A stretch of 64,000 bases of DNA, taken from Leucobacter chromiireducens subsp. chromiireducens (GTDB lineage Bacteria > Actinomycetota > Actinomycetes > Actinomycetales > Microbacteriaceae). The notes under the pieces were generated by a model. It was not told where the DNA came from, made no database searches, and saw nothing but the letters and a program-made list of their open reading frames with translations. Positions 1 through 64,000 of the stretch are shown piece by piece (the stretch's first letter is position 1; each line of letters starts with the position of its first letter). The position numbers and the translations under genes are program-made. The stretch lies in the NCBI RefSeq assembly GCF_016758255.1, contig NZ_QYAD01000006.1, forward strand, positions 1 through 64,000, in the 5' to 3' direction.

Positions 1-65
1 TAAGGCTGACTGCGCCGATGGTACTGCACTCGGGAGGGTGTGGGAGAGTAGGACACCGCCGGACA
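1..65 (+). rRNA. rrf: 5S ribosomal RNA, 3' end (partial)
   Basis: The window opens inside a 5S rRNA gene. The stretch ending in a gggagagtaggacaccgccg-like 3' end is typical of actinobacterial 5S rRNA, and a strong terminator follows at once. The 5' part and presumably 23S and 16S lie upstream of the window. Confidence 0.85.
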
Positions 66-74
66 CCTTTTATA

Positions 75-140
75 GGGGGTCGTATTCGAGGAAGAAGCAC
101 CAGTGATGGTGACTCGTTCCACGAATACGACCCCCTTTTT
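75..140 (+). terminator. Rho-independent terminator of the rRNA operon
   Basis: Perfect 14-base arms (gggggtcgtattcg at 75-88, cgaatacgaccccc at 122-135) enclose a loop with a secondary cac-gtg type stem and are followed by a T run. It sits about 10 bases behind the 5S rRNA end, as expected for an rrn operon terminator. Confidence 0.9.
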
Positions 141-185
141 TGTTGTATAGAGTTTTTGCGAATAGCGCGCACCTGGAGGTAGCAC

Positions 186-2174
186 ATGAACGATCGGGAC
201 CGACGAGAGCGCCCGGACGACGGTGCACCCCGGCAGCGTCGCGAGGGCTCGCCGTACCGCGGTGACCGCAACGACGGGCCTCGCTCCCGCCGCGACGACT
301 CCGGCGGGCGCTTCGAGCGTCGCGACGGTGGTCAGGGCCGCAGCGGCGGATACCGTGGCGATCGTGACGATCGTGGACCCCGCCGCGAGGGCGGTCAGCG
401 TGAGGGCGGTTACCGTGACGGTGGTCAGCGCGATGAGCGTCGCCCGTACCGCGGTGACCGTGACGACCGTGGTGGCCAGCGGCCGCAGCGTGATGGTCAG
501 CGCCCCCAGCGTGATGGTTACCGCTCCGATCGTCCGTTCCGTGGCGACCGCGACGACCGTGCGCCCCGCCGTGAGGGCGGCCAGCGCGAGGGTGGCTACC
601 GTGGCGGTGGGCAGCGTCGCGAGGGTGGTTACCGTGATGGCGGGCAGCGCGATGAGCGTCGCCCCTACCGCGGTGATCGCGACGACCGCGGGCCCCGCCG
701 TGAGGGCGGCCAGCGCGAGGGCGGTTACCGTGACGGTGGGCAGCGTCGCGAGGGTGGCTACCGTGATGGCGGGCAGCGCGATGAGCGTCGCCCCTACCGC
801 GGTGATCGCGACGACCGCGGGCCCCGCCGTGAGGGCGGCCAGCGCGAGGGCGGTTACCGTGACGGCGGTCAGCGTCGCGAGGGCGGTTACCGTGATGGCG
901 GTCAGCGTCGCGAGGGTGGTCAGCGTCGCGAGGGTGGTTACCGTGATGGCGGGCAGCGCGACGAGCGTCGCCCCTACCGCGGCGATCGCGACGATCGTGG
1001 GCCCCGCCGGGAGGGCGGCCGCGACGGTGGTCGTGATAGCGGCGGTCGTGGCCAGGGACCGCGCGAGACGTACGGCCGTGGTGGCACCCGTGGCGGCGGC
1101 CGGAGTGACCGCGGCGGCCAGGGTCGTGAGTACACCGAGGCCGAGCGTCTGCAGCACGAGCTGCGTCCCGTCCGCGCGGAGCACGACGATCCGATCCTTC
1201 CGGACGAGGTCAGCGCGAAGGACCTGCACCCGGCGGCTCGCAACGAGCTGAAGACCCTTCAGGTTGATCTGCAGGATCGTGTCGCACGCCACCTTGCGAT
1301 GGTCGCCTTCCTCATCGACGATGACCCCGAGCTCGCACACCAGCATGCCCTCTCGGCAAGCCGTCGCGCGGGGCGCATTCCGGTGGCGCGCGAGACGCTC
1401 GCGATCACCGCGTACCGTACGGGCGACTTCGCCCTCGCCCTGCGCGAGCTTCGCACGCACCGCCGTTTGAGCGGCCGCGTGGAGCATGTGGCGCTCATGG
1501 TCGACTGCGAGCGCGGTCTCGGCCGCCCGGAGAAGGCGATCGAGACGGGCCTTGAGGTCGACACGAGCACGCTTGAGACGGAGGAGCGCGTGCTTCTCGC
1601 GATCGCGATGTCGGGTGCCCGCCTCGATCTGGGCCAGACCCAGCAGGCGCTCTTCGAGCTCGAGATCCCCGAGCTGAACCCGAAGAAGGGCTTCTCCTGG
1701 AGCCCCGACCTCTTTGCTGCGTACGCGGCGGTGCTCGAGGATCTGGGGCGCACGTCTGAGGCGAAGCAGTGGCTGGCGAACGCGGACCGTGCCGCGGCGG
1801 CGCTCGAGCATCACCACGGTGGACGCGACGAGCTCGAGGTCTTCGAGATTCTTGAGGAGGAGCCCGAGCCGGAGTACGACGCTGAGGCTGAGAACACGGT
1901 GTCCCCGGAACCCGAGGCGGAGCCCGCCGAAGCGGAGCCCGCCGAAGCGGAGCCCGCCGACACCGAGTCTGCCGACACCGAGGTTGCGGACGCCGCGGCC
2001 AACGCTGACGAAGTTCCGGCAGCTGACGATGCCCCGGCAGCCGACGATGCACCGGCCGCGCCCGAAGACCAGATGTCGTTTGCGGACGCCATCGAGGCCG
2101 AGGTTGATGAGCTGTTGGCCGAAGCCGGCATCACCGGCGGCGATGAAGACGCATCGGAGGAGAGCGCACAGTGA
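186..2174 (+). CDS. R/G/D-repeat protein with a TPR-like C-terminal half
   Basis: 662 residues, ATG start with a ggagg ribosome site 7 bases upstream. Residues 1 to about 320 are a low-complexity tract of imperfect repeats rich in Arg, Gly, Asp, Gln and Tyr (units like GYRDGGQRREG and RRPYRGDRDDRG). Residues about 335-560 are helical with tetratricopeptide-like spacing (paired helices, for example around DDDPELAHQHALSASRRAGR). The tail is acidic with a PAEAE repeat. The tract suggests RNA binding or condensation, possibly with ribosomal RNA or ribosomes, but this is inference. It overlaps the HAD gene by 4 bases (GTGA), so the two are cotranscribed. Exact function not recognised. Confidence 0.8.
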   Translation: MNDRDRRERPDDGAPRQRREGSPYRGDRNDGPRSRRDDSGGRFERRDGGQGRSGGYRGDRDDRGPRREGGQREGGYRDGGQRDERRPYRGDRDDRGGQRPQRDGQRPQRDGYRSDRPFRGDRDDRAPRREGGQREGGYRGGGQRREGGYRDGGQRDERRPYRGDRDDRGPRREGGQREGGYRDGGQRREGGYRDGGQRDERRPYRGDRDDRGPRREGGQREGGYRDGGQRREGGYRDGGQRREGGQRREGGYRDGGQRDERRPYRGDRDDRGPRREGGRDGGRDSGGRGQGPRETYGRGGTRGGGRSDRGGQGREYTEAERLQHELRPVRAEHDDPILPDEVSAKDLHPAARNELKTLQVDLQDRVARHLAMVAFLIDDDPELAHQHALSASRRAGRIPVARETLAITAYRTGDFALALRELRTHRRLSGRVEHVALMVDCERGLGRPEKAIETGLEVDTSTLETEERVLLAIAMSGARLDLGQTQQALFELEIPELNPKKGFSWSPDLFAAYAAVLEDLGRTSEAKQWLANADRAAAALEHHHGGRDELEVFEILEEEPEPEYDAEAENTVSPEPEAEPAEAEPAEAEPADTESADTEVADAAANADEVPAADDAPAADDAPAAPEDQMSFADAIEAEVDELLAEAGITGGDEDASEESAQ

Positions 2175-3211
2175 GCCTGTTTGGTCGGCGTCGGACGCCG
2201 ATGGGTCCGGCGCCGATCGAGGGTCGCGACCTGTTGCTCGCCGACCTTGACGGCGTGGTCTACCGCGGCCCGGGCGCGATCCCGGGCGCGGTTGCGGAGT
2301 TGAATCGTGCCGCCGAACGCATGCCACTCGGCTACATCACCAACAATGCATCGCGCACCGACCACGCGGTCGCCGCGCACCTGCGCGATCTCGGCCTGAA
2401 CGCTCAGCCGAACGAGGTGGTGACGTCCCCGCAGGCCGCCGTCACGCTCCTTCGAGAGACGATCGCCCCGGGCGCCACAATCCTCGTGATCGGCGGCGAA
2501 GGCCTGACCGACGAGCTCACGAAGGCCGGCTACATCGTGACCCGCAGCGCGGACGACAACCCCGCCGCAGTGCTGCAGGGCTTTGCGCCGGAGGTGGGCT
2601 GGACGGAGCTCGCCGAGGCCGCCTTCGCACTCGCGGAGGGCCCGAACGGTGAACAGCTGCCCTGGATCGCAACGAACACGGACTGGACTATTCCCGTCGC
2701 CCGCGGGCTTGCACCCGGCAACGGCACGCTCGTGTCTGCAGTGCACACCGCGGTGGCGCGCCTCCCGGTGTTTGCAGGCAAGCCGGAGACACCGATTTTC
2801 GAGACAGCGTTCTCGCGATTCGGCACCCGCAATGCGCTGATGGTGGGCGACCGACTCGACACAGACATGAAGGGCGCCCGCGCCGCGGGGATCCCGTCCG
2901 TGCACGTGCTCACGGGCGTGGACCGGCCGAAGCAGCTCGTGGCGGCTTCCCGGGACATGCACCCCGACTTCATCGTGGCAAGCCTCGCGGAGCTGCATGA
3001 GCCGTACCCCAGCACGGTGCAGTTGAAGGACGGCTCGATGCAGGTGGGCACCGCGCGCGTAGGTATGGATGGTCACATTGTGCGCATCGATGCGGAGGGC
3101 GACTCGCAGATCAACCTGTTGCGTGCCGGCTGCGCGGCGATCTGGAACTCTGGCCTGGCGATCTACGGTCTGAAGGTGCCTGAGGCGCTATACGCGGATC
3201 ACTGGCGGTAA
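2171..3211 (+). CDS. HAD-IIA family hydrolase (NagD-like phosphatase)
   Basis: 346 residues, GTG start overlapping the preceding stop. HAD motif I is DLDGVVYRG near residue 26, the TNNAS motif follows, and the C-terminal GKPETPIFETA and VGDRLDTDMKGA segments are HAD-IIA hallmarks (motifs III and IV). The family dephosphorylates small sugar phosphates or p-nitrophenyl phosphate; the real substrate cannot be read from sequence. The last 80 residues form an extra C-terminal domain found in the actinobacterial members. Cytoplasmic, second gene of an operon running to recN. Confidence 0.9.
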   Translation: MSLFGRRRTPMGPAPIEGRDLLLADLDGVVYRGPGAIPGAVAELNRAAERMPLGYITNNASRTDHAVAAHLRDLGLNAQPNEVVTSPQAAVTLLRETIAPGATILVIGGEGLTDELTKAGYIVTRSADDNPAAVLQGFAPEVGWTELAEAAFALAEGPNGEQLPWIATNTDWTIPVARGLAPGNGTLVSAVHTAVARLPVFAGKPETPIFETAFSRFGTRNALMVGDRLDTDMKGARAAGIPSVHVLTGVDRPKQLVAASRDMHPDFIVASLAELHEPYPSTVQLKDGSMQVGTARVGMDGHIVRIDAEGDSQINLLRAGCAAIWNSGLAIYGLKVPEALYADHWR

Positions 3212-3251
3212 CCCACAGATTGGGATCCCGGACGATGTCCGGAGTGCGGGC

Positions 3252-3257
3252 TAGGCT
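3252..3257 (+). promoter_or_regulatory. -10 element of a candidate leaderless promoter
   Basis: TAGGCT lies exactly 7 bases before the ATG at 3265, so transcription would start at or beside the start codon. No Shine-Dalgarno is needed at that gene. The same layout recurs at six other genes of this window. Confidence 0.5.
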
Positions 3258-3264
3258 GGGAGAC

Positions 3265-3447
3265 ATGAGCAGTCCCGACACCCCTGTGCCCGGGGCCACG
3301 CCGGCCGCGAGTGATCCCACCGATGGCCTGCTGAGCCGCGTGGAGCTGATCGAGGCGCAGCCGCTGCCGGAGCGGGCCGCACGCTTCGAGCAATTGCACG
3401 ACGAACTTCTGACGGACCTGCAGCGGGGCGACCTCGGTGACATCTGA
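3265..3447 (+). CDS. Small acidic hypothetical protein between HAD and TlyA
   Basis: 60 residues, Pro/Thr/Ser-rich N-terminus then an amphipathic helix with LLSRVELIEAQPLPERAARF. The ATG lies 7 bases behind a TAGGCT -10 box, fitting a leaderless mRNA. The gene overlaps tlyA by 11 bases, so it probably starts the tlyA-nadK-recN transcript. Small proteins of this kind are common between these two genes in actinobacteria; no function is known to me. Confidence 0.7.
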   Translation: MSSPDTPVPGATPAASDPTDGLLSRVELIEAQPLPERAARFEQLHDELLTDLQRGDLGDI

Positions 3448-4333
3448 GGACCAGCGCCGCGCCGCGCCGTGGCAGGGGAGCAGCGCGGAGCGGCTTGACC
3501 GCGTGCTGCCCGAGCTCGGCCTCGCGCGCTCACGCAGCCGTGCCGGCGAGCTTATCGCCGAGGGGCGTGTCAGCATCGACGGCCGTCCGGCGCGAAAGCC
3601 CGGCGTGAAGGTGAACGTGGGAGCGCTCGTCGAGGTGACTGGCGACGACCACTACGTGGGCCGCGCGGCGCACAAGCTGATCGCCGGTCTCGACGAATTC
3701 GGGATTTCCGCGGAGGGCGCCCTGGCGCTTGACCTTGGCGCGTCGACCGGTGGGTTCACACAGGTGCTCCTTGAGCGCGGCGCACGGCTCGTGCAGGCGA
3801 TCGACGTGGGCCGCGACCAGCTCGCGCCGAGTCTCCGCGCGGACGACCGGGTGCGGCTCGTCGAGGGGCGCAACGCGCGAGAACTCACCTCCGAGAACCT
3901 TGCGGCAGACACGGGCATCGCGGAGCGGCCCACGCTCGTGGTGGCCGATCTCTCGTTCATCTCGCTCACGCTGATCCTGCCCGCGATTGCGCGGACCGTC
4001 GCCGCCGACGCGGAGCTCGTGCTGCTGATCAAGCCGCAGTTTGAAGTGGGCCGGGTGAAAGACGGGGTGGTGACCGATCCCAAGCAATGGGCCGAGGCGA
4101 TCCGCCTCGTGCTGCGCGCGGCCGAGGCAAATGGCTTCGCCGCACGCGGGCTCGCAATCTCTCCCATCGCGGGAGGAACGGGGAACCGAGAATTCCTGGT
4201 GCATTTTGCGCGCGGCGCGGAACCGCTTCCGACAGAATGGGAGGAGCGGATCGCGGCCCTCACCGGGCCCGAAGCCCCGAACGAGCGCGCCGAGGCCGGC
4301 CCGCGGAAGGAGCGTGATGACCACGGTGCATGA
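3437..4333 (+). CDS. tlyA: TlyA family 16S/23S rRNA (cytidine-2'-O)-methyltransferase
   Basis: 298 residues from a GTG that overlaps the small upstream gene. An S4 RNA-binding domain occupies residues about 15-75 (RLDRVLPELGLARSRSRAGEL). An FtsJ-like SAM-dependent methyltransferase domain follows, with motif I DLGASTGGFTQVLLERGA near residue 100. TlyA methylates ribose 2'-OH of rRNA cytidines in mycobacteria and affects capreomycin susceptibility; older annotations call it hemolysin. The gene overlaps nadK by 17 bases. In-frame, full-length, conserved order with nadK and recN. Confidence 0.93.
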   Translation: MTSEDQRRAAPWQGSSAERLDRVLPELGLARSRSRAGELIAEGRVSIDGRPARKPGVKVNVGALVEVTGDDHYVGRAAHKLIAGLDEFGISAEGALALDLGASTGGFTQVLLERGARLVQAIDVGRDQLAPSLRADDRVRLVEGRNARELTSENLAADTGIAERPTLVVADLSFISLTLILPAIARTVAADAELVLLIKPQFEVGRVKDGVVTDPKQWAEAIRLVLRAAEANGFAARGLAISPIAGGTGNREFLVHFARGAEPLPTEWEERIAALTGPEAPNERAEAGPRKERDDHGA

Positions 4334-5243
4334 GGAGGCCGCACGGCGGATCCTGATCGTCTCCCACACTCACCGCGACGAGGCGATCGCGGCGACCATT
4401 GAGGCGGTGGCTGCCCTGCAGGTCGCCGGCGTCACCCCGGTCTTCCACGCCGAGGACCGCGCGGAGTTCGCGCCGCACCTCGACGTCTCCCGTGTTGCGA
4501 CGCTCGACGATGGCGTCATGCGCGATGAGCTCGAAGTGGCGATCGTGTTGGGCGGCGATGGCACGATCCTGCGCGCCGCGGAGCTGCTCCGCGGTTCCGA
4601 GTGCCCCATCGTGGGCGTCAACCTCGGCCACGTTGGCTTCCTCGCCGAGATGGAAAGCTACGATCTCGCGTCCACAATCGACCGCGTGCTCAAGCGCGAC
4701 TACACGGTTGAGGAGCGGCTCACGCTCGAGGTGAGCGCGAGCCTGGACGGGGAGTCCATCGCCGAAACGTGGGCGCTTAATGAGGCGAGCGTCGAGAAGC
4801 GGCGCCGCATGCTTGAGGTCGAGATTGGGGTCGACGGCCTGCCTGTCTCCTCGTTCGCGTGCGACGGAATGGTCGTGGCGACCCCCACTGGGTCGACGGC
4901 GTATGCATTCTCTGCGGGGGGCCCTATCGTGTGGCCCGGCGTGCAGGCCATGCTCATGGTGCCCATCGCGGCGCACGCGCTCTTCGACCGGCCGCTCGTC
5001 ACCGGCACCGACTCGGTGCTGAGCGTGCGCATCCTGCCCGAAAATGTGGGGCCCGGGGTGCTGTGGTGCGACGGTCGCCGCCGCACCGAATTGCCCGCCG
5101 GGGCGGTCGTTCGGGTGCGCCAGTCGCCACTCTCGGTGCGCTTGGCGCGCCTCAGCACCGCGCCGTTCTCGGACCGCCTCGTGAAGAAGTTTCACCTCCC
5201 GGTCTCGGGGTGGCGGGGCAACGGACGTGGAGGGCGCGCATGA
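4317..5243 (+). CDS. nadK: NAD kinase
   Basis: 308 residues with the ATG at 4317 (a GTG lies directly before it). The ATP-binding GGDGTIL motif is near residue 77, and the NAD-site segments NEASVEKRRR and PTGSTAYAFSAGGPI follow. It phosphorylates NAD to NADP in the cytoplasm. The longer open frame upstream overlaps tlyA and is unlikely to be translated. The stop overlaps recN by 4 bases (ATGA), showing translational coupling. Confidence 0.95.
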   Translation: MTTVHEEAARRILIVSHTHRDEAIAATIEAVAALQVAGVTPVFHAEDRAEFAPHLDVSRVATLDDGVMRDELEVAIVLGGDGTILRAAELLRGSECPIVGVNLGHVGFLAEMESYDLASTIDRVLKRDYTVEERLTLEVSASLDGESIAETWALNEASVEKRRRMLEVEIGVDGLPVSSFACDGMVVATPTGSTAYAFSAGGPIVWPGVQAMLMVPIAAHALFDRPLVTGTDSVLSVRILPENVGPGVLWCDGRRRTELPAGAVVRVRQSPLSVRLARLSTAPFSDRLVKKFHLPVSGWRGNGRGGRA

Positions 5244-6931
5244 TTGACGAACTGCGGATCCGGGATCTCGGGGTCATCGCCGACGCCACCCTGCCGCTCG
5301 GCCCCGGCTTCACCGCGATTACCGGCGAGACCGGCGCGGGCAAGACGATGGTGGTGAGCGCGCTCGGCCTCCTCATGGGCGAGCGCAGCGACGCGGGCGC
5401 GGTGCGCACGGGGGCCGCGCAGGCCCGTGTGAGCGGTGTGGTTCGCACCGCGGACCCCGAGGCTGCCGAGCAGGTCGACGATCTCGGCGGTGACATCGAG
5501 GATGGCGAGCTGGTGCTCAGCCGCACCGTCAGCGCTGAAGGGCGTAGTCGTGCCAGTGTGGGCGGGGCGAACGCGCCCGTTGGCAGCCTCGGGCGGCTTG
5601 CCGAGCGGCTCTTTGCCGTGCATGGCCAGTCTGAGCAGTTGCGTCTCCGCTCGACCGTGGCGCAGCGAGAGACCCTTGACCGCTTTGGTGGGCCCGCGCT
5701 GGCAGCGGTTCTCACGAACTATCGCGACGCCCATCGAGCCCGGCGCGAGCTCGGCGAGCAGGTCGCCGAACTGACCGCCGCGCGCGACGAGCGCGCCGCC
5801 GAGGCCGCGCGTCTGCGCACTGAGCTCGACGAGATCGCCGGCGTCGACCCGCAGCCGGGCGAGGACGCCGAGCTGACCGCTCGCATCGAACTGCTCAGCA
5901 ACGCCGAGGCTCTGCGCGCCGCGACCGCGACCGCGCACGAAGCACTCGCAACCGAGTCCGACGATCCAATGAGCCGCGACGCCGGCAGCCTCGTGGATGG
6001 TGCCGTGCGCGAGCTGGAGCGCGTTGCAGAGCATGATCCGCGACTCGCCGCCGTGCTCGACGCGCTGCGCAGCGTGAGCTTTCAGATCGCCGATGGGGCG
6101 CGCGAGCTCGCCGCGTACGTGGATGATCTCGACCAGGACGGGCCGGGGGAGCTGGCGCGCGCGAACGAGCGCCTCGCCGCTCTGAACGGCCTGTTCCGCA
6201 GCTATGGAGTGGACGCTGCCGCCGTGATCGACTATTCGTCAACCGCAGCGACCCGGCTCACCGAGCTCGAGGGAGACGACGAACGGATTGAGGAGCTCGC
6301 CGCAGAGCTTGAGACGGTCACCGCACGCGAGCGCGAGCTTGCGGCGGAGCTCACCGAGCTCCGCACGGCGGCCGCAGCACGGCTGTCCGAGCTGGTCACT
6401 GTCGAACTGCGGCAGCTCGCGCTGCCCGACGCCGAGTTCCTCGTGACCGTTGCCCCGCTCGATGCGCTCGGCAACGCGGGCGGCGATGAGGTGCAACTGC
6501 TCCTTGCCCCGCACCCCGGCGCTACGCCGCGGCCGATTGCGAAGAGCGCGTCCGGTGGCGAGCTCTCCCGCGTCATGCTCGCGCTTGAGGTGGTGCTCGC
6601 GGGCGTCGACCCCGTGCCCACATTCGTGTTCGATGAGGTCGACTCGGGTGTCGGCGGCGCCGCCGCGATCGAGATTGGGCGCCGACTGGGCCGCCTCGCG
6701 CGCACCTCGCAGGTGATCGTCGTGACCCACCTCGCGCAGGTGGCGGCGTTCGCGAACAACCACCTGCAGGTGGTGAAGGATTCTGCGGGCGGATTCACCG
6801 AGTCGAGCTGCCAGCGCTTGGACGGCGACGCGCGTCTCGCGGAAATGGCGCGTCTCCTCTCTGGGCTCAGCGATTCCGAGAGCGCGCTTGAGCACGCCGC
6901 GGAGCTGCTCGCGCTGCGCGAGGAAATCTAG
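5240..6931 (+). CDS. recN: DNA repair ATPase RecN
   Basis: 563 residues, close to the usual RecN length. SMC-like architecture: N-terminal Walker A GETGAGKTMV near residue 32, long Glu/Ala/Arg-rich coiled-coil arms at about 160-370, and a C-terminal head with Walker B TFVFDEVDSGVGG and the ABC signature SGGELSRVML. RecN acts early in double-strand-break repair by recombination. ATG at 5240 overlaps the nadK stop. An open frame extends 5' inside nadK but has no support. Confidence 0.95.
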   Translation: MIDELRIRDLGVIADATLPLGPGFTAITGETGAGKTMVVSALGLLMGERSDAGAVRTGAAQARVSGVVRTADPEAAEQVDDLGGDIEDGELVLSRTVSAEGRSRASVGGANAPVGSLGRLAERLFAVHGQSEQLRLRSTVAQRETLDRFGGPALAAVLTNYRDAHRARRELGEQVAELTAARDERAAEAARLRTELDEIAGVDPQPGEDAELTARIELLSNAEALRAATATAHEALATESDDPMSRDAGSLVDGAVRELERVAEHDPRLAAVLDALRSVSFQIADGARELAAYVDDLDQDGPGELARANERLAALNGLFRSYGVDAAAVIDYSSTAATRLTELEGDDERIEELAAELETVTARERELAAELTELRTAAAARLSELVTVELRQLALPDAEFLVTVAPLDALGNAGGDEVQLLLAPHPGATPRPIAKSASGGELSRVMLALEVVLAGVDPVPTFVFDEVDSGVGGAAAIEIGRRLGRLARTSQVIVVTHLAQVAAFANNHLQVVKDSAGGFTESSCQRLDGDARLAEMARLLSGLSDSESALEHAAELLALREEI

Positions 6932-6994
6932 CCGCGTCTCGCGCAAAGCGCTGTCACACGCAGGGAGGTTCCGCCCGGTGTCCACGGTGGGTGC

Positions 6995-7000
6995 TACGCT
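6995..7000 (+). promoter_or_regulatory. -10 element of a candidate leaderless promoter
   Basis: TACGCT, preceded by an extended-minus-10 TGC, stands 7 bases before the ATG at 7008. No ribosome site fits in that space. Confidence 0.5.
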
Positions 7001-7007
7001 CCCACAC

Positions 7008-8270
7008 ATGGCGAAGATCTTCCGACGACGGCAGCAGGCTGCCCCGGTCACCCCTGATATTGGGGCAGGTGAGGCGGCGAAGGCTGCCTACCTCGACTCG
7101 CACCCGGCGGTGAAGCACGCGGACATCGAGCAGATGGATGCGGACACTCGGGAGATGTACCGTGATGCGCGCGAGGCCGCCCTCGACGCCCAGGAAGAGC
7201 GGGCGAAGAGCCCGGCCCGCGAATTCGTGGTGCGCGGCCCGTTCCAGCTCGGCTTCACGGTGACACTCGGCGTGCTCGTCGCCATGCTCTTCGGGGGCAT
7301 GGTCGAGCAGCTCACCACCATCATCATGTACGTGGTGGCGGCGCTGTTCGTGGCGCTCGGCCTCGACCCCGTGGTGCGCTGGCTGGAACGGAAGAACATC
7401 AAGCGCGGGCTCGGCATCGGCATCGTGTTCGGCGGCTTCGTCGTCGTGATCGCATCGCTGCTCAGCATCGTCATCCCGATGATCGCGAACCAGATCTCGC
7501 TGCTCGTGAAGAGCGCGCCCACCCTGTTTAAGGACATCACCACGCAGGCGTGGTTCATCGACATCAACGACCGCTTCGGGCGCTTTGTCGACTTCGACGA
7601 GCTCCTCAAAACCGGGCAGGATCTGGTCAGCCGCCCCGAGAACTGGGCGCAGGTCGCCGGTGGGGTGTGGCAAGCCGGCGTTGGTATTGCCAACGGCCTC
7701 ACGGCTGCACTTATCGTGCTGATCCTCACGCTCTACTTCCTCGCCTCCCTGCCCACCATCAAGCGTGCGTTCTACTCGCTCGTTGCGCGTTCCGGCCGCG
7801 CGAAGGTGATGGACATCACCGAGCAGGTCACGAAGTCGGTGGGTGGCTACATCAACGGCATGGTGGTGCTCGCGTTCGTGAACGCCGTGCTGGGCTTCAT
7901 CATGATGTCGATCGTTGGCGTACCCTTCGCGAGCTTGGTCGCGGTCGGCGTGTTCTTCCTCGCACTGATCCCGCTCGTCGGTTCGGTCATGGCCACCGTT
8001 CTCGTCTCGGTGGTGGCGCTCTTCAACTCGCCCACCACCGCACTCATCGCCGCCGCGTACTACCTCGTGTACATGCAGATCGAGTCGTACCTCCTCACGC
8101 CGCGCATCATGAACCGCGTGGTGTCTGTGCCGGGCGCACTCGTGGTGATCGGCGCGCTCGCCGGTGGCACGCTGCTCGGCCTCCTCGGCGCGCTCATCTC
8201 GATCCCGGTCACCGCGATGGTGCTGATGATCATCAAGCAGGTGTGGGTCCCGCGGCAGGAGATCCGCTAG
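7008..8270 (+). CDS. AI-2E family membrane transporter
   Basis: 420 residues. A charged cytoplasmic N-terminus of about 75 residues precedes some eight hydrophobic segments, grouped as three at residues 80-170 and five after residue 220. The family (UPF0118/PF01594) includes autoinducer-2 exporter TqsA and Na+/H+ antiporters; which substrate applies here cannot be told. The start was chosen because TACGCT sits just upstream and the N-terminus matches no earlier motif; an upstream open frame overlaps recN. Monocistronic-looking, between recN and pyrG. Confidence 0.85.
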
Positions 8271-8309
8271 GGGAGAACACTTTCGCACCACGCACCCGGA
8301 CACTACTGA

Positions 8310-8315
8310 TAGGAT
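8310..8315 (+). promoter_or_regulatory. -10 element of a candidate leaderless pyrG promoter
   Basis: TAGGAT lies 8 bases before the GTG at 8324. Transcription would begin at or just before the start codon. Confidence 0.5.
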
Positions 8316-8323
8316 CGAAGCCC

Positions 8324-10018
8324 GTGGGAACAGAGCAGCGCGCGGAACAGACCAGCATCACTAAGCACATCTTCGTCACCGGGGGTGTTGTCTCCTCTCT
8401 CGGTAAGGGCCTGACGGCGGCAAGCCTCGGCAACCTTCTGACAGCACGTGGTCTCCACGTGGTCATGCAGAAGCTGGATCCGTACCTGAACGTTGATCCG
8501 GGCACGATGAACCCGTTCGAGCACGGTGAGGTCTTCGTTACCGACGACGGCGCGGAGACCGACCTCGACATCGGACACTACGAGCGATTCCTGGGCATCA
8601 ACCTGTCGCAGGCCGCAAACGTGACGACCGGGCAGATCTACCAGCAGGTCATCGCCAAGGAGCGCCGCGGCGAGTACCTCGGCCAGACCGTGCAGGTGAT
8701 CCCGCACATCACGAACGAGATCAAGCGCCGCATGCGCCTGCAGGCTGAGCAGACGCCGCAGCCTGACGTGATCATCACCGAGGTTGGCGGCACTGTCGGC
8801 GACATCGAGTCGCAGCCCTTCCTCGAGGCCGCACGCCAGGTGCGCCACGAGCTCGGCCGAGGCAACGTGTTCTTCGTGCACGTGTCGCTCGTGCCCTTCA
8901 TGGGTGCTTCGGGTGAGCAGAAGACGAAGCCCACGCAGCACTCGGTTGCGGCACTGCGCTCGATCGGCATTCAGCCCGACGCGCTCGTACTGCGCAGCGA
9001 CCGCCCGGTCACCGAGGACAACCTCCGCAAGATCGCCCTCATGTGCGACGTTGAGGAGCGCGCCGTGGTGAACGCGATCGACGTGCCCAGCATCTACGAC
9101 CTGCCGACCCTGCTGAACGATCAGGGCCTCGACAAGATCATCACCGAGACCCTCGGACTCGAGGAGCGCGCGCACGACGTCGACTGGACCGGCTGGCAGC
9201 CCGTGCTCGACGCGGTGCACCACCCGAAGGGCGAGATCACGCTCGCGCTCGTTGGCAAGTACATCGACCTGCCCGACGCGTACCTGTCGGTCACCGAGGC
9301 GCTCCGCGCAGGCGGCTTCGCGCACTCCACGAAGGTCAACATCCGCTGGGTGCCCTCCGACGACTGCGAGACGCCCGAGGGTGCGCTCGCTGCGCTCGGC
9401 GACGTGCACGGCATCTGCGTGCCCGGTGGATTCGGCATCCGTGGCATCGAGGGCAAGCTCGGCGCGCTCCGCTTTGCGCGTGAGAACGGGATCCCCACGC
9501 TCGGCCTGTGCCTCGGCCTGCAGTGCATGGTCATCGAGTACGCGCGCAACGTCGCCGGCCTCGAGGGTGCGTCCTCGACCGAGTTCGATCCCGAGACTCC
9601 GGTTCCCGTCATCGCGACGATGGCTGAGCAGGTCGATATCATCGACGGCGGCGACCTGGGCGGCACCATGCGCCTCGGCCTCTACGAGGCTGCGCTCGCG
9701 GAGAACTCGCTCGCGGCCGAGCTCTACGGGGCGCCGACCGCAACCGAGCGTCACCGCCACCGCTACGAGGTGAACAACCAGTACCGCGACGAGATCGCGG
9801 CCGCAGGCCTGTCGTTCTCGGGCACCAGCCCCGACGGATCGCTCGTCGAGTACGTTGAGCTGCCGCGCGAGAAGCACCCGTTCTACATCGCCACGCAGGC
9901 GCACCCCGAGCTCCGCTCGCGTCCCGGCACCCCGCACCCGCTGTTCGCGGGCCTCGCCGGTGCCGCGATTGAGCGCCGCGACGCTGCGCGCCTCTTCGAG
10001 GTCAACGGCGGTGAGTAA
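8324..10018 (+). CDS. pyrG: CTP synthase
   Basis: 564 residues from GTG. The amidoligase domain starts at [13 protein letters not shown] (residue about 17) with the [12 protein letters not shown] and DIGHYERF motifs. The C-terminal class I glutamine amidotransferase domain has the nucleophile Cys in [10 protein letters not shown] (near residue 393) and the His/Glu pair in [11 protein letters not shown]. It makes CTP from UTP, ATP and glutamine. Length and all catalytic motifs are normal. The last 8 bases overlap the NUDIX gene. Confidence 0.97.
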
Positions 10019-10670
10019 CCAGCCTCAGCAGGCAGGCGCGCCCCTCGCGGACGCGCCTGCCGAGGTCGAGGTGCTCGCGAGCGAGCTGCTCGTCCAGGGG
10101 CATGTGTGGGATGTGCGCCGTGATCGCTTTCGCTTCGGCGATGGCGAGCTGGTGCGAGATTATCTCGATCACCCCGGCGCGGTCGCTGTCCTCGCGATCG
10201 ACGACGCCAACCGTGTGCTGCTCATCCAGCAGTATCGCCACGCGATCGCGCACCGCGACTGGGAGATTCCCGCGGGGCTGATGGATATGCCGGGGGAGTC
10301 CGGGCTTGCTGGCGCACAGCGCGAGCTGGCCGAGGAGGCTGATCTCCAGGCTGAGCGCTGGGATCTGCTGCTCGACCTGTACCTCTCGCCGGGCGGCACG
10401 AGTGAGGCCATGCGCATCTTCCTGGCCCGTGGTCTGCGGCCCGCCGAGCACGACTACGTGCGCGGCGAAGAAGAAGCCGAGCTGGTGCCGCACTGGGTGC
10501 CCCTCGAGGAAGCGGTCGCCGCGGCACTCGATGGTCGGATCCAGAACGCCGTGACCGTGAGTGCGGTGCTTGCCGCCGAAGCCGCGCGCAGCCGCGGGTG
10601 GGCGACGCTGCGCGATCCCGAGCAGCCGTGGACCGCACGCGCCGCAGCACGCGGAGAGCGCTCGCGCTGA
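10011..10670 (+). CDS. NUDIX hydrolase, ADP-ribose pyrophosphatase type
   Basis: 219 residues, GTG start overlapping pyrG. The Nudix box runs from [10 protein letters not shown] to RELAEEADL at about residues 87-110, keeping the REXXEE metal ligands with Asp in place of the usual final Gly. The downstream [16 protein letters not shown] segment is typical of ADP-ribose pyrophosphatases (NudF). A gene of this type between pyrG and xerD is a conserved actinobacterial order. Stop TGA overlaps the xerD ATG by one base. Confidence 0.9.
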
Positions 10671-11713
10671 TGGCACTTGGCGCAGCGCAGGGGGCCGAGC
10701 GGTTCCTGCGGCACGTTGCGCTCGAACTCGGGCTCTCCGCGAACAGCCAGGCCGCGTATCGGCGCGACCTCACCGCCTATGCGGGCTGGCTTGAGGGGCG
10801 CGGGATCGCGGACCTCGCACAGGTGACGCCTGCAACGCTCTCCGAGTACGTCGCCGAGCTGAGCGGTGTGCGCGATGCGCCGGGAAGTGATGCCGCACAG
10901 TCGGGCGATGGCGAGGCGGCCGCAGGCGCTGCTGCCGGACCGCAACCACTCGCGCCCGCCTCCATTGCGCGTCGCCTCTCCACCGTGCGGGGGATGCACC
11001 GTTTCCTGTTCGAGGAAGGCCTGCTCGACACCCACGCGGGGAGCGGCGTGCGCACTCCGAAGCGGGCCCAGCGCCTGCCCAAGGCGCTTCCCGTTGCAGA
11101 CATCGAGGCGCTGCTCGCGGCGGCCGGCGGGGGAGACGAGGACAGCGCCGCGGATCCTGTCGCCCTGCGCGACCGTGCGCTGCTCGAGCTGCTCTACGCG
11201 AGCGGTGCGCGCGTCAGTGAGGTGTGCGCGCTCGATCTGGATGACCTGCTGATGACCACCGGTGGGGATGCGTGGACGGACCCCGTTGCCGCGCTCGGCG
11301 AGGGCGGGCTGCTGCAGGTGACCGGCAAGGGCGCGAAGCAGCGAATTGTGCCGTACGGCAGCTATGCGGGGCGCGCGCTCGCTGCATACCTCGTTCGTGC
11401 GCGCCCACACTTGGTTGCGGCGGGCCGCGGGACCCCAGCGCTCTTTGTTGGCCCGCGTGGTGGCAGGCTGTCGCGGCAGAGTGCGTGGTTGGTCATTCGC
11501 GCGGCCGCTGAGCGTGCGGGGATCACCGCCGAGGTCTCGCCGCACACGCTGCGCCACTCGTTTGCGACGCACCTGCTCGCCGGTGGCGCCGATGTGCGCA
11601 CGGTGCAGGAGCTCTTGGGCCACGCGTCGGTGACGACGACGCAGATCTACACGCAGGTGACCGCGGACACGCTGCGCGAGCACTACCTGCTGGCGCATCC
11701 CCGGGCCCGCTAA
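10670..11713 (+). CDS. xerD: Site-specific tyrosine recombinase XerD
   Basis: 347 residues, somewhat longer than the usual 300 because of an Ala/Gly/Asp-rich linker at about residues 65-95 in the core-binding domain. The catalytic set is present: Arg in [35 protein letters not shown] and the nucleophile Tyr of IYTQV. XerD with XerC resolves chromosome dimers at dif. Position ahead of parA and scpAB fits a role in chromosome segregation, although a fatty-acid/ABC cluster is now inserted between them. Confidence 0.92.
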
Positions 11714-11764
11714 CCCCGCCGCCCACCCTTCGCCCACCCTTCGCCCCGCCTCCGCCCCCTCGGG

Positions 11765-11831
11765 ATCGGGGTCACTTGGGCAGGGTGTCGCGTTCCCCGC
11801 ATCCGCAACACCCTGCCCAAGTGACCCCGAT
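11765..11831. repeat. Long inverted repeat, family copy 1
   Basis: Perfect 24-base arms (11765-11788 and 11808-11831) with core GGTCACTTGGGCAGGGTGT, 19-base loop. It begins 52 bases past the xerD stop. No T run follows either arm. Copies 2 and 3 lie at 18991 and 29596. Could be a terminator-like 3' structure, a REP-type element or a protein site; the sequence alone does not decide. Confidence 0.9.
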
Positions 11832-11889
11832 TCGTGGGGGGAGGCGGGGTGCTCGGTTTTCGGGAGCGGGGTTGGCGTGCTACATTTTT

Positions 11890-11919
11890 GTCATTCGATC
11901 GATCGATCGATCGAATGAC
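11890..11919. promoter_or_regulatory. 30-base perfect palindrome upstream of the ABC transporter operon
   Basis: GTCATTCGAT followed by further GATC units and the mirror ATCGAATGAC make a 30-base perfect dyad at 11890-11919, 58 bases before the binding-protein start. Its central ATCG tract could cruciform. It is most simply an operator for the downstream operon, perhaps for the TetR at 16765; this link is inference. Confidence 0.6.
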
Positions 11920-11977
11920 ACGACGTTGGCCGAGCGGCCCGCGGGGGAGCGACCCCACTGACAAAGGAGTGAGTGAG

Positions 11978-12796
11978 ATGACGAAGCACGCAACCACACG
12001 AATCGGCGCGATTGCCCTCGCGCTCGCCGCAGGCGCACTGGGCCTCACCGCCTGCAGCCCGGCGGCCGGGGCGAACACCGGATCGAGCGACGGGAGCGCA
12101 GGCGCGCTCCCCACGATCGAGGCGGGCAGCTTCACCTGCTCGATGAGCGGCGAGTACCGCCCCTTCAATTACTTCGACGAGACCGGCAAGGTTGTCGGCT
12201 TCGACGTCGACATGTGCACGGCGATCGCCGATGAGCTGGGCCTGGAAGCGAAGCCCGTCACAGCTCCGTTCAACTCGCTGATCGGCGGTCTGTAGGCGGA
12301 CCGCGCCGACGCGATCATCGGCTCGCTCGCCGCGACCGAGGAGCGCAAGCAGCAGGTGCTCTTCACCGAGCCCTACTACGAGACCGGCGCCTCGCTGTTC
12401 GTTCCCGCCGACTCGACGGTCACCTCGATCGCCGACCTTGACGCTGCGAAGGTGGGTGTCACCCTCGGCACCACCTTCGAGGAGTACGCCCGCGAGCAGG
12501 CGAACATCGCCGAGGTGAAGACCTACCAGGCCGACCCCGACGCGCTGAAGGACCTCGAATCGGGCCGCATCGACGGTGTGATCACCCAGGGCTTCATCGG
12601 CAACTACCTCGCGAAGAACGCCGGCTTCAAGGTGAAGGAGGTGGGCGACGTGCTGATCCCCGACGTCGCCGCCATTGCGGTGGGCAAGAACAACCCCGAG
12701 CTGCGCGACGCGATCGACGCGGCCCTCGTCACGCTGCGCGACAACGGCACCTACGACGCGCTGAGCCAGGAATGGTTCGGGGAGAGCTTGGGCTAA
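11978..12796 (+). pseudogene. Amino-acid ABC transporter substrate-binding lipoprotein, interrupted by an amber codon
   Basis: The frame opens at ATG 11978 (aaaggag 9 bases upstream) and codes a lipoprotein signal ending in a LTACS lipobox near residue 27, then a family 3 binding domain (GSFTCSMSGEYRPFNYFDETG, GFDVDMCTAIADELG). At 12293-12295 the codon is TAG, directly after LIGGL; the same frame continues without shift (ADRADAIIGSLAATEER) to the stop at 12796. A single C to T change from CAG would explain it. Total would be 272 residues, normal for the family. Either truly broken, read through, or a base-call error. The downstream permease and ATPase genes are intact. Confidence 0.8.
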
Positions 12797-12807
12797 AGCC
12801 CCAGCTC
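12784..12807 (+). terminator. Hairpin between binding protein and permease genes
   Basis: Arms gagcttgggct (12784-12794) and agccccagctc (12797-12807) pair with one mismatch and include the stop codon. Such hairpins often lower permease expression or protect the binding-protein mRNA. No T run, so probably not a full terminator. Confidence 0.5.
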
Positions 12808-12839
12808 ACACTACGAAACGAAAGAACGAGAACACACAG

Positions 12840-13490
12840 ATGGAATTCCTCCAGTCGCTGCTGTCGAGCTGGCCGGTGTTCGTGCAGGGCCTCGGGGTCA
12901 CGCTCGCACTCACGGTGCTGACCCTGATCTTCTCGCTGATCCTCGCGGTGCTCATTACCGCGATGCGGCTCAGCGGCAAGAAACCGCTCGTCTGGTTCGC
13001 GACGGCGTACCTGGCGATCATCCGCGGCGTGCCGCTGATCGCCCTGCTCTTCGTGATCTACTTCGGCATCGTCTCGGTGGTGAAGGTCGAGGCCTTCACC
13101 GCCGCCGTCGTCGGCCTGAGCATTCACACTTCGGCATACGTCTCCGAGATCCTCCGCTCCGGCCTCGCCTCGGTGCCGAACGGCCAGGTGGAGGCAGCGC
13201 GCTCGCTCGGCATGAGCCGAATGCGCACACTGCAGAAGGTCGTTGGGCCGCAGGCGATCCGCGTCGTGGTGCCGGCCCTCGCTAACCAGGCGATCATCTC
13301 GCTGAAGGACAGCTCGGTCGCCGCATTCATCACGGTTGGCGAGCTCTTCATGACCGCGCAGCGCCTGTCCGCTGCCTCGTTCGAACCGCTGACCTACTAC
13401 AGCATCGTCAGCCTGTACTACCTCGCGATCGTGGGCCTCATGACCCTCGGTGTGAACCGCGTCGAGGCCTACTTCCGGAAGCGAGGATAA
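12840..13490 (+). CDS. Amino-acid ABC transporter permease (HisM type)
   Basis: 216 residues with about five membrane segments. The EAA loop, VEAARSLGMSRMRTLQKVVGPQA, near residues 117-140 contacts the ATPase. It is a typical polar-amino-acid transporter subunit that works as homodimer or with a second permease. Lies between the interrupted binding protein and the ATPase, 43 bases and 6 bases away respectively. Confidence 0.9.
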   Translation: MEFLQSLLSSWPVFVQGLGVTLALTVLTLIFSLILAVLITAMRLSGKKPLVWFATAYLAIIRGVPLIALLFVIYFGIVSVVKVEAFTAAVVGLSIHTSAYVSEILRSGLASVPNGQVEAARSLGMSRMRTLQKVVGPQAIRVVVPALANQAIISLKDSSVAAFITVGELFMTAQRLSAASFEPLTYYSIVSLYYLAIVGLMTLGVNRVEAYFRKRG

Positions 13491-13496
13491 CCCCGT

Positions 13497-14273
13497 ATGC
13501 ACACGACACTCCAGGCTCCCTCAGCCACCGACACCACCCCGCGGGTGCGCATTCGCGACGCGGTGAAGCGCTACGGCGACCACACCGTGCTCGACGGCGT
13601 CAACCTCGATGTCGCCTGCGGCGAGGTGACCGTGCTGATCGGCCCCTCGGGCGCCGGCAAGAGCACGCTGCTGCGCTGCATCAACGGCCTCGAGCGCCTC
13701 TCCGCGGGCTCGGTCGAGATCGACGGCGCGCACCTTGACTACCGAGAGCGCACGCTGAACTCGATGCGCCAGAACGTCGGCATGGTGTTCCAGTCGTTCA
13801 ACCTGTTTCCGCACCTGACCGTGCTGCAGAACATCACGCTCGCGCAGCAGTGCGTGGCGAAGCAGGGCCGGGACGTCGCCGAGGCCACGGCGCTGGGGCT
13901 CCTCGACCGGGTGGGTCTCGCCGCGAAGAAGGATGCCTACCCGCGCTCGCTCTCCGGCGGGCAGCAGCAGCGCGTCGCGATTGCCCGAGCGCTCGCGATG
14001 AGCCCGAAGCTGATGCTGTTCGACGAGCCGACCTCCGCGCTTGATCCCGAGCTGGTGGGTGAGGTGCTCGCGGTGATGCGCGAGCTTGCACAGGACGGCA
14101 TGACCATGGTCGCGGTGACGCACGAGATGCGATTCGCTCGGCAGGTCGCCGACACGATCGCGCTCGTCGCCGACGGGAACATTCAGGAGCAGGGACCGCC
14201 CGAGCGCGTGCTCGACGACCCCCAGTCGGACCGTGGGCGCGCCTTCCTGCGTCAGATCACGGAGGAGGGATGA
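13497..14273 (+). CDS. Amino-acid ABC transporter ATP-binding protein (GlnQ/HisP type)
   Basis: 258 residues. Walker [12 protein letters not shown] near residue 49, signature [15 protein letters not shown], Walker [13 protein letters not shown] and the switch His in VTHEMRF. The family energises uptake of polar amino acids. Ends in ATGA overlap with the enoyl-CoA hydratase gene, so uptake and the acyl-CoA genes share a transcript. Confidence 0.93.
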
Positions 14274-15124
14274 CCCCCGGCGCTGCGGGGGCGGCTGACC
14301 CCGGTCTCGATCGGGATCCCGACCCGGATCCCGGCGCGCTCTTCTCCGACGCCGCAGCGTACCCCGGGGCGAGCGAGCTCGTCACCTGCCGGATCGCGGG
14401 GGAGACTGCCCGGATCGAGCTGAACCGGCCCGAGCGGCTGAACGCAGCGTCGGCCGAGCTCATCTGGGGCCTCGCGCACGCGCTGCATCGCGTGCGCGAG
14501 GCGCGGTGCCGCGTGGTGGTGTTGAGCGGTGCCGGTCGTGCGTTTTGTGCCGGGCACGACCTCAAGGCGCCGCCCCTGCCGCGCCACTCGGAGGCCGCGT
14601 GCCGCCATCTTGATCGCCTGCAGTTCGTCAGTCGAGCGCTGCGCGATCCCGAGCTGGTGTCTGTGGCGAATGTGCACGGCTTCGCCTACGGGGCGGGCAT
14701 CGAACTGGCCCTCAGCTGCGACTTTGTTGTGGCGGAGCGCGCCACCCTGTTCCGCTTCCCGGAGGTGTCGGTTGGCCTGTCGGTGACGGGCGGGATATCG
14801 TTCTACCTTCCGCAGGCAATCGGAATGCCGCGGGCAAAGGAGCTCATCATGCTGGGGGAACCGTTCGACGCGCAGACGGCACACACGCTCGGCATGATTA
14901 CGCGCGTGGTCGATGGCGACGCGCGGCATGAGCTGAGCGCGCGCATCACCGGGCGGCTGCTCGAGCTGCCGCACGAGGCGCTCGCGCTCGCGAAAGGCAC
15001 GATCGAGCGCGTGTTTGCTGACGTCGCCGCGCGCGCGATGGCGCTGGAGATCGAGAATGGGCTCGACACCGGCGGTGCCGCGGACGCGGAGGCAGCCCGA
15101 GCGCGGTTCAGCGGGCGCGCGTGA
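14270..15124 (+). CDS. Enoyl-CoA hydratase/isomerase family protein
   Basis: 284 residues with a Asp/Pro-rich 35-residue N-terminal extension. Crotonase fold motifs: CAGHDLK oxyanion-hole segment near residue 100 and HGFAYGAGIELALSCDFVVA near residue 135, where the second oxyanion Gly lies. Members hydrate or isomerise enoyl-CoA thioesters; some act on carnitine-type or aromatic CoA esters. Start overlaps the ATPase stop; its end overlaps the ligase start by 4 bases (GTGA). The substrate is unknown. Confidence 0.85.
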   Translation: MTPGAAGAADPGLDRDPDPDPGALFSDAAAYPGASELVTCRIAGETARIELNRPERLNAASAELIWGLAHALHRVREARCRVVVLSGAGRAFCAGHDLKAPPLPRHSEAACRHLDRLQFVSRALRDPELVSVANVHGFAYGAGIELALSCDFVVAERATLFRFPEVSVGLSVTGGISFYLPQAIGMPRAKELIMLGEPFDAQTAHTLGMITRVVDGDARHELSARITGRLLELPHEALALAKGTIERVFADVAARAMALEIENGLDTGGAADAEAARARFSGRA

Positions 15125-16758
15125 GCACCGCGCAGCTCCCGGCGCTCGCCACGCGGGTGGTGGAGGATCTCGCACAGCCCCCGCGTTTCGCCCGCGTGCC
15201 GCTCGATGAGGCTACTGACATCGGTGGCCTCATCGAGCGCGCCGCGCGCCTGTGGCCGGACCGCGTGGCCTGGCGGTTTGACCCGGGCGGCGATGCGCTG
15301 ACGTTTGCCGAGGTGGAGACCCGCACGCGCGCCCTCGCCGCCGCGCTCGCCGCAGACGGGATCGGGGCCGGCGATCGGGTGGCGCTGCTCGCCCCGAACA
15401 CCGCCGCGTTTCCGCTGTGCTGGCTCGCGCTCGCCCGGCTCGGCGCCACGACCGTGCCGGTGAATGTGCGCTATCGCCGGCGCGACCTCGCGCACGTGCT
15501 GCGCGCGAGCGCACCGAAACTGTTGCTTGCTGACCCGAGCGCGCTCACCACCGCGCACGCCGCGGCCGAGTACGCGGAGAGCCACGTGCGCGTGGTGGCG
15601 CTCGATGCGTACCTCGCCGCCGCAGCCGCGCAGTCAGGGCGCGAGCCCACGCTCGAGCTGCCGGCCGCACCCGGCCCCGACGCGGTCGCGAACATTCAAT
15701 TCACCTCGGGCACCACTGGGCCGCCGAAGGGCTGCGTGCTGAGCCACCGCTATTGGCTTGCCCTTGCCTGGACGTTGATGCGAGAGGCGCCCGGCATCTC
15801 CGGATCGGATGTGCTGTTCACCGCGCAACCAATGTCGTACATCGACCCGCAGTGGAACGTGATTGTTGCGCTCGCGGCCGGCGCGGAGCTCGTCGTGGCC
15901 GACGGGTTCCACCCCACGACCTTCTGGCAGCGGGTGCGGCACTACGGCGTCACCTACTTCTACTGCCTCGGCCTCATGCCCGTGCTGCTCGAGCGCATGC
16001 CCGCCAGCCCACTTGACCGCGAGCATCGCGTGCGGCTCATCCAGGCCTCAGCGATTCCGCCCGCGCTGCACCGCACCCTCGAGGAGCGGTGGGGCGTGCC
16101 GTGGCTGGAGGCGTTCGGTATGACCGAAACCGGGTCTGACCTGTTCATGCCCGAAATCGAGGGCTCCCGCTTCGCCGCGAGCGCATGGATCGGCGTGCCC
16201 CGCGCGCACCGCGAGGCCGCCGTCGTCACCCCCGAGGGCGCGGTCGCCCGTGCGGGGGAACCCGGCGAACTGTGGATCCGGGGGGACGGCCTGTTCCTCG
16301 GGTACCTCGGGGAGGAGGATCGGAGCGGTGCTCCTGACACCTGGTTCCGCACGGGCGACATCGTGCAGCACGACGGCGCCGGCCGCATCGCGTACGTGGG
16401 GCGCACGAAAGACATGATTCGCCGGGCGGGTGAGAACGTCGCCGCGGTTGAGGTCGAGAGCGTCATCACCGCGCACCCGGCGGTGCAGGTGTCCGCCGTC
16501 ACGGGACTGCCCGACGAACTGCGCGGTGAAGAGGTCGCGTGCTTCGTGCTGCGCGAGCCCGGCGACCCCCGCGACGACGACACGCTCTTCCGCGATCTTG
16601 TTGAATACTGCGCCGCGGAGCTCGCGAGCTTCAAGATTCCCCGATACTGGAAGTCGGTAACAAAGCTCCCGCGGACGGCTTCCGAACGCGTGGCGAAGCA
16701 CAGGCTCGCAGAGTCGCTCGATCGATCGAGCTTCTGGGACCTGCGAGGCGAGAGGTAA
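15121..16758 (+). CDS. AMP-binding acyl-CoA ligase
   Basis: 545 residues from GTG. Adenylate-forming motifs: FTSGTTGPPKGC (P-loop-like, near residue 197), AFGMTETGSDLF (A5) near residue 328, FRTGDIV (A7), GRTKDMIRRAGENV (A8) and a C-terminal SERVAKHRLA segment where the usual A10 lysine sits. The body resembles crotonobetaine/carnitine-CoA ligase (CaiC-like) more than long-chain fatty acid ligases, but that is a judgement by eye. It probably activates the acid imported or processed by this operon. Confidence 0.85.
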   Translation: MSTAQLPALATRVVEDLAQPPRFARVPLDEATDIGGLIERAARLWPDRVAWRFDPGGDALTFAEVETRTRALAAALAADGIGAGDRVALLAPNTAAFPLCWLALARLGATTVPVNVRYRRRDLAHVLRASAPKLLLADPSALTTAHAAAEYAESHVRVVALDAYLAAAAAQSGREPTLELPAAPGPDAVANIQFTSGTTGPPKGCVLSHRYWLALAWTLMREAPGISGSDVLFTAQPMSYIDPQWNVIVALAAGAELVVADGFHPTTFWQRVRHYGVTYFYCLGLMPVLLERMPASPLDREHRVRLIQASAIPPALHRTLEERWGVPWLEAFGMTETGSDLFMPEIEGSRFAASAWIGVPRAHREAAVVTPEGAVARAGEPGELWIRGDGLFLGYLGEEDRSGAPDTWFRTGDIVQHDGAGRIAYVGRTKDMIRRAGENVAAVEVESVITAHPAVQVSAVTGLPDELRGEEVACFVLREPGDPRDDDTLFRDLVEYCAAELASFKIPRYWKSVTKLPRTASERVAKHRLAESLDRSSFWDLRGER

Positions 16759-16764
16759 CCCGAG

Positions 16765-17532
16765 ATGACCAGCACTGCCATGAATGAATTGCAGGAACTC
16801 GCCGTCCCAGCCCTGCCGACGGGCACGCATCTGCGTGTGCTTGAGGCCGCACTTCACCTGTTCGCGCGCAACGGCTACAACGCCACCGGCATTCGCGAGA
16901 TCGCCACGCACAGTGGGCTCACCTCCTCGACTCTGTACCACTACGCGGGCACGAAGGATCAGCTGCTCGCCCAGATTCTCAGCGACTCGCTGGAACGCTA
17001 CACGATCGCCTCCGAGTTCTTGAACGAGCACTGCGACGACCCGGCAGAGCTGCTTGCGCACCTCGTCTGGCTGCACGTCGTGACACACGCGATTCAGCGC
17101 GACTCGGCGCTCGTGGGCGACACCGAGATCGACAACCTCGGGCCGGCAGATCGCGAGCGCGTGGTGGCCCAGCGAGACCACTACGAACGGATCTGGCAGG
17201 ATGCGATTCGCCGGGGCGTCGCGAGCGGCAGCTTCACGGTGCGAGACGAGCGGATTGTGCGCCTCGCGCTCTTGGAGACCTGCACGAGCGTGTCGCACTG
17301 GTTCTCGCGCGACGGCGAGCTCTCGGCGGCCGAGGTGGCCGACCGCTTCATCGACATTGCGTTCGCCATGCTGCGCCACGAGGCGAACGCAACCGAGATC
17401 CCCACGGGCGAGGATCATCTCGCGGGCGCGCTGGTGAGCCGCGTGTGGGGCATCAGCGCCGACGAGTACACGGGTCGGGCGGCGCCCGCCGGTACGACCA
17501 CAACACACCCTGACGCGACCTCCGCACACTGA
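16765..17532 (+). CDS. TetR family transcriptional regulator
   Basis: 255 residues. N-terminal helix-turn-helix at about residues 40-70 (GIREIATHSGLTSSTLYHYAGTKDQLL). The C-terminal ligand domain is helical with an unstructured Thr-rich tail. It lies 6 bases after the ligase and before the SDR gene, so it probably controls this operon in response to an acyl-CoA or the substrate. The palindrome at 11890 is a candidate operator. Confidence 0.9.
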   Translation: MTSTAMNELQELAVPALPTGTHLRVLEAALHLFARNGYNATGIREIATHSGLTSSTLYHYAGTKDQLLAQILSDSLERYTIASEFLNEHCDDPAELLAHLVWLHVVTHAIQRDSALVGDTEIDNLGPADRERVVAQRDHYERIWQDAIRRGVASGSFTVRDERIVRLALLETCTSVSHWFSRDGELSAAEVADRFIDIAFAMLRHEANATEIPTGEDHLAGALVSRVWGISADEYTGRAAPAGTTTTHPDATSAH

Positions 17533-17559
17533 CGCGACACCCAACGACGGGAGCTCCTC

Positions 17560-18405
17560 ATGACACCTTCGACAGACTCCGCTGCAGGCCCCACCACCTC
17601 GGGCTCCACGACCTCGAGCCCTGCAACTCCGGCGGCGGCCGTCGCTGGCCCGGCTCCTGGCCGCTGCGCGCTCGTGACGGGCGGCGGGCGCGGGATCGGC
17701 CGCGCCACCGCCCGCGAGCTCGCCGCCCGCGGCTGGGCGGTGGCGCTCTTCGACCTCGACGCGGCGGCGCTCGCCGAGACCGCCGAGCTGATCCGTGACG
17801 CCGGCGGCACCGCGGCGGGCTACACAGTGGACGTGTCCGACGAGGCGAGTGTCGCCGAGGGCGTCGCAGCCGCGGCGGCGGAGCTCGGCGCCCCGCTCGT
17901 GCTCGTCAACAACGCGGGCGTGCTGCGCGATGACTTCCTGTTCCGGGCCACGCTCGACGACTGGGACCTCATCATGAACGTGCACCTGCGCGGCGCGTTC
18001 CTGATGAGCCGCGCCGTGCAGCGCTTCATGGTGGAGGCTGGCTGGGGGCGCATCGTCAACCTGTCGAGCACGTCCGCGCTCGGCAACGCCGGCCAGAGCA
18101 ACTACTCCGCGGCAAAGGCCGGGGTGCAGGGACTCACGAAGACGCTCGCGCTCGAACTTGGCAAGTTCGGCATCACCGCGAACGCCGTGGCCCCGGGCTT
18201 CATCGCGACCGACATGACGCGCGCGACGGCTGAGCGGCAGGGCATCACGTTCGAGGAGCTCGCCGAGCGGGTGTCCGCCGCAACCGCCGTGCGCCGCATG
18301 GGCGACCCCGCGGATATCGCCAACGCGGTGGCGTTCTTCGTGGCAAACGAGAGCAGCTTCGTGTCGGGCCAGGTGCTGTACGTCTCCGGCGGCCCGAGTG
18401 TGTAG
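17560..18405 (+). CDS. SDR oxidoreductase, 3-oxoacyl-ACP/CoA reductase type (FabG-like)
   Basis: 281 residues; a Ser/Thr/Ala-rich stretch of about 35 precedes the Rossmann fold. NADP-binding TGGGRGIGRATA near residue 41, NNAG motif, and the catalytic Ser/Tyr/Lys in STSALGN and YSAAKAG. The family reduces 3-oxoacyl thioesters or oxidises the hydroxy form. Followed by a MaoC hydratase overlapping by 8 bases, which supports action on 3-hydroxyacyl/enoyl-CoA. Confidence 0.88.
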   Translation: MTPSTDSAAGPTTSGSTTSSPATPAAAVAGPAPGRCALVTGGGRGIGRATARELAARGWAVALFDLDAAALAETAELIRDAGGTAAGYTVDVSDEASVAEGVAAAAAELGAPLVLVNNAGVLRDDFLFRATLDDWDLIMNVHLRGAFLMSRAVQRFMVEAGWGRIVNLSSTSALGNAGQSNYSAAKAGVQGLTKTLALELGKFGITANAVAPGFIATDMTRATAERQGITFEELAERVSAATAVRRMGDPADIANAVAFFVANESSFVSGQVLYVSGGPSV

Positions 18406-18934
18406 TGCGCAGGCGGCTCCGGATCCCACGCGAAATCTCAGTTCCACGCAAGAAACTGCGCGGGATCCGGGCCGCGCGCCGCTCGTGCTGCACGGCCTCG
18501 CCGGGGTGCGCGCGGCTGCCGGCGCAGAGCTCGGCCCCACAACGTGGTTCGAGGTCACGCAGGAGCGCGTGGACGATTTCGCCAGGGTCACTGAGGACTG
18601 GCAGCCCATCCACTGCGATCCGGAGCTCGCTGCAGCAAGCATGTTTGGCGGCACGATTGCGCACGGCTACCTGACGGTCGCGCTGCTCAGCCGTTTTGCG
18701 CGTGAGCTGTACCGCATCGAGGGCACCCGCACGGTGGTGAACTACGGGCTCGACCGGGTGCGCTTTCCCGCGCCGCTCCGCGTGGGTGGCCGCGTGCGTG
18801 CGCGTGCGCGAGTGGGGGAAGCGACGGCGCGCGGTGCCCTGCTCGACGTGCCCGTCACGTACACGCTCGAGGCGGAGGGGGAGGCGCGCCCCGTGCTCGT
18901 GGCGGAGACCCGCATCCTTGTCGACGCCCCGTAG
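18398..18934 (+). CDS. MaoC-like (R)-specific enoyl-CoA hydratase
   Basis: 178 residues from a GTG inside the SDR 3' end. Hot-dog fold with the hydratase motif DWQPIHCDPELA near residue 67 (Asp and His are the catalytic pair), then MFGGTIAHGYLT. It hydrates trans-2-enoyl thioesters to the (R)-3-hydroxy form, partner of the preceding SDR. The first 45 residues are low complexity. It ends the operon, with repeat copy 2 beginning 56 bases later. Confidence 0.88.
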   Translation: MCSAQAAPDPTRNLSSTQETARDPGRAPLVLHGLAGVRAAAGAELGPTTWFEVTQERVDDFARVTEDWQPIHCDPELAAASMFGGTIAHGYLTVALLSRFARELYRIEGTRTVVNYGLDRVRFPAPLRVGGRVRARARVGEATARGALLDVPVTYTLEAEGEARPVLVAETRILVDAP

Positions 18935-18990
18935 CTCCGCCCCGCGCTCCGTCCCGCGCTCCGTCCCCGCGCCCCCGCCTCCCCAGCGGA

Positions 18991-19054
18991 TCGGGGTCAC
19001 TTGGGCAGGGTGTCGCTCCGCCCGCCCGCGCGACACCCTGCCCAAGTGACCCGA
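18991..19054. repeat. Long inverted repeat, family copy 2
   Basis: Arms at 18991-19015 and 19031-19054 (core GGTCACTTGGGCAGGGTGTCG), perfect except one extra G in the left arm; 15-base loop. It starts 56 bases past the MaoC stop and 73 bases before parA. Same family as 11765 and 29596. Confidence 0.9.
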
Positions 19055-19127
19055 AACCGGGGGAGGGGTGGGGTCGCGGTGCACGATAGGATGGAGCGTT
19101 AGCGAGGCAGGCGAAAGGAGTCCGGGA

Positions 19128-19982
19128 ATGGCGAAGCAACAGGTCGAGCTCGGTCCAACCGGCCGACCAGAGCGTGTCATCCCGGCACCCCAGAAGCTGG
19201 ACCGCCACGGCCCCGCGCGCATCATCGCGATGTGCAACCAGAAGGGCGGCGTCGGCAAGACGACGAGCACCATCAACCTGGCTGCGGCGCTCGCGCGCTA
19301 TGGCCGCCGCGTGCTGGCCGTCGATTTCGACCCGCAGGGGGCGCTCTCCGCGGGCCTGGGCGTGCCCGCGCATGACGTCGTGACGATCTACGACCTGATG
19401 CTTGGCAAGGAGAGGGATCCGCACACCGCGATCCAGCAGACCGCCACGCCCGGCCTCGACGTGATCCCCGCGAACATCGACCTGTCGGCGGCAGAGGTGC
19501 ACCTCGTCACCGAGGTTGCCCGCGAGCAGATCCTCGGCGGCGTGCTCCGCAAGGTGGCCGACGACTACGACGTGATCCTCGTCGACTGCCAGCCGTCCCT
19601 CGGCCTGCTCACCGTGAACGCGCTCACCGCAAGCCACGGCGTGCTCATCCCGCTCGCGTGCGAGTACTTCGCGCTGCGCGGCGTCGCGCTGCTCGTCGAG
19701 ACGATCGACAAGGTGAAGGATCGCCTGAACCCGGCCCTCGAGCTCGACGGCATCCTCGCAACGATGTACGACTCGCGCACGCTGCACGCACGGGAGGTGC
19801 TCGAGCGCGTCGTCGACACCTTCGGTGACAAGGTGTTTGACACCGTGATCGGCCGTACCGTGAAGCTGCCCGACGCGCAGATCGCCGCGCAGCCCATCCT
19901 CGACTACGCGCCCTCGAACGCCGCATCCGAGGCGTATCTGAAGCTCGCTCGCGAGCTCGTGCAGCGGGGCGTGGTCGCCTAA
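19128..19982 (+). CDS. ParA family ATPase (Soj-like)
   Basis: 284 residues from ATG 19128, with aaaggag 8 bases upstream. Deviant Walker A CNQKGGVGKTTSTINLAAAL near residue 40, Walker A' DFDPQGALS and Walker B VILVDCQPSLGLLTVNAL. The family moves chromosomes or cargo in the cell. Sitting directly in front of scpA and scpB it is the second ParA commonly found there in actinobacteria, distinct from the one beside oriC. A TAGGAT box at 19086 may be its promoter. Confidence 0.9.
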   Translation: MAKQQVELGPTGRPERVIPAPQKLDRHGPARIIAMCNQKGGVGKTTSTINLAAALARYGRRVLAVDFDPQGALSAGLGVPAHDVVTIYDLMLGKERDPHTAIQQTATPGLDVIPANIDLSAAEVHLVTEVAREQILGGVLRKVADDYDVILVDCQPSLGLLTVNALTASHGVLIPLACEYFALRGVALLVETIDKVKDRLNPALELDGILATMYDSRTLHAREVLERVVDTFGDKVFDTVIGRTVKLPDAQIAAQPILDYAPSNAASEAYLKLARELVQRGVVA

Positions 19983-19990
19983 CCACGATC

Positions 19991-20842
19991 ATGGCAGCGC
20001 TCGACACGAACCAGGAGCCGGGCGTGCGCGATGCGCCCGGTGAGTCGAGCGCGCCCGGCACCGAGTTTCGAGTGTCGCTCGAGGTGTTCGATGGGCCGTT
20101 CGACCTGCTGCTCAACCTGATTGGCAAGCACGAGCTTGACATCACGGAGGTGTCGCTCAGCCTGGTGACGGACGAGTTCATTTCCTTCCTCTCCTCGTTC
20201 GAGGGGCAGGGGCTCATCGAGTTGGATCGCGCATCGGAGTTTCTCGTTGTCGCCGCCACACTCCTCGATCTGAAGATCGCCAGCCTGCTCCCGCAGGGCG
20301 AGGCGGTCGACGCCGAAGACATCGCGCTGCTCGAAGCGCGGGATCTCCTCTTTGCGCGCCTGCTGCAGTACCGCGCCTTTAAGCAGGCGAGCGCCTGGTT
20401 TCAGGAGCGACTGCTCGCGGAGGACGCGCGCCACCCACGCCTCGTGCCGCTCGACCCGAAGTATCGGGAGCGCGGGCCCGAGCTGCAGTGGACGCTGTCG
20501 GCGGCAGACTTCGCCGCGATCGCAACACTTGCTTTCGCGCCGCGTGAGCTGCCGATGGTCGGCCTCGACCACCTGCACGCTCCGCTCGTGTCGATCCGCG
20601 AGCAGGCGGCCATCATCGTTGCTGAGCTGCGCAATTCGGGTGCACGGAGCTTCCGCGAACTGATCGCGGGCGTCGACGAGCGCGGCGTGATCATCGCGCG
20701 CTTCCTCGCCATCCTCGAGCTGTACCGCCGCGCGGCGGTGCTCTTCGAGCAGGCCGAGCCGCTCGGCGAACTCATCGTGCAGTGGACGGGCGAGAACTGG
20801 TCAGATGACGAACTCGCGACCCTGGGGAGTGACTATGACTGA
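19991..20842 (+). CDS. scpA: Segregation and condensation protein ScpA
   Basis: 283 residues. Kleisin N-terminal domain FDGPFDLLLNLIGKHELDITEVSL near residue 35, a helical middle and a C-terminal winged helix with RRAAVLFEQAEPLGE. It links SMC heads with ScpB to form condensin. 8 bases behind parA and overlapping scpB by 8 bases. Confidence 0.95.
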   Translation: MAALDTNQEPGVRDAPGESSAPGTEFRVSLEVFDGPFDLLLNLIGKHELDITEVSLSLVTDEFISFLSSFEGQGLIELDRASEFLVVAATLLDLKIASLLPQGEAVDAEDIALLEARDLLFARLLQYRAFKQASAWFQERLLAEDARHPRLVPLDPKYRERGPELQWTLSAADFAAIATLAFAPRELPMVGLDHLHAPLVSIREQAAIIVAELRNSGARSFRELIAGVDERGVIIARFLAILELYRRAAVLFEQAEPLGELIVQWTGENWSDDELATLGSDYD

Positions 20843-21458
20843 GCCAGACGCACAGCCCGGAAGCGCCGCGGAAGAGCTGGCCGCTGCCCGCGCCGACCAC
20901 ACGCTCGCGCAGCAGCTCGAGGCACTCCTCATCGTCGCCGACGAGCCGCTCAGCGCGGTCTCGCTCGCCGCCGCGACCGAGAAGCCCGTGCGCGAGGTGC
21001 GCGAGGCCGTCATCGCGCTCGCCGCGGAGTACGATGGGAGGGATGGGGCTCCCGGATCCCACGCCCGCGGTTTTGAACTGCGCGAGGTGGGGGGCGGGTA
21101 CCGCTTCTACGTGCGTGCGAGCCTTGACCCGCTCGTGGCCGACTTCGTGCACCAGCAGACTCCGTCGAAGCTGTCGCAGGCGGCCCTCGAAACGCTCGCC
21201 GTGATCGCATATCGGCAGCCGATTGCGCGCGGCGCGATCGCGTCGATCCGTGCGGTGAACGTGGATTCCGTGGTGCGCACGCTGCTTGCGCGCGGACTCA
21301 TCACCGAGGTGGGGCACGACCCGGAGACCACCGCAACGCTGTACGGGACATCCGAGTCACTGCTCGGTTATCTCGGTATCGGAGACATTTCGGAGCTGCC
21401 GCCTATCGCGCCGCTGCTCGACGATCCAATGGAAGGTTTTACACATGAAGAACTCTGA
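20835..21458 (+). CDS. scpB: Segregation and condensation protein ScpB
   Basis: 207 residues from the ATG at 20835, nested in the scpA end. Tandem winged helices: LEALLIVADEPLS near residue 27 and SQAALETLAVIAYRQPIARGAI near residue 115. A Gly/Asp-rich insertion (AEYDGRDGAPGSHARG) separates two strands of the first domain. Subunit of the SMC-ScpAB condensin. It overlaps the pseudouridine synthase gene by 14 bases. Confidence 0.95.
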   Translation: MTEPDAQPGSAAEELAAARADHTLAQQLEALLIVADEPLSAVSLAAATEKPVREVREAVIALAAEYDGRDGAPGSHARGFELREVGGGYRFYVRASLDPLVADFVHQQTPSKLSQAALETLAVIAYRQPIARGAIASIRAVNVDSVVRTLLARGLITEVGHDPETTATLYGTSESLLGYLGIGDISELPPIAPLLDDPMEGFTHEEL

Positions 21459-23220
21459 TCAGGGAGCCGGCGGCTCGTTCTCCGTCGATGGCGGAGCCGC
21501 TGAGGTCGACCTCGCGGAGTTCGGGTGGGATCCCGAAGAGCGCGCACGCGTACTCGGCGACCGGGCTGAGAAGCCGGAGGATTTTGGCGATGAGCCCGGC
21601 CGCGGTGTGATCACCGAGAACGATGACGACGGCAGCGTGCGCCTGCAGAAGGCACTCGCGCACGCGGGGATCGCCTCGCGCCGAGCGTGCGAGACGCTCA
21701 TCACGAGCGGCCGCGTGTGGGTGAACGGCAAGCCCGAGCGCGAACTCGGATCCCGCATCGTGCCGGGCACCGACGAGGTGCGCGTCGACGGGGTTGTCGT
21801 GCAGCTCGACGCGACAAAGCGCTACTTCGTGCTGAACAAGCCGACCGGCGTCGTCTCGACCATGAGCGACGAGCACGACCGCCCCGACCTGCGCGAGTTC
21901 ACCGACCAGTTCGAGGACCGCCTGTACAACGTTGGCCGCCTCGACACCGACACGAGCGGTCTGCTCATCCTCACGAACGATGGCGAACTCGCGCACCGCC
22001 TGGCGCACCCGAGCTTCGGCGTGCAGAAGACCTACGTGGCGAAGGTGCGCGGTCAGGTGACCCCGGCCGTCATCCAGCAGCTGAAGGACGGCGTCGAGCT
22101 GAAGGACGGCCCGATCAAGGCCGACCGCGCGAAGCTGCTGCCGGGTGGCGCGGGTAAGTCGCACTCGCTTGTGGAACTCACTCTGCACTCGGGCAAGAAC
22201 CGCATCGTGCGTCGCATGCTCGCTGAGGTGGGCCACCCCGTCGACGAGCTGGTGCGCCGTCAGTTTGGTCCGCTGCACCTCGGCACGCTGCGCGTGGGCG
22301 AGATGCGTGAGCTCGCAGCCGCTGAGCGCGGGGCGCTGCTGTCGGCTGGACCCGATGACTGGCAGGGCGACGACGCCGAGCAGGAGAAGAAGAAGCCGCG
22401 CTCGCGTGTGGGCTGGGCGAAGAGCTCGGTCACGGCGGGCCGTCCCGGCGACGGCAAGGGCGCGAAGGGCCTGCGCGGCGTTGCAGCGCGTGGCAACCCG
22501 CACGGGCGCCGTGCTGCGGACGCCGAGCGCGGCGGGGAGCGTCGCGGCGCTGACCGGGATCGGGATCAGCGTGGCGGTCGCGATCAGCGGGACAACCGTG
22601 GATACGACCGGAACCGTGACGACCGTGGCGGTCGCGATCAGCGGGATAACCGTGGGTTCGACCGGAACCGCGATGATCGTGGCGGTCGTGGTTTCGATCG
22701 GGATCGGGATCAGCGTGGCGGTCGTGACCAGCGGGATAACCGTGGATACGACCGGAACCGCGACGAGCGTGGCGGTCGTGGTTTCGATCGGGATCGGGAT
22801 CAGCGTGGCGGTCGCGATCAGCGGGACAACCGTGGCTACGACCGGAACCGTGACGACCGTGGCGGTCGCGATCAGCGGGATAACCGTGGGTTCGACCGGA
22901 ACCGCGACGAGCGTGGCGGTCGCGACGAGCGTGGCGGGCGTGGTTTCGATCGGAACCGCGATGACCGCGGTGGCCGTGGTTTCGATCGGGATCGGGATCA
23001 GCGTGGCGGTCGCGATCAGCGGGACAACCGTGGCTACGATCGCAACCGTGATGACCGTGGCGGTCGCGATCAGCGGGACAACCGTGGCTACGACCGGAAC
23101 CGTGATGACCGTGGCGGTCGCGATCAGCGGGATAACCGTGGCTACGACCGGAACCGTGACGACCGCGGCGGTCGTGACCAGCGCGGCGGCGGGCCCCGCG
23201 GGTACCGAGGTCAGCGATGA
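21445..23220 (+). CDS. rRNA pseudouridine synthase (RluB/RsuA family) with a long charged repeat tail
   Basis: 591 residues. Residues 1-60 are acidic; the S4 domain (RLQKALAHAGIASRRACETL) follows near residue 65, then the RsuA/RluB catalytic domain with the Asp of GRLDTDTSGLLILTNDG near residue 170. Residues about 370-590 are not part of the enzyme: some 20 imperfect units of the type DRGGRDQRDNRGYDRNRD, encoded by DNA repeats at about 22555-23200. The enzyme isomerises uridines in rRNA; the tail may bind RNA. It overlaps tyrA by 4 bases (ATGA). Confidence 0.9.
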   Translation: MKNSDQGAGGSFSVDGGAAEVDLAEFGWDPEERARVLGDRAEKPEDFGDEPGRGVITENDDDGSVRLQKALAHAGIASRRACETLITSGRVWVNGKPERELGSRIVPGTDEVRVDGVVVQLDATKRYFVLNKPTGVVSTMSDEHDRPDLREFTDQFEDRLYNVGRLDTDTSGLLILTNDGELAHRLAHPSFGVQKTYVAKVRGQVTPAVIQQLKDGVELKDGPIKADRAKLLPGGAGKSHSLVELTLHSGKNRIVRRMLAEVGHPVDELVRRQFGPLHLGTLRVGEMRELAAAERGALLSAGPDDWQGDDAEQEKKKPRSRVGWAKSSVTAGRPGDGKGAKGLRGVAARGNPHGRRAADAERGGERRGADRDRDQRGGRDQRDNRGYDRNRDDRGGRDQRDNRGFDRNRDDRGGRGFDRDRDQRGGRDQRDNRGYDRNRDERGGRGFDRDRDQRGGRDQRDNRGYDRNRDDRGGRDQRDNRGFDRNRDERGGRDERGGRGFDRNRDDRGGRGFDRDRDQRGGRDQRDNRGYDRNRDDRGGRDQRDNRGYDRNRDDRGGRDQRDNRGYDRNRDDRGGRDQRGGGPRGYRGQR

Positions 23221-24338
23221 GTGGCAACGGCACCCGCAACGGGCTCTACGGTGCGCAGCCCGCGGCGCGCACTCGTGGACCCGTGCACGTGATCGGTTCG
23301 GGGCTGCTCGGTGCGAGCGTCGGCCTCGGCCTGCGCGAGCGCGGCGTTGACGTGACCCTCGAGGACCTCTCGCCCACTACCGTTGCGCTCGCCGCAGACT
23401 ACGGTGCGGGCCGGGTGCGCGCGGCAGACGACGCCGAACCCACCATCGTGGTCGTCGCGACCCCGCCCGATGTGACCGCCGACGCGGTCGAGCGGGCCCT
23501 CGCCACCTACCCGAACGCCGTGGTGACCGACGTGGCAAGCGTGAAGCTGGCCCCGCTCGAGGAACTGCAGCGCCGCGGCGTCGACCTCACGAACTACGTT
23601 GGCTCGCACCCGATGGCAGGCCGCGAGCGCGGCGGCGCGATCATGGCGCGTGCCGACCTGTTCACCGCCCGCCCGTGGGTGATCTGCCGCGACGCGGAGA
23701 CCCCGGCCGAGGCGCTCGCGCACGTGGAAGACGTGGCGCTCGACCTCGGCGGCGTGCTGATCGAGATGACCCCCGAGGAACACGACCGCTCGGTGGGACT
23801 CGTCTCGCACCTCCCGCAGGTGGTATCGAGCCTGCTCGCCGCGCGTCTCGTGCCGGCAACCGAGCAGGCCATCGGCCTTGCGGGGGCGGGGCTGCGCGAC
23901 ACCACGCGGATTGCCGCGAGCGATCCCGAGCTGTGGATCCAGATTCTTGGCGCGAACCGCGAGCCCGTCACCGAGTTGCTCGACGCGCTTGCCGGCGACA
24001 TCGCCGACTTTGCTGACGCCCTCCGGGATCCCGAGCGAGTCGGCACGAAGCGGCGCATCGCCGATCTGCTGTCGGCGGGCAATGCGGGTGTGGCGCGCAT
24101 TCCCGGCAAGCACGGCTCCTCCGAGCGCTTCACCACGATCACGGTGCTCATCGACGATACGCCGGGCCAGCTGGCGCGACTGCTCACCGAACTCGGAGAA
24201 CTGGGCATTAACATGGAAGACTTGCGTCTGGAGCACTCGCCGGGCGCGCAGATTGGTTTTGCGGAGATCGCGGTGCTGCCCGAGGTGGCTGAGCGCGCGG
24301 TTGCCGACCTCGTTGAACGCGGATGGAGGACGCTGTGA
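23217..24338 (+). CDS. tyrA: Prephenate dehydrogenase
   Basis: 373 residues. NAD-binding GSGLLGASVGLGLRERG near residue 23, the conserved GSHPMAGRE segment near 127, and a C-terminal ACT domain (TVLIDDTPGQLARLLTELGELG, about 305-370) for tyrosine feedback. It oxidises prephenate to 4-hydroxyphenylpyruvate. Its stop overlaps the cmk ATG by one base. Confidence 0.93.
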   Translation: MSGNGTRNGLYGAQPAARTRGPVHVIGSGLLGASVGLGLRERGVDVTLEDLSPTTVALAADYGAGRVRAADDAEPTIVVVATPPDVTADAVERALATYPNAVVTDVASVKLAPLEELQRRGVDLTNYVGSHPMAGRERGGAIMARADLFTARPWVICRDAETPAEALAHVEDVALDLGGVLIEMTPEEHDRSVGLVSHLPQVVSSLLAARLVPATEQAIGLAGAGLRDTTRIAASDPELWIQILGANREPVTELLDALAGDIADFADALRDPERVGTKRRIADLLSAGNAGVARIPGKHGSSERFTTITVLIDDTPGQLARLLTELGELGINMEDLRLEHSPGAQIGFAEIAVLPEVAERAVADLVERGWRTL

Positions 24339-25090
24339 TGAATGCTGAGCACGAGCCGGGCGCACCCGCACCCATCCTCGTTGCAATCGATGGGCCCGCG
24401 GGCAGCGGAAAGTCGAGCGTGTCACGCACCGCCGCCGAGGCTCTCGGCTTCGGCATCCTTGACACCGGCGCTGCCTACCGTGCACTCGCGTGGACGGCGC
24501 AGCGCATCGGCCTTGACCTCGATGATGCTGCCGCGATGGAGGTGCTGCTCGACAACTGGGTGTACCGCATCACGCTGCGCGGCACGCAGCAGGTGACGGT
24601 CGCCGTACCCGGTGGGGTGGGGGCTGCCGTGCCCGAGCTCGCCGAGGGGGTCGACGTGACCGCCGCGATTCGCGAGCACTCCGTCAGCGGCCAGGTGAGC
24701 CGCGTCTCGAAGCACCCCGCGGTGCGCGAGCGGCTCAACGAGATGTTCCGCCGCACGGTCGCCGAGTCGGGCCTGCCCGGCGTGGTGATCGAGGGCCGCG
24801 ACATCACGACCGTGGTGGCGCCCGACGCGCCGGTGCGGATCCTCCTCACCGCGTCGCCGGAGGTGCGCGCCCAGCGGCGCGCGGGGGAGCTGCCCGGGCT
24901 CACGCCCGAGCAGGTGCTCGCCGATCTCACTGCGCGCGACGCAAAGGACGCCCTCGTGGTGGACTTCATCAACCCCGCACCCGGGGTGACGCTCGTCGAC
25001 ACGAGCGACCTGAACTTCGAGCAGTCGGTGCAGGCTGTCGTCGACATCGTACGAGCGGCGCAGGGCGCTGCGGAAGAGAGCAAGAAATGA
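24338..25090 (+). CDS. cmk: Cytidylate kinase
   Basis: 250 residues. P-loop [14 protein letters not shown] near residue 15, [12 protein letters not shown], the [23 protein letters not shown] core and the C-terminal [10 protein letters not shown] strand. It phosphorylates CMP/dCMP. The ATG at 24338 follows a GTG and overlaps the tyrA stop; the end overlaps der by 4 bases (ATGA). Conserved cmk-der order. Confidence 0.95.
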
Positions 25091-26652
25091 GCACGGAACA
25101 GAACGGCGCACCAGGCGCCGCCGAGAACGAGACGGAGGTGTTCGACGTCTCGACCGTTGACTCCTCCGAGGTGATCGTGGGCGAGGGCTTCGACCCCGAG
25201 CTCGACGGGGTGACCGACGAGGAGCGCCTGCGCGCCATGCGCTCGAACCTCGACGGCTTCGACCTCGAAGACGACGACATGGTGCTCGTCAACGAGGACG
25301 GCGAGTTCCTCGGCTTCGCCGAGCCCGCCGCCGAGGCGCTGCCCGTCGTCGCGATCGTGGGCCGCCCGAACGTGGGCAAGTCCGCACTCGTCAACCGCAT
25401 CCTGGGCCGCCGCGAGGCCGTCGTCGAGGACCTCCCCGGCGTCACCCGCGACCGCGTGAGCTACCCCGCCGAGTGGACGGGCAAGCGCTTCACGCTCGTC
25501 GATACGGGCGGGTGGGAGCCCGACGCGAAGGGCCTCGACGCCTCCGTCGCGCTGCAGGCCGAGGTGGCCATCGAGCTGTGCGACGCCGTCATGTTCGTCG
25601 TCGACTCGCGCGTGGGCCCCACCGCAACCGACGAGCGCGTCGTGCAGCTGTTGCGCCGCACCAACAAGCCCGTCTTCCTTGTCGCGAACAAGGTGGACGA
25701 CATGGTGCAGGAGCCCGAGGCAGCCCAGCTGTGGTCACTCGGCCTCGGCGAGCCGCACGCGGTGTCGGCCCTCCACGGTCGCGGCGTCGCCGACCTGCTC
25801 GACAAGGTCATCGCTTCGCTGCCCGACGAGTCTGCCGTGGCGCAGCCGAAGCTCGCCGGCCCCCGCCGCGTCGCGCTGCTCGGCCGCCCGAACGTGGGCA
25901 AGTCGAGCCTCCTGAACAAGGCTGCGGGCGAAGAGCGCGCCGTCGTGTCTGACATCGCCGGCACCACGCGTGATCCCGTGGACGAGCAGGTCGAGCTTGC
26001 GGGCCGCGTGTGGACCTTCGTCGACACGGCAGGCATCCGCCGCCGAGTGCACCTGCAGAAGGGCGCCGACTTCTACGCGACGCTCCGCACCGCCGCCGCG
26101 CTCGAAAAGGCCGAGGTGGCCGTCGTGCTCATCGACGTCACGCAGGAGATCAGCGACCAGGATCTGCGCATCATCGACCTCGTTCTCGAGTCGGGCCGCG
26201 CGCTCGTGCTGGCCTTCAACAAGTGGGACATGCTCGACGACGACCGCCGCCGCTACCTGGAGCGCGAGATCGAGCAGGATCTCAGCCACGTCGACTGGGC
26301 ACCCCGAGTCAACATTTCCGCGCGCACGGGCCGCCACCTCGAGAAGCTCGTCCCCGCTCTGGAGACCGCGCTCGAGTCGTGGGACACCCGTATTCCCACG
26401 GCGAAGTTCAACGCGTTCATCGCGGAGCTGGTGCAGGAGCACCCGCACCCGCTGCGCGGCGGCAAGCAGCCGAAGATCCTGTTCGGCACGCAGGTGCAGA
26501 ACCGGCCGCCCACGTTCGTGCTCTTCACCTCGGGCTTCCTGGATCCCGGCTACCGCCGCTTCATCCAGCGCCGCCTGCGCGAGACGTACAACTTCGAGGG
26601 CAGCCCCATCGTGCTGAACATGCGCATCCGCGAGAAGCGTCAGCGCGTGTAA
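25087..26652 (+). CDS. der: Ribosome biogenesis GTPase Der
   Basis: 521 residues. An acidic N-terminal extension of about 80 residues, common in actinobacteria, precedes two tandem GTPase domains: [15 protein letters not shown] (near 92) and [13 protein letters not shown] (near 266), each with DxxG and NKxD motifs (VANKVDD; AFNKWDM). The C-terminal KH-like domain ends in [10 protein letters not shown]. It acts in 50S assembly. Operon end: a terminator follows. Confidence 0.96.
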
Positions 26653-26691
26653 CGACGCCGGGTTCTTGCCTCGCGCAAGGAATTCAGCGAA

Positions 26692-26731
26692 CCGCAGCGC
26701 CCCTCCCACGGGAGGGGCGCTGCGGCGTTTT
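26692..26731 (+). terminator. Rho-independent terminator after der
   Basis: 15-base arms ccgcagcgcccctcc (26692-26706) and ggaggggcgctgcgg (26711-26725), loop cacg, then cgttttc. Confidence 0.85.
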
Positions 26732-26782
26732 CGGGGACTGCCACGGCCGCGATCCCGCGCGAAAATCCCAGCCGCGCTGCCC

Positions 26783-26788
26783 TACGCT
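26783..26788 (+). promoter_or_regulatory. -10 element of a candidate leaderless promoter
   Basis: TACGCT 6 bases before the ATG at 26795, with no room for a ribosome site. Confidence 0.45.
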
Positions 26789-26794
26789 AAACGG

Positions 26795-27745
26795 ATGCAC
26801 GAAGAATCCGGCGCCGAACGCGGCCTGACACCGCTTGAGCGGGCCATCGATCGGGCGGCGAACCGGCTGCTCGAGGGGGCACCCGCGCGCGGGGCCCGGG
26901 CCGTGCTCGTCGAGTGCGCGGTGTTCGTGATGAAGCAGGCGTGGGCGTGCGTGTTCGGTGCGCTGCTGCTCGCCGTCATCGTCGCGGCACGGCTCTGGTA
27001 CCCGGACGACGCCGCGCTGGCGCGCAACGACGCCCTCACGATCGCGGCGATCCTCATCCAGATCGGCATGCTCGTGTTCAAGCTCGAGACCGGGCGCGAG
27101 CTGTGGGTGATCATCCTCTTCCACATCACGGGCACGGTGATGGAGCTCTTCAAAACCGATGTGGGGTCGTGGTCGTACGAAGCCGCGGGCGTGCTGCACA
27201 TTGGCGCCGTGCCGCTCTTCAGCGGTTTCATGTACGCGGCCGTCGGCTCCTACATGGTGCGCGTGTACCGGCTGCACCGGCTGCGCTTCACCAACTATCC
27301 GCGGGTGTGGCTCACCACGATCGTTGCGGCCGCGATCTACGTGAACTTCTTTTCGCACCACTTCATCGTCGATTTGCGGTGGGTGCTGCTCGTCGCCGTG
27401 GTGGTGCTCTGGTGGCGCACGACCATGCACTTCCGCGTGTACCGGGTGACGCTGCGCGCGCCCCTCCTGCTCGTGTTCTTCGGCGTTGCCGTGTTCATCT
27501 GGTTGGCTGAGAATATCGCGACGTGGGGTGGGGCGTGGCTGTACCCGCATCAGGAGGGCGGCTGGGAGCTCGTCTCGCCGCAGAAGCTGATCGCCTGGTT
27601 CCTGCTTATGATCATCTCGGTCGTCATGGTCACGTGGGTGTACCCGCCGCGCGACGTGGATCCCGCTCCCGATGGCGAAGCTGATCCGGATCCGGACATC
27701 GAGCCCGAGCGAGACGCTGCGCCGAGCCCGGGTCCCGCGGCGTGA
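26795..27745 (+). CDS. DUF817 family integral membrane protein
   Basis: 316 residues with eight or so hydrophobic segments (first near 55-75). Conserved family segments ELWVIILFHITGTVMELFKT and YVNFFSHHFIVDLRW carry polar and His residues inside membrane stretches. C-terminal tail is Asp/Pro-rich. No function is established for the family. Translation likely starts from a leaderless transcript. GTGA overlap with the next membrane gene suggests a pair. Confidence 0.85.
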   Translation: MHEESGAERGLTPLERAIDRAANRLLEGAPARGARAVLVECAVFVMKQAWACVFGALLLAVIVAARLWYPDDAALARNDALTIAAILIQIGMLVFKLETGRELWVIILFHITGTVMELFKTDVGSWSYEAAGVLHIGAVPLFSGFMYAAVGSYMVRVYRLHRLRFTNYPRVWLTTIVAAAIYVNFFSHHFIVDLRWVLLVAVVVLWWRTTMHFRVYRVTLRAPLLLVFFGVAVFIWLAENIATWGGAWLYPHQEGGWELVSPQKLIAWFLLMIISVVMVTWVYPPRDVDPAPDGEADPDPDIEPERDAAPSPGPAA

Positions 27746-28869
27746 GGCGGGTGTTCAGCTCGGCCGGTGGCTGGGCGCTGATCACGGGTGCGGTCGCGGT
27801 GCTGTGGGCGCTGCTTGGTGACGGGACCGCGTTCGGGCCGATGGTCTTCGCGCTCGTCGCCGGGTTCTTCCTCGGCTACGTGGTGCTCGGTGCGTTTCGC
27901 CGAGGCCTGTCTGCGCGGGCGGATCTTCTGCTGCACATCCTCCTCGCGGCGCTGCTCGGCCTCGTGGGAATGTTCATCGTGCCGCGCTTGGCGGAGATCA
28001 TGCCCTGGCTGCGCAGCTGGGCGCCGCAGCCGGTGCTTGCACTCGTGCCCGTTGTCGGTATGGTCGTGGTGAGCTTCACCGCTGTGGTGTGGTTGTTGCT
28101 CCTCTCGCGGGCGGTGGCGGCGATTCCGAACCGCGACCCGCGGGATCGCCCGGCGCCCGAGTGGGAGGTCCGCACCTCGTCAGGCACCGAAGCGTGGGTC
28201 ACCGCGGTGCCCATGACGCGCCGCGCGTACGGCTGGGTGGTCGCGCTGGTCGGTGTGCTGATCGGGCTCGCGCTGTGGGCGGTGTTCGCGCTGGGGTCGC
28301 CGAAGATCTGGTGGTGGCCGCCGAAGCTCGTGTTGCTGGCGCTCGGGATCGGGATCGCGCTGCCGATCGTGCTCGCCGCCCGCGCAGCCCTGCGCGCACG
28401 CACGCGCCAGTGCCGTGTGGAGTTTGCGGGCTCCCGCGTGACGCTGTGGGTCGCGGCGCGACCGGGCGCGTGGCGCGGAGAAGAGTTCGCCAGTGCCAGT
28501 GCCAGTGCCAGTGCCAGTTCCAGTGCCAATGCTGACGCCAGCGCCAACACGGTGGAGCGCACTTCGTTCGCGTTTCGTGAACTTGATGAGTTCGTCTGGT
28601 GTGCAACGGGCGACGGTGCCCGACTCGAACTTCGTTCGGGGGAGCGTCACACTTCGTTGCTCGTGGGTATCGCGCGGCCGCGACCCGGACTGAGCGCGGC
28701 GCTGCCCCCGCTCTCGCGCCGGGTACGGGCGGAGCTCGCCGAAGCAGGGCTCGCGGAGGTCTCGCCTCGCACACCGGGCCGCGCTCGCGTCCAGCCAACG
28801 CCGGCCCGACCTCACCCCGTGCTGCGCTTTATCCGAGACGCCGCGCCAGCAGCCTCCGCACACGTCTGA
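27742..28869 (+). CDS. Membrane protein of unknown function
   Basis: 375 residues, GTG start overlapping DUF817. Four hydrophobic segments in residues 5-130 and two around 165-215, then a soluble half containing a Ser/Ala tract (residues 250-268) coded by a six-base repeat (gccagt, five perfect copies at 28489-28518). A His/Arg-containing beta-rich domain follows. No family recognised. The terminator-like hairpin behind it closes the two-gene unit. Confidence 0.7.
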   Translation: MRRVFSSAGGWALITGAVAVLWALLGDGTAFGPMVFALVAGFFLGYVVLGAFRRGLSARADLLLHILLAALLGLVGMFIVPRLAEIMPWLRSWAPQPVLALVPVVGMVVVSFTAVVWLLLLSRAVAAIPNRDPRDRPAPEWEVRTSSGTEAWVTAVPMTRRAYGWVVALVGVLIGLALWAVFALGSPKIWWWPPKLVLLALGIGIALPIVLAARAALRARTRQCRVEFAGSRVTLWVAARPGAWRGEEFASASASASASSSANADASANTVERTSFAFRELDEFVWCATGDGARLELRSGERHTSLLVGIARPRPGLSAALPPLSRRVRAELAEAGLAEVSPRTPGRARVQPTPARPHPVLRFIRDAAPAASAHV

Positions 28870-28895
28870 GGCCCCCGGGAAATCCCGGGGGCCTC
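28868..28895. terminator. Hairpin after the membrane protein pair
   Basis: Arms gaggcccccggga (28868-28880) and tcccgggggcctc (28883-28895), two-base loop. It overlaps the stop codon end. No T run on either strand; it separates convergent genes. Confidence 0.6.
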
Positions 28896-28941
28896 ACACT
28901 CGCTGCCCGCTGAGCTGCATGCTGTGCGGGCGAGGCTCAGG

Positions 28942-29418
28942 CTAGAGCCACGCGAACGGCAGGGCGAGGAGCCCGGCGCCGAGCGCGACCGCACCGATCA
29001 GAATGCCGATCGCGGTGAACGCCAGCATGATGCTGTTCAGCCACACACCCCAGAGCGCCAGCGTGCGCTCGGTGGTGCCGCGACGCAGCGCGAGGATGCT
29101 GAGGATGAGGCCGGCGATGGGAGCGATGAACGTCCAGCTGCTCACGATCGAGGCGATACCGAGCACGAAGCCGACGATCGCGAAGACGCGGCTGTTCTCG
29201 CTCGGGGCAGCGGGGACCGGCTGCGGACCCTGCGCGGGAGTGCCCTGCGAGCCGTCAAAGCCGTACTGTCCGTACTGCGCGCCCGCCTCCCACTGTGCGC
29301 CGGGGGTGCCCTGTGGTGCCTGGCTGGGAACCTGCTCGCCCTGCATAGCGAAGGCCTGGGCGGAGGCAGCATCGTTTGTGATGGGAGCGGTGCCGGGGAG
29401 GATCGCGGTGGTGTTCAT
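28942..29418 (-). CDS. DUF4190-like small membrane protein
   Basis: 158 residues from ATG 29418 with aaggag 5 bases upstream. Residues 1-75 are Gln/Gly/Pro/Ala-rich and likely cytoplasmic; two hydrophobic segments pairs follow (FAIVGFVLGIASIVSSW and LNSIMLAFTAIGILIGAVALGAG). This layout matches DUF4190 proteins with a disordered Q/G/P-rich head. Function unknown. The longer open frame upstream has no ribosome site. Confidence 0.75.
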   Translation of the reverse strand: MNTTAILPGTAPITNDAASAQAFAMQGEQVPSQAPQGTPGAQWEAGAQYGQYGFDGSQGTPAQGPQPVPAAPSENSRVFAIVGFVLGIASIVSSWTFIAPIAGLILSILALRRGTTERTLALWGVWLNSIMLAFTAIGILIGAVALGAGLLALPFAWL

Positions 29419-29595
29419 GGTGCTCTCCTTTCGAGCGTCGGCGGGTGATTCTGGTGTCGGCCCGTCCTGATGCTTCAAAGGTATGCCGGCACCCGGGTGC
29501 GGCGCGTCCTCCCGCGGTGCCGAGCGCCTCATACCCCGGTACTGCCCTGCCTGCCTTGCCCCTCAGGGTTCCCCTGACCCGCTCGCCCCAACGGT

Positions 29596-29660
29596 TCGGG
29601 GTCACTTCGGCAGGGTGTCGCGCGGTGCAGCGAGACGACACCCTGCCGAAGTGACCCCGA
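29596..29660. repeat. Long inverted repeat, family copy 3
   Basis: Perfect 25-base arms (29596-29620 and 29636-29660), core GGTCACTTCGGCAGGGTGTCG, 15-base loop. Compared with copies 1 and 2 one G is C in the left arm and the partner in the right arm changed to match. It starts 35 bases past the stop of the MFS gene on the minus strand. Confidence 0.9.
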
Positions 29661-29694
29661 TTCGCCGGGAGGCGGGGGGAGGCGGGGGATGCGG

Positions 29695-31242
29695 CTAGTG
29701 GGAGACCTCAGAGAGGTCCGTGCCCTTCGGGGCGAGGAGGAACACCGCCACAGCCACCGCGAACATGATGATGCCGCCCGCGATTCCCGTGGTTTGCAGC
29801 GAGTGCGTGAACGCCACCCCGGCCTCGTGCGCGAGATCGGGCAGGCGCAGCTCCTCAGCGATCGACACCGCGGCACCGAGCGACTCCTGCGCCTGCGCAC
29901 CCAGCTCGGGATCGACGCCCGCGAGTGCGCCCGACTTCAGGAACTCCGCGCGGTACAGCAGTGCGGAGATGCTGCCCAGGATCGCGACACCGAGTACCGC
30001 GCCCAGCTCGTACGAAGTCTCCTCGATCGCGCCAGCGCTGCCCGCCTTCTCCTCGGGGGAGCCGTGCATGATCATGGCCGAGCCGATGGCCAGCGAGCCG
30101 CTGCCCGCGCCGACGAGCGCGAGTGCGACGATCACCGTGGTAGTCGAGAGCGTGCCCGGCTGAATGCCGACGAGCATCATGCCGACGCCCGCGAACGCAA
30201 TGCCGCCCGCGAGGACGGTGCGCGCGCCGATGACCCGTGCCAGCGGGGGAGCCGCAAGCGACGCGATCGCGCCGGCGATGGCGATCGGGAAGAGGCGGAT
30301 GCCAGCCTCGACTGGGGACGCGCCGTCGACGAGCTGCATCCACTGTGCGATGAGCAGCAGCGCGGCGATCATGGCGAAGGTGGAGCCGAGCGCGGCGAGA
30401 ATGCCCGCCGAGAACTCGCGGTTGCGGAACAGCTTCAGCTCAAGCAGCGGCGCATCGCTCCGGATGCAGCGCACGACAAACCAGACGAGCAGCGCGGCGC
30501 CCGCGGTGAACGCGATAAGCGCCTCGGGCACGAGGAAGCTCGCCTCCTTGCCGAAGGTCTTGATCGCCCACACGAGCAGCGTCATGCCCACGAGCGAGAG
30601 CGCCGCCGCGAGCGCGTCCCAGCGGCCGGGGTGCGCAACACGCGACTCGGGCAGGATCAGGATGCCCGCGATCACGCCGGCGAGCATGAGCGGCACGTTG
30701 ATGAGGAACGCCGCGTGCCAGGAGAAGTGCTCGAGCAGCACGCCGCCGATGAGCGGGCCGACGGCAGCGCCGAGGCTCGACACGGCGGCCCAGATGGACA
30801 GTGCGGTGGCGCGCTCCTTCGGGTTCGTGAAGATGACACGAATGAGCGACAGCGTGATCGGCATGATCATGGCGCCGCCGACGCCGAGCAGCGCGCGGAT
30901 GCCGATCACGCCCTCGGCGCTGTTCGCGAAGAGGATGAGCAGCGATGCGCCGCCGAAGATGGCGTAGCCGAGGAGCAACATGCGCTTCCGGCCCCAGCGA
31001 TCGGCGATCGCGGCGAACGACACGAGCAGGCCCGCGAGGACAAGGGAGTAAACGTCGATGATCCAGAGCTGCTGGTCAGAGCTCGGATGCAGCTCGGCCG
31101 ACATCTCGGGCAGAGCAATGTTCAAGATCGTCATGTCCATGGTGATCACGAGCAGGCTGGCCGTGAGGACCGCGAGGGCAGCCCAGCGACGGCCGCGGCT
31201 GAACTGCTGCGGGGGTGCCTGGGGTGCGGGGAGGGTGGACAT
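29695..31242 (-). CDS. MFS drug transporter, DHA2 (14-segment) type
   Basis: 515 residues. First membrane segment LAVLTASLLVITMDMTILNIALPEMS fits motif D1 of the 14-TM family, followed by DVYSLVLAGLLVSFAAIADRWGRKR (motif A). About 14 hydrophobic segments in total. The family exports drugs or dyes by proton antiport. Divergent of nothing; its TetR regulator lies 166 bases upstream on the same strand, so the pair is probably cotranscribed and autoregulated. Confidence 0.92.
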   Translation of the reverse strand: MSTLPAPQAPPQQFSRGRRWAALAVLTASLLVITMDMTILNIALPEMSAELHPSSDQQLWIIDVYSLVLAGLLVSFAAIADRWGRKRMLLLGYAIFGGASLLILFANSAEGVIGIRALLGVGGAMIMPITLSLIRVIFTNPKERATALSIWAAVSSLGAAVGPLIGGVLLEHFSWHAAFLINVPLMLAGVIAGILILPESRVAHPGRWDALAAALSLVGMTLLVWAIKTFGKEASFLVPEALIAFTAGAALLVWFVVRCIRSDAPLLELKLFRNREFSAGILAALGSTFAMIAALLLIAQWMQLVDGASPVEAGIRLFPIAIAGAIASLAAPPLARVIGARTVLAGGIAFAGVGMMLVGIQPGTLSTTTVIVALALVGAGSGSLAIGSAMIMHGSPEEKAGSAGAIEETSYELGAVLGVAILGSISALLYRAEFLKSGALAGVDPELGAQAQESLGAAVSIAEELRLPDLAHEAGVAFTHSLQTTGIAGGIIMFAVAVAVFLLAPKGTDLSEVSH

Positions 31243-31407
31243 GTGTGGTGCCTTTCTGGGCGAGAGATGTGATGCGCGCCAGGGTTGGCGCGCAGGAAGC
31301 CGCGAAGTGCGGGGGCAGCGGCTCAGTGAGGGCGCGGCTACCGAGGGATCCTGGGGTGGGGCCGCCGCGCGGTGCTGGGTGCGTTCGGGTGTGTGAACGC
31401 CCAGCGC

Positions 31408-32118
31408 CTAGGAGTGCGCGGGGCCCGAAGTTCGTCGAAGCTCGGGAACGGCTTCGGGGGCGGGAGCTGCGGCCGTGGGGGCCGCCGACTCCGTCGGGAA
31501 GCTCGGAACTTCAGGGAGCTGGGAGAGCGCGAGGAACGCGCGGGTGAGGTCGTCGCGGGTGAGCGGCTCGTCGCGGAGGCTCGCGTGCACGGTTGCCCCG
31601 TCGAGGTAGACCGAGAGCGCAAGCGCAGCGGCGCGGCCGATGTGCTCGGTGAGCATTTCGATCAGGCGGTCGTTCCAGCGGGTCGCGAGTGCGCGCAGCC
31701 GCGGATCGGTGGTGCCGCTGGTGATCAGCGCGATTTCTGCCTGCACGGCGCGACGATCGCCGAGGAACGCGAGGATTTCGGTGACCGCACGGCTCGGATC
31801 TTGCGCCATGTCGGACACGAACGGCTCGATCGATTCGAGCGCCTTGTCGATCTCGTTGGCAAGCTGCTGGAGGGCTGCCTCCCGGAGCTCGTCGATCGAG
31901 GCAAAGTGCTGGGTGGTCGAGCCGAGGGGGACCTCCGCGCGTGCGGCGATCGCCCGATGAGTGAGCGCGGCGACGCCTCGCTCTGCCACGAGCGCGGTGG
32001 CCGCGTCGAGGATGGCGCGGCGCCGGCCCTCGGGGTCGCGACGGCGCGGGGTGGTGGCCGGGGCGGAGCCGGTGCTCGCGGGAGTGGGATCGCTTGACTG
32101 CGCGTGCGTGCTCGTCAC
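31408..32118 (-). CDS. TetR family regulator of the MFS exporter
   Basis: 236 residues with a GTG start at 32118, chosen for a gaggga site upstream and the family N-terminus; the open frame reaches 66 codons further. HTH at about residues 45-70 (ALTHRAIAARAEVPLGSTTQHFAS). Pro/Ala-rich C-terminal tail. It likely represses the exporter downstream and binds the dyad at 32154-32201, which lies 36 bases ahead of its start. Confidence 0.88.
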   Translation of the reverse strand: MTSTHAQSSDPTPASTGSAPATTPRRRDPEGRRRAILDAATALVAERGVAALTHRAIAARAEVPLGSTTQHFASIDELREAALQQLANEIDKALESIEPFVSDMAQDPSRAVTEILAFLGDRRAVQAEIALITSGTTDPRLRALATRWNDRLIEMLTEHIGRAAALALSVYLDGATVHASLRDEPLTRDDLTRAFLALSQLPEVPSFPTESAAPTAAAPAPEAVPELRRTSGPAHS

Positions 32119-32153
32119 GGTGTCCCTCCACTCCCCGGCGGGTGGCGCGAGGC

Positions 32154-32201
32154 CACCCGGTGATGTACTTCTGTACATGTACTTTTGTACATTACCGGGT
32201 G
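32154..32201. promoter_or_regulatory. Operator dyad between tetR and rraA
   Basis: Outer arms cacccggtgatgtac (32154-32168) and gtacattaccgggtg (32187-32201) pair with one mismatch; inside lies a second dyad, gtacatgtac at 32173-32182, so TGTAC occurs four ways. Typical of TetR-family operators with two dimers bound; it covers the divergent promoter region. Confidence 0.65.
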
Positions 32202-32317
32202 CACTTTTCGCAAGATGACAGTTTCGTGGGATCTCGCCCCGTTTGTCGGTCGATGCCGATAGCGTGGACGGTGCCCGGCCACCGCTCGGTAGCCCGGCCC
32301 CAAGGAGGAAACGCACA

Positions 32318-32788
32318 ATGGCTCAGATCAGTACGGCAGACCTGTACGACGAGCGCGGTGAGGAGCTGCAGTCGGTTGCGCTGCAGTTCCAGAACATCGG
32401 CGGCATGAGCGGCTTCACCGGCGCGGTGCGCACGGTCCGCTGCTTCCAGGACAACGCACTGCTCAAGCAGATTCTCTCGACGCCCGGCGAAGGCGCCGTG
32501 CTCGTGATCGACGGCGGGGGATCGCTCGCCACCGCACTCGTGGGCGATGTGATCGCCGGCCTCGCGGTTGACAACGGCTGGTCTGGCCTCATCGTCAACG
32601 GCGCGATCCGCGACCGTGTGGCGATTGGCACGCTGCCGTTCGGCGTGAAGGCGCTCGGCTCGAACCCCGCAAAGTCCACCAAGACGGGCGCGGGCGAGCA
32701 GGATGTGCCCGTGGAGATCGCCGGCGTCACCTTCCGGCCCGGCGCGCAGGTGTGGTGCGACGAAGACGGGATCCTCGTCGAGCGTTAA
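32318..32788 (+). CDS. rraA: RraA-like protein (ribonuclease E inhibitor / aldolase fold)
   Basis: 156 residues from ATG 32318 with aaggagg 9 bases upstream. Typical RraA body: [14 protein letters not shown], the [24 protein letters not shown] stretch and [13 protein letters not shown]. coli RraA binds RNase E; many homologues are in fact 4-hydroxy-4-methyl-2-oxoglutarate or oxaloacetate aldolases, the catalytic Arg/Asp pair of which is present in NGAIRD. Role here is open. Confidence 0.88.
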
Positions 32789-32791
32789 GGT
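32786..32791 (+). promoter_or_regulatory. -10-like box overlapping the rraA stop
   Basis: TAAGGT contains the rraA stop codon and stands 6 bases before the GTG at 32798, again a leaderless spacing. Weaker than the others. Confidence 0.3.
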
Positions 32792-32797
32792 CGCCGT

Positions 32798-33532
32798 GTG
32801 AACACTCGACTGCGGGCGGCGTTGCCCTTCGTTCCCTACATCGTGGTGTCCATTGTGCACGTGACGGCTCGATTCCTCGAGCATCCTATCGATGCGCCAA
32901 CGAAGCTGCTGCTCATGCCGGCGCTCGCGCTCGGCGTGCTGTGGGCGTCTGCGGGGATCCGGCCGTGGCCGCGCGGTGTCATTGTGCTGCTCGTCGCGTC
33001 GATCTTCTTCTCGTGGCTCGGCGATGGTTCGGCGACGTTCTTCCCCATGTTCGAGAGCGAGCTGCCGATGATGCTGGCCTGCTTCGGTCTCGCCCACGTG
33101 GGGTACGTGCTGCTCATGTGGCGCGCCCGCGGAGTGGCCGTGCGGCGGGTGCCGGCCTGGGCGCTCGTGTATGCGCTCGCCTACGTTGTGATGATCGCGC
33201 TCCTCGTGCCGCACACGGGTGCGCTCACCGTGCCCGTCATTGTGTACGGCCTGCTCCTCGCGGGCACGGCTGCGATGGCGTCGCGCTGCGGCCCCGTGAT
33301 CGCGTGGGGCGGCGCGTGGTTCCTCGTCTCCGACGCGATCCTGTCGTTCCGCATCTTCCTGCCCGAGGTGATGCCCGACTGGACGAGTGGCATGGTGATG
33401 CTCACCTACACGCTCGGACAGGGGCTCATCGCCGCCGGAATTGTTACGGCGCTGCGGCGGCGGGCGGCGGGGTCGATGGCTGCTCCGGGAGTTCCGGGAG
33501 CACCCGCAGCAGCTTCTTCGCGCCCCGCGTAG
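32798..33532 (+). CDS. YhhN family membrane protein (lysoplasmalogenase-like)
   Basis: 244 residues, GTG start 9 bases behind rraA. About eight hydrophobic segments. Family residues visible: FSWLGDGSATFF (the Asp is in the active site of TMEM86B-like enzymes) and WFLVSDAILSF. Members hydrolyse the vinyl-ether bond of lysoplasmalogen; activity in bacteria with no plasmalogen is uncertain. Its last 89 bases overlap the convergent NUDIX gene. Confidence 0.85.
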   Translation: MNTRLRAALPFVPYIVVSIVHVTARFLEHPIDAPTKLLLMPALALGVLWASAGIRPWPRGVIVLLVASIFFSWLGDGSATFFPMFESELPMMLACFGLAHVGYVLLMWRARGVAVRRVPAWALVYALAYVVMIALLVPHTGALTVPVIVYGLLLAGTAAMASRCGPVIAWGGAWFLVSDAILSFRIFLPEVMPDWTSGMVMLTYTLGQGLIAAGIVTALRRRAAGSMAAPGVPGAPAAASSRPA

Positions 33533-34382
33533 TCGCCGCGCCAGCAACGCGCACGCGCACCTTCAGCTCGGCATCGCTCGTAACGACGGTCACGATGGCA
33601 CCCTGCTCGGCGGCGCGATCCACCTCAGCGACGATCGCGTCGTCACCGACCTCCGGCGCATCGACGACGCGCACGTGGGCGCCATCGCCGATCCCGCGCG
33701 AGATGCCCTCCGTGACCATCACCCACTCGGGAAACGCCTGGGCGAGGCCCGCGACTCGGGTGTCGGGGAGGTCGAGGAAACCGGCGCGAATGCCGTTTCC
33801 GTTCGCGACGAAGGCGTCGAGCCGATCGCGTAGCCGAACGGCGGCCCCGCGACGGTCCTTCCACCAGCCGTCGGGCACGGCGCCCACCACGTTCGCCGCG
33901 TCAACGATGACCGTTGGGATGCCGCCCACGAGCGGTTTGAGTAGCGCCCAGCTGCTCGCGAATGCGGGGTGCAGCGTGAGCTTCTCGACCTCGGCGACCG
34001 GCACCCACTCGAGGGCGTGGCTCTCGGGGTCGGTGATCTCTGGCTCGAACGGAGTGGCAACGTCCGCGATGAGGGTCGTGTAGCTCCAGCCGCCGCGGTC
34101 GAGTACGTGCGTGAAGCGCGGGATCATCGAGTGATCCGGCACGCCCGCCTCCTCCTGCGACTCGCGGAGCGCCGCCTCGATGGGTGTCTCGTCGGAGTGC
34201 CGTGCACCGCCCGGGATGCCCCAGGTGTCGCCGTGGTCGCTCCACGTGACGCGGTGCTGCATGAGGATCGCGCCGCGCGCCCGGTCGAAGGCGAGCAGAC
34301 CGGCTGCGCCGTAGCGGCCCCAGTAGCGGCCGCCGTCCTCGGCAGTGACCCACGCATCGCCAGAATCTCGGAGGTCGCTCAT
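33444..34382 (-). CDS. NUDIX hydrolase fused to an NYN/PIN-like nuclease domain
   Basis: 312 residues, ATG 34382. Residues about 25-145 are a NUDIX domain with a complete box (GGARHSDE ... RESQEEAGV). From residue about 155 a second domain begins IPTVIVDAANVVGAVPDGWWKDRRGAA and ends VTVVTSDAELKVRVR; the D..N and TSD motifs are those of NYN/PIN-type ribonucleases. The Ala/Pro-rich tail lies over the YhhN 3' end. The fusion implies RNA or nucleotide cleaning but neither activity is proven. A TACGCT box 6 bases before the ATG suggests a leaderless mRNA. Confidence 0.8.
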   Translation of the reverse strand: MSDLRDSGDAWVTAEDGGRYWGRYGAAGLLAFDRARGAILMQHRVTWSDHGDTWGIPGGARHSDETPIEAALRESQEEAGVPDHSMIPRFTHVLDRGGWSYTTLIADVATPFEPEITDPESHALEWVPVAEVEKLTLHPAFASSWALLKPLVGGIPTVIVDAANVVGAVPDGWWKDRRGAAVRLRDRLDAFVANGNGIRAGFLDLPDTRVAGLAQAFPEWVMVTEGISRGIGDGAHVRVVDAPEVGDDAIVAEVDRAAEQGAIVTVVTSDAELKVRVRVAGAATTRGAKKLLRVLPELPEQPSTPPPAAAAP

Positions 34383-34388
34383 GCCTCC

Positions 34389-34394
34389 AGCGTA
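34389..34394 (-). promoter_or_regulatory. -10 element of a candidate leaderless promoter (minus strand)
   Basis: On the minus strand TACGCT is followed by ggaggc and the ATG at 34382. The ggagg is too close to the ATG to act as a normal ribosome site. Confidence 0.45.
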
Positions 34395-34673
34395 GTCGCG
34401 CGAGCTGCGTGCCCGCCCGGACTCATCCGAAACGCCGGCGCACCGGGATGTGCGAGGGCGGCCTCCCTGGCCCCGACTCTCTCTGTCCCGCTCCCTTTTC
34501 TTGCCGCCCACTCCCCGCAGGGTAGGTTCGCTGCGCGGGGGCAGGGTATCTCGCGCCGCAGGCTGCCCTTTCGTTGGCAAACTGCCCTCCGGGGAATGGG
34601 CTGACGCGCTGGACGAGGGGTGGGCGGGACAGACGGTGGGCGGACGGTGGATGGGCGGGGCGCCGGGGCTGAA

Positions 34674-34679
34674 TAGGCT
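34674..34679 (+). promoter_or_regulatory. -10 element of a candidate leaderless promoter
   Basis: TAGGCT 7 bases before the ATG at 34687. Confidence 0.5.
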
Positions 34680-34686
34680 GGTCTCT

Positions 34687-36369
34687 ATGACGGCAACTCT
34701 TGTGGCGCAGGGCATCGCGGGTGGCTACGCCCACCGCACCCTGTTTGAAAACCTCGACCTCACAGTGGCGCCGGGTGACGTGGTCGGCGTCGTCGGGGTG
34801 AACGGTGCGGGGAAATCGACCCTGCTGCGCATTCTCGCGGGCGAGCTCGCGCCCCAGGAGGGCACCGTGCACCTCGCGCCGCTCGACGCGTTTGTGGGCT
34901 GGCTGCCGCAGGAGCACGAGCGTGTGCCGGGGGAGACGGTGGCCGCCTACGTCGCCCGCCGCACCGGCTGCGCGCAGGCCACGCTCGAGATGGACGCCGC
35001 GGCGGCGGCGCTTGGCGACCCCGACGCAGTGGGGCCGGATGGCGCTGACCCCGCTGATGTGTACTCCGCGGCGCTCGAGCGCTGGCTCGCGAGCGGTGCG
35101 GCAGACCTCGACGACCGTCTGCCCGGCGTGCTCGCAGAACTCGGGCTCGACGGCGGGGCAGGATCAGGGCCCGCGAGCGTCTCTGCCGAGTCGCTCATGA
35201 CCTCACTCTCAGGCGGGCAGGCTGCCCGAGTGGGGCTTGCTGCGCTGCTGCTGTCGCGCTTCGACATCGTGCTGCTCGACGAGCCCACGAACGACCTCGA
35301 CCTCGATGGGCTGGAGCGGCTCGAGCGGTTCGTGCAGGGGCTGCGCGGCGGCGCCGTCCTTGTGAGCCACGACCGCGAGTTCCTCGCACGGTGCGTGACG
35401 CGCGTGCTCGAGCTCGACCTTGCGCAGCATTCGAACCGCGTCTACGGCGGCGGCTACGAGGCATACCTCGAGGAGCGCGAGATTGTGCGCCAGCATCAGC
35501 GCGACGCTTACGACGAGTTCGCCGAGACCAAGGCGGACCTCGTGGCTCGCGCACGCACGCAGCGCGAGTGGTCGAGCCAGGGCACGCGGAACGCGCTCCG
35601 CAAGGCCCCCGACAATGACAAGATTCGCCGCCGTGCCGCGAGCGAGTCGAGCGAGAAGCAGGCGCAAAAGGTGCGCCAGATGGAGAGCCGCATCCGCCGG
35701 CTCGAAGAGGTCGAAGAACCGCGCAAGGAGTGGCGCCTCGAGTTCACGATCGGCGCGGCGCCCCGATCGAGTGCAGTCGTTGCAACGCTCAACGAGGCGA
35801 TTGCGCGCCAGGGTGACTTCACGCTCGGCCCCGTCTCATTGCAACTGAACGCGGGGGAGCGCGTGGGCATCACCGGGCCGAACGGTGCGGGGAAGTCGAC
35901 GCTGCTGCGGCTGCTGCTCGGCCGCCAGGCCCCCGACGCGGGCACGGCGACGATCGGCACTTCCGTGGCGATCGGCGAGGTGGATCAGGCCCGCTCACTG
36001 TTCGACGGCAGTGCGCCGCTGGCCGACGCGTTCGAAGCGCTTGTGTCGGAGATGGCCTCTGCGGAGGTGCGCACGCTGCTCGCCAAGTTCGGGCTCAAAG
36101 CCGACCACGTGCTGCGCCCGTGCGGCGAGCTGTCGCCGGGGGAGCGCACGCGCGCGGGACTCGCCCTATTGCAGGCGCGGGGAGTGAACGTGCTCGTGCT
36201 CGACGAGCCGACGAACCACCTCGACCTGCCCGCCATCGAGCAGCTGGAGCAGGCGCTCGAGACGTACGAGGGCGCGCTGCTGCTTGTGACCCACGATCGC
36301 CGCATGCTCGAGACCGTGCGCCTCGACCGCCGCTGGCACGTCGAGGCGGGCCGCGTTACGGAGCGGTAG
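34687..36369 (+). CDS. ABC-F family ATPase
   Basis: 560 residues, no membrane segments. Two nucleotide-binding domains: Walker [12 protein letters not shown] (near 38) and [11 protein letters not shown] (near 398); signatures LSGGQAARVGLA and LSPGERTRAGLA; Walker B LLDEPTNDLDL and LVLDEPTNHLDL. The linker at about 250-350 is a charged helical hairpin as in ribosome-acting ABC-F factors. Could be a translation factor or a ribosome-protection resistance protein; the subclass cannot be assigned by eye. The upstream open frame has no start support. Its 3' end overlaps the convergent MarR gene by 14 bases. Confidence 0.92.
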   Translation: MTATLVAQGIAGGYAHRTLFENLDLTVAPGDVVGVVGVNGAGKSTLLRILAGELAPQEGTVHLAPLDAFVGWLPQEHERVPGETVAAYVARRTGCAQATLEMDAAAAALGDPDAVGPDGADPADVYSAALERWLASGAADLDDRLPGVLAELGLDGGAGSGPASVSAESLMTSLSGGQAARVGLAALLLSRFDIVLLDEPTNDLDLDGLERLERFVQGLRGGAVLVSHDREFLARCVTRVLELDLAQHSNRVYGGGYEAYLEEREIVRQHQRDAYDEFAETKADLVARARTQREWSSQGTRNALRKAPDNDKIRRRAASESSEKQAQKVRQMESRIRRLEEVEEPRKEWRLEFTIGAAPRSSAVVATLNEAIARQGDFTLGPVSLQLNAGERVGITGPNGAGKSTLLRLLLGRQAPDAGTATIGTSVAIGEVDQARSLFDGSAPLADAFEALVSEMASAEVRTLLAKFGLKADHVLRPCGELSPGERTRAGLALLQARGVNVLVLDEPTNHLDLPAIEQLEQALETYEGALLLVTHDRRMLETVRLDRRWHVEAGRVTER

Positions 36370-36946
36370 GCGGGTCCGCGGCGCAGCTGCCGGGCGCGGG
36401 TCGGGCGTCCTCCGTGGGTCGGGCATCTCGCGTGGGATCTGCTGCGCAGGCCGGCGCTGAGTTCGGCGTCGGCGCGGCCTGCGCTTCTGCAGTCGGGTCG
36501 AGACTCGTGAGGATCGCGTAACTCGTATCGGCGAGCTGCGCGACTCCGTCGCCTGGCAGGCGCGCGAGCCCGGGCAGGATCAGCTCGCGCACCGCGGCGG
36601 CGTAGGCCTCGCGGGATCGGGCGAGGGTCTCAACGCCCTGCGCGGTGAGCACGGCGTTGGTTGCGCGGCCGTCGAGCTCGCACGCGGCCCGCGCAATGAG
36701 CCCACGGCGCTCAAGCGCCGAGGCGACCCGGGAGAGGCGGGGGAGCGTGGCGTTGGTGCGGCGGGCAACAGCGCTGAGGCGTGCGCGCTGCTCCGGGCTC
36801 TCGGCGAGCGTTTCGAGCACCGTGTGCTCGAACGAGGTGACGCCAGCGTCTGCAAGACGCTGGTCGAGCGCGGTGGGGAGGAGCTCGAGCAGTGCGTGCA
36901 GGCGCGCGACGGCCACGCGCTCCGGGTGCGTCAGCTGAGAGGTCAT
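36356..36946 (-). CDS. MarR family regulator, divergent from the oxidoreductase
   Basis: 196 residues from ATG 36946. Winged helix at about residues 35-105 (LSAVARRTNATLPRLSRVASALERRGLIAR, then a DGRATN wing). The C-terminal 45 residues are Ala/Pro-rich. It resembles the MarR at 38628 (both carry NATLPRLS / AATLPRLS). Divergent from the NAD(P)-binding gene at 37062, with repeats between them that look like its operator. Confidence 0.88.
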   Translation of the reverse strand: MTSQLTHPERVAVARLHALLELLPTALDQRLADAGVTSFEHTVLETLAESPEQRARLSAVARRTNATLPRLSRVASALERRGLIARAACELDGRATNAVLTAQGVETLARSREAYAAAVRELILPGLARLPGDGVAQLADTSYAILTSLDPTAEAQAAPTPNSAPACAADPTRDARPTEDARPAPGSCAADPPTAP

Positions 36947-36971
36947 GCAGCAATTCTCGCACATTACTTGC

Positions 36972-37014
36972 AGCTACAACTAAAGTGTGCCTATTATTTA
37001 GTTAAAGCTACAAC
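36972..37014. promoter_or_regulatory. Candidate MarR operator
   Basis: Two direct copies of agctacaac (36972-36980, 37006-37014) flank an inverted pair aactaaa (36978-36984) / tttagtt (36997-37003). It is an AT-rich island between divergent genes in GC-rich DNA. Confidence 0.55.
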
Positions 37015-37061
37015 CAATGCACCGCGGGTCCGTCCCACGGTCGAGAACGGAGAGCAGGATC

Positions 37062-37640
37062 ATGGCGAACTACACGATTTTCGGAACCGGCAACATGGCG
37101 ACCGCGATCGGCGGCGTGCTTGAGGCGGGCGGCGCCGCCGTTGACCACATCTCGCACGATCAGGGTGCGGGCGCCACGGTGGCGGGCGACGTGGTGGTGC
37201 TCGCGGTGCCGTACCCGGCCGTCGCTGAGATCCTCGGCGCATACGCCGATCAGCTCGCGGGGAAGACCGTGGTCGAGATCACGAACCCGCTGAACTTCGA
37301 GACCTTTGACGCGCTCGTGGTGCCCGAGGGAAGCTCCGCAACCGCAGAGATTCAGCGCGCCCTTCCCGACTCGGCCGTGCTGAAGGCGTTCAACACCAAC
37401 TTCGCGGCCACCCTCGCGACCGGTGCGGTGGGGAATGCCACCACGACCGTGCTCATTGCGGGCGACTCGGGCGACGCGAAGGCCGCGCTCGCCGCAGACG
37501 TCGTCGCAGGCGGCCTCCGCGCGATCGACGCGGGCTCGCTGAAGCGCGCGCACGAGCTCGAGGCGCTCGGCTTCCTGCAGCTCACCCTCGCCGCGAGCGA
37601 GAAGATCGCGTGGACCGGCGGCTTCGCCGTCGCCGAGTAG
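37062..37640 (+). CDS. NAD(P)-binding oxidoreductase, F420-reductase-like (NPNO family)
   Basis: 192 residues. N-terminal GTGNMATAIGGVLEAGG Rossmann motif, then VVLAVPYPAVAEIL and the VEITNPLNF segment typical of NADPH:F420 reductase relatives. Members move hydride between NADPH and F420 or another acceptor; many annotated ones have other substrates. Starts 40 bases behind the operator repeats, 6 bases before the VOC gene. Confidence 0.8.
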   Translation: MANYTIFGTGNMATAIGGVLEAGGAAVDHISHDQGAGATVAGDVVVLAVPYPAVAEILGAYADQLAGKTVVEITNPLNFETFDALVVPEGSSATAEIQRALPDSAVLKAFNTNFAATLATGAVGNATTTVLIAGDSGDAKAALAADVVAGGLRAIDAGSLKRAHELEALGFLQLTLAASEKIAWTGGFAVAE

Positions 37641-37646
37641 GTCATC

Positions 37647-38573
37647 ATGAGCGCGACACAGAATAGCTCGGTGGACGATCGGGTGCTCTCGGCTGATCTC
37701 GCGATGGACGCGGTGACGCTTCGTGTGGGGGATCTCGAGCTGATGAGCGGCTACTACGAGCAGGCGCTCGCGCTCGTGCCCATCGCCGAGCGCGCGGACC
37801 GCACCGAGGTGCACCGCGTGCTCGGCCGCGGCGATGTGCCGATGGTGCGGCTCATTCACACCCCGGACCTCCCCGCGGCGAGCCCGCGCGAGGCAGGTCT
37901 CTTCCACACCGCGTTCCTCTTCGACGACGCCGCGAGCCTCGCCGCCACCGTCTATCGAACAGCTCAGGATCAGCGCAGCCGCTTCGCGGGCTCGGCGGAT
38001 CACCTCGTGAGCGAGGCGTTCTACTTCACTGACCCCGAAGGCAACGGCATCGAGCTGTACGTCGACCGGCCGCGCGACACTTGGCAGGTGGCGGACGGCC
38101 AGATTCGCATGGACACGCTGGCCCTGGATCCCAATCGATACCTCGCCGAGCACCTCGACGAACAGGTGCTTGCGCAGGTCGAGCGCCAGTCGGGCGGCGT
38201 GGGGCATGTGCACCTGCAGGTGGGGGATGTGGTCCGCGCCCGCGAGTTCTACGTCAACGCGCTGGGTTTCGAGGCCACCGCCAGCGCGCACCCGGGAGCG
38301 CTCTTCGCCTCCGCCGGCGGGTACCACCACCACGTCGCGATGAACACGTGGAACAGTCGGGGTGCGGGGCCGCGCGCCGCGGCGCTCGGGCTCGGCGACG
38401 TGGCGATCACGCTGCCCACGCGGGAGGATCTCGACGCGGTCGCTGCGCGCCTTGCCGGGCGTGGGATCGCATTTGCCGATACCGGGGCGGCGATCGAGGT
38501 CGCAGATCCGTGGGGCACCTCGGTGACGCTCGCGCTGCCGGGCGCGGGGGCCGAGGAGATGCTCGCGCGGTAG
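37647..38573 (+). CDS. VOC family protein (CatE-like, two-module)
   Basis: 308 residues, two vicinal-oxygen-chelate halves (about 15-135 and 180-300). The first half ends DPEGNGIELYVDRP; the second has GHVHLQVGD and YHHHVAMNTW. Overall like the catechol-2,3-dioxygenase CatE of Bacillus. His residues are seen in both halves, but I cannot find one module with a full His-His-Glu set, so the ring-cleavage activity is unproven. Closely related to the membrane-anchored VOC protein at 40602. Confidence 0.82.
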   Translation: MSATQNSSVDDRVLSADLAMDAVTLRVGDLELMSGYYEQALALVPIAERADRTEVHRVLGRGDVPMVRLIHTPDLPAASPREAGLFHTAFLFDDAASLAATVYRTAQDQRSRFAGSADHLVSEAFYFTDPEGNGIELYVDRPRDTWQVADGQIRMDTLALDPNRYLAEHLDEQVLAQVERQSGGVGHVHLQVGDVVRAREFYVNALGFEATASAHPGALFASAGGYHHHVAMNTWNSRGAGPRAAALGLGDVAITLPTREDLDAVAARLAGRGIAFADTGAAIEVADPWGTSVTLALPGAGAEEMLAR

Positions 38574-38627
38574 TCCGTGTGGGGTGGCGGCGGGCGCGAT
38601 GCCGCGCGAGGTGATGGAATGGGGGGC

Positions 38628-39095
38628 ATGACAACCTCCGCTCCGCGAATGACCGCGCAGGAGTCGAGTGCCTGGCTGGGGCTCGTGACGGTTTCGCAGC
38701 TCCTGCCCAACGTGCTCGACGCGCAGCTCTTGCGCGATTCGCAGATGACCCACTTCGAGTTCACCGTGCTCTCCTCCCTCTACGTGGCGCCAGAGTCGAC
38801 GCTGCAGATGTCGCACCTGGCCCGAGAGACCGCGGCGACGCTGCCGCGACTCTCGCACGTGTGCACGCGGATGGAGAAGCGCGGCCTGCTCGAGCGCATG
38901 CCGTGCCCTGACGATCGGCGGGCCACGAACGCGCGCCTCACCTCGCTCGGGCGGCGCGCGTTCATCCGCGCGATCCCACAGCACATCGAGCTGGTGCGCG
39001 AACTGGTAATCGACGCGCTCAGTTCGGATGAGCTCGATGCGCTGGGCGCGATCTCCGCGAAGATCAACGCGCGCCTGGCGGAGCGCCAGAGCTAG
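38628..39095 (+). CDS. MarR family regulator
   Basis: 155 residues from the ATG at 38628 (another ATG three codons upstream). Winged-helix region with LQMSHLARETAATLPRLSHVCTRMEKRGLLER and the PDDRRATNARLT wing at about residues 52-100. Follows the VOC gene; may regulate either that operon or the DUF3105 set. Paralogue of the MarR at 36356. Confidence 0.85.
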   Translation: MTTSAPRMTAQESSAWLGLVTVSQLLPNVLDAQLLRDSQMTHFEFTVLSSLYVAPESTLQMSHLARETAATLPRLSHVCTRMEKRGLLERMPCPDDRRATNARLTSLGRRAFIRAIPQHIELVRELVIDALSSDELDALGAISAKINARLAERQS

Positions 39096-39200
39096 CGTCG
39101 CCCGCGTCGCACCCGGCGTCTGTTCAGCGTCTGGACACGAAACTCCCAGCCGCGTTCGAAAAGCTTGTCGCAACAACCAATTGCGAATGCGGGGAAGACT

Positions 39201-39878
39201 GTGGCGGAATCCACCGGGCGAACGACGAACAAGGAGCAGCGGGCCGAGCGGCGCGCTGAGAAGGTGCAGCAGTACCAGCGCGAGCAAGCGGCGAAGGCGC
39301 GGCGGCGCAAGATCGGCATCGTGAGCGGCGCGGTGGGCGGGGCCGCCGTGGTTGCGTTGCTCGTCACGTTCATCGCCACGGCCTCCGAGCCACGGCAGCG
39401 CCCGCAGGACATTGCGATCGAGGGGCTGCAGGAGTACCCGAACCTGCCCGCAGTGCACGTCGGCCCGGACCCGGTCGACTACGAGGCCGAGTACGACATG
39501 AGCCCGCCCGCGGGCGGCAACCACTTCCCGGCCTGGCTGAACTGCGGCGTGTACTCCGCGCCGCAGCCCAACGAGAACGCGGTCCACTCCCTGGAGCACG
39601 GTGCCGTGTGGGTCACCTATAACCCCGATACCGTCACCGAGGAGGAGCTCGCCGAGCTGCGCAGTAGCATCCCGGAGCTGTACACGATCATCTCGCCCTA
39701 CCCCGGGCTCGAGTCGCCCTTCGTTGCGTCCGCCTGGGGTGCGCAGATCGAGTTCGAGACCCCGAGCGATCCCCGTCTCGGCCAGTTCGTCGACCGCTAC
39801 TGGAAGTCGGCGGATGCGCCCGAGCCCGGCGCCTCCTGCTCCGGCGCAGTCGAGGGCATCGGCCGAGTCGCTTCGTGA
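39201..39878 (+). CDS. DUF3105 membrane-anchored extracytoplasmic protein
   Basis: 225 residues from a GTG at 39201, which has gggga 6 bases ahead; a TTG at 39165 would add 12 residues. A Lys/Arg/Gln-rich cytoplasmic head, one membrane segment at about residues 38-60, then the DUF3105 domain with GGNHFPAWLNCGVY and VHSLEHGAVWVTY. A Cys pair (LNCG and ASCSG) could form a disulfide outside. Function unknown; genes of this family often sit next to DUF305, as here (overlap 4 bases). Confidence 0.85.
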   Translation: MAESTGRTTNKEQRAERRAEKVQQYQREQAAKARRRKIGIVSGAVGGAAVVALLVTFIATASEPRQRPQDIAIEGLQEYPNLPAVHVGPDPVDYEAEYDMSPPAGGNHFPAWLNCGVYSAPQPNENAVHSLEHGAVWVTYNPDTVTEEELAELRSSIPELYTIISPYPGLESPFVASAWGAQIEFETPSDPRLGQFVDRYWKSADAPEPGASCSGAVEGIGRVAS

Positions 39879-40555
39879 ACGAAGTTCGCGCTCGCCGCAG
39901 CATCGGCTTCACGGTGTTCATCGGCACCATGCTCGCGCTGGTGCTCGTGGCAGCCTCGCTGATGATCGGCCGGGTGACCGCGACCACCGAGGCGGTGCCC
40001 TCGACGCGTAGCGCCGAGGCCGGCTTCGCCCGCGACATGCAGACGCACCACGACCAGGCGGTTGAGATGTCGATCATGGTACGGGATCGCACCGACGATG
40101 CCGCCGTGCGCCTGCTCGCGTACGACATCCTCACCTCGCAGGCTCGCCAGTCCGGCCAGATGTACGGCTGGCTCGCCACGTGGGGGCTGCCGCAGGCCTC
40201 GCCCGAGCCCGCGATGACGTGGATGCATCGCCCCATTCCGGGGGAGGGCGGCGCCCACGCCGGGCATGCGGCGGGGAGCGAATCCGGCGTCGATCCCGCG
40301 CTCGTGCCCGAGACGATGCCCGGCATGGCCACGCGCGCGCAGCTCGACGAGCTCGAGTCGCTCTCGGGGCGGGCGGCCGAGCGCCGCTTCCTCGAACTGA
40401 TGATCGCCCACCACGAGGGCGGCGTCGACATGGCCGAAGCGGTCGTGGCGCGCAGCTCGCTGCCCGTGGTGACCGACCTCGCGAAGAGCATGGTCGCCGC
40501 CCAGCGCAGCGAGATTCAGCTGATGCAGGACATGCTCGCCGAGCGCGCGGCCTAG
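39875..40555 (+). CDS. DUF305 domain protein
   Basis: 226 residues from GTG overlapping DUF3105. One N-terminal membrane segment (FTVFIGTMLALVLVAASLMIG), then a ferritin-like four-helix domain of DUF305 with paired His motifs THHDQAVEMS and IAHHEGGVDMA, and further HAGHA. The motif suggests metal binding outside the membrane; copper and iron have been proposed for relatives. Function not established. Confidence 0.88.
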   Translation: MNEVRARRSIGFTVFIGTMLALVLVAASLMIGRVTATTEAVPSTRSAEAGFARDMQTHHDQAVEMSIMVRDRTDDAAVRLLAYDILTSQARQSGQMYGWLATWGLPQASPEPAMTWMHRPIPGEGGAHAGHAAGSESGVDPALVPETMPGMATRAQLDELESLSGRAAERRFLELMIAHHEGGVDMAEAVVARSSLPVVTDLAKSMVAAQRSEIQLMQDMLAERAA

Positions 40556-40601
40556 CGCAGCATCTGAGACGTACATCCCGAACGAAAGAGACCTCACCAC
40601 C

Positions 40602-41630
40602 ATGCCCGCACCCACCGGCACCACCCAGCGAAATCCGCGCATGCGCGCCGCGATCATCGGCGGTGCGATCATCGTCGCGCTCGCGATCGGCGCGATCTGG
40701 TGGTTCGCCGCCCGCGCCACCCCCGCCGAGGCCGAGGCGACGACCACCTCGGGTGAGGTGCGCGGGCCCGCCGGTGCACCGCGAGAGCGCGCCGAAGGCC
40801 TGCCCAAAGAGACGCACATGTCGGTGAACGAGCTGAAGGTGCGCGACCTGGCCGCGGTGCGCGGCTTCTACGAGAACGCCGTGGGCATGACAGTGATGGA
40901 GGAGCAGGGGGATGAGGTGCTCCTCGGGCTCGGCGACGAACCGCTGATCAAGCTCATCGCCTCAGACCAGCCACTGCCGCAGCCGGAGGAGGCCGGGCTC
41001 TACCACACGGCGATTCTCTTCCCGGATGAGGCGACGCTCGCGAACACGCTACTCCGCGTCGCGCAGCAGGCGCCGAACAGCTACCAGGGCGCGGCCGACC
41101 ACGCCGTGAGCCGCGCGTTCTACTTTGGTGATCCCGAGAACAACGGGGTGGAGCTCTACGTTGACCGGCCCGAGGACGAGTGGGTGTGGCAGGACGGCAA
41201 GGTGGTGATGGGTAGCGAGGTGCTCGATCCCAATCAGTTCATCGACCAGTACGGCTCCGGCGACGCGAGCGGCACGGCCACCGTGGGGCACGTGCACCTG
41301 AAGGTGGGCAACCTGGATGAGGCGCGCGCCTTCTACGCCGACACTCTCGGCTTCGATGTGGTGTCGGAGGCCGACGGGGCGCTGTTCTACTCGGCGGGCG
41401 GCTACCACCATCACCTGGCCACGAACACGTGGATGAGTGCGGGGGCGGGCCCGCGCAGCACCGAGGTGGGGCTGGGCGCGGTGACCGTCGCGCTGCCGGA
41501 CGCAGCGAGCGTTGACGCGGTGGCCGATCGGCTTGATGCGGCCGACATCGAGGTGACGCGCATCGAGCGTGGGATCGCCGCCGCCGACCCCTGGGGCAAC
41601 CAGATTCGACTGGTCGCCCCGGGGGAGTAG
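40602..41630 (+). CDS. Membrane-anchored VOC family protein
   Basis: 342 residues. A single membrane segment (AAIIGGAIIVALAIGAIWWFAA) at residues about 15-38, a Pro/Ala/Thr linker, then a two-module VOC domain from about residue 73 that is a clear paralogue of the 308-residue VOC at 37647 (both share GYHHH-A-NTW and AGPR). Orientation predicts the enzyme domain outside the cytoplasm, unusual for this fold. An internal ATG before SVNELK (residue 73) could give a soluble form. Follows DUF305 by 46 bases. Confidence 0.8.
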   Translation: MPAPTGTTQRNPRMRAAIIGGAIIVALAIGAIWWFAARATPAEAEATTTSGEVRGPAGAPRERAEGLPKETHMSVNELKVRDLAAVRGFYENAVGMTVMEEQGDEVLLGLGDEPLIKLIASDQPLPQPEEAGLYHTAILFPDEATLANTLLRVAQQAPNSYQGAADHAVSRAFYFGDPENNGVELYVDRPEDEWVWQDGKVVMGSEVLDPNQFIDQYGSGDASGTATVGHVHLKVGNLDEARAFYADTLGFDVVSEADGALFYSAGGYHHHLATNTWMSAGAGPRSTEVGLGAVTVALPDAASVDAVADRLDAADIEVTRIERGIAAADPWGNQIRLVAPGE

Positions 41631-41638
41631 CGCCGCCG

Positions 41639-41695
41639 AGTAGGCGACGGGTGAGTAAGCGACGGGCTAGTAAGCGACGGGCTAGTAGGCGACAG
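41639..41695. repeat. 15-base tandem repeat, four copies
   Basis: agtaRgcgacgggYt starts at 41639, 41654, 41669 and 41684 with exact 15-base period. It lies over the 3' end of the minus-strand gene at 41682; in that frame each unit reads PVAY followed by stop or Ser, so the gene's last five codons have been amplified. Confidence 0.75.
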
Positions 41696-42326
41696 TGAAG
41701 CGCTGGCGCGAGTGCGCCGGGCGCTCGATCTCGTCGACGAAGGCGTGCGCGAAGTCGGCGCCCGAGATGCTTGACTCGCCCGCCTCATCGGTGAGCAGCA
41801 CGTCGCCGCCAAGTCGGAAGGTGCCCGTGTGCTCGCCCGCGGCCCAGGCGCCAAAGCTCGCGGCGGGGCTCACGTAAAACCAGTCGAGCGTCTCGTCTCC
41901 GGCGCGGAGGTCTGCGAGCACCTCGCCCATCGTCTCGGCCTCGGCCTTGAACGCCTCGGGGAAGTCGGGGCCCGAAGAGACCGTGGGGCCACCCTCTGCG
42001 ACGAGCAGTGAGCCCGCGCCGCCCACCACGCCAAGGCGGGCGCCCTGTGCCTGCGCTGCAGCGGCCAGCGTGCGCATCACGTCGGCAAGCTTGCCCTCGA
42101 GTGCGCCGCGCGGCGAGAGTGCGCCAACCACGATCTCGGCGCCGTCGATCGCGGCGGTGAGTGCGCCCGCGTCGAGCACATCGGCCGTCGCGTAGGTGAC
42201 GCCATCGACGGGGGTCTCGGGCAGTGAGCGGGAGACCGCGGTGACCTCGTGGCCGCGGGCTGCCGCCTCGCGCACGATGTTCTCGCCTGCGTAGCCGGTG
42301 CCGCCGATCACAGTGATGCGTGCCAT
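41682..42326 (-). CDS. NAD(P)H-binding protein (NmrA/SDR-like)
   Basis: 214 residues from ATG 42326; the open frame upstream is not used. TVIGGTGYAGENIVREAAARG near residue 4, then GALSPRG and VGGAGSLLV. Atypical SDR of the NAD(P)H-binding/PF13460 type, usually redox sensors or small reductases. Divergent from an HxlR regulator with a dyad between; this pairing is common for quinone or aldehyde stress responses. Confidence 0.85.
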   Translation of the reverse strand: MARITVIGGTGYAGENIVREAAARGHEVTAVSRSLPETPVDGVTYATADVLDAGALTAAIDGAEIVVGALSPRGALEGKLADVMRTLAAAAQAQGARLGVVGGAGSLLVAEGGPTVSSGPDFPEAFKAEAETMGEVLADLRAGDETLDWFYVSPAASFGAWAAGEHTGTFRLGGDVLLTDEAGESSISGADFAHAFVDEIERPAHSRQRFTVAY

Positions 42327-42372
42327 GTGTTCTGTCCTCTCATCGTCGGGGCTTCCCATCGAAGCCGCCAAT

Positions 42373-42407
42373 ACTTACGATAAGAGAGTATGTTTATTCT
42401 CGAAAGT
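42373..42407. promoter_or_regulatory. Candidate HxlR operator
   Basis: acttacgataa (42373-42383) and the inverted ttctcgaaagt (42397-42407) match at 9 of 11 positions. They sit centrally in the divergent intergenic region between 42326 and 42460. Confidence 0.55.
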
Positions 42408-42459
42408 AGGCACTTTGCGGTAACCAAGGTTCCGCGCGGTGCCGGAGAGGACGCGAGGC

Positions 42460-42825
42460 GTGACTGATCAGAGCTGGGATCCCTACGAGCGCGACTGCCC
42501 GACCCGGCAGCTGCTCGACCGCATTGGCGATCGCTGGACCGTGCTCATCATCGGCGCGCTCGGTGATGGGCCGCTGCGTTTTGGCGAGCTGTCGCGCCGC
42601 GTCGACGGGGTCTCGCAGAAGATGCTCACCCAGACCCTGCGCGCGCTCGAGCGCGATGGCCTTGTCACCCGCACGCTCTACCCGCAGGTGCCGCCGCGGG
42701 TGGAGTACGAGCTGACGCAGGCGGGGCGCACGCTACAGGGGCCGCTCGGCGCGCTCGACGACTGGGCGCGCACGCACATGGTGGGTGTGCTCGCCGCGCG
42801 CGAGGCGTACGACCTGAGCGTGTAG
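42460..42825 (+). CDS. HxlR family transcriptional regulator
   Basis: 121 residues from GTG 42460 preceded by an agagg-type site; a GTG seven codons upstream is possible. Winged helix with CPTRQLLDRIGDRWTVLIIGAL near residue 12, the redox-type Cys near the N-terminus as in YodB/HypR, and RVDGVSQKMLTQTLRALERDGLV. The single Cys suggests sensing of electrophiles or disulfide stress. Likely controls the divergent NAD(P)H-binding gene. Confidence 0.88.
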   Translation: MTDQSWDPYERDCPTRQLLDRIGDRWTVLIIGALGDGPLRFGELSRRVDGVSQKMLTQTLRALERDGLVTRTLYPQVPPRVEYELTQAGRTLQGPLGALDDWARTHMVGVLAAREAYDLSV

Positions 42826-42841
42826 CGCACCGCCGGCGGGG

Positions 42842-44440
42842 CTACTGCAGCTCGGCGAGGCGCAGCTGCAACCAGAGCGCCAGTGTGCGATCGGGGTCGT
42901 CGAGGTCGATGTCCAGCCGGTTCGCCACCTGCCGCATCCGGTACCGCACGGTTTGCTCGTGCACGTTGAGCCGCTCGGCCACGCGGGGCGCGCTGCCTCG
43001 CTCCTCGAGCCAGGCGAGCAGCGTCGCACGTGTCTCGCGCTCGTCGGGCCCGAAGAGCCGCTCCGCCTCGGGGAGCTGCAGGTCGGTGGCATCGAGCGCG
43101 TCGGCGCACGCGCGCAGGATCAGCTGGGGCTGCACCTCGTCCGGTGTCGCGATGGCCAGCTGCATCGAGCGCGCGCACTCCGCCACCCGTACGGCGCGTG
43201 CCGCATCGGCCGCGAGCGTGGCGCTCGGCTTCCGCGGATAGCTCAGCCCGCAGTGCGCGGCGCTGCCGACGAGACGCGTGAGCTCGGGCAGCAGTCGCTC
43301 AAGCGAGCGCACCACGGGTTCCGTGGCGCTGCTCGGCAGAAGCGCCACAACCGCGCCGTCCATCACCGCGCACACGCTGCCCGGAAAATACACGGAGAGG
43401 TGGCGCGAGGCCGCCGTGCGCACCTCGGAGAGATCACCCTCGGGCACCGTGCCGCAGTCGACCGCCAGCACCAGGTAGTTCTGATCGGGCCGCACGCCGA
43501 GCACGGTCGAGTCGTTCTCGTGCGGCGTGCCCGAGAGGAGACGCCGCAGTGCGGTCTCGCGCGAGCGTTCATCGCCGTGATCAAAGCGCCACGCGTCAAC
43601 GATGTACCCGGCGGCGAGCTCGGCGGCGCTGCGCAGCACCTCCTCCTTCTCTGGCGGGATCGGGGTTGCGAGATCGTCGCCAAGCGGATCGATCACCCAG
43701 ATCGAGCCGAGCGGAATGTTGCCGGCGCGCAGGGGGAGTGCCGCGCGCGGGGCGAAGCCGTTCTCGGTGGGGAAGCGGGAGATGCCGTCGGCGGCAAACA
43801 CCTGCCGGTAGCGAATCTCGTTGAGCGGGCCGTCCGGGGTGCGGCGGGTGAGGATGCCGTTCGCGCGCAGGCTGTCGATCGCCTGCCCGGGCAGTGCTGA
43901 GTACGCGAGGATGTTGCGGCGGTGATCCTCGATCGCCACCGAGCCGCCGAACGCCTGCGCCACCGAGTTCGCGAGCGCAAAGAGCCGGTCGCCCGAGTTC
44001 GTGCCGAGCTGCAGGCCCGCACCGTGCTCGCCGAGCAGGCGGCTCACCAGCGCGTCGAACTCGCGCCAGCCGACGCTGGGCGCGATCCCAAGCAAATGTA
44101 TGCCGTGGCGCACGCACGCGCCGATGAGTCCAGCGGCGCCCTGCTCATCTGCCGAGCGCACTACGATGCCGCTCGCCTTTGCCGCAGCGAGCCGCTCGCA
44201 GAGCAGGTCGATGCGCTCCGGGCTCAGCTCGGCGTGCGCGGTGAGCATGATGAGCTGGCCCGCGAGCTGCTGCTCGAGCAGATCGGTGTCGTAGTAGCTC
44301 ACCCCGAGGAGGGCCGCGGGGTGCTGCGGGGCGTGCAGCACCGTGAGTACGCCGTGACCCATCTGTGCGACGAGGCTGCCGATGGGCAGACCTATAGACA
44401 GCGGGGATAGCGTACTCGTGCGCGAATTCGATAGAGACAC
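42842..44440 (-). CDS. PucR family transcriptional regulator
   Basis: 532 residues from GTG 44440. Large N-terminal sensory part, a middle GGDEF-like domain of PucR, and the C-terminal HTH_30 domain (LLAWLEERGSAPRVAERLNVHEQTVRYRMRQV, about residues 470-515). The family activates amino-acid or purine catabolism and responds to substrate. Divergent from the decarboxylase and ABC transporter, which it probably activates. Confidence 0.88.
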   Translation of the reverse strand: MSLSNSRTSTLSPLSIGLPIGSLVAQMGHGVLTVLHAPQHPAALLGVSYYDTDLLEQQLAGQLIMLTAHAELSPERIDLLCERLAAAKASGIVVRSADEQGAAGLIGACVRHGIHLLGIAPSVGWREFDALVSRLLGEHGAGLQLGTNSGDRLFALANSVAQAFGGSVAIEDHRRNILAYSALPGQAIDSLRANGILTRRTPDGPLNEIRYRQVFAADGISRFPTENGFAPRAALPLRAGNIPLGSIWVIDPLGDDLATPIPPEKEEVLRSAAELAAGYIVDAWRFDHGDERSRETALRRLLSGTPHENDSTVLGVRPDQNYLVLAVDCGTVPEGDLSEVRTAASRHLSVYFPGSVCAVMDGAVVALLPSSATEPVVRSLERLLPELTRLVGSAAHCGLSYPRKPSATLAADAARAVRVAECARSMQLAIATPDEVQPQLILRACADALDATDLQLPEAERLFGPDERETRATLLAWLEERGSAPRVAERLNVHEQTVRYRMRQVANRLDIDLDDPDRTLALWLQLRLAELQ

Positions 44441-44464
44441 GGGTAAATATTAGCGAGTTCGATA
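44422..44464. promoter_or_regulatory. Direct repeats upstream of pucR and lysA-like genes
   Basis: gcgaattcgata (44422-44433) and gcgagttcgata (44453-44464) are 31 bases apart, three helix turns, suiting an activator bound on one face. The first lies just inside the annotated pucR start, which may therefore begin further in. Confidence 0.45.
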
Positions 44465-44523
44465 AAAGCGCGGGGCTTTTCGCTTTCTACAGTCGGTACT
44501 GACGAAAACAAAGGAGTGTCGAA

Positions 44524-45822
44524 GTGGCAGCTAGCGGGTTCCACGATCCCCGGTTCGAGCGGATCTTTCCCCCGAACGCGGAGGTCAACGCCGAGGGCGT
44601 TCTCGAGGTGGGCGGCTGCTCCGTCCCGGCACTCGCCGAGCAATACGGCACCCCGCTGTACGTGATTGACGAGCAGGGCCTGCGCGATCGCATGCGGGCC
44701 TACCGCGAGGGCCTCGCCGCCCGCTGGCCGAACAGCCAGGTCGCGTTCGCCTCGAAGTCGTTCCCTGTGCTCGCCGCCTACGCGATCGCCGCAGCCGAGG
44801 GCCTCGCGATCGACGTCGCCGGCGCCGGCGAGCTGCTGCTCGCACTCGAGTCGGGCGCACCGCCCGAGCTCATCCACCTGCACGGCAACGCGAAGAGCCA
44901 CGAGGAGCTTGTGCTCGCGGTCGACGCCGGCATCGGTGCGATTGTGCTCGACGGTGAGGCCGATGTGGAGCGCCTCGACGCGCTGCTCACCCGCCCGCAA
45001 GACGTGCTGATCCGCATCATCCCGGGCGTCAACCCCCGCGTGCCCAAGGCCATCTCCACGGGCGGCGAGACCTCGAAGTTCGGTCTGCCGATCCCGCAGG
45101 CAAAGGAACTCATCGCGCGGCTCGAGAGCCACCCCTTCATCAACGTTGTGGGCCTCCACCTGCACATCGGTTCGCAGGTGCTCGAGGTCGAGCCGTTCGA
45201 GCGCGCGGTGGAGGCGGTGCGCGAGCTCGGCGAGTTCCCCGTCTACAACATCGGTGGCGGCCTCGGCGTGAACTACAACGTGAAGCACGATGCGCCGAGC
45301 CTCGACGAGTACCTCGACGCGATCACCGCCGCCGCGAAGCGCGTGCTTCCCGAGGGCAGCCGCCTCATCATCGAGCCCGGCCGCTCGCTCGTGGCCCGCA
45401 CCGGCATGACCGCGTACCGCGTGAACAACGTGAAGCGCACGGGCGCCACCTTCGTGGCCGTCGACGGCGGTCTTGCCGACCAGCTGAACGTCGCGCTCAT
45501 GAACATGGAGTTCACCCCCATCGTGGCGAACCGCGCGAGCGCGCAGCCTGATACCGTGGCACAGCTCGTGGGTCGCCAGTGCGAGTCGGGTGACCTGCTC
45601 GTCGACCAGGCTGAGCTCGCCGCCCCCGCGACGGGCGACACGATCGTGCTCGCCGCCACCGGCGCGTACGGCTACACGCTCTCCAACAACTACAACGGAG
45701 CGCTGAAGCCCGCCGTGGTGTTCTGCCGCGACGGTGAGAGCCGCCTCGCGGTGCGCCGCCAGACGTACGCCGAGTTCCTCGGCCACCACGTCGGCCCGAA
45801 CGAGGAGGCCTGGGCCTCCTGA
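44524..45822 (+). CDS. lysA: Diaminopimelate decarboxylase-family PLP enzyme
   Basis: 432 residues from GTG with aaaggag 8 bases upstream. PLP lysine in FASKSFPV near residue 80, HIGSQ near 217, GGGLGVNY, EPGRSLVARTG near 286 and CESGDLL near 359, all DAP-decarboxylase features. Fold type III decarboxylase making lysine from meso-DAP. Its position with PucR and an amino-acid ABC transporter instead of argS or thrA suggests a catabolic or specialised decarboxylase, possibly for another amino acid. Confidence 0.85.
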   Translation: MAASGFHDPRFERIFPPNAEVNAEGVLEVGGCSVPALAEQYGTPLYVIDEQGLRDRMRAYREGLAARWPNSQVAFASKSFPVLAAYAIAAAEGLAIDVAGAGELLLALESGAPPELIHLHGNAKSHEELVLAVDAGIGAIVLDGEADVERLDALLTRPQDVLIRIIPGVNPRVPKAISTGGETSKFGLPIPQAKELIARLESHPFINVVGLHLHIGSQVLEVEPFERAVEAVRELGEFPVYNIGGGLGVNYNVKHDAPSLDEYLDAITAAAKRVLPEGSRLIIEPGRSLVARTGMTAYRVNNVKRTGATFVAVDGGLADQLNVALMNMEFTPIVANRASAQPDTVAQLVGRQCESGDLLVDQAELAAPATGDTIVLAATGAYGYTLSNNYNGALKPAVVFCRDGESRLAVRRQTYAEFLGHHVGPNEEAWAS

Positions 45823-45892
45823 TCCCGCACTGATTTTCCGACCTCAGTTTCCACCCCACCGACCACGATTCCCCAAGGAAGAGGAACCCACC

Positions 45893-46825
45893 ATGAAGAA
45901 GCTCATTAAGATCTCGGCCGCGGCAGCGTTCGTCGCAGCGCTCGGCCTCACCGCCTGCTCCGGCGGCGGCACCGGCGACTCCGCTCCCGCGAAGGATGAC
46001 ACTGCGGCGCTCACCACGGGCGTCGACAAGGCCGCTGAGGCAGCCCTGCCCCAGTCGATTCGCGATGCGGGTGTCATCCGTGCCGCAGCCGGCATCCCCT
46101 ACCCGCCGTTCATCATGCTTGAGGGGGAGAAGCAGACCGGCCTCGATCCCGATCTGGCTCAGGCACTGGGCGAGAAGCTGGGCGTCGAGTTCAAGATCTC
46201 GCACCAGGCGTTCGAGACCGTCATCCCGTCGCTGCAGGCGAAGAAGTTCGACATCATTATGTCGGGCATGAACGACACGGTGGAGCGCGAGGGCACCCTC
46301 AACTTCATTGAGGAGATCTACGCAGGCTTCACGATCGTCGTGAAGGCGGGCAACCCCGAGGGCATCACGGGCCTGCAGGATCTCTGCGGCCACCCGGTTG
46401 CCGTGCAGAAGGCGAGCGCGCAGCTCGACCTGCTCACCGAGCTCGCCGCCACTTGCAAGGCCGAGGGCAAGGGCGAGCTGACCATCCAGCAGCTGCCCAC
46501 CGCGCAGGATCCGCAGACTGCGCTCAAGGCCGGCCGCGTGGTCGCGTACCCCGTTGACGCGCCCGTCGCTGCCTACACCGTTGCCACCGCAGGCGACGGC
46601 AAGGACTTCGAAATGGTCGAGGATCCCGAGTACCCCGCTGGTGTGAACCCCGTGTACACGGGCATCGGCACGCTCAAGGAGAACACCGAGCTCACCGAGG
46701 CGCTGCGCCTCGCGCTCCAGTCGCTCATCGACGATGGCGTTTACCAGGACATCCTCGAGAAGCACAACCTCGGCAACTTCGCGACCGAAGAAGCGATCGT
46801 CAACGGCGCATCGCTGGAGGGATAA
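45893..46825 (+). CDS. ABC transporter substrate-binding lipoprotein (amino acid)
   Basis: 310 residues. Lipoprotein signal with lipobox LTACS near residue 23, then a family 3 solute-binding domain (YPPFIMLEGEKQTGLDPDLAQALGE, FDIIMSGMNDTVEREG). Follows the decarboxylase by 70 bases, with aggaag/aggaac sites ahead. Intact, unlike the binding protein at 11978. Confidence 0.9.
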   Translation: MKKLIKISAAAAFVAALGLTACSGGGTGDSAPAKDDTAALTTGVDKAAEAALPQSIRDAGVIRAAAGIPYPPFIMLEGEKQTGLDPDLAQALGEKLGVEFKISHQAFETVIPSLQAKKFDIIMSGMNDTVEREGTLNFIEEIYAGFTIVVKAGNPEGITGLQDLCGHPVAVQKASAQLDLLTELAATCKAEGKGELTIQQLPTAQDPQTALKAGRVVAYPVDAPVAAYTVATAGDGKDFEMVEDPEYPAGVNPVYTGIGTLKENTELTEALRLALQSLIDDGVYQDILEKHNLGNFATEEAIVNGASLEG

Positions 46826-46833
46826 GTACCACC

Positions 46834-47796
46834 ATGACGCACGCAACTGTGACGGCCCCGGAGCAGGATCGGAGCTTCGACATCGAAGCCCTCCCGCTCC
46901 GGCGGCCCGGCCGGTGGATCTGGGCGATCGCTCTGATCCTGTTCGCCGCCTGGTTCATCCAGGCACTCTGGACCAACAAGAACATCGACTATTCGGTGGT
47001 GGGCCAGTACCTGTTTAACCCGGAGATCGTGTCCGGCGTCGGCGTGACGCTGCTCATCACCGCGATCGCGATGATCATCTCCACAGTGCTCGCCGTGATC
47101 CTCGCGGCGATGCGCCTGTCGGGCAACCCCGTTGCAGTCGCGTTCTCCTCCTTCTACGTGTGGCTGTTCCGCGGCACGCCGCTCCTCGTCCAGATCGTCA
47201 TCTGGGGCTACTTCGGCCTCATCTTCGAGAAGATCTCGCTCGGCATCCCGTTCACCGATGTGGTGTTCTGGTCGATCGACACGAACGTGCTGCTCACCGC
47301 CTTCGTGGCCGGCATCATTGCGCTGACGCTCAACGAGGCCGCGTACTCGGCCGAGATCGTGCGCTCGGGCATGCTGTCCGTCGACGCTGGCCAGAAGGAG
47401 GCCGCGGCGTCGCTCGGCATGAGCCCGCTCGCCACCTTCGTGCGGATCCTGCTGCCGCAGGCGATGCGCGTCATCATCCCGCCGCTTGGCAACGAGCTCA
47501 TCTCGATGATCAAGAACACCTCGCTGCTCTCGCTCATCGCGGTGATGGAGGTGTACACGCGGGCCACGCAGATCTCGGCGCAGAACCTGAAACAGGTTGA
47601 GCTGCTCATCGTGGTGAGCATCTGGTACCTCCTCATCGTGTCGATCCTGTCGATCCCGCAGCACTACCTCGAGCGCTACTTCGGCCGCGGCGTGGAGCGC
47701 AATGCGCCCACCTCAACGCTGCAGAAGGCGCGCGAGATGACCGGCGCGATCGCCGTCCAATTCCAGGGTAAGAAGAAGGGGGAGCGCCGTGGCTGA
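46834..47796 (+). CDS. Amino-acid ABC transporter permease
   Basis: 320 residues; a polar 30-residue head, about five membrane segments, EAA loop [20 protein letters not shown] near residue 168. C-terminal tail of 40 residues is Lys/Arg-rich. Acts with the ATPase that overlaps it by 8 bases. Confidence 0.9.
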
Positions 47797-48580
47797 TCTC
47801 ACCACCCCACAGCTCAGCGATACCGCCCTCGTGCAGCTCCGCGGAGTGCGCAAGCACTTCGGCAGCCTCGAGGTGCTGAAGGGGATCTCGATGGACGTGC
47901 ACGCCGGTCAGGTGTCGGTGCTGCTCGGCCCGTCGGGGTCCGGCAAGTCGACGCTGCTGCGCTGCATCAACCACCTCGAAACGATCGACGGCGGCCGCAT
48001 CTCGGTTGACGGTGAGATCGTGGGCTACCGCCCGGAGGGGGATCGCCTCCGCGAGATGCACCCCCGCGAGGTGGCCAAGCAGCGCCGCTCCATCGGCATG
48101 GTGTTCCAGCGCTTCAACCTGTTTCCGCACAAGACCGCGCTCGAGAACATCATCGAAGCGCCCATGGTCGTGTCGAAGCGCAACAAGGCAGACGCGGTTG
48201 CCGAGGCCCGGCAGCTGCTCCGTCGCGTGGGGCTCGACGCGTGGGCAGACCACTACCCGTCACAGCTCTCGGGTGGCCAGCAGCAGCGCATCGCGATCGC
48301 CCGCGCGCTCGCGATGAAGCCGAAGCTGATGCTGTTCGATGAGCCCACCTCGGCGCTCGACCCGGAGCTCGTGGGCGAGGTACTCGACGTGATGAAGGAG
48401 CTCGCCAACGAGGGGATGACGATGATCGTGGTCACCCACGAGATCGGCTTCGCTCGCGAGGTGGCTGACCAGGTCGTGTTCATGGACGGCGGCGTGGTGG
48501 TCGAGGCTGGCGCCCCGGCCAACGTGATCGACAACCCGCAGCACGCCCGCACGCAGGGCTTCCTCCAGAGCGTGCTGTAG
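47789..48580 (+). CDS. Amino-acid ABC transporter ATP-binding protein
   Basis: 263 residues from GTG. Walker [13 protein letters not shown] near residue 52, [15 protein letters not shown], Walker [13 protein letters not shown], switch His in VTHEIGF. GlnQ/HisP type. Last gene before a strong terminator. Confidence 0.93.
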
Positions 48581-48635
48581 CTGGTGCGGGGAGTGGTGTG
48601 GCCCTGCCGCGCCTCCCCACCCCGCTCGGTGTGTG

Positions 48636-48666
48636 TGCCCCGGTCGCCGTTCTGGCGACCGGGGCA
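48636..48666 (+). terminator. Terminator after the ABC transporter operon
   Basis: Perfect 13-base arms tgccccggtcgcc (48636-48648) and ggcgaccggggca (48654-48666), loop gttct, followed by a short ttt. Confidence 0.8.
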
Positions 48667-48767
48667 CTGCCGTTTCAGGGCACGACGCGCCCGGCCTTCC
48701 GCCGTGGTCAGCGGCCACCAAAAGTATGGGTAAGATAGAGGAGTTGTCCACGAGTAATCGTGACCAA

Positions 48768-48835
<68 letters not shown>

Positions 48836-48849
48836 AAACAACAGAACAA

Positions 48850-48923
48850 CGGGATGTGGCGCAGCTTGGTAGCGCACCTGACTGGGGGTCAGGGGGTCGC
48901 AGGTTCAAATCCTGTCATCCCGA
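48850..48923 (+). tRNA. tRNA-Pro (anticodon GGG)
   Basis: Acceptor arms cgggatg/catcccg, D arm gcgcagcttggtagcgc, anticodon arm cctga-ctggggg-tcagg with GGG at positions 34-36, T arm gcagg-ttcaaat-cctgt, discriminator A. CCA is not encoded. Its 3' end is the attachment site side: an integrase gene lies directly downstream. Confidence 0.95.
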
Positions 48924-48928
48924 CGAAA

Positions 48929-48974
48929 AAGCCCTGATGAGAAGCCAATTCTTGTCAGGGCTTCTCTCGTTTTT
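48929..48974 (+). terminator. tRNA-Pro terminator
   Basis: Arms aagccctga (48929-48937) and tcagggctt (48955-48963) with a 17-base loop, then ctctcgttttt. Confidence 0.75.
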
Positions 48975-49060
48975 GGTGATCTTCGCCGAGGCTCTGGCCG
49001 GGTCCGAAACCGGGTCCGCGATCTGCGTCTTACTCCGGTCGCTGGCCGGTCGGATTTTGC

Positions 49061-49096
49061 TCTAGTGGGCCAAAAAGTGGAAATCTAGTGGGCCAA
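49061..49096. repeat. Direct repeats, candidate integrase arm sites
   Basis: tctagtgggccaa occurs at 49061-49073 and 49084-49096, 23 bases apart, between the tRNA end and the integrase 3' end. Their place fits arm-type binding sites of a tyrosine integrase; no proof from sequence. Confidence 0.5.
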
Positions 49097-49152
49097 TTTT
49101 CTGGCTCGGCAAGTCCCGGTCCCTCTCGGAGCCGGGGTCGGTGGGCTGTCCA

Positions 49153-50352
49153 TCAGAGCTGCGGTCCTGTGCGTCGGGTTGGCTCCTTCCTGCGCTGCGT
49201 GGTCTTCGGACGTGCGAGGAATTGGTTCGCGAGTTGGGCTGCCTCGTTCAGCTGCCGGTGATCGGGATGCAGGTAGCCCTTGGTCGTCTCGATCGAAGCG
49301 TGACCGAGGATGCGTTGCAGCACGTGGAGCGGCACCCCGGCATCTGCGAGCCAGGTCGCGCCGGTGTGACGGAGGCCATGCCGGGTGAGATTCGGCAGGC
49401 CGAGGTCGAGCACGATCTGGTCCCAGTTCGTCGCATCTCGGACGGTCGCGGTCGTGAGCACGCCGCCTCGTGGCCCGCGGAGGAAAGGATCGCTGGGCTT
49501 CTTTCCTGCGGAGAGGCGTACGAGCACTGGTTCGAGCTCATCGAGGATCGGCACGAATCGGGTCTTGCGGCCCTTGGTCTGCTTGCGAACGAGACCTCCC
49601 TTGCCGGGGTAGATTTGCCGTTCGATCTTGACGATGCGGTTCTTCCAGTCGATGTCTCCGACCTCGAGCCCGGAGACCTCAGAACCGCGGGCGGAGAGCA
49701 ACGCGCAGAGCATGACGTGATCCGAATAGCTCTGGTGCACCTCCGCGCATTTCGCTGCGAGGGCGTTCAGCGTCTCTACATCGTGGATCGCGAACGCGCG
49801 CATGGAACCCGGTTCGAGCGCCGGGACGTGGTTGAACGCTCGTCGCGCCCGGTTCTTCGCGGGGTTCGACGGGATCACTTCGTCGCGCACGGCAACGTCC
49901 AGGACGCGGACCAGCACGCCAATGGAGGTTTTGATCGTGGATGGCTTGTACTCGTTCTCCCACTGGTCGATGGTGCGATCTATTAGGCCGGTGCTGATCT
50001 TGCTGACCTTGAAATGACCGAACGCTGGCACCACACGAAGCCGGAGGCTGGCGCCGTATCCCGCAACGGTGGACGTCACGTCGAGGCCGCGTTCCCAGCG
50101 GTCGCCGATCGACTCGACGTAATCTGCGAACGTGACGAGCAGATCGGCGCCCGTCTCGGTCGCCTGCTGCATCGTCGCGAAGAACGCCTCCGCCTCTTCC
50201 GGGGTCGCGACAAACTCGGAGCGGCTGGGCCGTTTCTTCGTCTGCGGGTCGGTCCAGCGCACGCGTGCGAGATATCCGCTGCCGCGGTTTTCGATGCTGG
50301 TGGAGAGCTTCACGCCGATCGGTGGCATCTTGTGCTGGCGCGGGTCAGCCAT
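49153..50352 (-). CDS. Phage-type tyrosine integrase
   Basis: 399 residues. N-terminal arm-binding region with VRWTDPQTKKRPSRSEFV, SAM-like core-binding domain at about 85-170, catalytic domain with Arg in SARGSEVSGLEVGD, HGLRHTGATWL, GHASIETTKGYLH (nucleophile Tyr). It inserts the element in the tRNA-Pro gene. Overlaps the excisionase gene by 8 bases. Confidence 0.93.
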   Translation of the reverse strand: MADPRQHKMPPIGVKLSTSIENRGSGYLARVRWTDPQTKKRPSRSEFVATPEEAEAFFATMQQATETGADLLVTFADYVESIGDRWERGLDVTSTVAGYGASLRLRVVPAFGHFKVSKISTGLIDRTIDQWENEYKPSTIKTSIGVLVRVLDVAVRDEVIPSNPAKNRARRAFNHVPALEPGSMRAFAIHDVETLNALAAKCAEVHQSYSDHVMLCALLSARGSEVSGLEVGDIDWKNRIVKIERQIYPGKGGLVRKQTKGRKTRFVPILDELEPVLVRLSAGKKPSDPFLRGPRGGVLTTATVRDATNWDQIVLDLGLPNLTRHGLRHTGATWLADAGVPLHVLQRILGHASIETTKGYLHPDHRQLNEAAQLANQFLARPKTTQRRKEPTRRTGPQL

Positions 50353-50578
50353 GCTCGCGCTCGCGTTCCAGTACCCAGGCGCGTACGCTCGGCGGGTTGT
50401 AGCGGGCGATACCGCCGACGCTCACGAACGGTGGCCCGTCGTGCCGTCTTCGCCACCGCGACAGGGTCGCTTGCGAGACGCTCAGGAACTCGGATGCTTC
50501 ACGCGAGTTCCACAGCGGCTCAACTTCGCTCGTCGTTGCGGGCACGATCAGCCGCTCGCTTCGCACGAATGAACTCAT
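50345..50578 (-). CDS. Excisionase-like HTH protein
   Basis: 77 residues. MerR/Xis-type HTH: LWNSREASEFLSVSQATLSRWRRRHDGPPFVSVGGIARYNPPSVRAWV in two parts around residues 22-70. It bends DNA for excision or works as a regulator. The first 11-18 residues overlap DUF4913 by 59 bases, so a start further in (a GTG at 50545) is possible. Confidence 0.8.
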   Translation of the reverse strand: MSSFVRSERLIVPATTSEVEPLWNSREASEFLSVSQATLSRWRRRHDGPPFVSVGGIARYNPPSVRAWVLEREREHG

Positions 50579-51134
50579 CCTCGATGCCCTGGCGCACCTG
50601 CACGTCGGCGGCCACGAACGCGATAAAGTCCTCCATCCGGTTCGCGATCACCTCATCCTCGATAGGCGGCTGCGGCGTTTCTCCCGGCCAGGTGGTCTGC
50701 CGGGTGGGGCGGTCGCGGTCGAGGCGGGTGCCGCAGGTCGCCACCCACTCGCGGAGCCGTTCGCGTGCGAGCGCGAAATCGGTGTGCCAGGCAATCGGAC
50801 CCGAAGCGTCCTGCTCCGGGTCGTAGCTCGCGATCCAGTGCAGATGCAGTGCGGAGAGCTCCCACACGAGTTCGGGGTGCCGGTACCAGAAGGGTGGGAT
50901 CACCGAAGCGGGCAGCCCGTAGGTGCGGCGGATCTGGTCGACCCACTGGTTCAGTGCCAGCCATTCTGCCTCTGCGTCACCGGACGAGAGCAGATTCCAG
51001 TTGATCGGGCGGGGCGGTTCCGGCAGCGTCGTGCTGGCCATGACCAGGTCGTACATGTCCTCGTCTTCGAGTTCGGCATCAATGTCGTCGCCGAGCTCAT
51101 CCTCAGCGTGAGGAACGTCGGGAGCACTATTCAT
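50520..51134 (-). CDS. DUF4913 family protein
   Basis: 204 residues. Acidic head, then WLALNQWVDQIRRTYGLPASVIPPFWYRHPELVWELSALHLHW (split here across residues 60-105) with the many Trp residues typical of DUF4913. Found on actinobacterial conjugative plasmids and ICEs close to coupling proteins; no biochemical role known. Confidence 0.7.
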   Translation of the reverse strand: MNSAPDVPHAEDELGDDIDAELEDEDMYDLVMASTTLPEPPRPINWNLLSSGDAEAEWLALNQWVDQIRRTYGLPASVIPPFWYRHPELVWELSALHLHWIASYDPEQDASGPIAWHTDFALARERLREWVATCGTRLDRDRPTRQTTWPGETPQPPIEDEVIANRMEDFIAFVAADVQVRQGIEDEFIRAKRAADRARNDERS

Positions 51135-51139
51135 CTCGC

Positions 51140-51616
51140 TTACCGCCCCAGTGCTTGAGCAGAGGCGGGCTGAGCTGCCCGGGACTCGACCGCGGCCGAT
51201 ATTGGCAGTTGTTCGCGCGCGACCTCCATGCGGCGCCGGGGCTTCCGTTCGACCTGGTAGCGAGCGCGCGTGGTGTCGAAGAGGAGCTTGACGGCCTGGA
51301 ACTCGCGTTCCTCGACCTTCTGCGCGCGGTGCTCGTAGCTGCGCGTCTTGAAACCGCCGATGGCCACCACGTCGTCGCCCTCAACGAAGTCGGCGAAGGC
51401 TTCCTCGGCGTTCTCGCCGAGCAGGACGAGTTTGATGTAGTTGGTGCCGAGGAGCGTCAGACTGCCGTCTGCCTCGTCTCGGTACTGCTTCTGGCCGAGC
51501 TGGCCAATGAACAAACCAAGTCCATCGGGAAGACGCTTGAGCTGCGGGGTGCGGGAGAGGTAGCCCGTGAGAGCCGTCTTGGTGCGCAGTTCCATTGCCT
51601 TGTCCTTCTCATTCAC
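51140..51616 (-). CDS. ssb: Single-stranded-DNA-binding-like protein of the element
   Basis: 158 residues. Single OB-fold: TGYLSRTPQLKRLPDG near residue 17, GTNYIKLVLLGENAEEAFADFVEGDDVVAIGG near residue 57, then EFQAVKLLFDTTRARYQ. C-terminus lacks the acidic DDIPF tip of replicative SSB. A helper in conjugative DNA handling. 6 bases upstream of DUF4913 on the strand. Confidence 0.75.
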   Translation of the reverse strand: MNEKDKAMELRTKTALTGYLSRTPQLKRLPDGLGLFIGQLGQKQYRDEADGSLTLLGTNYIKLVLLGENAEEAFADFVEGDDVVAIGGFKTRSYEHRAQKVEEREFQAVKLLFDTTRARYQVERKPRRRMEVAREQLPISAAVESRAAQPASAQALGR

Positions 51617-51667
51617 GGTCGCGCGCTCTGCACGACATCCCTACGAGTCAGGTGCTCCCTCAGTGCC

Positions 51668-53482
51668 TCACGAGCCCTCGGCACCCCGCTCACCTGGGCC
51701 GGTCGTGCCCTGCCGGTAGTGGAGTTGTGCTTCGACCTCGCGCCGGTCTGCGATGAGTTGTTTCCCGTCGGGGCGTTGGGTCCAGCGGCGCAGGCGGGTC
51801 ACGATCGGGGGTGCCGCGCGCAGGAGCACAAGACCCGTACCGAACGGGAAGCGGCGGATCGCGTCGGGCGGCATGATCGGCACGCGGCGTATGGAGCGTT
51901 GCGCGCTGCGGGAGCCGTGGTCGCCGACGGAGGTGGAGTCGGTGATTTCGTCGCGTTCCCCGATGAGGGTGGAGAGGTCTTGGAGATCCTTGCTGTTGGA
52001 AGCTCCGCCGAGGATGATCTTCACGATCGCGGCATCCCAGATCGCAGACGCGGCGTTCTCCGACCATTGCTCGCGGGCCTGCGCGAGGGATTGCAGCACG
52101 GGCATGGTGGTGATGCCGGTGCCACCGCCTTCGGCCATGAGCGTCGGCAACGACGGCAACGGCGAAAGGTTCGCCACCTCATCCAGCGCGAGCAGCAGCG
52201 GCGGATCAAGCCTGGCCCCCGCGGACCGGGCCGCAAGGCGGCGTGCGGCCTCGACCACATCTTCGATGAGCGCCGCGACCAGCGGAGCACTGTTGTTCGC
52301 TCCCGCCGCAGTCGCCAGCAGATACAGAGTGCCGCGCTGTGCGAGGAACGCTTCGGGATCGAACACCTCATCCGGCCCCGGCGTGACCGCATCGAGCACC
52401 CGCGGATCGGCGAGCGCAGCGAGAGCGAGCGAGACGCCCTGCCAGATGGAATCTCTGGTGCGGGGGTCGGCTTCGATCATCGCCTGCATCGCTTCTGCCC
52501 AGCCTCCTGCAGCGTGTGGGTGCGTGGCGAGGATGGATACGGCGTCGCCGGCGGCGGACGGGTCGAGCGTCCACCGGAACAGATCGGCTGGTTGTCGCTG
52601 GTCGAGGGCGGCCGCGTGCAACAAGCATTGGAGCGCGACCCGTGTTTTTGCTTCCCAGAAGTCGCCGCCTTCGACGCCGCCTTTCCCGAGCCCGGTCGCG
52701 GAGGCGAGCCCCGCAGCGCGGATCATGGCGGTGAGGGGGTCGGTGCAGCCGCGGACGGGCGACCAACGGAGCCCTGCGGGGATGCCGTCGGCGAGGTGCT
52801 GCGGATCGAACACCGCAACCGGGCCCACCTGCTCCCTCGCGCGGATCGTCGCCGTCACGTTGTCAGGGCGCGTGCTGGTCGTCACGACCGCGCCGGGGGC
52901 GTCGAGGATCGAGTTGATGACGACATGCACGCCCTTCCCGGACCGGGGTGGCCCGATGAGGAGGATCGAGTCTTCGACCGACGCCCACACCTCGACCCCG
53001 CGCGACGCCCCAACCCGGTAGCCGACATCCACTGGGGCGGGGTTCTCGAGCGAGGGGCGCAGGTTCCCCGCCCGACCGAGCAACGCACGCGGGGAACCTG
53101 CCTTTGCGACTTCGGCGCGGCTGGCGATCCCGGCGATCCGGTATGGGTCCATCGCGTGCCGTCGCCCGTGATGTCGAAGCCTCGACCACACCCACCACGC
53201 GCCAATCGCCGCGCCGAGGAGCAGGAAGCCGGCGACGAACCAGTACACGACCACGTTCAGCCCCGGAGCGTCCAGCGCAGCTCCCGGGTCGCCGGGATGA
53301 AGGAGCACACCGGCACCGGCACCGAGGCCAGCCCCGGGCTCGGGGAGGCTGGTGAGGAACGCGGCGATACTGCCCGCGGCGCGGAGTAGCACGGCGACCA
53401 CCGCGAGGGCGGCGATGCCGACGAGTGCGGCGTTGGTGAGTTCGTCGCCAAGGCTCCTCGTCGGGCGGAGTTCGCCGCTCAT
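51668..53482 (-). CDS. TraG/VirD4-type coupling ATPase (T4CP)
   Basis: 604 residues. Two N-terminal membrane regions (about 18-45 and 75-95), Walker A GPPRSGKGVHVV near residue 176, Walker B LLLALDEVANLS near residue 422 and the TraM-recognition part GTGITTMPVLQSLAQAREQW. It brings the relaxosome to the secretion channel. Overlaps its upstream neighbour by 4 bases. Confidence 0.9.
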   Translation of the reverse strand: MSGELRPTRSLGDELTNAALVGIAALAVVAVLLRAAGSIAAFLTSLPEPGAGLGAGAGVLLHPGDPGAALDAPGLNVVVYWFVAGFLLLGAAIGAWWVWSRLRHHGRRHAMDPYRIAGIASRAEVAKAGSPRALLGRAGNLRPSLENPAPVDVGYRVGASRGVEVWASVEDSILLIGPPRSGKGVHVVINSILDAPGAVVTTSTRPDNVTATIRAREQVGPVAVFDPQHLADGIPAGLRWSPVRGCTDPLTAMIRAAGLASATGLGKGGVEGGDFWEAKTRVALQCLLHAAALDQRQPADLFRWTLDPSAAGDAVSILATHPHAAGGWAEAMQAMIEADPRTRDSIWQGVSLALAALADPRVLDAVTPGPDEVFDPEAFLAQRGTLYLLATAAGANNSAPLVAALIEDVVEAARRLAARSAGARLDPPLLLALDEVANLSPLPSLPTLMAEGGGTGITTMPVLQSLAQAREQWSENAASAIWDAAIVKIILGGASNSKDLQDLSTLIGERDEITDSTSVGDHGSRSAQRSIRRVPIMPPDAIRRFPFGTGLVLLRAAPPIVTRLRRWTQRPDGKQLIADRREVEAQLHYRQGTTGPGERGAEGS

Positions 53483-54027
53483 TGCGGTCTCCCGATGCAG
53501 ACGGTGGCCGAGATGCGGCCGAGGAGGATCGCTTCTCCCGTGGGCGCATGGTCGAGGTAGCGGGAATCGATCAGGGCGCGGGCGATGCCGTCTGGCCCGG
53601 TCTCGGTGTGGGCGATGACGATTGCGACCGCGACATCCTCACCCGGCACCATCCCCGATCCGGCGAACTGCACCAGCCGCGGCGGCGGTGTGACCGGGGC
53701 AGCCGCGACCGCCGGCGCGTGCTGAGCGTGCTGCGCCGCCATCTCCGCCGACGGTTCGGCTCGGCGGCGGGGTAGGCGCGAGGTGTAGAAGTCGGTCATG
53801 ACACGGCCGTCGGTCTCGATGACATCGACGCGGAGGGTGCAGCCAGTGTGCTGACTGATCGCGTCCACGATCGCTGGGAACGATCCCCGCTGCCACGGCG
53901 GAGAAAACTCCGGCGGCAGATACGGTGCCCCGTCGACAGTGACGGCCAGACTGCCGTCATCCCGGACCGTGATCCTCACCATCACCACGGACAGATCGGC
54001 GGGTTTCGAACGATCACGCTTCGACAT
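53479..54027 (-). CDS. Hypothetical protein upstream of the coupling ATPase
   Basis: 182 residues from ATG 54027; a TTG five codons upstream is possible. Beta-rich: VRITVRDDGSLAVTVDG and FPAIVDAISQHTGCTLRVDVIETDG near residues 15-65, a Pro/Ala linker, then VAVAIVIAHTETGPDGIARALIDSRYL. No family recognised. GTGA-type overlap couples it to the T4CP. Confidence 0.65.
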   Translation of the reverse strand: MSKRDRSKPADLSVVMVRITVRDDGSLAVTVDGAPYLPPEFSPPWQRGSFPAIVDAISQHTGCTLRVDVIETDGRVMTDFYTSRLPRRRAEPSAEMAAQHAQHAPAVAAAPVTPPPRLVQFAGSGMVPGEDVAVAIVIAHTETGPDGIARALIDSRYLDHAPTGEAILLGRISATVCIGRPQ

Positions 54028-54141
54028 ACGACAGGTCTCCAATCACTAGCAGCCAGGGAACAGCCCCGAACTGTGGCCTGGGGTGAGACGAGGCCCGCTC
54101 GAAACGAGCACGCCGGAAAGGTGCACCCGGCGGGGCGGCGT

Positions 54142-55158
54142 TCAGAGCGCGGGCCGGCCGGTGACGCGGCCGGGGGCGGCGCGGCGGGCGGCCTGTTCGT
54201 AGGCGGGGCCGAGGCGGAACGGGCGGGGATTGAGCATCTCGGTGACGTCCCCGGTGCTCGTGACGAGTTCGGCCATTCCTTCCCGGATGAGCCGGTGGCA
54301 TCCAGACGATGCCGCACTCGTGAGCGGACCCGGGACCACGCCGACGGGCCGGCCGAGTTCGTTCGCGCGGGCGGCCGTGAGGAGCGACCCGGAACGGTAC
54401 CCGGCCTCAGGAATCACGGTTGCCCCGCCGAGGGCTGCGAGCAGGCGGGCGCGGGCGATGAACCGCCACTTCGTTGGCATGACCTCCGGAGCGGTCTCGC
54501 TGACGAGCACACTCCCGGCTGCAGTGATCTGCCGGAACAGCTCGGCGTGCCCTGATGGGTAGGGGCGATCCAGCCCGCTTGCGAGGACCGCGATCGTTGA
54601 CTCGGGGCGGGTGCCAAATGCCGCACGATGCGCGGCGGCGTCGATGCCGTAGGCACCACCGGAGACAATGATCAGCGGCTCAGCGGCGAGGTCCGTGACG
54701 ATCGACAGGGTGACTTCCTCCCCGTAGGCGGTCGCCGCGCGCGCCCCGGTGACGGAGACCCGTGAGGAAACCGAGGAGGTGAGAAGTTCGGGGTCTCCTA
54801 AGGCCCAGAGCGCGACCGGTGCACGGTCGCCGAGGTCCTGAAGCGAGACCGGCCAGCCTGCCCGCCCCGGAGTGAGGAGCCGCAGCCCGTACTGCTCAGT
54901 GCGCGCACGCAACTGATCGGCGAAACCAGCACTGAGATCGGCGCTGAGTCCTGCGGTCCACCTGGCGGTCGGGCCCTCCCGCCAGTGCTCCCCGTCGAGC
55001 GGGTCGACCTGGACCGGGAACGGGCGTCCGGGGTCACGGATCAGCTCCACGGTCTCTGCCGCACCGATCAGGCGGACAAGCTGCCCCGTCAGAGCGTGCC
55101 CTGGTTCCACGAGCGCGGCCAGCAGCATCCTGGCGGTCTCGTCCTCCGTGTACCTCAT
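54142..55158 (-). CDS. dprA: DprA-like DNA-processing protein
   Basis: 338 residues; ATG 55158 chosen for aggagg 6 bases before. A helical head, then the Rossmann-like DprA/Smf fold with SVTGARAATAYG near residue 135, IVSGGAYGIDAAAHRAA near 165, AVLASGLDRPYP near 192 and GATVIPEAGYRSGSLLTAARANELGR near 245. DprA loads RecA on incoming single strands. Presence on a mobile element, beside SSB and a coupling protein, is notable. Confidence 0.85.
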   Translation of the reverse strand: MRYTEDETARMLLAALVEPGHALTGQLVRLIGAAETVELIRDPGRPFPVQVDPLDGEHWREGPTARWTAGLSADLSAGFADQLRARTEQYGLRLLTPGRAGWPVSLQDLGDRAPVALWALGDPELLTSSVSSRVSVTGARAATAYGEEVTLSIVTDLAAEPLIIVSGGAYGIDAAAHRAAFGTRPESTIAVLASGLDRPYPSGHAELFRQITAAGSVLVSETAPEVMPTKWRFIARARLLAALGGATVIPEAGYRSGSLLTAARANELGRPVGVVPGPLTSAASSGCHRLIREGMAELVTSTGDVTEMLNPRPFRLGPAYEQAARRAAPGRVTGRPAL

Positions 55159-55218
55159 GCCCGGCCTCCTCCGAATCGAACCGTCAGAGAACAGGTGCAC
55201 CCGCCCAGACACAAGGAC

Positions 55219-55261
55219 GGGCGGGGCCGGCAGACCTGGGGATGGTCCGCCGGCCCCGCCC
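55219..55261 (-). terminator. Terminator of the surface protein gene
   Basis: Perfect 13-base arms gggcggggccggc (55219-55231) and gccggccccgccc (55249-55261); on the minus strand it follows the stop of the adhesin at 55273. Confidence 0.7.
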
Positions 55262-55272
55262 TGAGGGGTGCG

Positions 55273-57915
55273 CTACTCGTTCATGAGTTCTTCGATACCT
55301 TCGTCCTCCTCTCTGACGTCGCCGACGCGCTCCCGAAGCCGCGTGAGCCTGCGCCCGAACCACAGCGTGATCCCGGCCACGAGGAGCGCCGCCGCGCCCC
55401 CGGCGCCGATCAGCCACGGGAACCCGGAACCACCCGTGACAGCGAGTTCGGTGGGCTTTTTCGGCAGCTCCGGCACCTCGGGCGTCGGGGGCGTCTTCGG
55501 CGGCGTATCCGTCACAACAGTCGTCTCACCGGGTGTCCCGCACTTCCCTTCGGCGATGATCTTGCCGTCCTGGTTGTAGAGGGTTTCGACCCAGTACACG
55601 TTTCCGGCCCGGTCAACGCTGGTGGTGCCGGAGCGGTAGATGCCAGTCTGGGTGACCGGGATCTTCTCCGACGTGAAGAACGGCGTCTCGCACACTGGCG
55701 CAGCGTCGGGATCGTGGGGACCGTAGGCGCGGAACACGAGGTACGCGCCGTCCGGGATTTTCGACCCTTGCACGAGCGCCGCATCGTCGAACTCCTCACC
55801 GACACCTGCAGCCGGGGTGGCCTGCGTGATCATCGACACCGGCTGCCCGTCTTGCGGGACGTAGAACCGCTCCCAAATGTCTGCGGCCGAGCTCTGGAAC
55901 GGCTGCACCCGGTCATCGCCCGTGAAGGTGGTCACGACGACGTAGTAGCCGGGGTCTTCGGGCTGGATGCGGTCCTCGTCGGTGTAGCCGATGTCGTAGA
56001 CCCCGTTCTTCGCCGGCGTCGTGATCGTCGTCAGCACCGGCGCGGTGTCGAGGTCGAGATCCTCGGTGAGTATCGTGTCGGTTTTGAACGGTCCGTAGAT
56101 GGTGTGGGTGAGCTCCTGTTCGTCTGCTCCCCAGTACCCGTCGCCTGCGAAGTCGGGGTGGTTGCCTGGGAACCCGGCCACGGTGATGCGGTCGAACGCG
56201 CGACCGCCTGGGTGCACGTTGTACTCGCGCACCTCCGACATGATCGTGAGCGGCCACCGGACGGAGTGCGATTCGATGTTGATGCCGTAGTCGTCCTCCC
56301 AGTCGTCGGCGATGTAGGGTCGCACCCACTCGGGCTGCGACGCCTTCTTCACTTCCCACACCCAGGTCACAAACCCCGCATCCGGGAGGGGCACTTCGGG
56401 AGATTCGTACTCGCCAGGCCCCGTCGCGGTGACCTGCACGGTCCCGACCGGCACCGCGCCTGCTGGCACCGATTCGCTCTGTGCAGGTGGGAGGGCGCCG
56501 GGCACCTGGTAGGCGGTGCCCTCGAAGACCACAGGGATCGGCTCGCCATTGTGTTTCAGCCAGGCCCCGTTGGTCGAGGACACCGTGATCGTGTCCGTCA
56601 CCGCATCCCCCGGCCTCACGAGACGGCCGTTCGCCTTCGACACGGCTCCGGGCTGAAACGGCGAGACCGAGGTCTCAGTGACCCGGCCGAACTTGTCCGT
56701 GAAGCTATCGGTGAGGTACTTCGCGTTCCCACCCTGCGCGTCCCTGTCGATCTTCCACACCCACGTGTAGAACCCCGACTCCGGTGCCGTGAGGGTTCCC
56801 GGCGACGTGTAGCTGCCGGGGCGGGTGAGCGCCAGGGATTCGGTTCCAAGCACCGGGGCGCCTTGCGGGGGTGCGTTCGCTTCGGCGGGTTGCGCATCGA
56901 ACGGCCCGTACAGGGTGCCCTCGGCTACGACCTCGACCGGGGCGCCGTTCACGCTAATCCAGGAATGCTTCGTCACCGACACGTTCAGGTCATCCAGGAA
57001 CGGGTCACCGGCCTGCACGAACTTCGCCGACACCGCCGTTTCGATCACGGGCTGGAAATCCAGCGGGATCACCGGAGACTTCGCGATCGCCGACAACGGT
57101 TCGAACGATGCACTGCCGAGGATGCGCTGCTCGCCCGGCGTGTAGAACAAATCCACACCGGCCCCGTACCCGACCGCGGGAGCCTGCATCGTCGCGGTGA
57201 TCTGGTAGTCCGGGGTTGTCGCCGGCGGGGTACCGACGATTTCTTGCGTCCCCGCCCCGAGCGTTGCCGACGCGGACCCGTCGGGGAAGGTCGCGTTCGT
57301 GAGGGTCACGGTGCCCGTCGCAGAGGCCGGGTTCGTGCCGACGGTGAGCGTGCCTTGATACTGGTCGCCCATCGCGATCGACAGGGAGACCGACGGGTCC
57401 GTGACCGCGTTCGCGACTGCCGAGTCGCGCATCCCGGCCAGATTTGAAAGTACAGTGCTCTGTGCGTCAGCCGGGACGCGGGTCACGAGTTGGGCATCCC
57501 CGCCACGGTCGACGTAGGTGTCGTGGTCAGCGACATCCCACACGTATAGCTGCACTGCGGCGGTCACATTCGGGTCCCGCGATTCGCCCCATCGGCCCAT
57601 GACATAGTTCAGCCGAGCGAGTTCGCTCGCGGTGAGATCGTCAAGTGTCGTGGTCAGAGCGGGGTGCTGCGTGGTTCCCCACGGTGCGAGCGCTCCGAGG
57701 TCCATGCAGTACGCCTGCCGGCCATGCGAGGAGAACGATCCGAGCCATAGGTCTTCGTTGCCGTACCCGACGCCGAGGGTCGCGGCCTGCGCTGGCAGAG
57801 TGGTGAAGAAGAGGCCGCTGATGAGCATGAGCAGGATCGTGAGCAGTGCGGCGGCACGATCGGTGAACCGGCCGGGCGGTCTCGCCGCTCGGCCGGGTTC
57901 GAGCGCTGTGGACAT
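55273..57915 (-). CDS. LAXTG-anchored surface protein with predicted thioester domain
   Basis: 880 residues. Signal peptide at about 20-45 (AALLTILLMLISGLFFTTLPAQA). Next a TQXA/thioester-type domain: Cys in QAYCMDLGALAPWG near residue 70 and Gln in AAVQLYVWDV near residue 122, the pair that can crosslink. Then four or so repeated beta domains of about 130 residues (each with FYTWVWKID / FVTWVWEVK type strands). C-terminus LAVTGG, a hydrophobic stretch and RRLTRLRER: a class E sortase signal. Likely adhesin for mating contact or host binding. Confidence 0.8.
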   Translation of the reverse strand: MSTALEPGRAARPPGRFTDRAAALLTILLMLISGLFFTTLPAQAATLGVGYGNEDLWLGSFSSHGRQAYCMDLGALAPWGTTQHPALTTTLDDLTASELARLNYVMGRWGESRDPNVTAAVQLYVWDVADHDTYVDRGGDAQLVTRVPADAQSTVLSNLAGMRDSAVANAVTDPSVSLSIAMGDQYQGTLTVGTNPASATGTVTLTNATFPDGSASATLGAGTQEIVGTPPATTPDYQITATMQAPAVGYGAGVDLFYTPGEQRILGSASFEPLSAIAKSPVIPLDFQPVIETAVSAKFVQAGDPFLDDLNVSVTKHSWISVNGAPVEVVAEGTLYGPFDAQPAEANAPPQGAPVLGTESLALTRPGSYTSPGTLTAPESGFYTWVWKIDRDAQGGNAKYLTDSFTDKFGRVTETSVSPFQPGAVSKANGRLVRPGDAVTDTITVSSTNGAWLKHNGEPIPVVFEGTAYQVPGALPPAQSESVPAGAVPVGTVQVTATGPGEYESPEVPLPDAGFVTWVWEVKKASQPEWVRPYIADDWEDDYGINIESHSVRWPLTIMSEVREYNVHPGGRAFDRITVAGFPGNHPDFAGDGYWGADEQELTHTIYGPFKTDTILTEDLDLDTAPVLTTITTPAKNGVYDIGYTDEDRIQPEDPGYYVVVTTFTGDDRVQPFQSSAADIWERFYVPQDGQPVSMITQATPAAGVGEEFDDAALVQGSKIPDGAYLVFRAYGPHDPDAAPVCETPFFTSEKIPVTQTGIYRSGTTSVDRAGNVYWVETLYNQDGKIIAEGKCGTPGETTVVTDTPPKTPPTPEVPELPKKPTELAVTGGSGFPWLIGAGGAAALLVAGITLWFGRRLTRLRERVGDVREEDEGIEELMNE

Positions 57916-57922
57916 AGGAACT

Positions 57923-57972
57923 CCTGACTAGTGAAACGCCGACGCCAGGATCGACGGCGGCCACTAGTCAGG
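57923..57972 (-). promoter_or_regulatory. Hairpin covering the adhesin ribosome site
   Basis: cctgactagtg (57923-57933) and cactagtcagg (57962-57972) are perfect 11-base arms. On the minus strand the near arm ends in cagg, so aggag, the ribosome site 6 bases before the ATG at 57915, is partly paired. Suggests translational control, or a terminator for the repressor gene upstream. Confidence 0.6.
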
Positions 57973-58028
57973 TGCGTCCCCCGTCACCACCATTCGTGGG
58001 CTTGGCGGACTCAAGCGCTCCTATCTCA

Positions 58029-58322
58029 TCAAGCGAGGCTAAGGAAGAGTTTCTCCAGCTCATCCTGATCGGACGGCTCCCCATCCGGGGCGGTGAGGCA
58101 CTCCTTGAGCGCACTGGAGATAACAAGAAAGCCCGCGCGATCGAGTGCTTTCGTGACGGCCGCGAGCTGGTGGACGACATCTCGGCAGTGGGCGTCGTCT
58201 TCGACTGCGCTGATCACAGCGGCGAGTTGTCCGTGTGCACGACGGAGACGGTTCACTACCTTGCGTTTGGCTTCCTCGTCACGGGAAGCAGTGCTGAGGA
58301 GGGTTGCGGGCATGTCTGACAT
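58029..58322 (-). CDS. CsoR/RcnR-family repressor, CstR-like
   Basis: 97 residues. DUF156 helical fold: KRKVVNRLRRAHGQLAAVISAVED, Cys in DAHCRDVVHQLAAV near residue 46, and the second Cys in ISSALKECL near residue 75. Copper-sensing CsoR has His four residues before that Cys; here it is Ala. The two-Cys, no-His state is that of persulfide-sensing CstR. Divergent from the persulfide operon, with two G-tract dyads between: it very probably represses that operon. Confidence 0.85.
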   Translation of the reverse strand: MSDMPATLLSTASRDEEAKRKVVNRLRRAHGQLAAVISAVEDDAHCRDVVHQLAAVTKALDRAGFLVISSALKECLTAPDGEPSDQDELEKLFLSLA

Positions 58323-58357
58323 CGCTGCCTGCTTTCAAGTGTCGAACCGGGTAGGAC

Positions 58358-58419
58358 TTGACAATCAGGATACCCCATGGGGTATAGTTTTGACTATTGA
58401 AGAATACCCCCAGGGGTAT
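58358..58419 (+). promoter_or_regulatory. Promoter with two CsoR/CstR operator dyads
   Basis: -35 TTGACA at 58358-58363, -10 TATAGT at 58383 (19-base spacer). Dyads ataccccatggggtat (58370-58385, on the spacer and -10) and atacccccaggggtat (58404-58419) both match the G/C-tract operator known for the family. 34 bases separate their starts. Confidence 0.8.
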
Positions 58420-58451
58420 CTGAGTTTGGTTTGAAAGTTGAGGAGCACGGT

Positions 58452-58637
58452 ATGTGTCGAGCGACGAAGTGCCGCACCTGTGGGAAGACGACCTGGGCGG
58501 GCTGTGGCCAGCACGTAGCGATGGTGAAGACGAGCGTGCCGGCTTCCGATTGGTGCAACGGTAAGCACTCGCGGGCCGAGGTCGACGCGGCGAAGGCCGA
58601 ACGTGGCGGGTTCTTCTCCCGTCTCTTCGGGCGCTGA
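58452..58637 (+). CDS. Cys-rich microprotein 1
   Basis: 61 residues from ATG 58452, aggag 7 bases before. MCRATKCRTCGKTTWAGCGQHV carries CxxC plus further Cys, His: a small zinc-ribbon or thiol module, then a C-terminal RGGFFSRLFGR amphipathic tail. Homologous to the 38-residue product at 59075. First gene behind the operators. Role unknown, perhaps a sulfur or metal carrier. Confidence 0.8.
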   Translation: MCRATKCRTCGKTTWAGCGQHVAMVKTSVPASDWCNGKHSRAEVDAAKAERGGFFSRLFGR

Positions 58638-58662
58638 ACCGCTGAAGGACAGGAGCAGGATT

Positions 58663-59034
58663 ATGGCGACGAAGAACCTGACTCACACCGACTTCGCTGA
58701 GACGGTCCGTGAAGGGATCGTGTTCGTGGATTTCTGGGCGGCGTGGTGTGGGCCGTGCCGGGCGTTCGCGCCCGTGTTCGAGCAGGCTGCTGCGCAGCAT
58801 CCGGACATCGTGTTCGGCAAAGTCGATACCGAGGTCGAGCAGCAGCTTGCGGCCGAGTTCCGCATCACGTCGATTCCGACACTGGTGGTGTTCCGCGACG
58901 GGATCATGGTCTACTCGCAACCGGGCGCGCTTCGCGCACCGCAGCTCGATCAGCTGATCCAAGGCGCCCGCGATCTCGACATGGAAGACGTGCGCAGGCA
59001 GCTCGCCGACCGCGACGCGCAGCCTGCATCCTGA
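58663..59034 (+). CDS. Thioredoxin
   Basis: 123 residues, ATG 58663 with an aggagcagg site. Active site WCGPC near residue 29, cis-Pro in ITSIPTLVVF. C-terminal 20 residues beyond the fold (DLDMEDVRRQLADRD) are charged. Reduces disulfides or persulfides; in this operon likely supplies electrons for the rhodanese/persulfide step. Confidence 0.9.
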   Translation: MATKNLTHTDFAETVREGIVFVDFWAAWCGPCRAFAPVFEQAAAQHPDIVFGKVDTEVEQQLAAEFRITSIPTLVVFRDGIMVYSQPGALRAPQLDQLIQGARDLDMEDVRRQLADRDAQPAS

Positions 59035-59074
59035 CCACCCACCCCACCGGCACATCGTTTGAGAGGACCCCATC

Positions 59075-59191
59075 ATGTGCGCTCGAATCACCTGCTCGAC
59101 CTGCGGAAAGCCCACCTGGACCGGTTGCGGCCAGCACATCGAGGAAGCTCTCTACGGGGTTCCCAAGGCCGACCGCTGCACCTGCCGCTGA
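59075..59191 (+). CDS. Cys-rich microprotein 2
   Basis: 38 residues (ATG 59075, gaggacc site). MCARITCSTCGKPTWTGCGQHI matches microprotein 1 for 22 residues, then ends with RCTCR, giving seven Cys or His in 38. Too small for gene finders. It sits between thioredoxin and the persulfide dioxygenase. Confidence 0.75.
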   Translation: MCARITCSTCGKPTWTGCGQHIEEALYGVPKADRCTCR

Positions 59192-59228
59192 CGTACTCCA
59201 CCCGTTTACGACATAGGAGGATCTGATC

Positions 59229-60659
59229 ATGCTGCTGGAACGCATCTACGACGAAGATCTCGCGCAGGCGAGCTACTTCATCGGCTGCCAGGCGAAGGGC
59301 GAGGCGATCGTCGTCGATCCGCGCCGAGACCTCGATATTTACCTCGATCTCGCCGAGAAACACACCATGAGGATTGTCGCCGTCACCGAGACCCACATCC
59401 ACGCCGACTACCTTTCGGGCACGCGCGAGCTCGCCGCGAGGGTCGGGGCGCGGATGTACATCTCTGACGAAGGCGGCCCGGACTGGACGTACGGCACCGA
59501 CTTTGACGGCGCAGTGCGGATGAAGCACGGCCAAAGGATCCGGCTCGGCAACATCGCGGTCGAGGCGGTGCATACTCCCGGCCACACCCCCGAGCATCTG
59601 TCATTCCTCGTCACCGACGGTGCACAGTCGGCGGAGCCCGGGTTCATGCTCACCGGCGACTTCGTGTTCGTCGGCGATCTCGGCCGACCAGACCTGCTCG
59701 ACGAGGCCGCGGGCTTCGTCGATACCCGCTTCCAGGGTGCGAAGGATCTTTTCGCGAGTCTCAAGCACCGCTTCCTCACGCTGCCCGACTACGTGCAGGT
59801 GCTCCCCGCCCACGGCTCCGGCAGCGCCTGCGGCAAAGCGCTCGGCGCGATCCCCTCCTCGACCGTCGGCTACGAACGCAATTTCTCCTGGTGGAGCCAG
59901 TACCTGAGGAACGACGACGAACAGGGCTTCGTCGACGAGCTCCTCAGCGGTCAGCCCGATGCGCACGCCTATTTCGGGCGCATGAAGATGGAGAACAAGG
60001 TCGGGCCCGCGGTGATCGGCGAGGCGCCCGCGCTCGTCGAGTACACGACCGAGCAGCTGTCGACGGAACTTGCCGCCGATACGGCCATTCTCATCGATAC
60101 TCGGCACAACAGCGAAGTGCACCTGGGCACCGTGAAGCGTTCGCTCAACATTCCAGGGGTCGACAAGGCCGCGAGCTACGGTGCCTGGGTGGTGGATCCG
60201 TTGGTCGAGCAGCGCCCCCTAGTGCTGCTCGCCGCCGACCTCGAAGAGGCCGAGGCGATGCGGGATCACCTGATCCGCGTCGGGATCGACACCGTGCGGG
60301 GGTACATCACCTCGTTCGACGGTCTCGAATTGGTGACTCCGAGGCTCGTGCAGCCGGAAGAGCTTGACAGCATCGAGCGGGTCATGCTGCTCGATGTGCG
60401 CAACAAGACTGAGTATTCGGAGGGGCACCTGCCCGGTGCGCGTCAGGTCTCGGGCGGGAGGGTGATGTGGAATCTCGATCTGCTTCCCGATCCCGGAGCC
60501 GGGACGATCGTGTCGTACTGCCAGAGTGGAGTCCGCAACAGCGTTGCGGCCAGCGCGCTGCGCCGGGCGGGCTACGACATCGCCGAGCTCAACGGCAGCT
60601 ACGCCGCCTGGACCGCGGCAGGCAACACCCCCGAGACCAGCACGCCGGTCCCGGTCTGA
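59229..60659 (+). CDS. CstB-like persulfide dioxygenase-rhodanese fusion
   Basis: 476 residues. Metallo-beta-lactamase fold at about 1-245 with THIHADYLSGTREL near residue 57, HTPGHTPEH near 117, GDFVFVGDLGRPDL near 142: an ETHE1-type Fe(II) persulfide dioxygenase. A rhodanese-like domain without Cys (about 265-350) follows, then an active rhodanese (about 370-470) with Cys in VSYCQSGVRNSVA. The same order as staphylococcal CstB. It turns low-molecular-weight persulfide into thiosulfate via sulfite. Cytoplasmic. Confidence 0.92.
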   Translation: MLLERIYDEDLAQASYFIGCQAKGEAIVVDPRRDLDIYLDLAEKHTMRIVAVTETHIHADYLSGTRELAARVGARMYISDEGGPDWTYGTDFDGAVRMKHGQRIRLGNIAVEAVHTPGHTPEHLSFLVTDGAQSAEPGFMLTGDFVFVGDLGRPDLLDEAAGFVDTRFQGAKDLFASLKHRFLTLPDYVQVLPAHGSGSACGKALGAIPSSTVGYERNFSWWSQYLRNDDEQGFVDELLSGQPDAHAYFGRMKMENKVGPAVIGEAPALVEYTTEQLSTELAADTAILIDTRHNSEVHLGTVKRSLNIPGVDKAASYGAWVVDPLVEQRPLVLLAADLEEAEAMRDHLIRVGIDTVRGYITSFDGLELVTPRLVQPEELDSIERVMLLDVRNKTEYSEGHLPGARQVSGGRVMWNLDLLPDPGAGTIVSYCQSGVRNSVAASALRRAGYDIAELNGSYAAWTAAGNTPETSTPVPV

Positions 60660-60702
60660 CCCGTCTCATAGGCTGCAGCCTTTCCTCACTAGGAGTCCGT
60701 GC

Positions 60703-61491
60703 ATGGAACTGACGCTCGTCATCGCGCTGCTGCTCGCGGTACTCGTCGGTCTCTCGCTCGGGCTCCTCGGCGGGGGCGGATCCATCCTCACTGTCCCGAT
60801 CCTCACCTATGTGCTGGGGATGGAGCCGCGCGCCGCGATCGCTTCCTCCCTGTTCGTCGTCGGTGTCACCAGCGCTGTCGGTCTGATGACGCATGCACAG
60901 GCAGGGCGCGTGCAATGGAGAGCCGGAGCCTTGTTCGGCGTCGCGGGCATGGTCGGGGCACTCGCGGGCGGCTTCATCGGTGACTGGATCCCCGGGCCTG
61001 TGCTGATGATCTTGTTCGCAGTCATGATGATCGCGACTGCCACCGCGATGATCCGCGGACGCAGAGCACCCGCAAACGACGAGCAGACGCAGAACGACGG
61101 GGTCGGACCGCCACTCACCCGGATCCTGCCCGTCGGATTCCTCGTGGGCCTCGCGACCGGGCTCGTGGGGGCCGGCGGAGGGTTCCTGATCGTGCCCGCT
61201 CTGAACCTCCTCGGCGGGCTGCCGATGGCCGCTGCGGTCGCGACTTCCCTGCTCGTGATCGTCATGAACACCACCTCCGGGCTCACTGGGGCGCTCATGT
61301 CTGTGCCGCTCGACTGGCCGATCGTGCTCGCCTTCACCGGTGTCGCGGTCGCCGGTTCTCTCCTTGGTGCCCGGCTCACAGGCCGTATTCCCGAACGGCC
61401 CCTCCGCCGCAGTTTCGGCATCTTTGTACTCGCCATGGGCGTACTCGTCCTCGCCCAGGAAGCTCCGAATCTGATGGCAGGCCTCACGTGA
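60703..61491 (+). CDS. TauE/SafE family sulfite exporter
   Basis: 262 residues, ATG 60703, taggag site. About eight hydrophobic segments; paired repeats LGLLGGGGSILTVPIL near residue 20 and TGLVGAGGGFLIVPAL near 157 are the family mark. In the operon it would remove sulfite or related anions made by persulfide oxidation. Overlaps DUF4395 by 4 bases (GTGA). Confidence 0.9.
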   Translation: MELTLVIALLLAVLVGLSLGLLGGGGSILTVPILTYVLGMEPRAAIASSLFVVGVTSAVGLMTHAQAGRVQWRAGALFGVAGMVGALAGGFIGDWIPGPVLMILFAVMMIATATAMIRGRRAPANDEQTQNDGVGPPLTRILPVGFLVGLATGLVGAGGGFLIVPALNLLGGLPMAAAVATSLLVIVMNTTSGLTGALMSVPLDWPIVLAFTGVAVAGSLLGARLTGRIPERPLRRSFGIFVLAMGVLVLAQEAPNLMAGLT

Positions 61492-62081
61492 CCCGCGCAC
61501 CCGGAAGCGCGCCGGCAACTCCGTGGCCGCGCATCGGCCGGATCGTCCCCGGCTACGCCGTCCCGGTGATCAACGAACGCGAAGCCAGAGCCGCCGCAGG
61601 TCTCCTCTTCCTCCCCGGAATCGTGCTCTACCTCACCGCCATACACGCAGGTACTGCCCAACCGCTGAAGCCCTTCGGCGCCGTGTTCGTGCTCGACATG
61701 CTGATCCGCGTCCTTGTCGGCGACAGATACGCGCCCTCCCTCGCGCTCGCACGCATCATCGTCTCCCGGCAACAGCCCGAATGGGTCGGGGCGCCCCAAA
61801 AGCTGTTCGCCTGGTGGCTCGGCTACGGCATGGGACTCTTGGCCTGTCTCGCGACCGGCCTCCTGCAGGCCCCGCTCTGGGTGACGCTCGTCCTCTGCGG
61901 TATCTGCCTCACCATGCTCTTCCTTGAAACCGCGTTCGGCATCTGCGTCGGTTGCAGACTCCAATCTCTCCTCACCAAAACCCCACCGAAGTATTGCGCA
62001 GGCGGTACCTGCGAAATCCCGGACGACATCGCACCCGCATCAACACTCACCACGCTCCCTCAACATCCAACCGCACGATGA
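61488..62081 (+). CDS. DUF4395 membrane protein
   Basis: 197 residues, GTG. Four to five hydrophobic segments. A head with PGYAVPVINEREARAAAG, then paired Cys in FGICVGCRL near residue 155 and CAGGTCEI near 178. DUF4395 is often fused or next to rhodanese and TauE genes. May bind sulfur species; unproven. Confidence 0.82.
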   Translation: MTRAPGSAPATPWPRIGRIVPGYAVPVINEREARAAAGLLFLPGIVLYLTAIHAGTAQPLKPFGAVFVLDMLIRVLVGDRYAPSLALARIIVSRQQPEWVGAPQKLFAWWLGYGMGLLACLATGLLQAPLWVTLVLCGICLTMLFLETAFGICVGCRLQSLLTKTPPKYCAGGTCEIPDDIAPASTLTTLPQHPTAR

Positions 62082-62092
62082 AAGGACCGCTC

Positions 62093-62473
62093 ATGCGCCA
62101 TACACTCTCGAAAATCGCCCTTCCCCTGGCCGCTGGAGCGCTCGCGCTCGGCCTAGCCGCCTGCACCAGCGCACCCACCCCCACGGAAGCCGCCGATATC
62201 CCGGCGGACGCCATCATTCTCGATGTGCGCACCCCGGAGGAATACGCGGCAGGGCACCTCGACGGAGCGAAACTGCTCGACTTCACCGCTGGCGAGGTCG
62301 CTGAAGCCATTCCGAACCTCGACCCCGACGCGGACTATCTCATTTACTGCCGCTCCGGGAACCGTGCAGGCCAAGCCATCTCTCTCATGGAACAGGCCGG
62401 GTTCACCAGTCTCACGAACCTCGGCTCACTCGAACAAGCCGCGGAGGTCACTGGAACCAGCATCGTGCGGTAG
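62093..62473 (+). CDS. Rhodanese-domain lipoprotein
   Basis: 126 residues from ATG 62093 (aaagga 6 bases before; an ATG five codons upstream overlaps DUF4395). Lipobox LAACTS near residue 22, then a rhodanese fold DAIILDVRTPEEYAAGHLDGA and active Cys in IYCRSGNRAGQA near residue 90. Outside the membrane; would handle thiosulfate or persulfide there. Last gene of the operon. Confidence 0.9.
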   Translation: MRHTLSKIALPLAAGALALGLAACTSAPTPTEAADIPADAIILDVRTPEEYAAGHLDGAKLLDFTAGEVAEAIPNLDPDADYLIYCRSGNRAGQAISLMEQAGFTSLTNLGSLEQAAEVTGTSIVR

Positions 62474-62494
62474 GCACTATTTTCAGGTGCCTAC
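62470..62494 (+). terminator. Hairpin at operon end
   Basis: gtaggcac (62470-62477) and gtgcctac (62487-62494), loop tattttcag. No T run follows; a weak end signal. Confidence 0.45.
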
Positions 62495-62820
62495 AAGCTA
62501 GCGACATCTCTCCGACCTCCTGCCTCAACTGCCGTGAGTTCGGACATGCGCGTCACGCTCTGAGTTCTTCAGGTTCGTGAGGTGCGCTGGGCTTCCACCG
62601 CCCGTGAGTTCCCGCTGCTTCAGGGTTCACGATTCGTGAGCCTACGGGGTTTTGTCTCTAGACCCGCATCTAGCTGAGCCGGTTCTCGGCGCTTCTGGCC
62701 CGCCGGGCCTGCGGAGGTCTCCACGACAACACAGATCGAGAATCGTGAAGATTGTTCAGGAATTCCGAAGATTTCAGCGTATTCTCGAAATATGATCGCG
62801 ATTGCTGAAGACGCGGGACG
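62495..62820. other. Intergenic stretch with cgtgagttc-type repeats
   Basis: No gene seen. Repeats near gtgagttc occur at 62532 and 62603 with relatives (ctgagttcttcaggttcgtgag at 62559 region, attcgtgag at 62630). May hold the promoter or recombination site of the following recombinase; no firm signal. Confidence 0.4.
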
Positions 62821-63900
62821 ATGAAGCTCGCCGCGGTTCGGAGCATCGGGACTGCCCGCGGGTGGCAGACCGAGGCCGACGCCGCGGATTTCGAGCAAGA
62901 AATCATCGACCAGTTCGCGCTCGCGATGGCCGCTGCCGGGCTGAGCGATGGGTACATCTCGCAGTGCCGTTCGGTGGTGTTCGAGTTCCGCCACCACTTC
63001 GGGTTGCCGCTGTGGCAGGCGAAGCCAGCCGATGCGGATGCCTACCTCGCGGGCCTGCGCCGGGCGGGACTCGCCGCCTCGACGCGGGCGAATCGGGCTG
63101 GTGCAATCGCGCAGTTCTACGACTTCACGATCGCCCGCTACCAGGCCGACATCAATGCACTGACGGAGTTCGTGATCGAACAGCCCGTCGACGAGTTCAA
63201 CCGGCAGTCTGGGGCGTCGCTGGGCAAGGTCCGGGTTCCGCCATCTGACGTAGAAGTCGAGAAGCTGTTCACGTCCTGGGGTGCCTCGTTGGAGAGCGAG
63301 CGTCGCTACCTGCCGGCGGCCCGGAACTACTTCGCCGCGTCACTGTGGCGCAGGGTCGGGATCCGCATTACCGAGAGCACGATGCTCGACTTGCGTGACT
63401 GGCGTCCGGACCTCGGTTCGTTGGGAAAGTTGCATGTCCGTTTCGGGAAAGGATCGCGGGGGCGCGGTTCCAAGCAGCGCCTCGTGCCGGCGATCAACGG
63501 GACTGATCGCTTGATCGATTGGTGGCTGGGTGACGTGCGGCATCGATTTGGCGATGACTGGGAGAACCCGGATGCACCGATGATTCCGTCCGAGCGCTTC
63601 GATCCCGAACTCGCACGGTGCTGCCGCGCGAGCGACGATGTCCTGCGCCGCGGGCTGCGGCAGGCAACGATCCGCTTCCTTCCGGCCTGGGACGGCCGAA
63701 TGACCCCACATGTGCTCCGTCACTACTGCGCATCGTCGCTGTATCTCGCGGGCATGGATCTGAAAGCGTTGCAAGAACTTCTCGGGCACCAATGGCTCTC
63801 GACCACAACGCAGTACATACACGTCTCGGATGGGCACGTGGAGGAGTCATGGATGAACGCGAACCAGAGACTTGAAGACCGATTTGAGGGGATGAGCTGA
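62821..63900 (+). CDS. Second tyrosine recombinase
   Basis: 359 residues, ATG 62821. SAM-like domain at about 20-110, catalytic part with Arg in RRVGIRITESTMLDL near residue 182, TPHVLRHYCASSLYLAGMDLKALQELLGHQWLSTTTQYIHV near 300-335 (His, Arg, His, Tyr set in pieces). Different from the integrase at 49153. Followed 4 bases later by a small HTH gene; this pair is a known mobile module in actinobacteria. Confidence 0.85.
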   Translation: MKLAAVRSIGTARGWQTEADAADFEQEIIDQFALAMAAAGLSDGYISQCRSVVFEFRHHFGLPLWQAKPADADAYLAGLRRAGLAASTRANRAGAIAQFYDFTIARYQADINALTEFVIEQPVDEFNRQSGASLGKVRVPPSDVEVEKLFTSWGASLESERRYLPAARNYFAASLWRRVGIRITESTMLDLRDWRPDLGSLGKLHVRFGKGSRGRGSKQRLVPAINGTDRLIDWWLGDVRHRFGDDWENPDAPMIPSERFDPELARCCRASDDVLRRGLRQATIRFLPAWDGRMTPHVLRHYCASSLYLAGMDLKALQELLGHQWLSTTTQYIHVSDGHVEESWMNANQRLEDRFEGMS

Positions 63901-63904
63901 AGCA

Positions 63905-64000
63905 ATGAAATGGAATCTCCGAGTGCAGGCCGCTGAACGCGGGATCTGGAAGTCCGCCGAGCTACGACGGATGCTCGCGGACGCGGGACTCGAGATCAGT
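63905..64000 (+). CDS. HTH protein, 5' part only
   Basis: First 32 codons: MKWNLRVQAAERGIWKSAEL then RRMLADAGLEIS. The start of an XRE-like helix-turn-helix paired with the recombinase before it. Cut by the window end. Confidence 0.65.
   Translation, partial: MKWNLRVQAAERGIWKSAELRRMLADAGLEIS

What the first reader, a model, noticed from the sequence alone, without database searches (positions are those of the whole stretch)
11765..29660. Family of three long inverted repeats with a compensated base change
Arms of 24-25 bases at 11765-11831, 18991-19054 and 29596-29660 share TCGGGGTCACTTNGGCAGGGTGTCG. The one variable position is G in copies 1 and 2 and C in copy 3, and the opposite arm changes to keep pairing. 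Loops (15-19 bases) differ wholly. Each begins 33-60 bases past a stop codon (XerD, MaoC, MFS) and none has a T run. Selection therefore acts on pairing, as RNA or DNA hairpin, or on a dyad-binding protein. I know no named element of this sequence.
Basis: partly seen in the sequence, partly recalled or inferred. Interest (0 to 1): 0.75.

Follow-up and report, generated by a model that had tools for sequence, protein, structure and literature searches.

The report
Helically spaced palindromes at gene ends
Some thirty long DNA palindromes sit mostly just past gene ends in this Leucobacter genome; relatives carry the same pair of outer half-sites, about 47 or 57 base pairs end to end (one helical turn of difference), which points to an unknown protein that reads the double-stranded DNA.

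Summary
The three dyads are real and belong to a family: 33 copies in this Leucobacter genome. Wider census: 215 elements from 16 genomes (12 Leucobacter, 4 of one genus in another family of the order), plus 12 sites in a further Leucobacter. The outer half-sites CGGGGTCACTT...AAGTGACCCCG are 46-48 or 57-58 bp end to end, nothing between: one helical turn. Sites beside the same genes differ by that step between lineages. The centre drifts in sequence but keeps its length in 23 of 25 ortholog pairs; spacers to the neighbouring stop codon do so in 0 of 23. Sense-strand mismatches show no G.U bias, and inner variable positions do not covary, so RNA pairing is probably not what is kept. Elements lie mostly at gene 3' ends, enriched between convergent genes; no Y1 transposase was found in 14 Leucobacter genomes. 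Best reading: REP-like double-strand binding sites for an unidentified protein, perhaps a gene-end boundary. Terminus avoidance holds in four genomes and fails in a fifth. Protein and function are unproved.

The parts
11764..11832 (.). copy 1, whole palindrome (57 bp from half-site end to half-site end as counted from GGTCACTT, 15-nt centre), 3' of the XerD-type gene
   Evidence: RNA fold of 11757-11839 -67.1 kcal/mol, z -10.6
11767..11777 (+). copy 1 left half-site CGGGGTCACTT
11819..11829 (-). copy 1 right half-site (AAGTGACCCCG on +)
18989..19057 (.). copy 2, whole palindrome (right outer end imperfect), between the MaoC-domain gene and a ParA-family gene
18992..19002 (+). copy 2 left half-site
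19044..19054 (-). copy 2 right half-site (AAGTGACCCGA on +, one base off)
29594..29662 (.). copy 3, whole palindrome, 3' of the MFS gene (minus strand)
29597..29607 (+). copy 3 left half-site
29649..29659 (-). copy 3 right half-site
10598..11713 (+). neighbour: tyrosine recombinase (Phage_integrase, XerD type)
18398..18934 (+). neighbour: MaoC-domain protein
29695..31242 (-). neighbour: MFS transporter

Best explanation
A repetitive extragenic palindrome family that works as double-stranded DNA. Two half-sites, CGGGGTCACTT and its inverse, lie in one helical phase, about 47 or 57 bp end to end, and are read by an unidentified dimeric or tetrameric DNA-binding protein whose preference has drifted together with its sites in each lineage. 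Placed mostly just past stop codons, and enriched between convergent genes, the protein-DNA complex most likely acts as a boundary: a roadblock or topology-handling site that keeps opposing transcription apart. Shown: the family, the half-sites, the length steps, conservation in place between two species, gene-end placement. Inferred: that a protein binds, and that it acts as a boundary. I give about 0.65 to double-strand recognition and about 0.35 to the boundary role.
For: End-to-end lengths of 215 elements from 16 genomes: 46 (3), 47 (69), 48 (32), 57 (71), 58 (40), none elsewhere although 38-71 bp or 36-74 bp was allowed (total); 12 more sites of G004 all 47. Both classes coexist in G015 and G060. 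In G029 the inner GTGTCG sits in either of two registers while the total stays 47 in 15 of 15. Sites beside the same genes are 57 in G000 and 47-48 in G015, G076 or G029: three pairs with both flanking genes alike, one with one flank. In 25 G000/G001 ortholog pairs the total length is equal in 23, while 0 of 23 spacers of 1-200 bp to the neighbouring stop codon are equal; the centres are 47% identical against 36% shuffled in those 23 pairs. The half-site is shared with a genus of another family whose inner arm differs. Convergent placement 70 of 172 against 16 of 99 element-free gaps, p = 2e-5; 17 of 25 classified in the other genus, none divergent.
Against: No protein was identified. Arms covary at positions 6, 8-10 and 12, which plain double-strand binding does not predict. 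Stems are very stable as RNA. In the other genus 19 of 50 strands have at least 4 T in the 9 nt after the arm, so terminator action is possible there. 22 of 172 Leucobacter sites lie between divergent gene calls, some perhaps calling errors. A founder effect within lineages could contribute to uniform lengths.
Confidence: 0.5

Rival explanations
1. RNA hairpin at transcript 3' ends: a bidirectional intrinsic terminator or mRNA 3'-end stabiliser.
For: Gene-3'-end placement with convergent enrichment; very stable folds, z -6.7 to -10.6 for the three window copies; T-enriched tails in the other genus, 0.38-0.42 T.
Against: In Leucobacter only 16 of 378 strands have at least 4 T in 9 nt after the arm; no G.U preference on the sense strand, 41 against 50; length steps and sequence-conserved half-sites are not needed for terminators; inner stem positions do not covary.
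Confidence: 0.2
2. A chromosome-domain mark: sites for a nucleoid-occlusion or chromosome-organising protein, kept out of the terminus.
For: In G015, G032, G016 and G034 only 7 of 46 sites fall in the half nearest the dif-like site, p = 1.8e-6; all 33 G000 sites lie on three contigs making up 61% of the genome, P = 9e-8, and the contig with the dif-like site (C4) has none. Published Noc and SlmA sites are underrepresented near the terminus (PMC4726725, passages).
Against: In G004, 6 of 9 loci fall in the dif-proximal half; G029 has a site about 166 kb from its dif-like site. The bias could follow core-gene density, which I did not test. Noc sites are 14-bp palindromes, far shorter.
Confidence: 0.15
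3. Non-autonomous mobile palindromes moved in trans by an unknown transposase; the helical steps reflect synapsis of the two ends.
For: One recent copy: C1:326448 and C1:340772 share about 70 bp including an identical 15-nt loop, with unrelated flanks; few sites are shared between distant clades.
Against: 25 of 33 sites are held at orthologous places in G001 with arms far more conserved than centres; no Y1 transposase in 14 of 14 Leucobacter genomes searched (other transposase families not searched); no evident target duplication by eye.
Confidence: 0.15

Closest known systems
REP / BIME elements (repetitive extragenic palindromes)
   Same: Short palindromes in many copies, intergenic, mostly at tandem and convergent gene ends (PMC3733652, passages); REPs bind gyrase, IHF and Pol I (PMC1525189, passages).
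   Different: No GTAG or CGTC tag in the lineage consensus sequences, no Y1 transposase in 14 genomes, strict end-to-end length in helical steps, lineage-specific arms.
Noc (NBS) and SlmA (SBS) sites
   Same: Tens of palindromic sites per chromosome; terminus-poor in several genomes here.
   Different: Far longer dyads with a free centre; terminus bias absent in G004.
Paired uptake sequences as terminators (USS/DUS)
   Same: Sequence-conserved inverted pairs at gene ends (PMC5217627, passages).
   Different: In G000 the arms occur only in pairs at fixed spacing, not singly.
Spaced palindromic motif pairs of unknown role between convergent genes
   Same: Computational finds such as GCTTAT(N)5AAGCG in A. 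ebreus (PMC5217627, passages).
   Different: Other sequences and taxa; no helical length steps in the passages seen.

Membership tests
REP element (GTAG/CGTC type) | terminal GTAG or CGTC tetranucleotide | tested here: not met
   16 lineage consensus strings, -9 to +20, show neither at the outer end.
REP element (GTAG/CGTC type) | RAYT (Y1_Tnp) transposase in the genome | tested here: not met
   0 of 14 Leucobacter genomes; the other genus was not searched; CGTC REPs are said to lack one.
REP element (GTAG/CGTC type) | many intergenic palindromic copies at tandem and convergent gene ends | tested here: met
   150 of 172 classified Leucobacter sites.
Intrinsic terminator | hairpin followed by a T run | tested here: not met
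   Leucobacter 16 of 378 strands; but the other genus 19 of 50.
Uptake-sequence pair | arms also frequent as single copies | tested here: not met
   63 arm matches in G000, all within dyads.
Nucleoid-occlusion binding sites | underrepresented near the terminus | tested here: inconclusive
   7 of 46 in four genomes, but 6 of 9 in G004.
Nucleoid-occlusion binding sites | bound by a division-inhibiting DNA-binding protein | not testable with these tools
   No protein identified.
Known Rfam RNA | match to a family at gathering score | tested here: not met
   Only a tRNA at 48850-48923 in the window.

The most novel reading that the evidence does not exclude
A chromosome-wide set of double-stranded DNA landmarks in at least two families of one actinobacterial order, each two half-sites locked to one helical phase (47 or 57 bp) around a free centre, read by an undiscovered protein that coevolves with all its sites at once and insulates gene ends or organises the chromosome.
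Probability: 0.35. Interest if true: 0.85.

Novelty: new variant of a known kind. Interest (0 to 1): 0.62.

Why it matters
If true, a class of gene-end palindromes, easily taken for terminators or mobile junk, would be binding sites for an unknown architectural or boundary protein. The length steps give a test that needs no prior knowledge of the protein: a 5-bp change should break it, a 10-bp change should not.

Tried and rejected
RNA hairpin selection: tested by sense-strand wobble counts and not supported as the main force. RAYT-driven REPs: not supported. Phage origin: 74 viral stretches matched the loose pattern, but the 21 printed with at least 13 of 18 arm pairs are spread over 42-69 bp and carry other arms, so I read them as chance. 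Plasmids: no match for copy 1. Intrinsic terminators: T-tract hairpins are rare at Leucobacter gene ends altogether, 2 of 71 and 5 of 93 with an element, 7 of 83 and 3 of 100 without. A hit in another genus of the family (G188) is a single site without the arms and looks like chance. Integron attC sites, WhiA and RacA: considered from recall only, not tested. Hairpin-templated copying of one arm onto the other would explain the covariation and the recent duplicate (two paired changes, unchanged loop), but not why positions 14, 15 and 20 escape it; left open.

Rows dropped or limits: L173 (a lone 3-mismatch arm hit) was dropped from the own-genome set; L157 duplicates an element of L156. For G001 (38 forward and 39 reverse arm hits, list cut short) I fetched 28 stretches and extracted 34 elements. 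The 215-element table leaves out G004 and G012 and holds only what I fetched from each genome. Of 10 G004 loci, one gave no element under the rule used, and one locus also gave a weaker overlapping 68-bp pairing. In the context test 17 of 189 elements (inside or unclear) were left out. My gene calls are home-made (codon log-odds); some divergent or inside calls are probably wrong. Spacer control: an earlier hand-typed version (0 of 31) left out 7 of 25 pairs and skipped spacers of zero or less, two of which were equal; the computed version is: 27 stop-side spacers, 1 equal (a gene call overlapping the element in both species), 0 of 23 among those of 1-200 bp; start-side spacers 1 of 14 equal (0 and 0). 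In the dif test neighbouring copies were merged by hand, one G032 site (3062774) is an arm hit not checked as a dyad, the contig order of G015 is assumed, and the lengths of G016 and G034 are rounded.

Full report
Observation. The three inverted repeats are as described. Their neighbours are a tyrosine recombinase of XerD type, a MaoC-domain protein and an MFS transporter. Between 23-nt arms the centre is exactly 15 nt. The own genome (G000, 3.22 Mb, 6 contigs) holds 31 forward and 32 reverse arm matches with up to 3 mismatches and none for the reversed control. With diverged partners included there are 33 dyads, 32 with a 15-nt centre and one with 16.

Relatives. With a length-neutral pattern (GGTCACTT, 24-54 free bases, AAGTGACC) 14 of 54 Leucobacter genomes have matches; the reversed control matches in one of the 54. 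In the order, 5 of 396 genomes match a slightly longer pattern: the own genome and four genomes of one genus (g6) in another family; five other genomes of that genus have none, and the reversed control matches in one genome of 396. In g6 the arm is GCAACGCGGGGTCACTTAYGGCCCAT: outer half-site shared, inner arm different. G004 carries a variant half-site, mostly GGTCGCT. Absence elsewhere may therefore partly be divergence of the half-site.

Length steps. I extracted 189 elements from 12 Leucobacter genomes and 26 from g6. End-to-end lengths, counted from GGTCACTT to AAGTGACC, are 46 (3), 47 (69), 48 (32), 57 (71) and 58 (40), with none between or beyond although 38-71 or 36-74 bp was allowed. 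Twelve sites of G004 are all 47. Most lineages keep one class (G000 and G001 57, G076 and G029 47, G032 48), while G015, G060 and G022 carry both, and G063 has one 58 with another half-site beside ten 48. In G029 the inner GTGTCG sits in either of two registers within an arm, yet the total stays 47. Sites beside the same genes are 57 in G000 and 47-48 elsewhere: L160 and G015 L203, L119 and G076 L262, L155 and G029 L294 (both flanking genes alike), L109 and G015 L210 (one flank). Other class-crossing pairs come mostly from loci with two neighbouring copies or one shared flank and I do not count them. A step of one helical turn is what two half-sites in one phase of duplex DNA require; neither an RNA hairpin nor a free loop predicts it. 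A founder effect could make lengths uniform within a lineage, but hardly the empty gap between 48 and 57 across lineages with free centres.

Conservation in place. 25 of 33 G000 sites have a matching site in G001, with mostly 75-92% identity of the long flanking alignments. In 23 pairs with equal 15-nt centres these are 47% identical against 36% when shuffled, so they have drifted nearly freely. Total length is equal in 23 of 25 pairs; of 23 spacers of 1-200 bp between element and neighbouring stop codon none kept its length. Length and arms are held while the centre's letters are not.

Covariation. In G000, position 9 matches in 27 of 33 elements against 12.6 expected, and positions 6 and 8 also exceed all 500 shuffles. 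G001 shows it at 8 and 9, G015 with G060 at 9 and 10, G076 at 9, 10 and 12, G063 at 10 (6 of 500 shuffles reach it), g6 at 10 and more weakly 11. G032 (11 elements) shows none. Positions 14, 15 and 20 and outer -7 to -5 vary without clear matching; outer -2 matches more than expected in G076 (5 of 500) and G015 with G060 (13 of 500). At orthologous sites there are 16 matched changes and 30 single-arm changes. One recent duplicate (C1:326448 and C1:340772) has an unchanged loop yet two matched changes in both arms, which looks more like copying between arms than slow compensation. I leave the restriction to positions 6-12 unexplained.

RNA or DNA. On the coding strand of tandem sites, mismatches are G.T 41 and A.C 50. 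Selection on RNA pairing should favour G.U. T runs after the arm occur on 16 of 378 strands in Leucobacter but 19 of 50 in g6, so a terminator role is not excluded there.

Place. Leucobacter sites: 70 convergent, 80 tandem, 22 divergent, 9 inside and 8 unclear by my gene calls; element-free gaps of 80-500 bp in the same loci: 16, 58 and 25 (Fisher p = 2e-5 for convergent, 0.012 for fewer divergent). In g6: 17 convergent, 8 tandem, 0 divergent, 1 unclear, often 6-25 bp from the neighbouring stop codon. In G015, G032, G016 and G034, 7 of 46 sites fall in the half nearest the dif-like site (sites by pattern). G000's contig with the dif-like site has none. But in G004 6 of 9 loci are dif-proximal. 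Terminus avoidance is thus not general, and I keep the chromosome-mark reading as a rival.

Comparison with what is known. The passages seen of PMC3733652 and PMC1525189 describe REPs with a GTAG or CGTC tag, RAYTs for the GTAG kind, placement between tandem and convergent genes, and gyrase, IHF and Pol I as binders. The present family lies like REPs but fails the tag and transposase tests, so I call it a REP-like variant, not a member. PMC4726725 (passages) gives the terminus gap of Noc and SlmA sites. PMC5217627 (passages) lists unexplained spaced palindromes between convergent genes in other taxa. Searches for the sequence or for palindromic repeats in Leucobacter, Microbacteriaceae and the order found nothing on point in the listings shown; that covers open-licence papers only, and longer lists were seen in part.

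Verdict. A real, widespread family, not seen in those listings, whose strict helical spacing makes a duplex-binding protein the likeliest reader. Its function is a hypothesis.

Noticed in passing
window 11889-11920: A perfect 32-bp palindrome TGTCATTCGATCGATCGATCGATCGAATGACA about 60 bp past copy 1, in front of a solute-binding-protein gene; perhaps an operator.
   Followed up: no
window 32154-32201: Imperfect palindrome of GTACATGTAC-like repeats (29-nt arms, 83%).
   Followed up: no
window 74-136: Inverted repeat of 20 nt, 95% complementary, 23 nt apart (AGGGGGTCGTATTCGAGGAA).
   Followed up: no
window 19128-19982: ParA-family ATPase gene directly downstream of copy 2.
   Followed up: partly
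flanks of G000/G001 elements, e.g. window 11740-11763 and 11833-11860: Flanks are C-rich on the left and G-rich on the right (0.54-0.60) in tandem, convergent and divergent contexts alike; pairing beyond position -8 (0.34-0.60) is about what I reckon from that composition.
   Followed up: partly
G000:C1:326448 and C1:340772 (L121, L123): A recent near-exact copy of one 70-bp palindrome 14 kb away, flanks unrelated, arms changed at two matched positions.
   Followed up: partly
13 Leucobacter genomes, e.g. G000:C4:96956: A single dif-like site GATAATCTATATTATGTCAG, exact or with one change, in 13 of 13 genomes searched.
   Followed up: partly
other-genus elements, e.g. L406, L415: The centre itself often holds a small CCC...GGG inverted repeat, and position 10 is T in most listed G749 copies but C in most G799 and G634 copies, as if changed in concert.
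   Followed up: no
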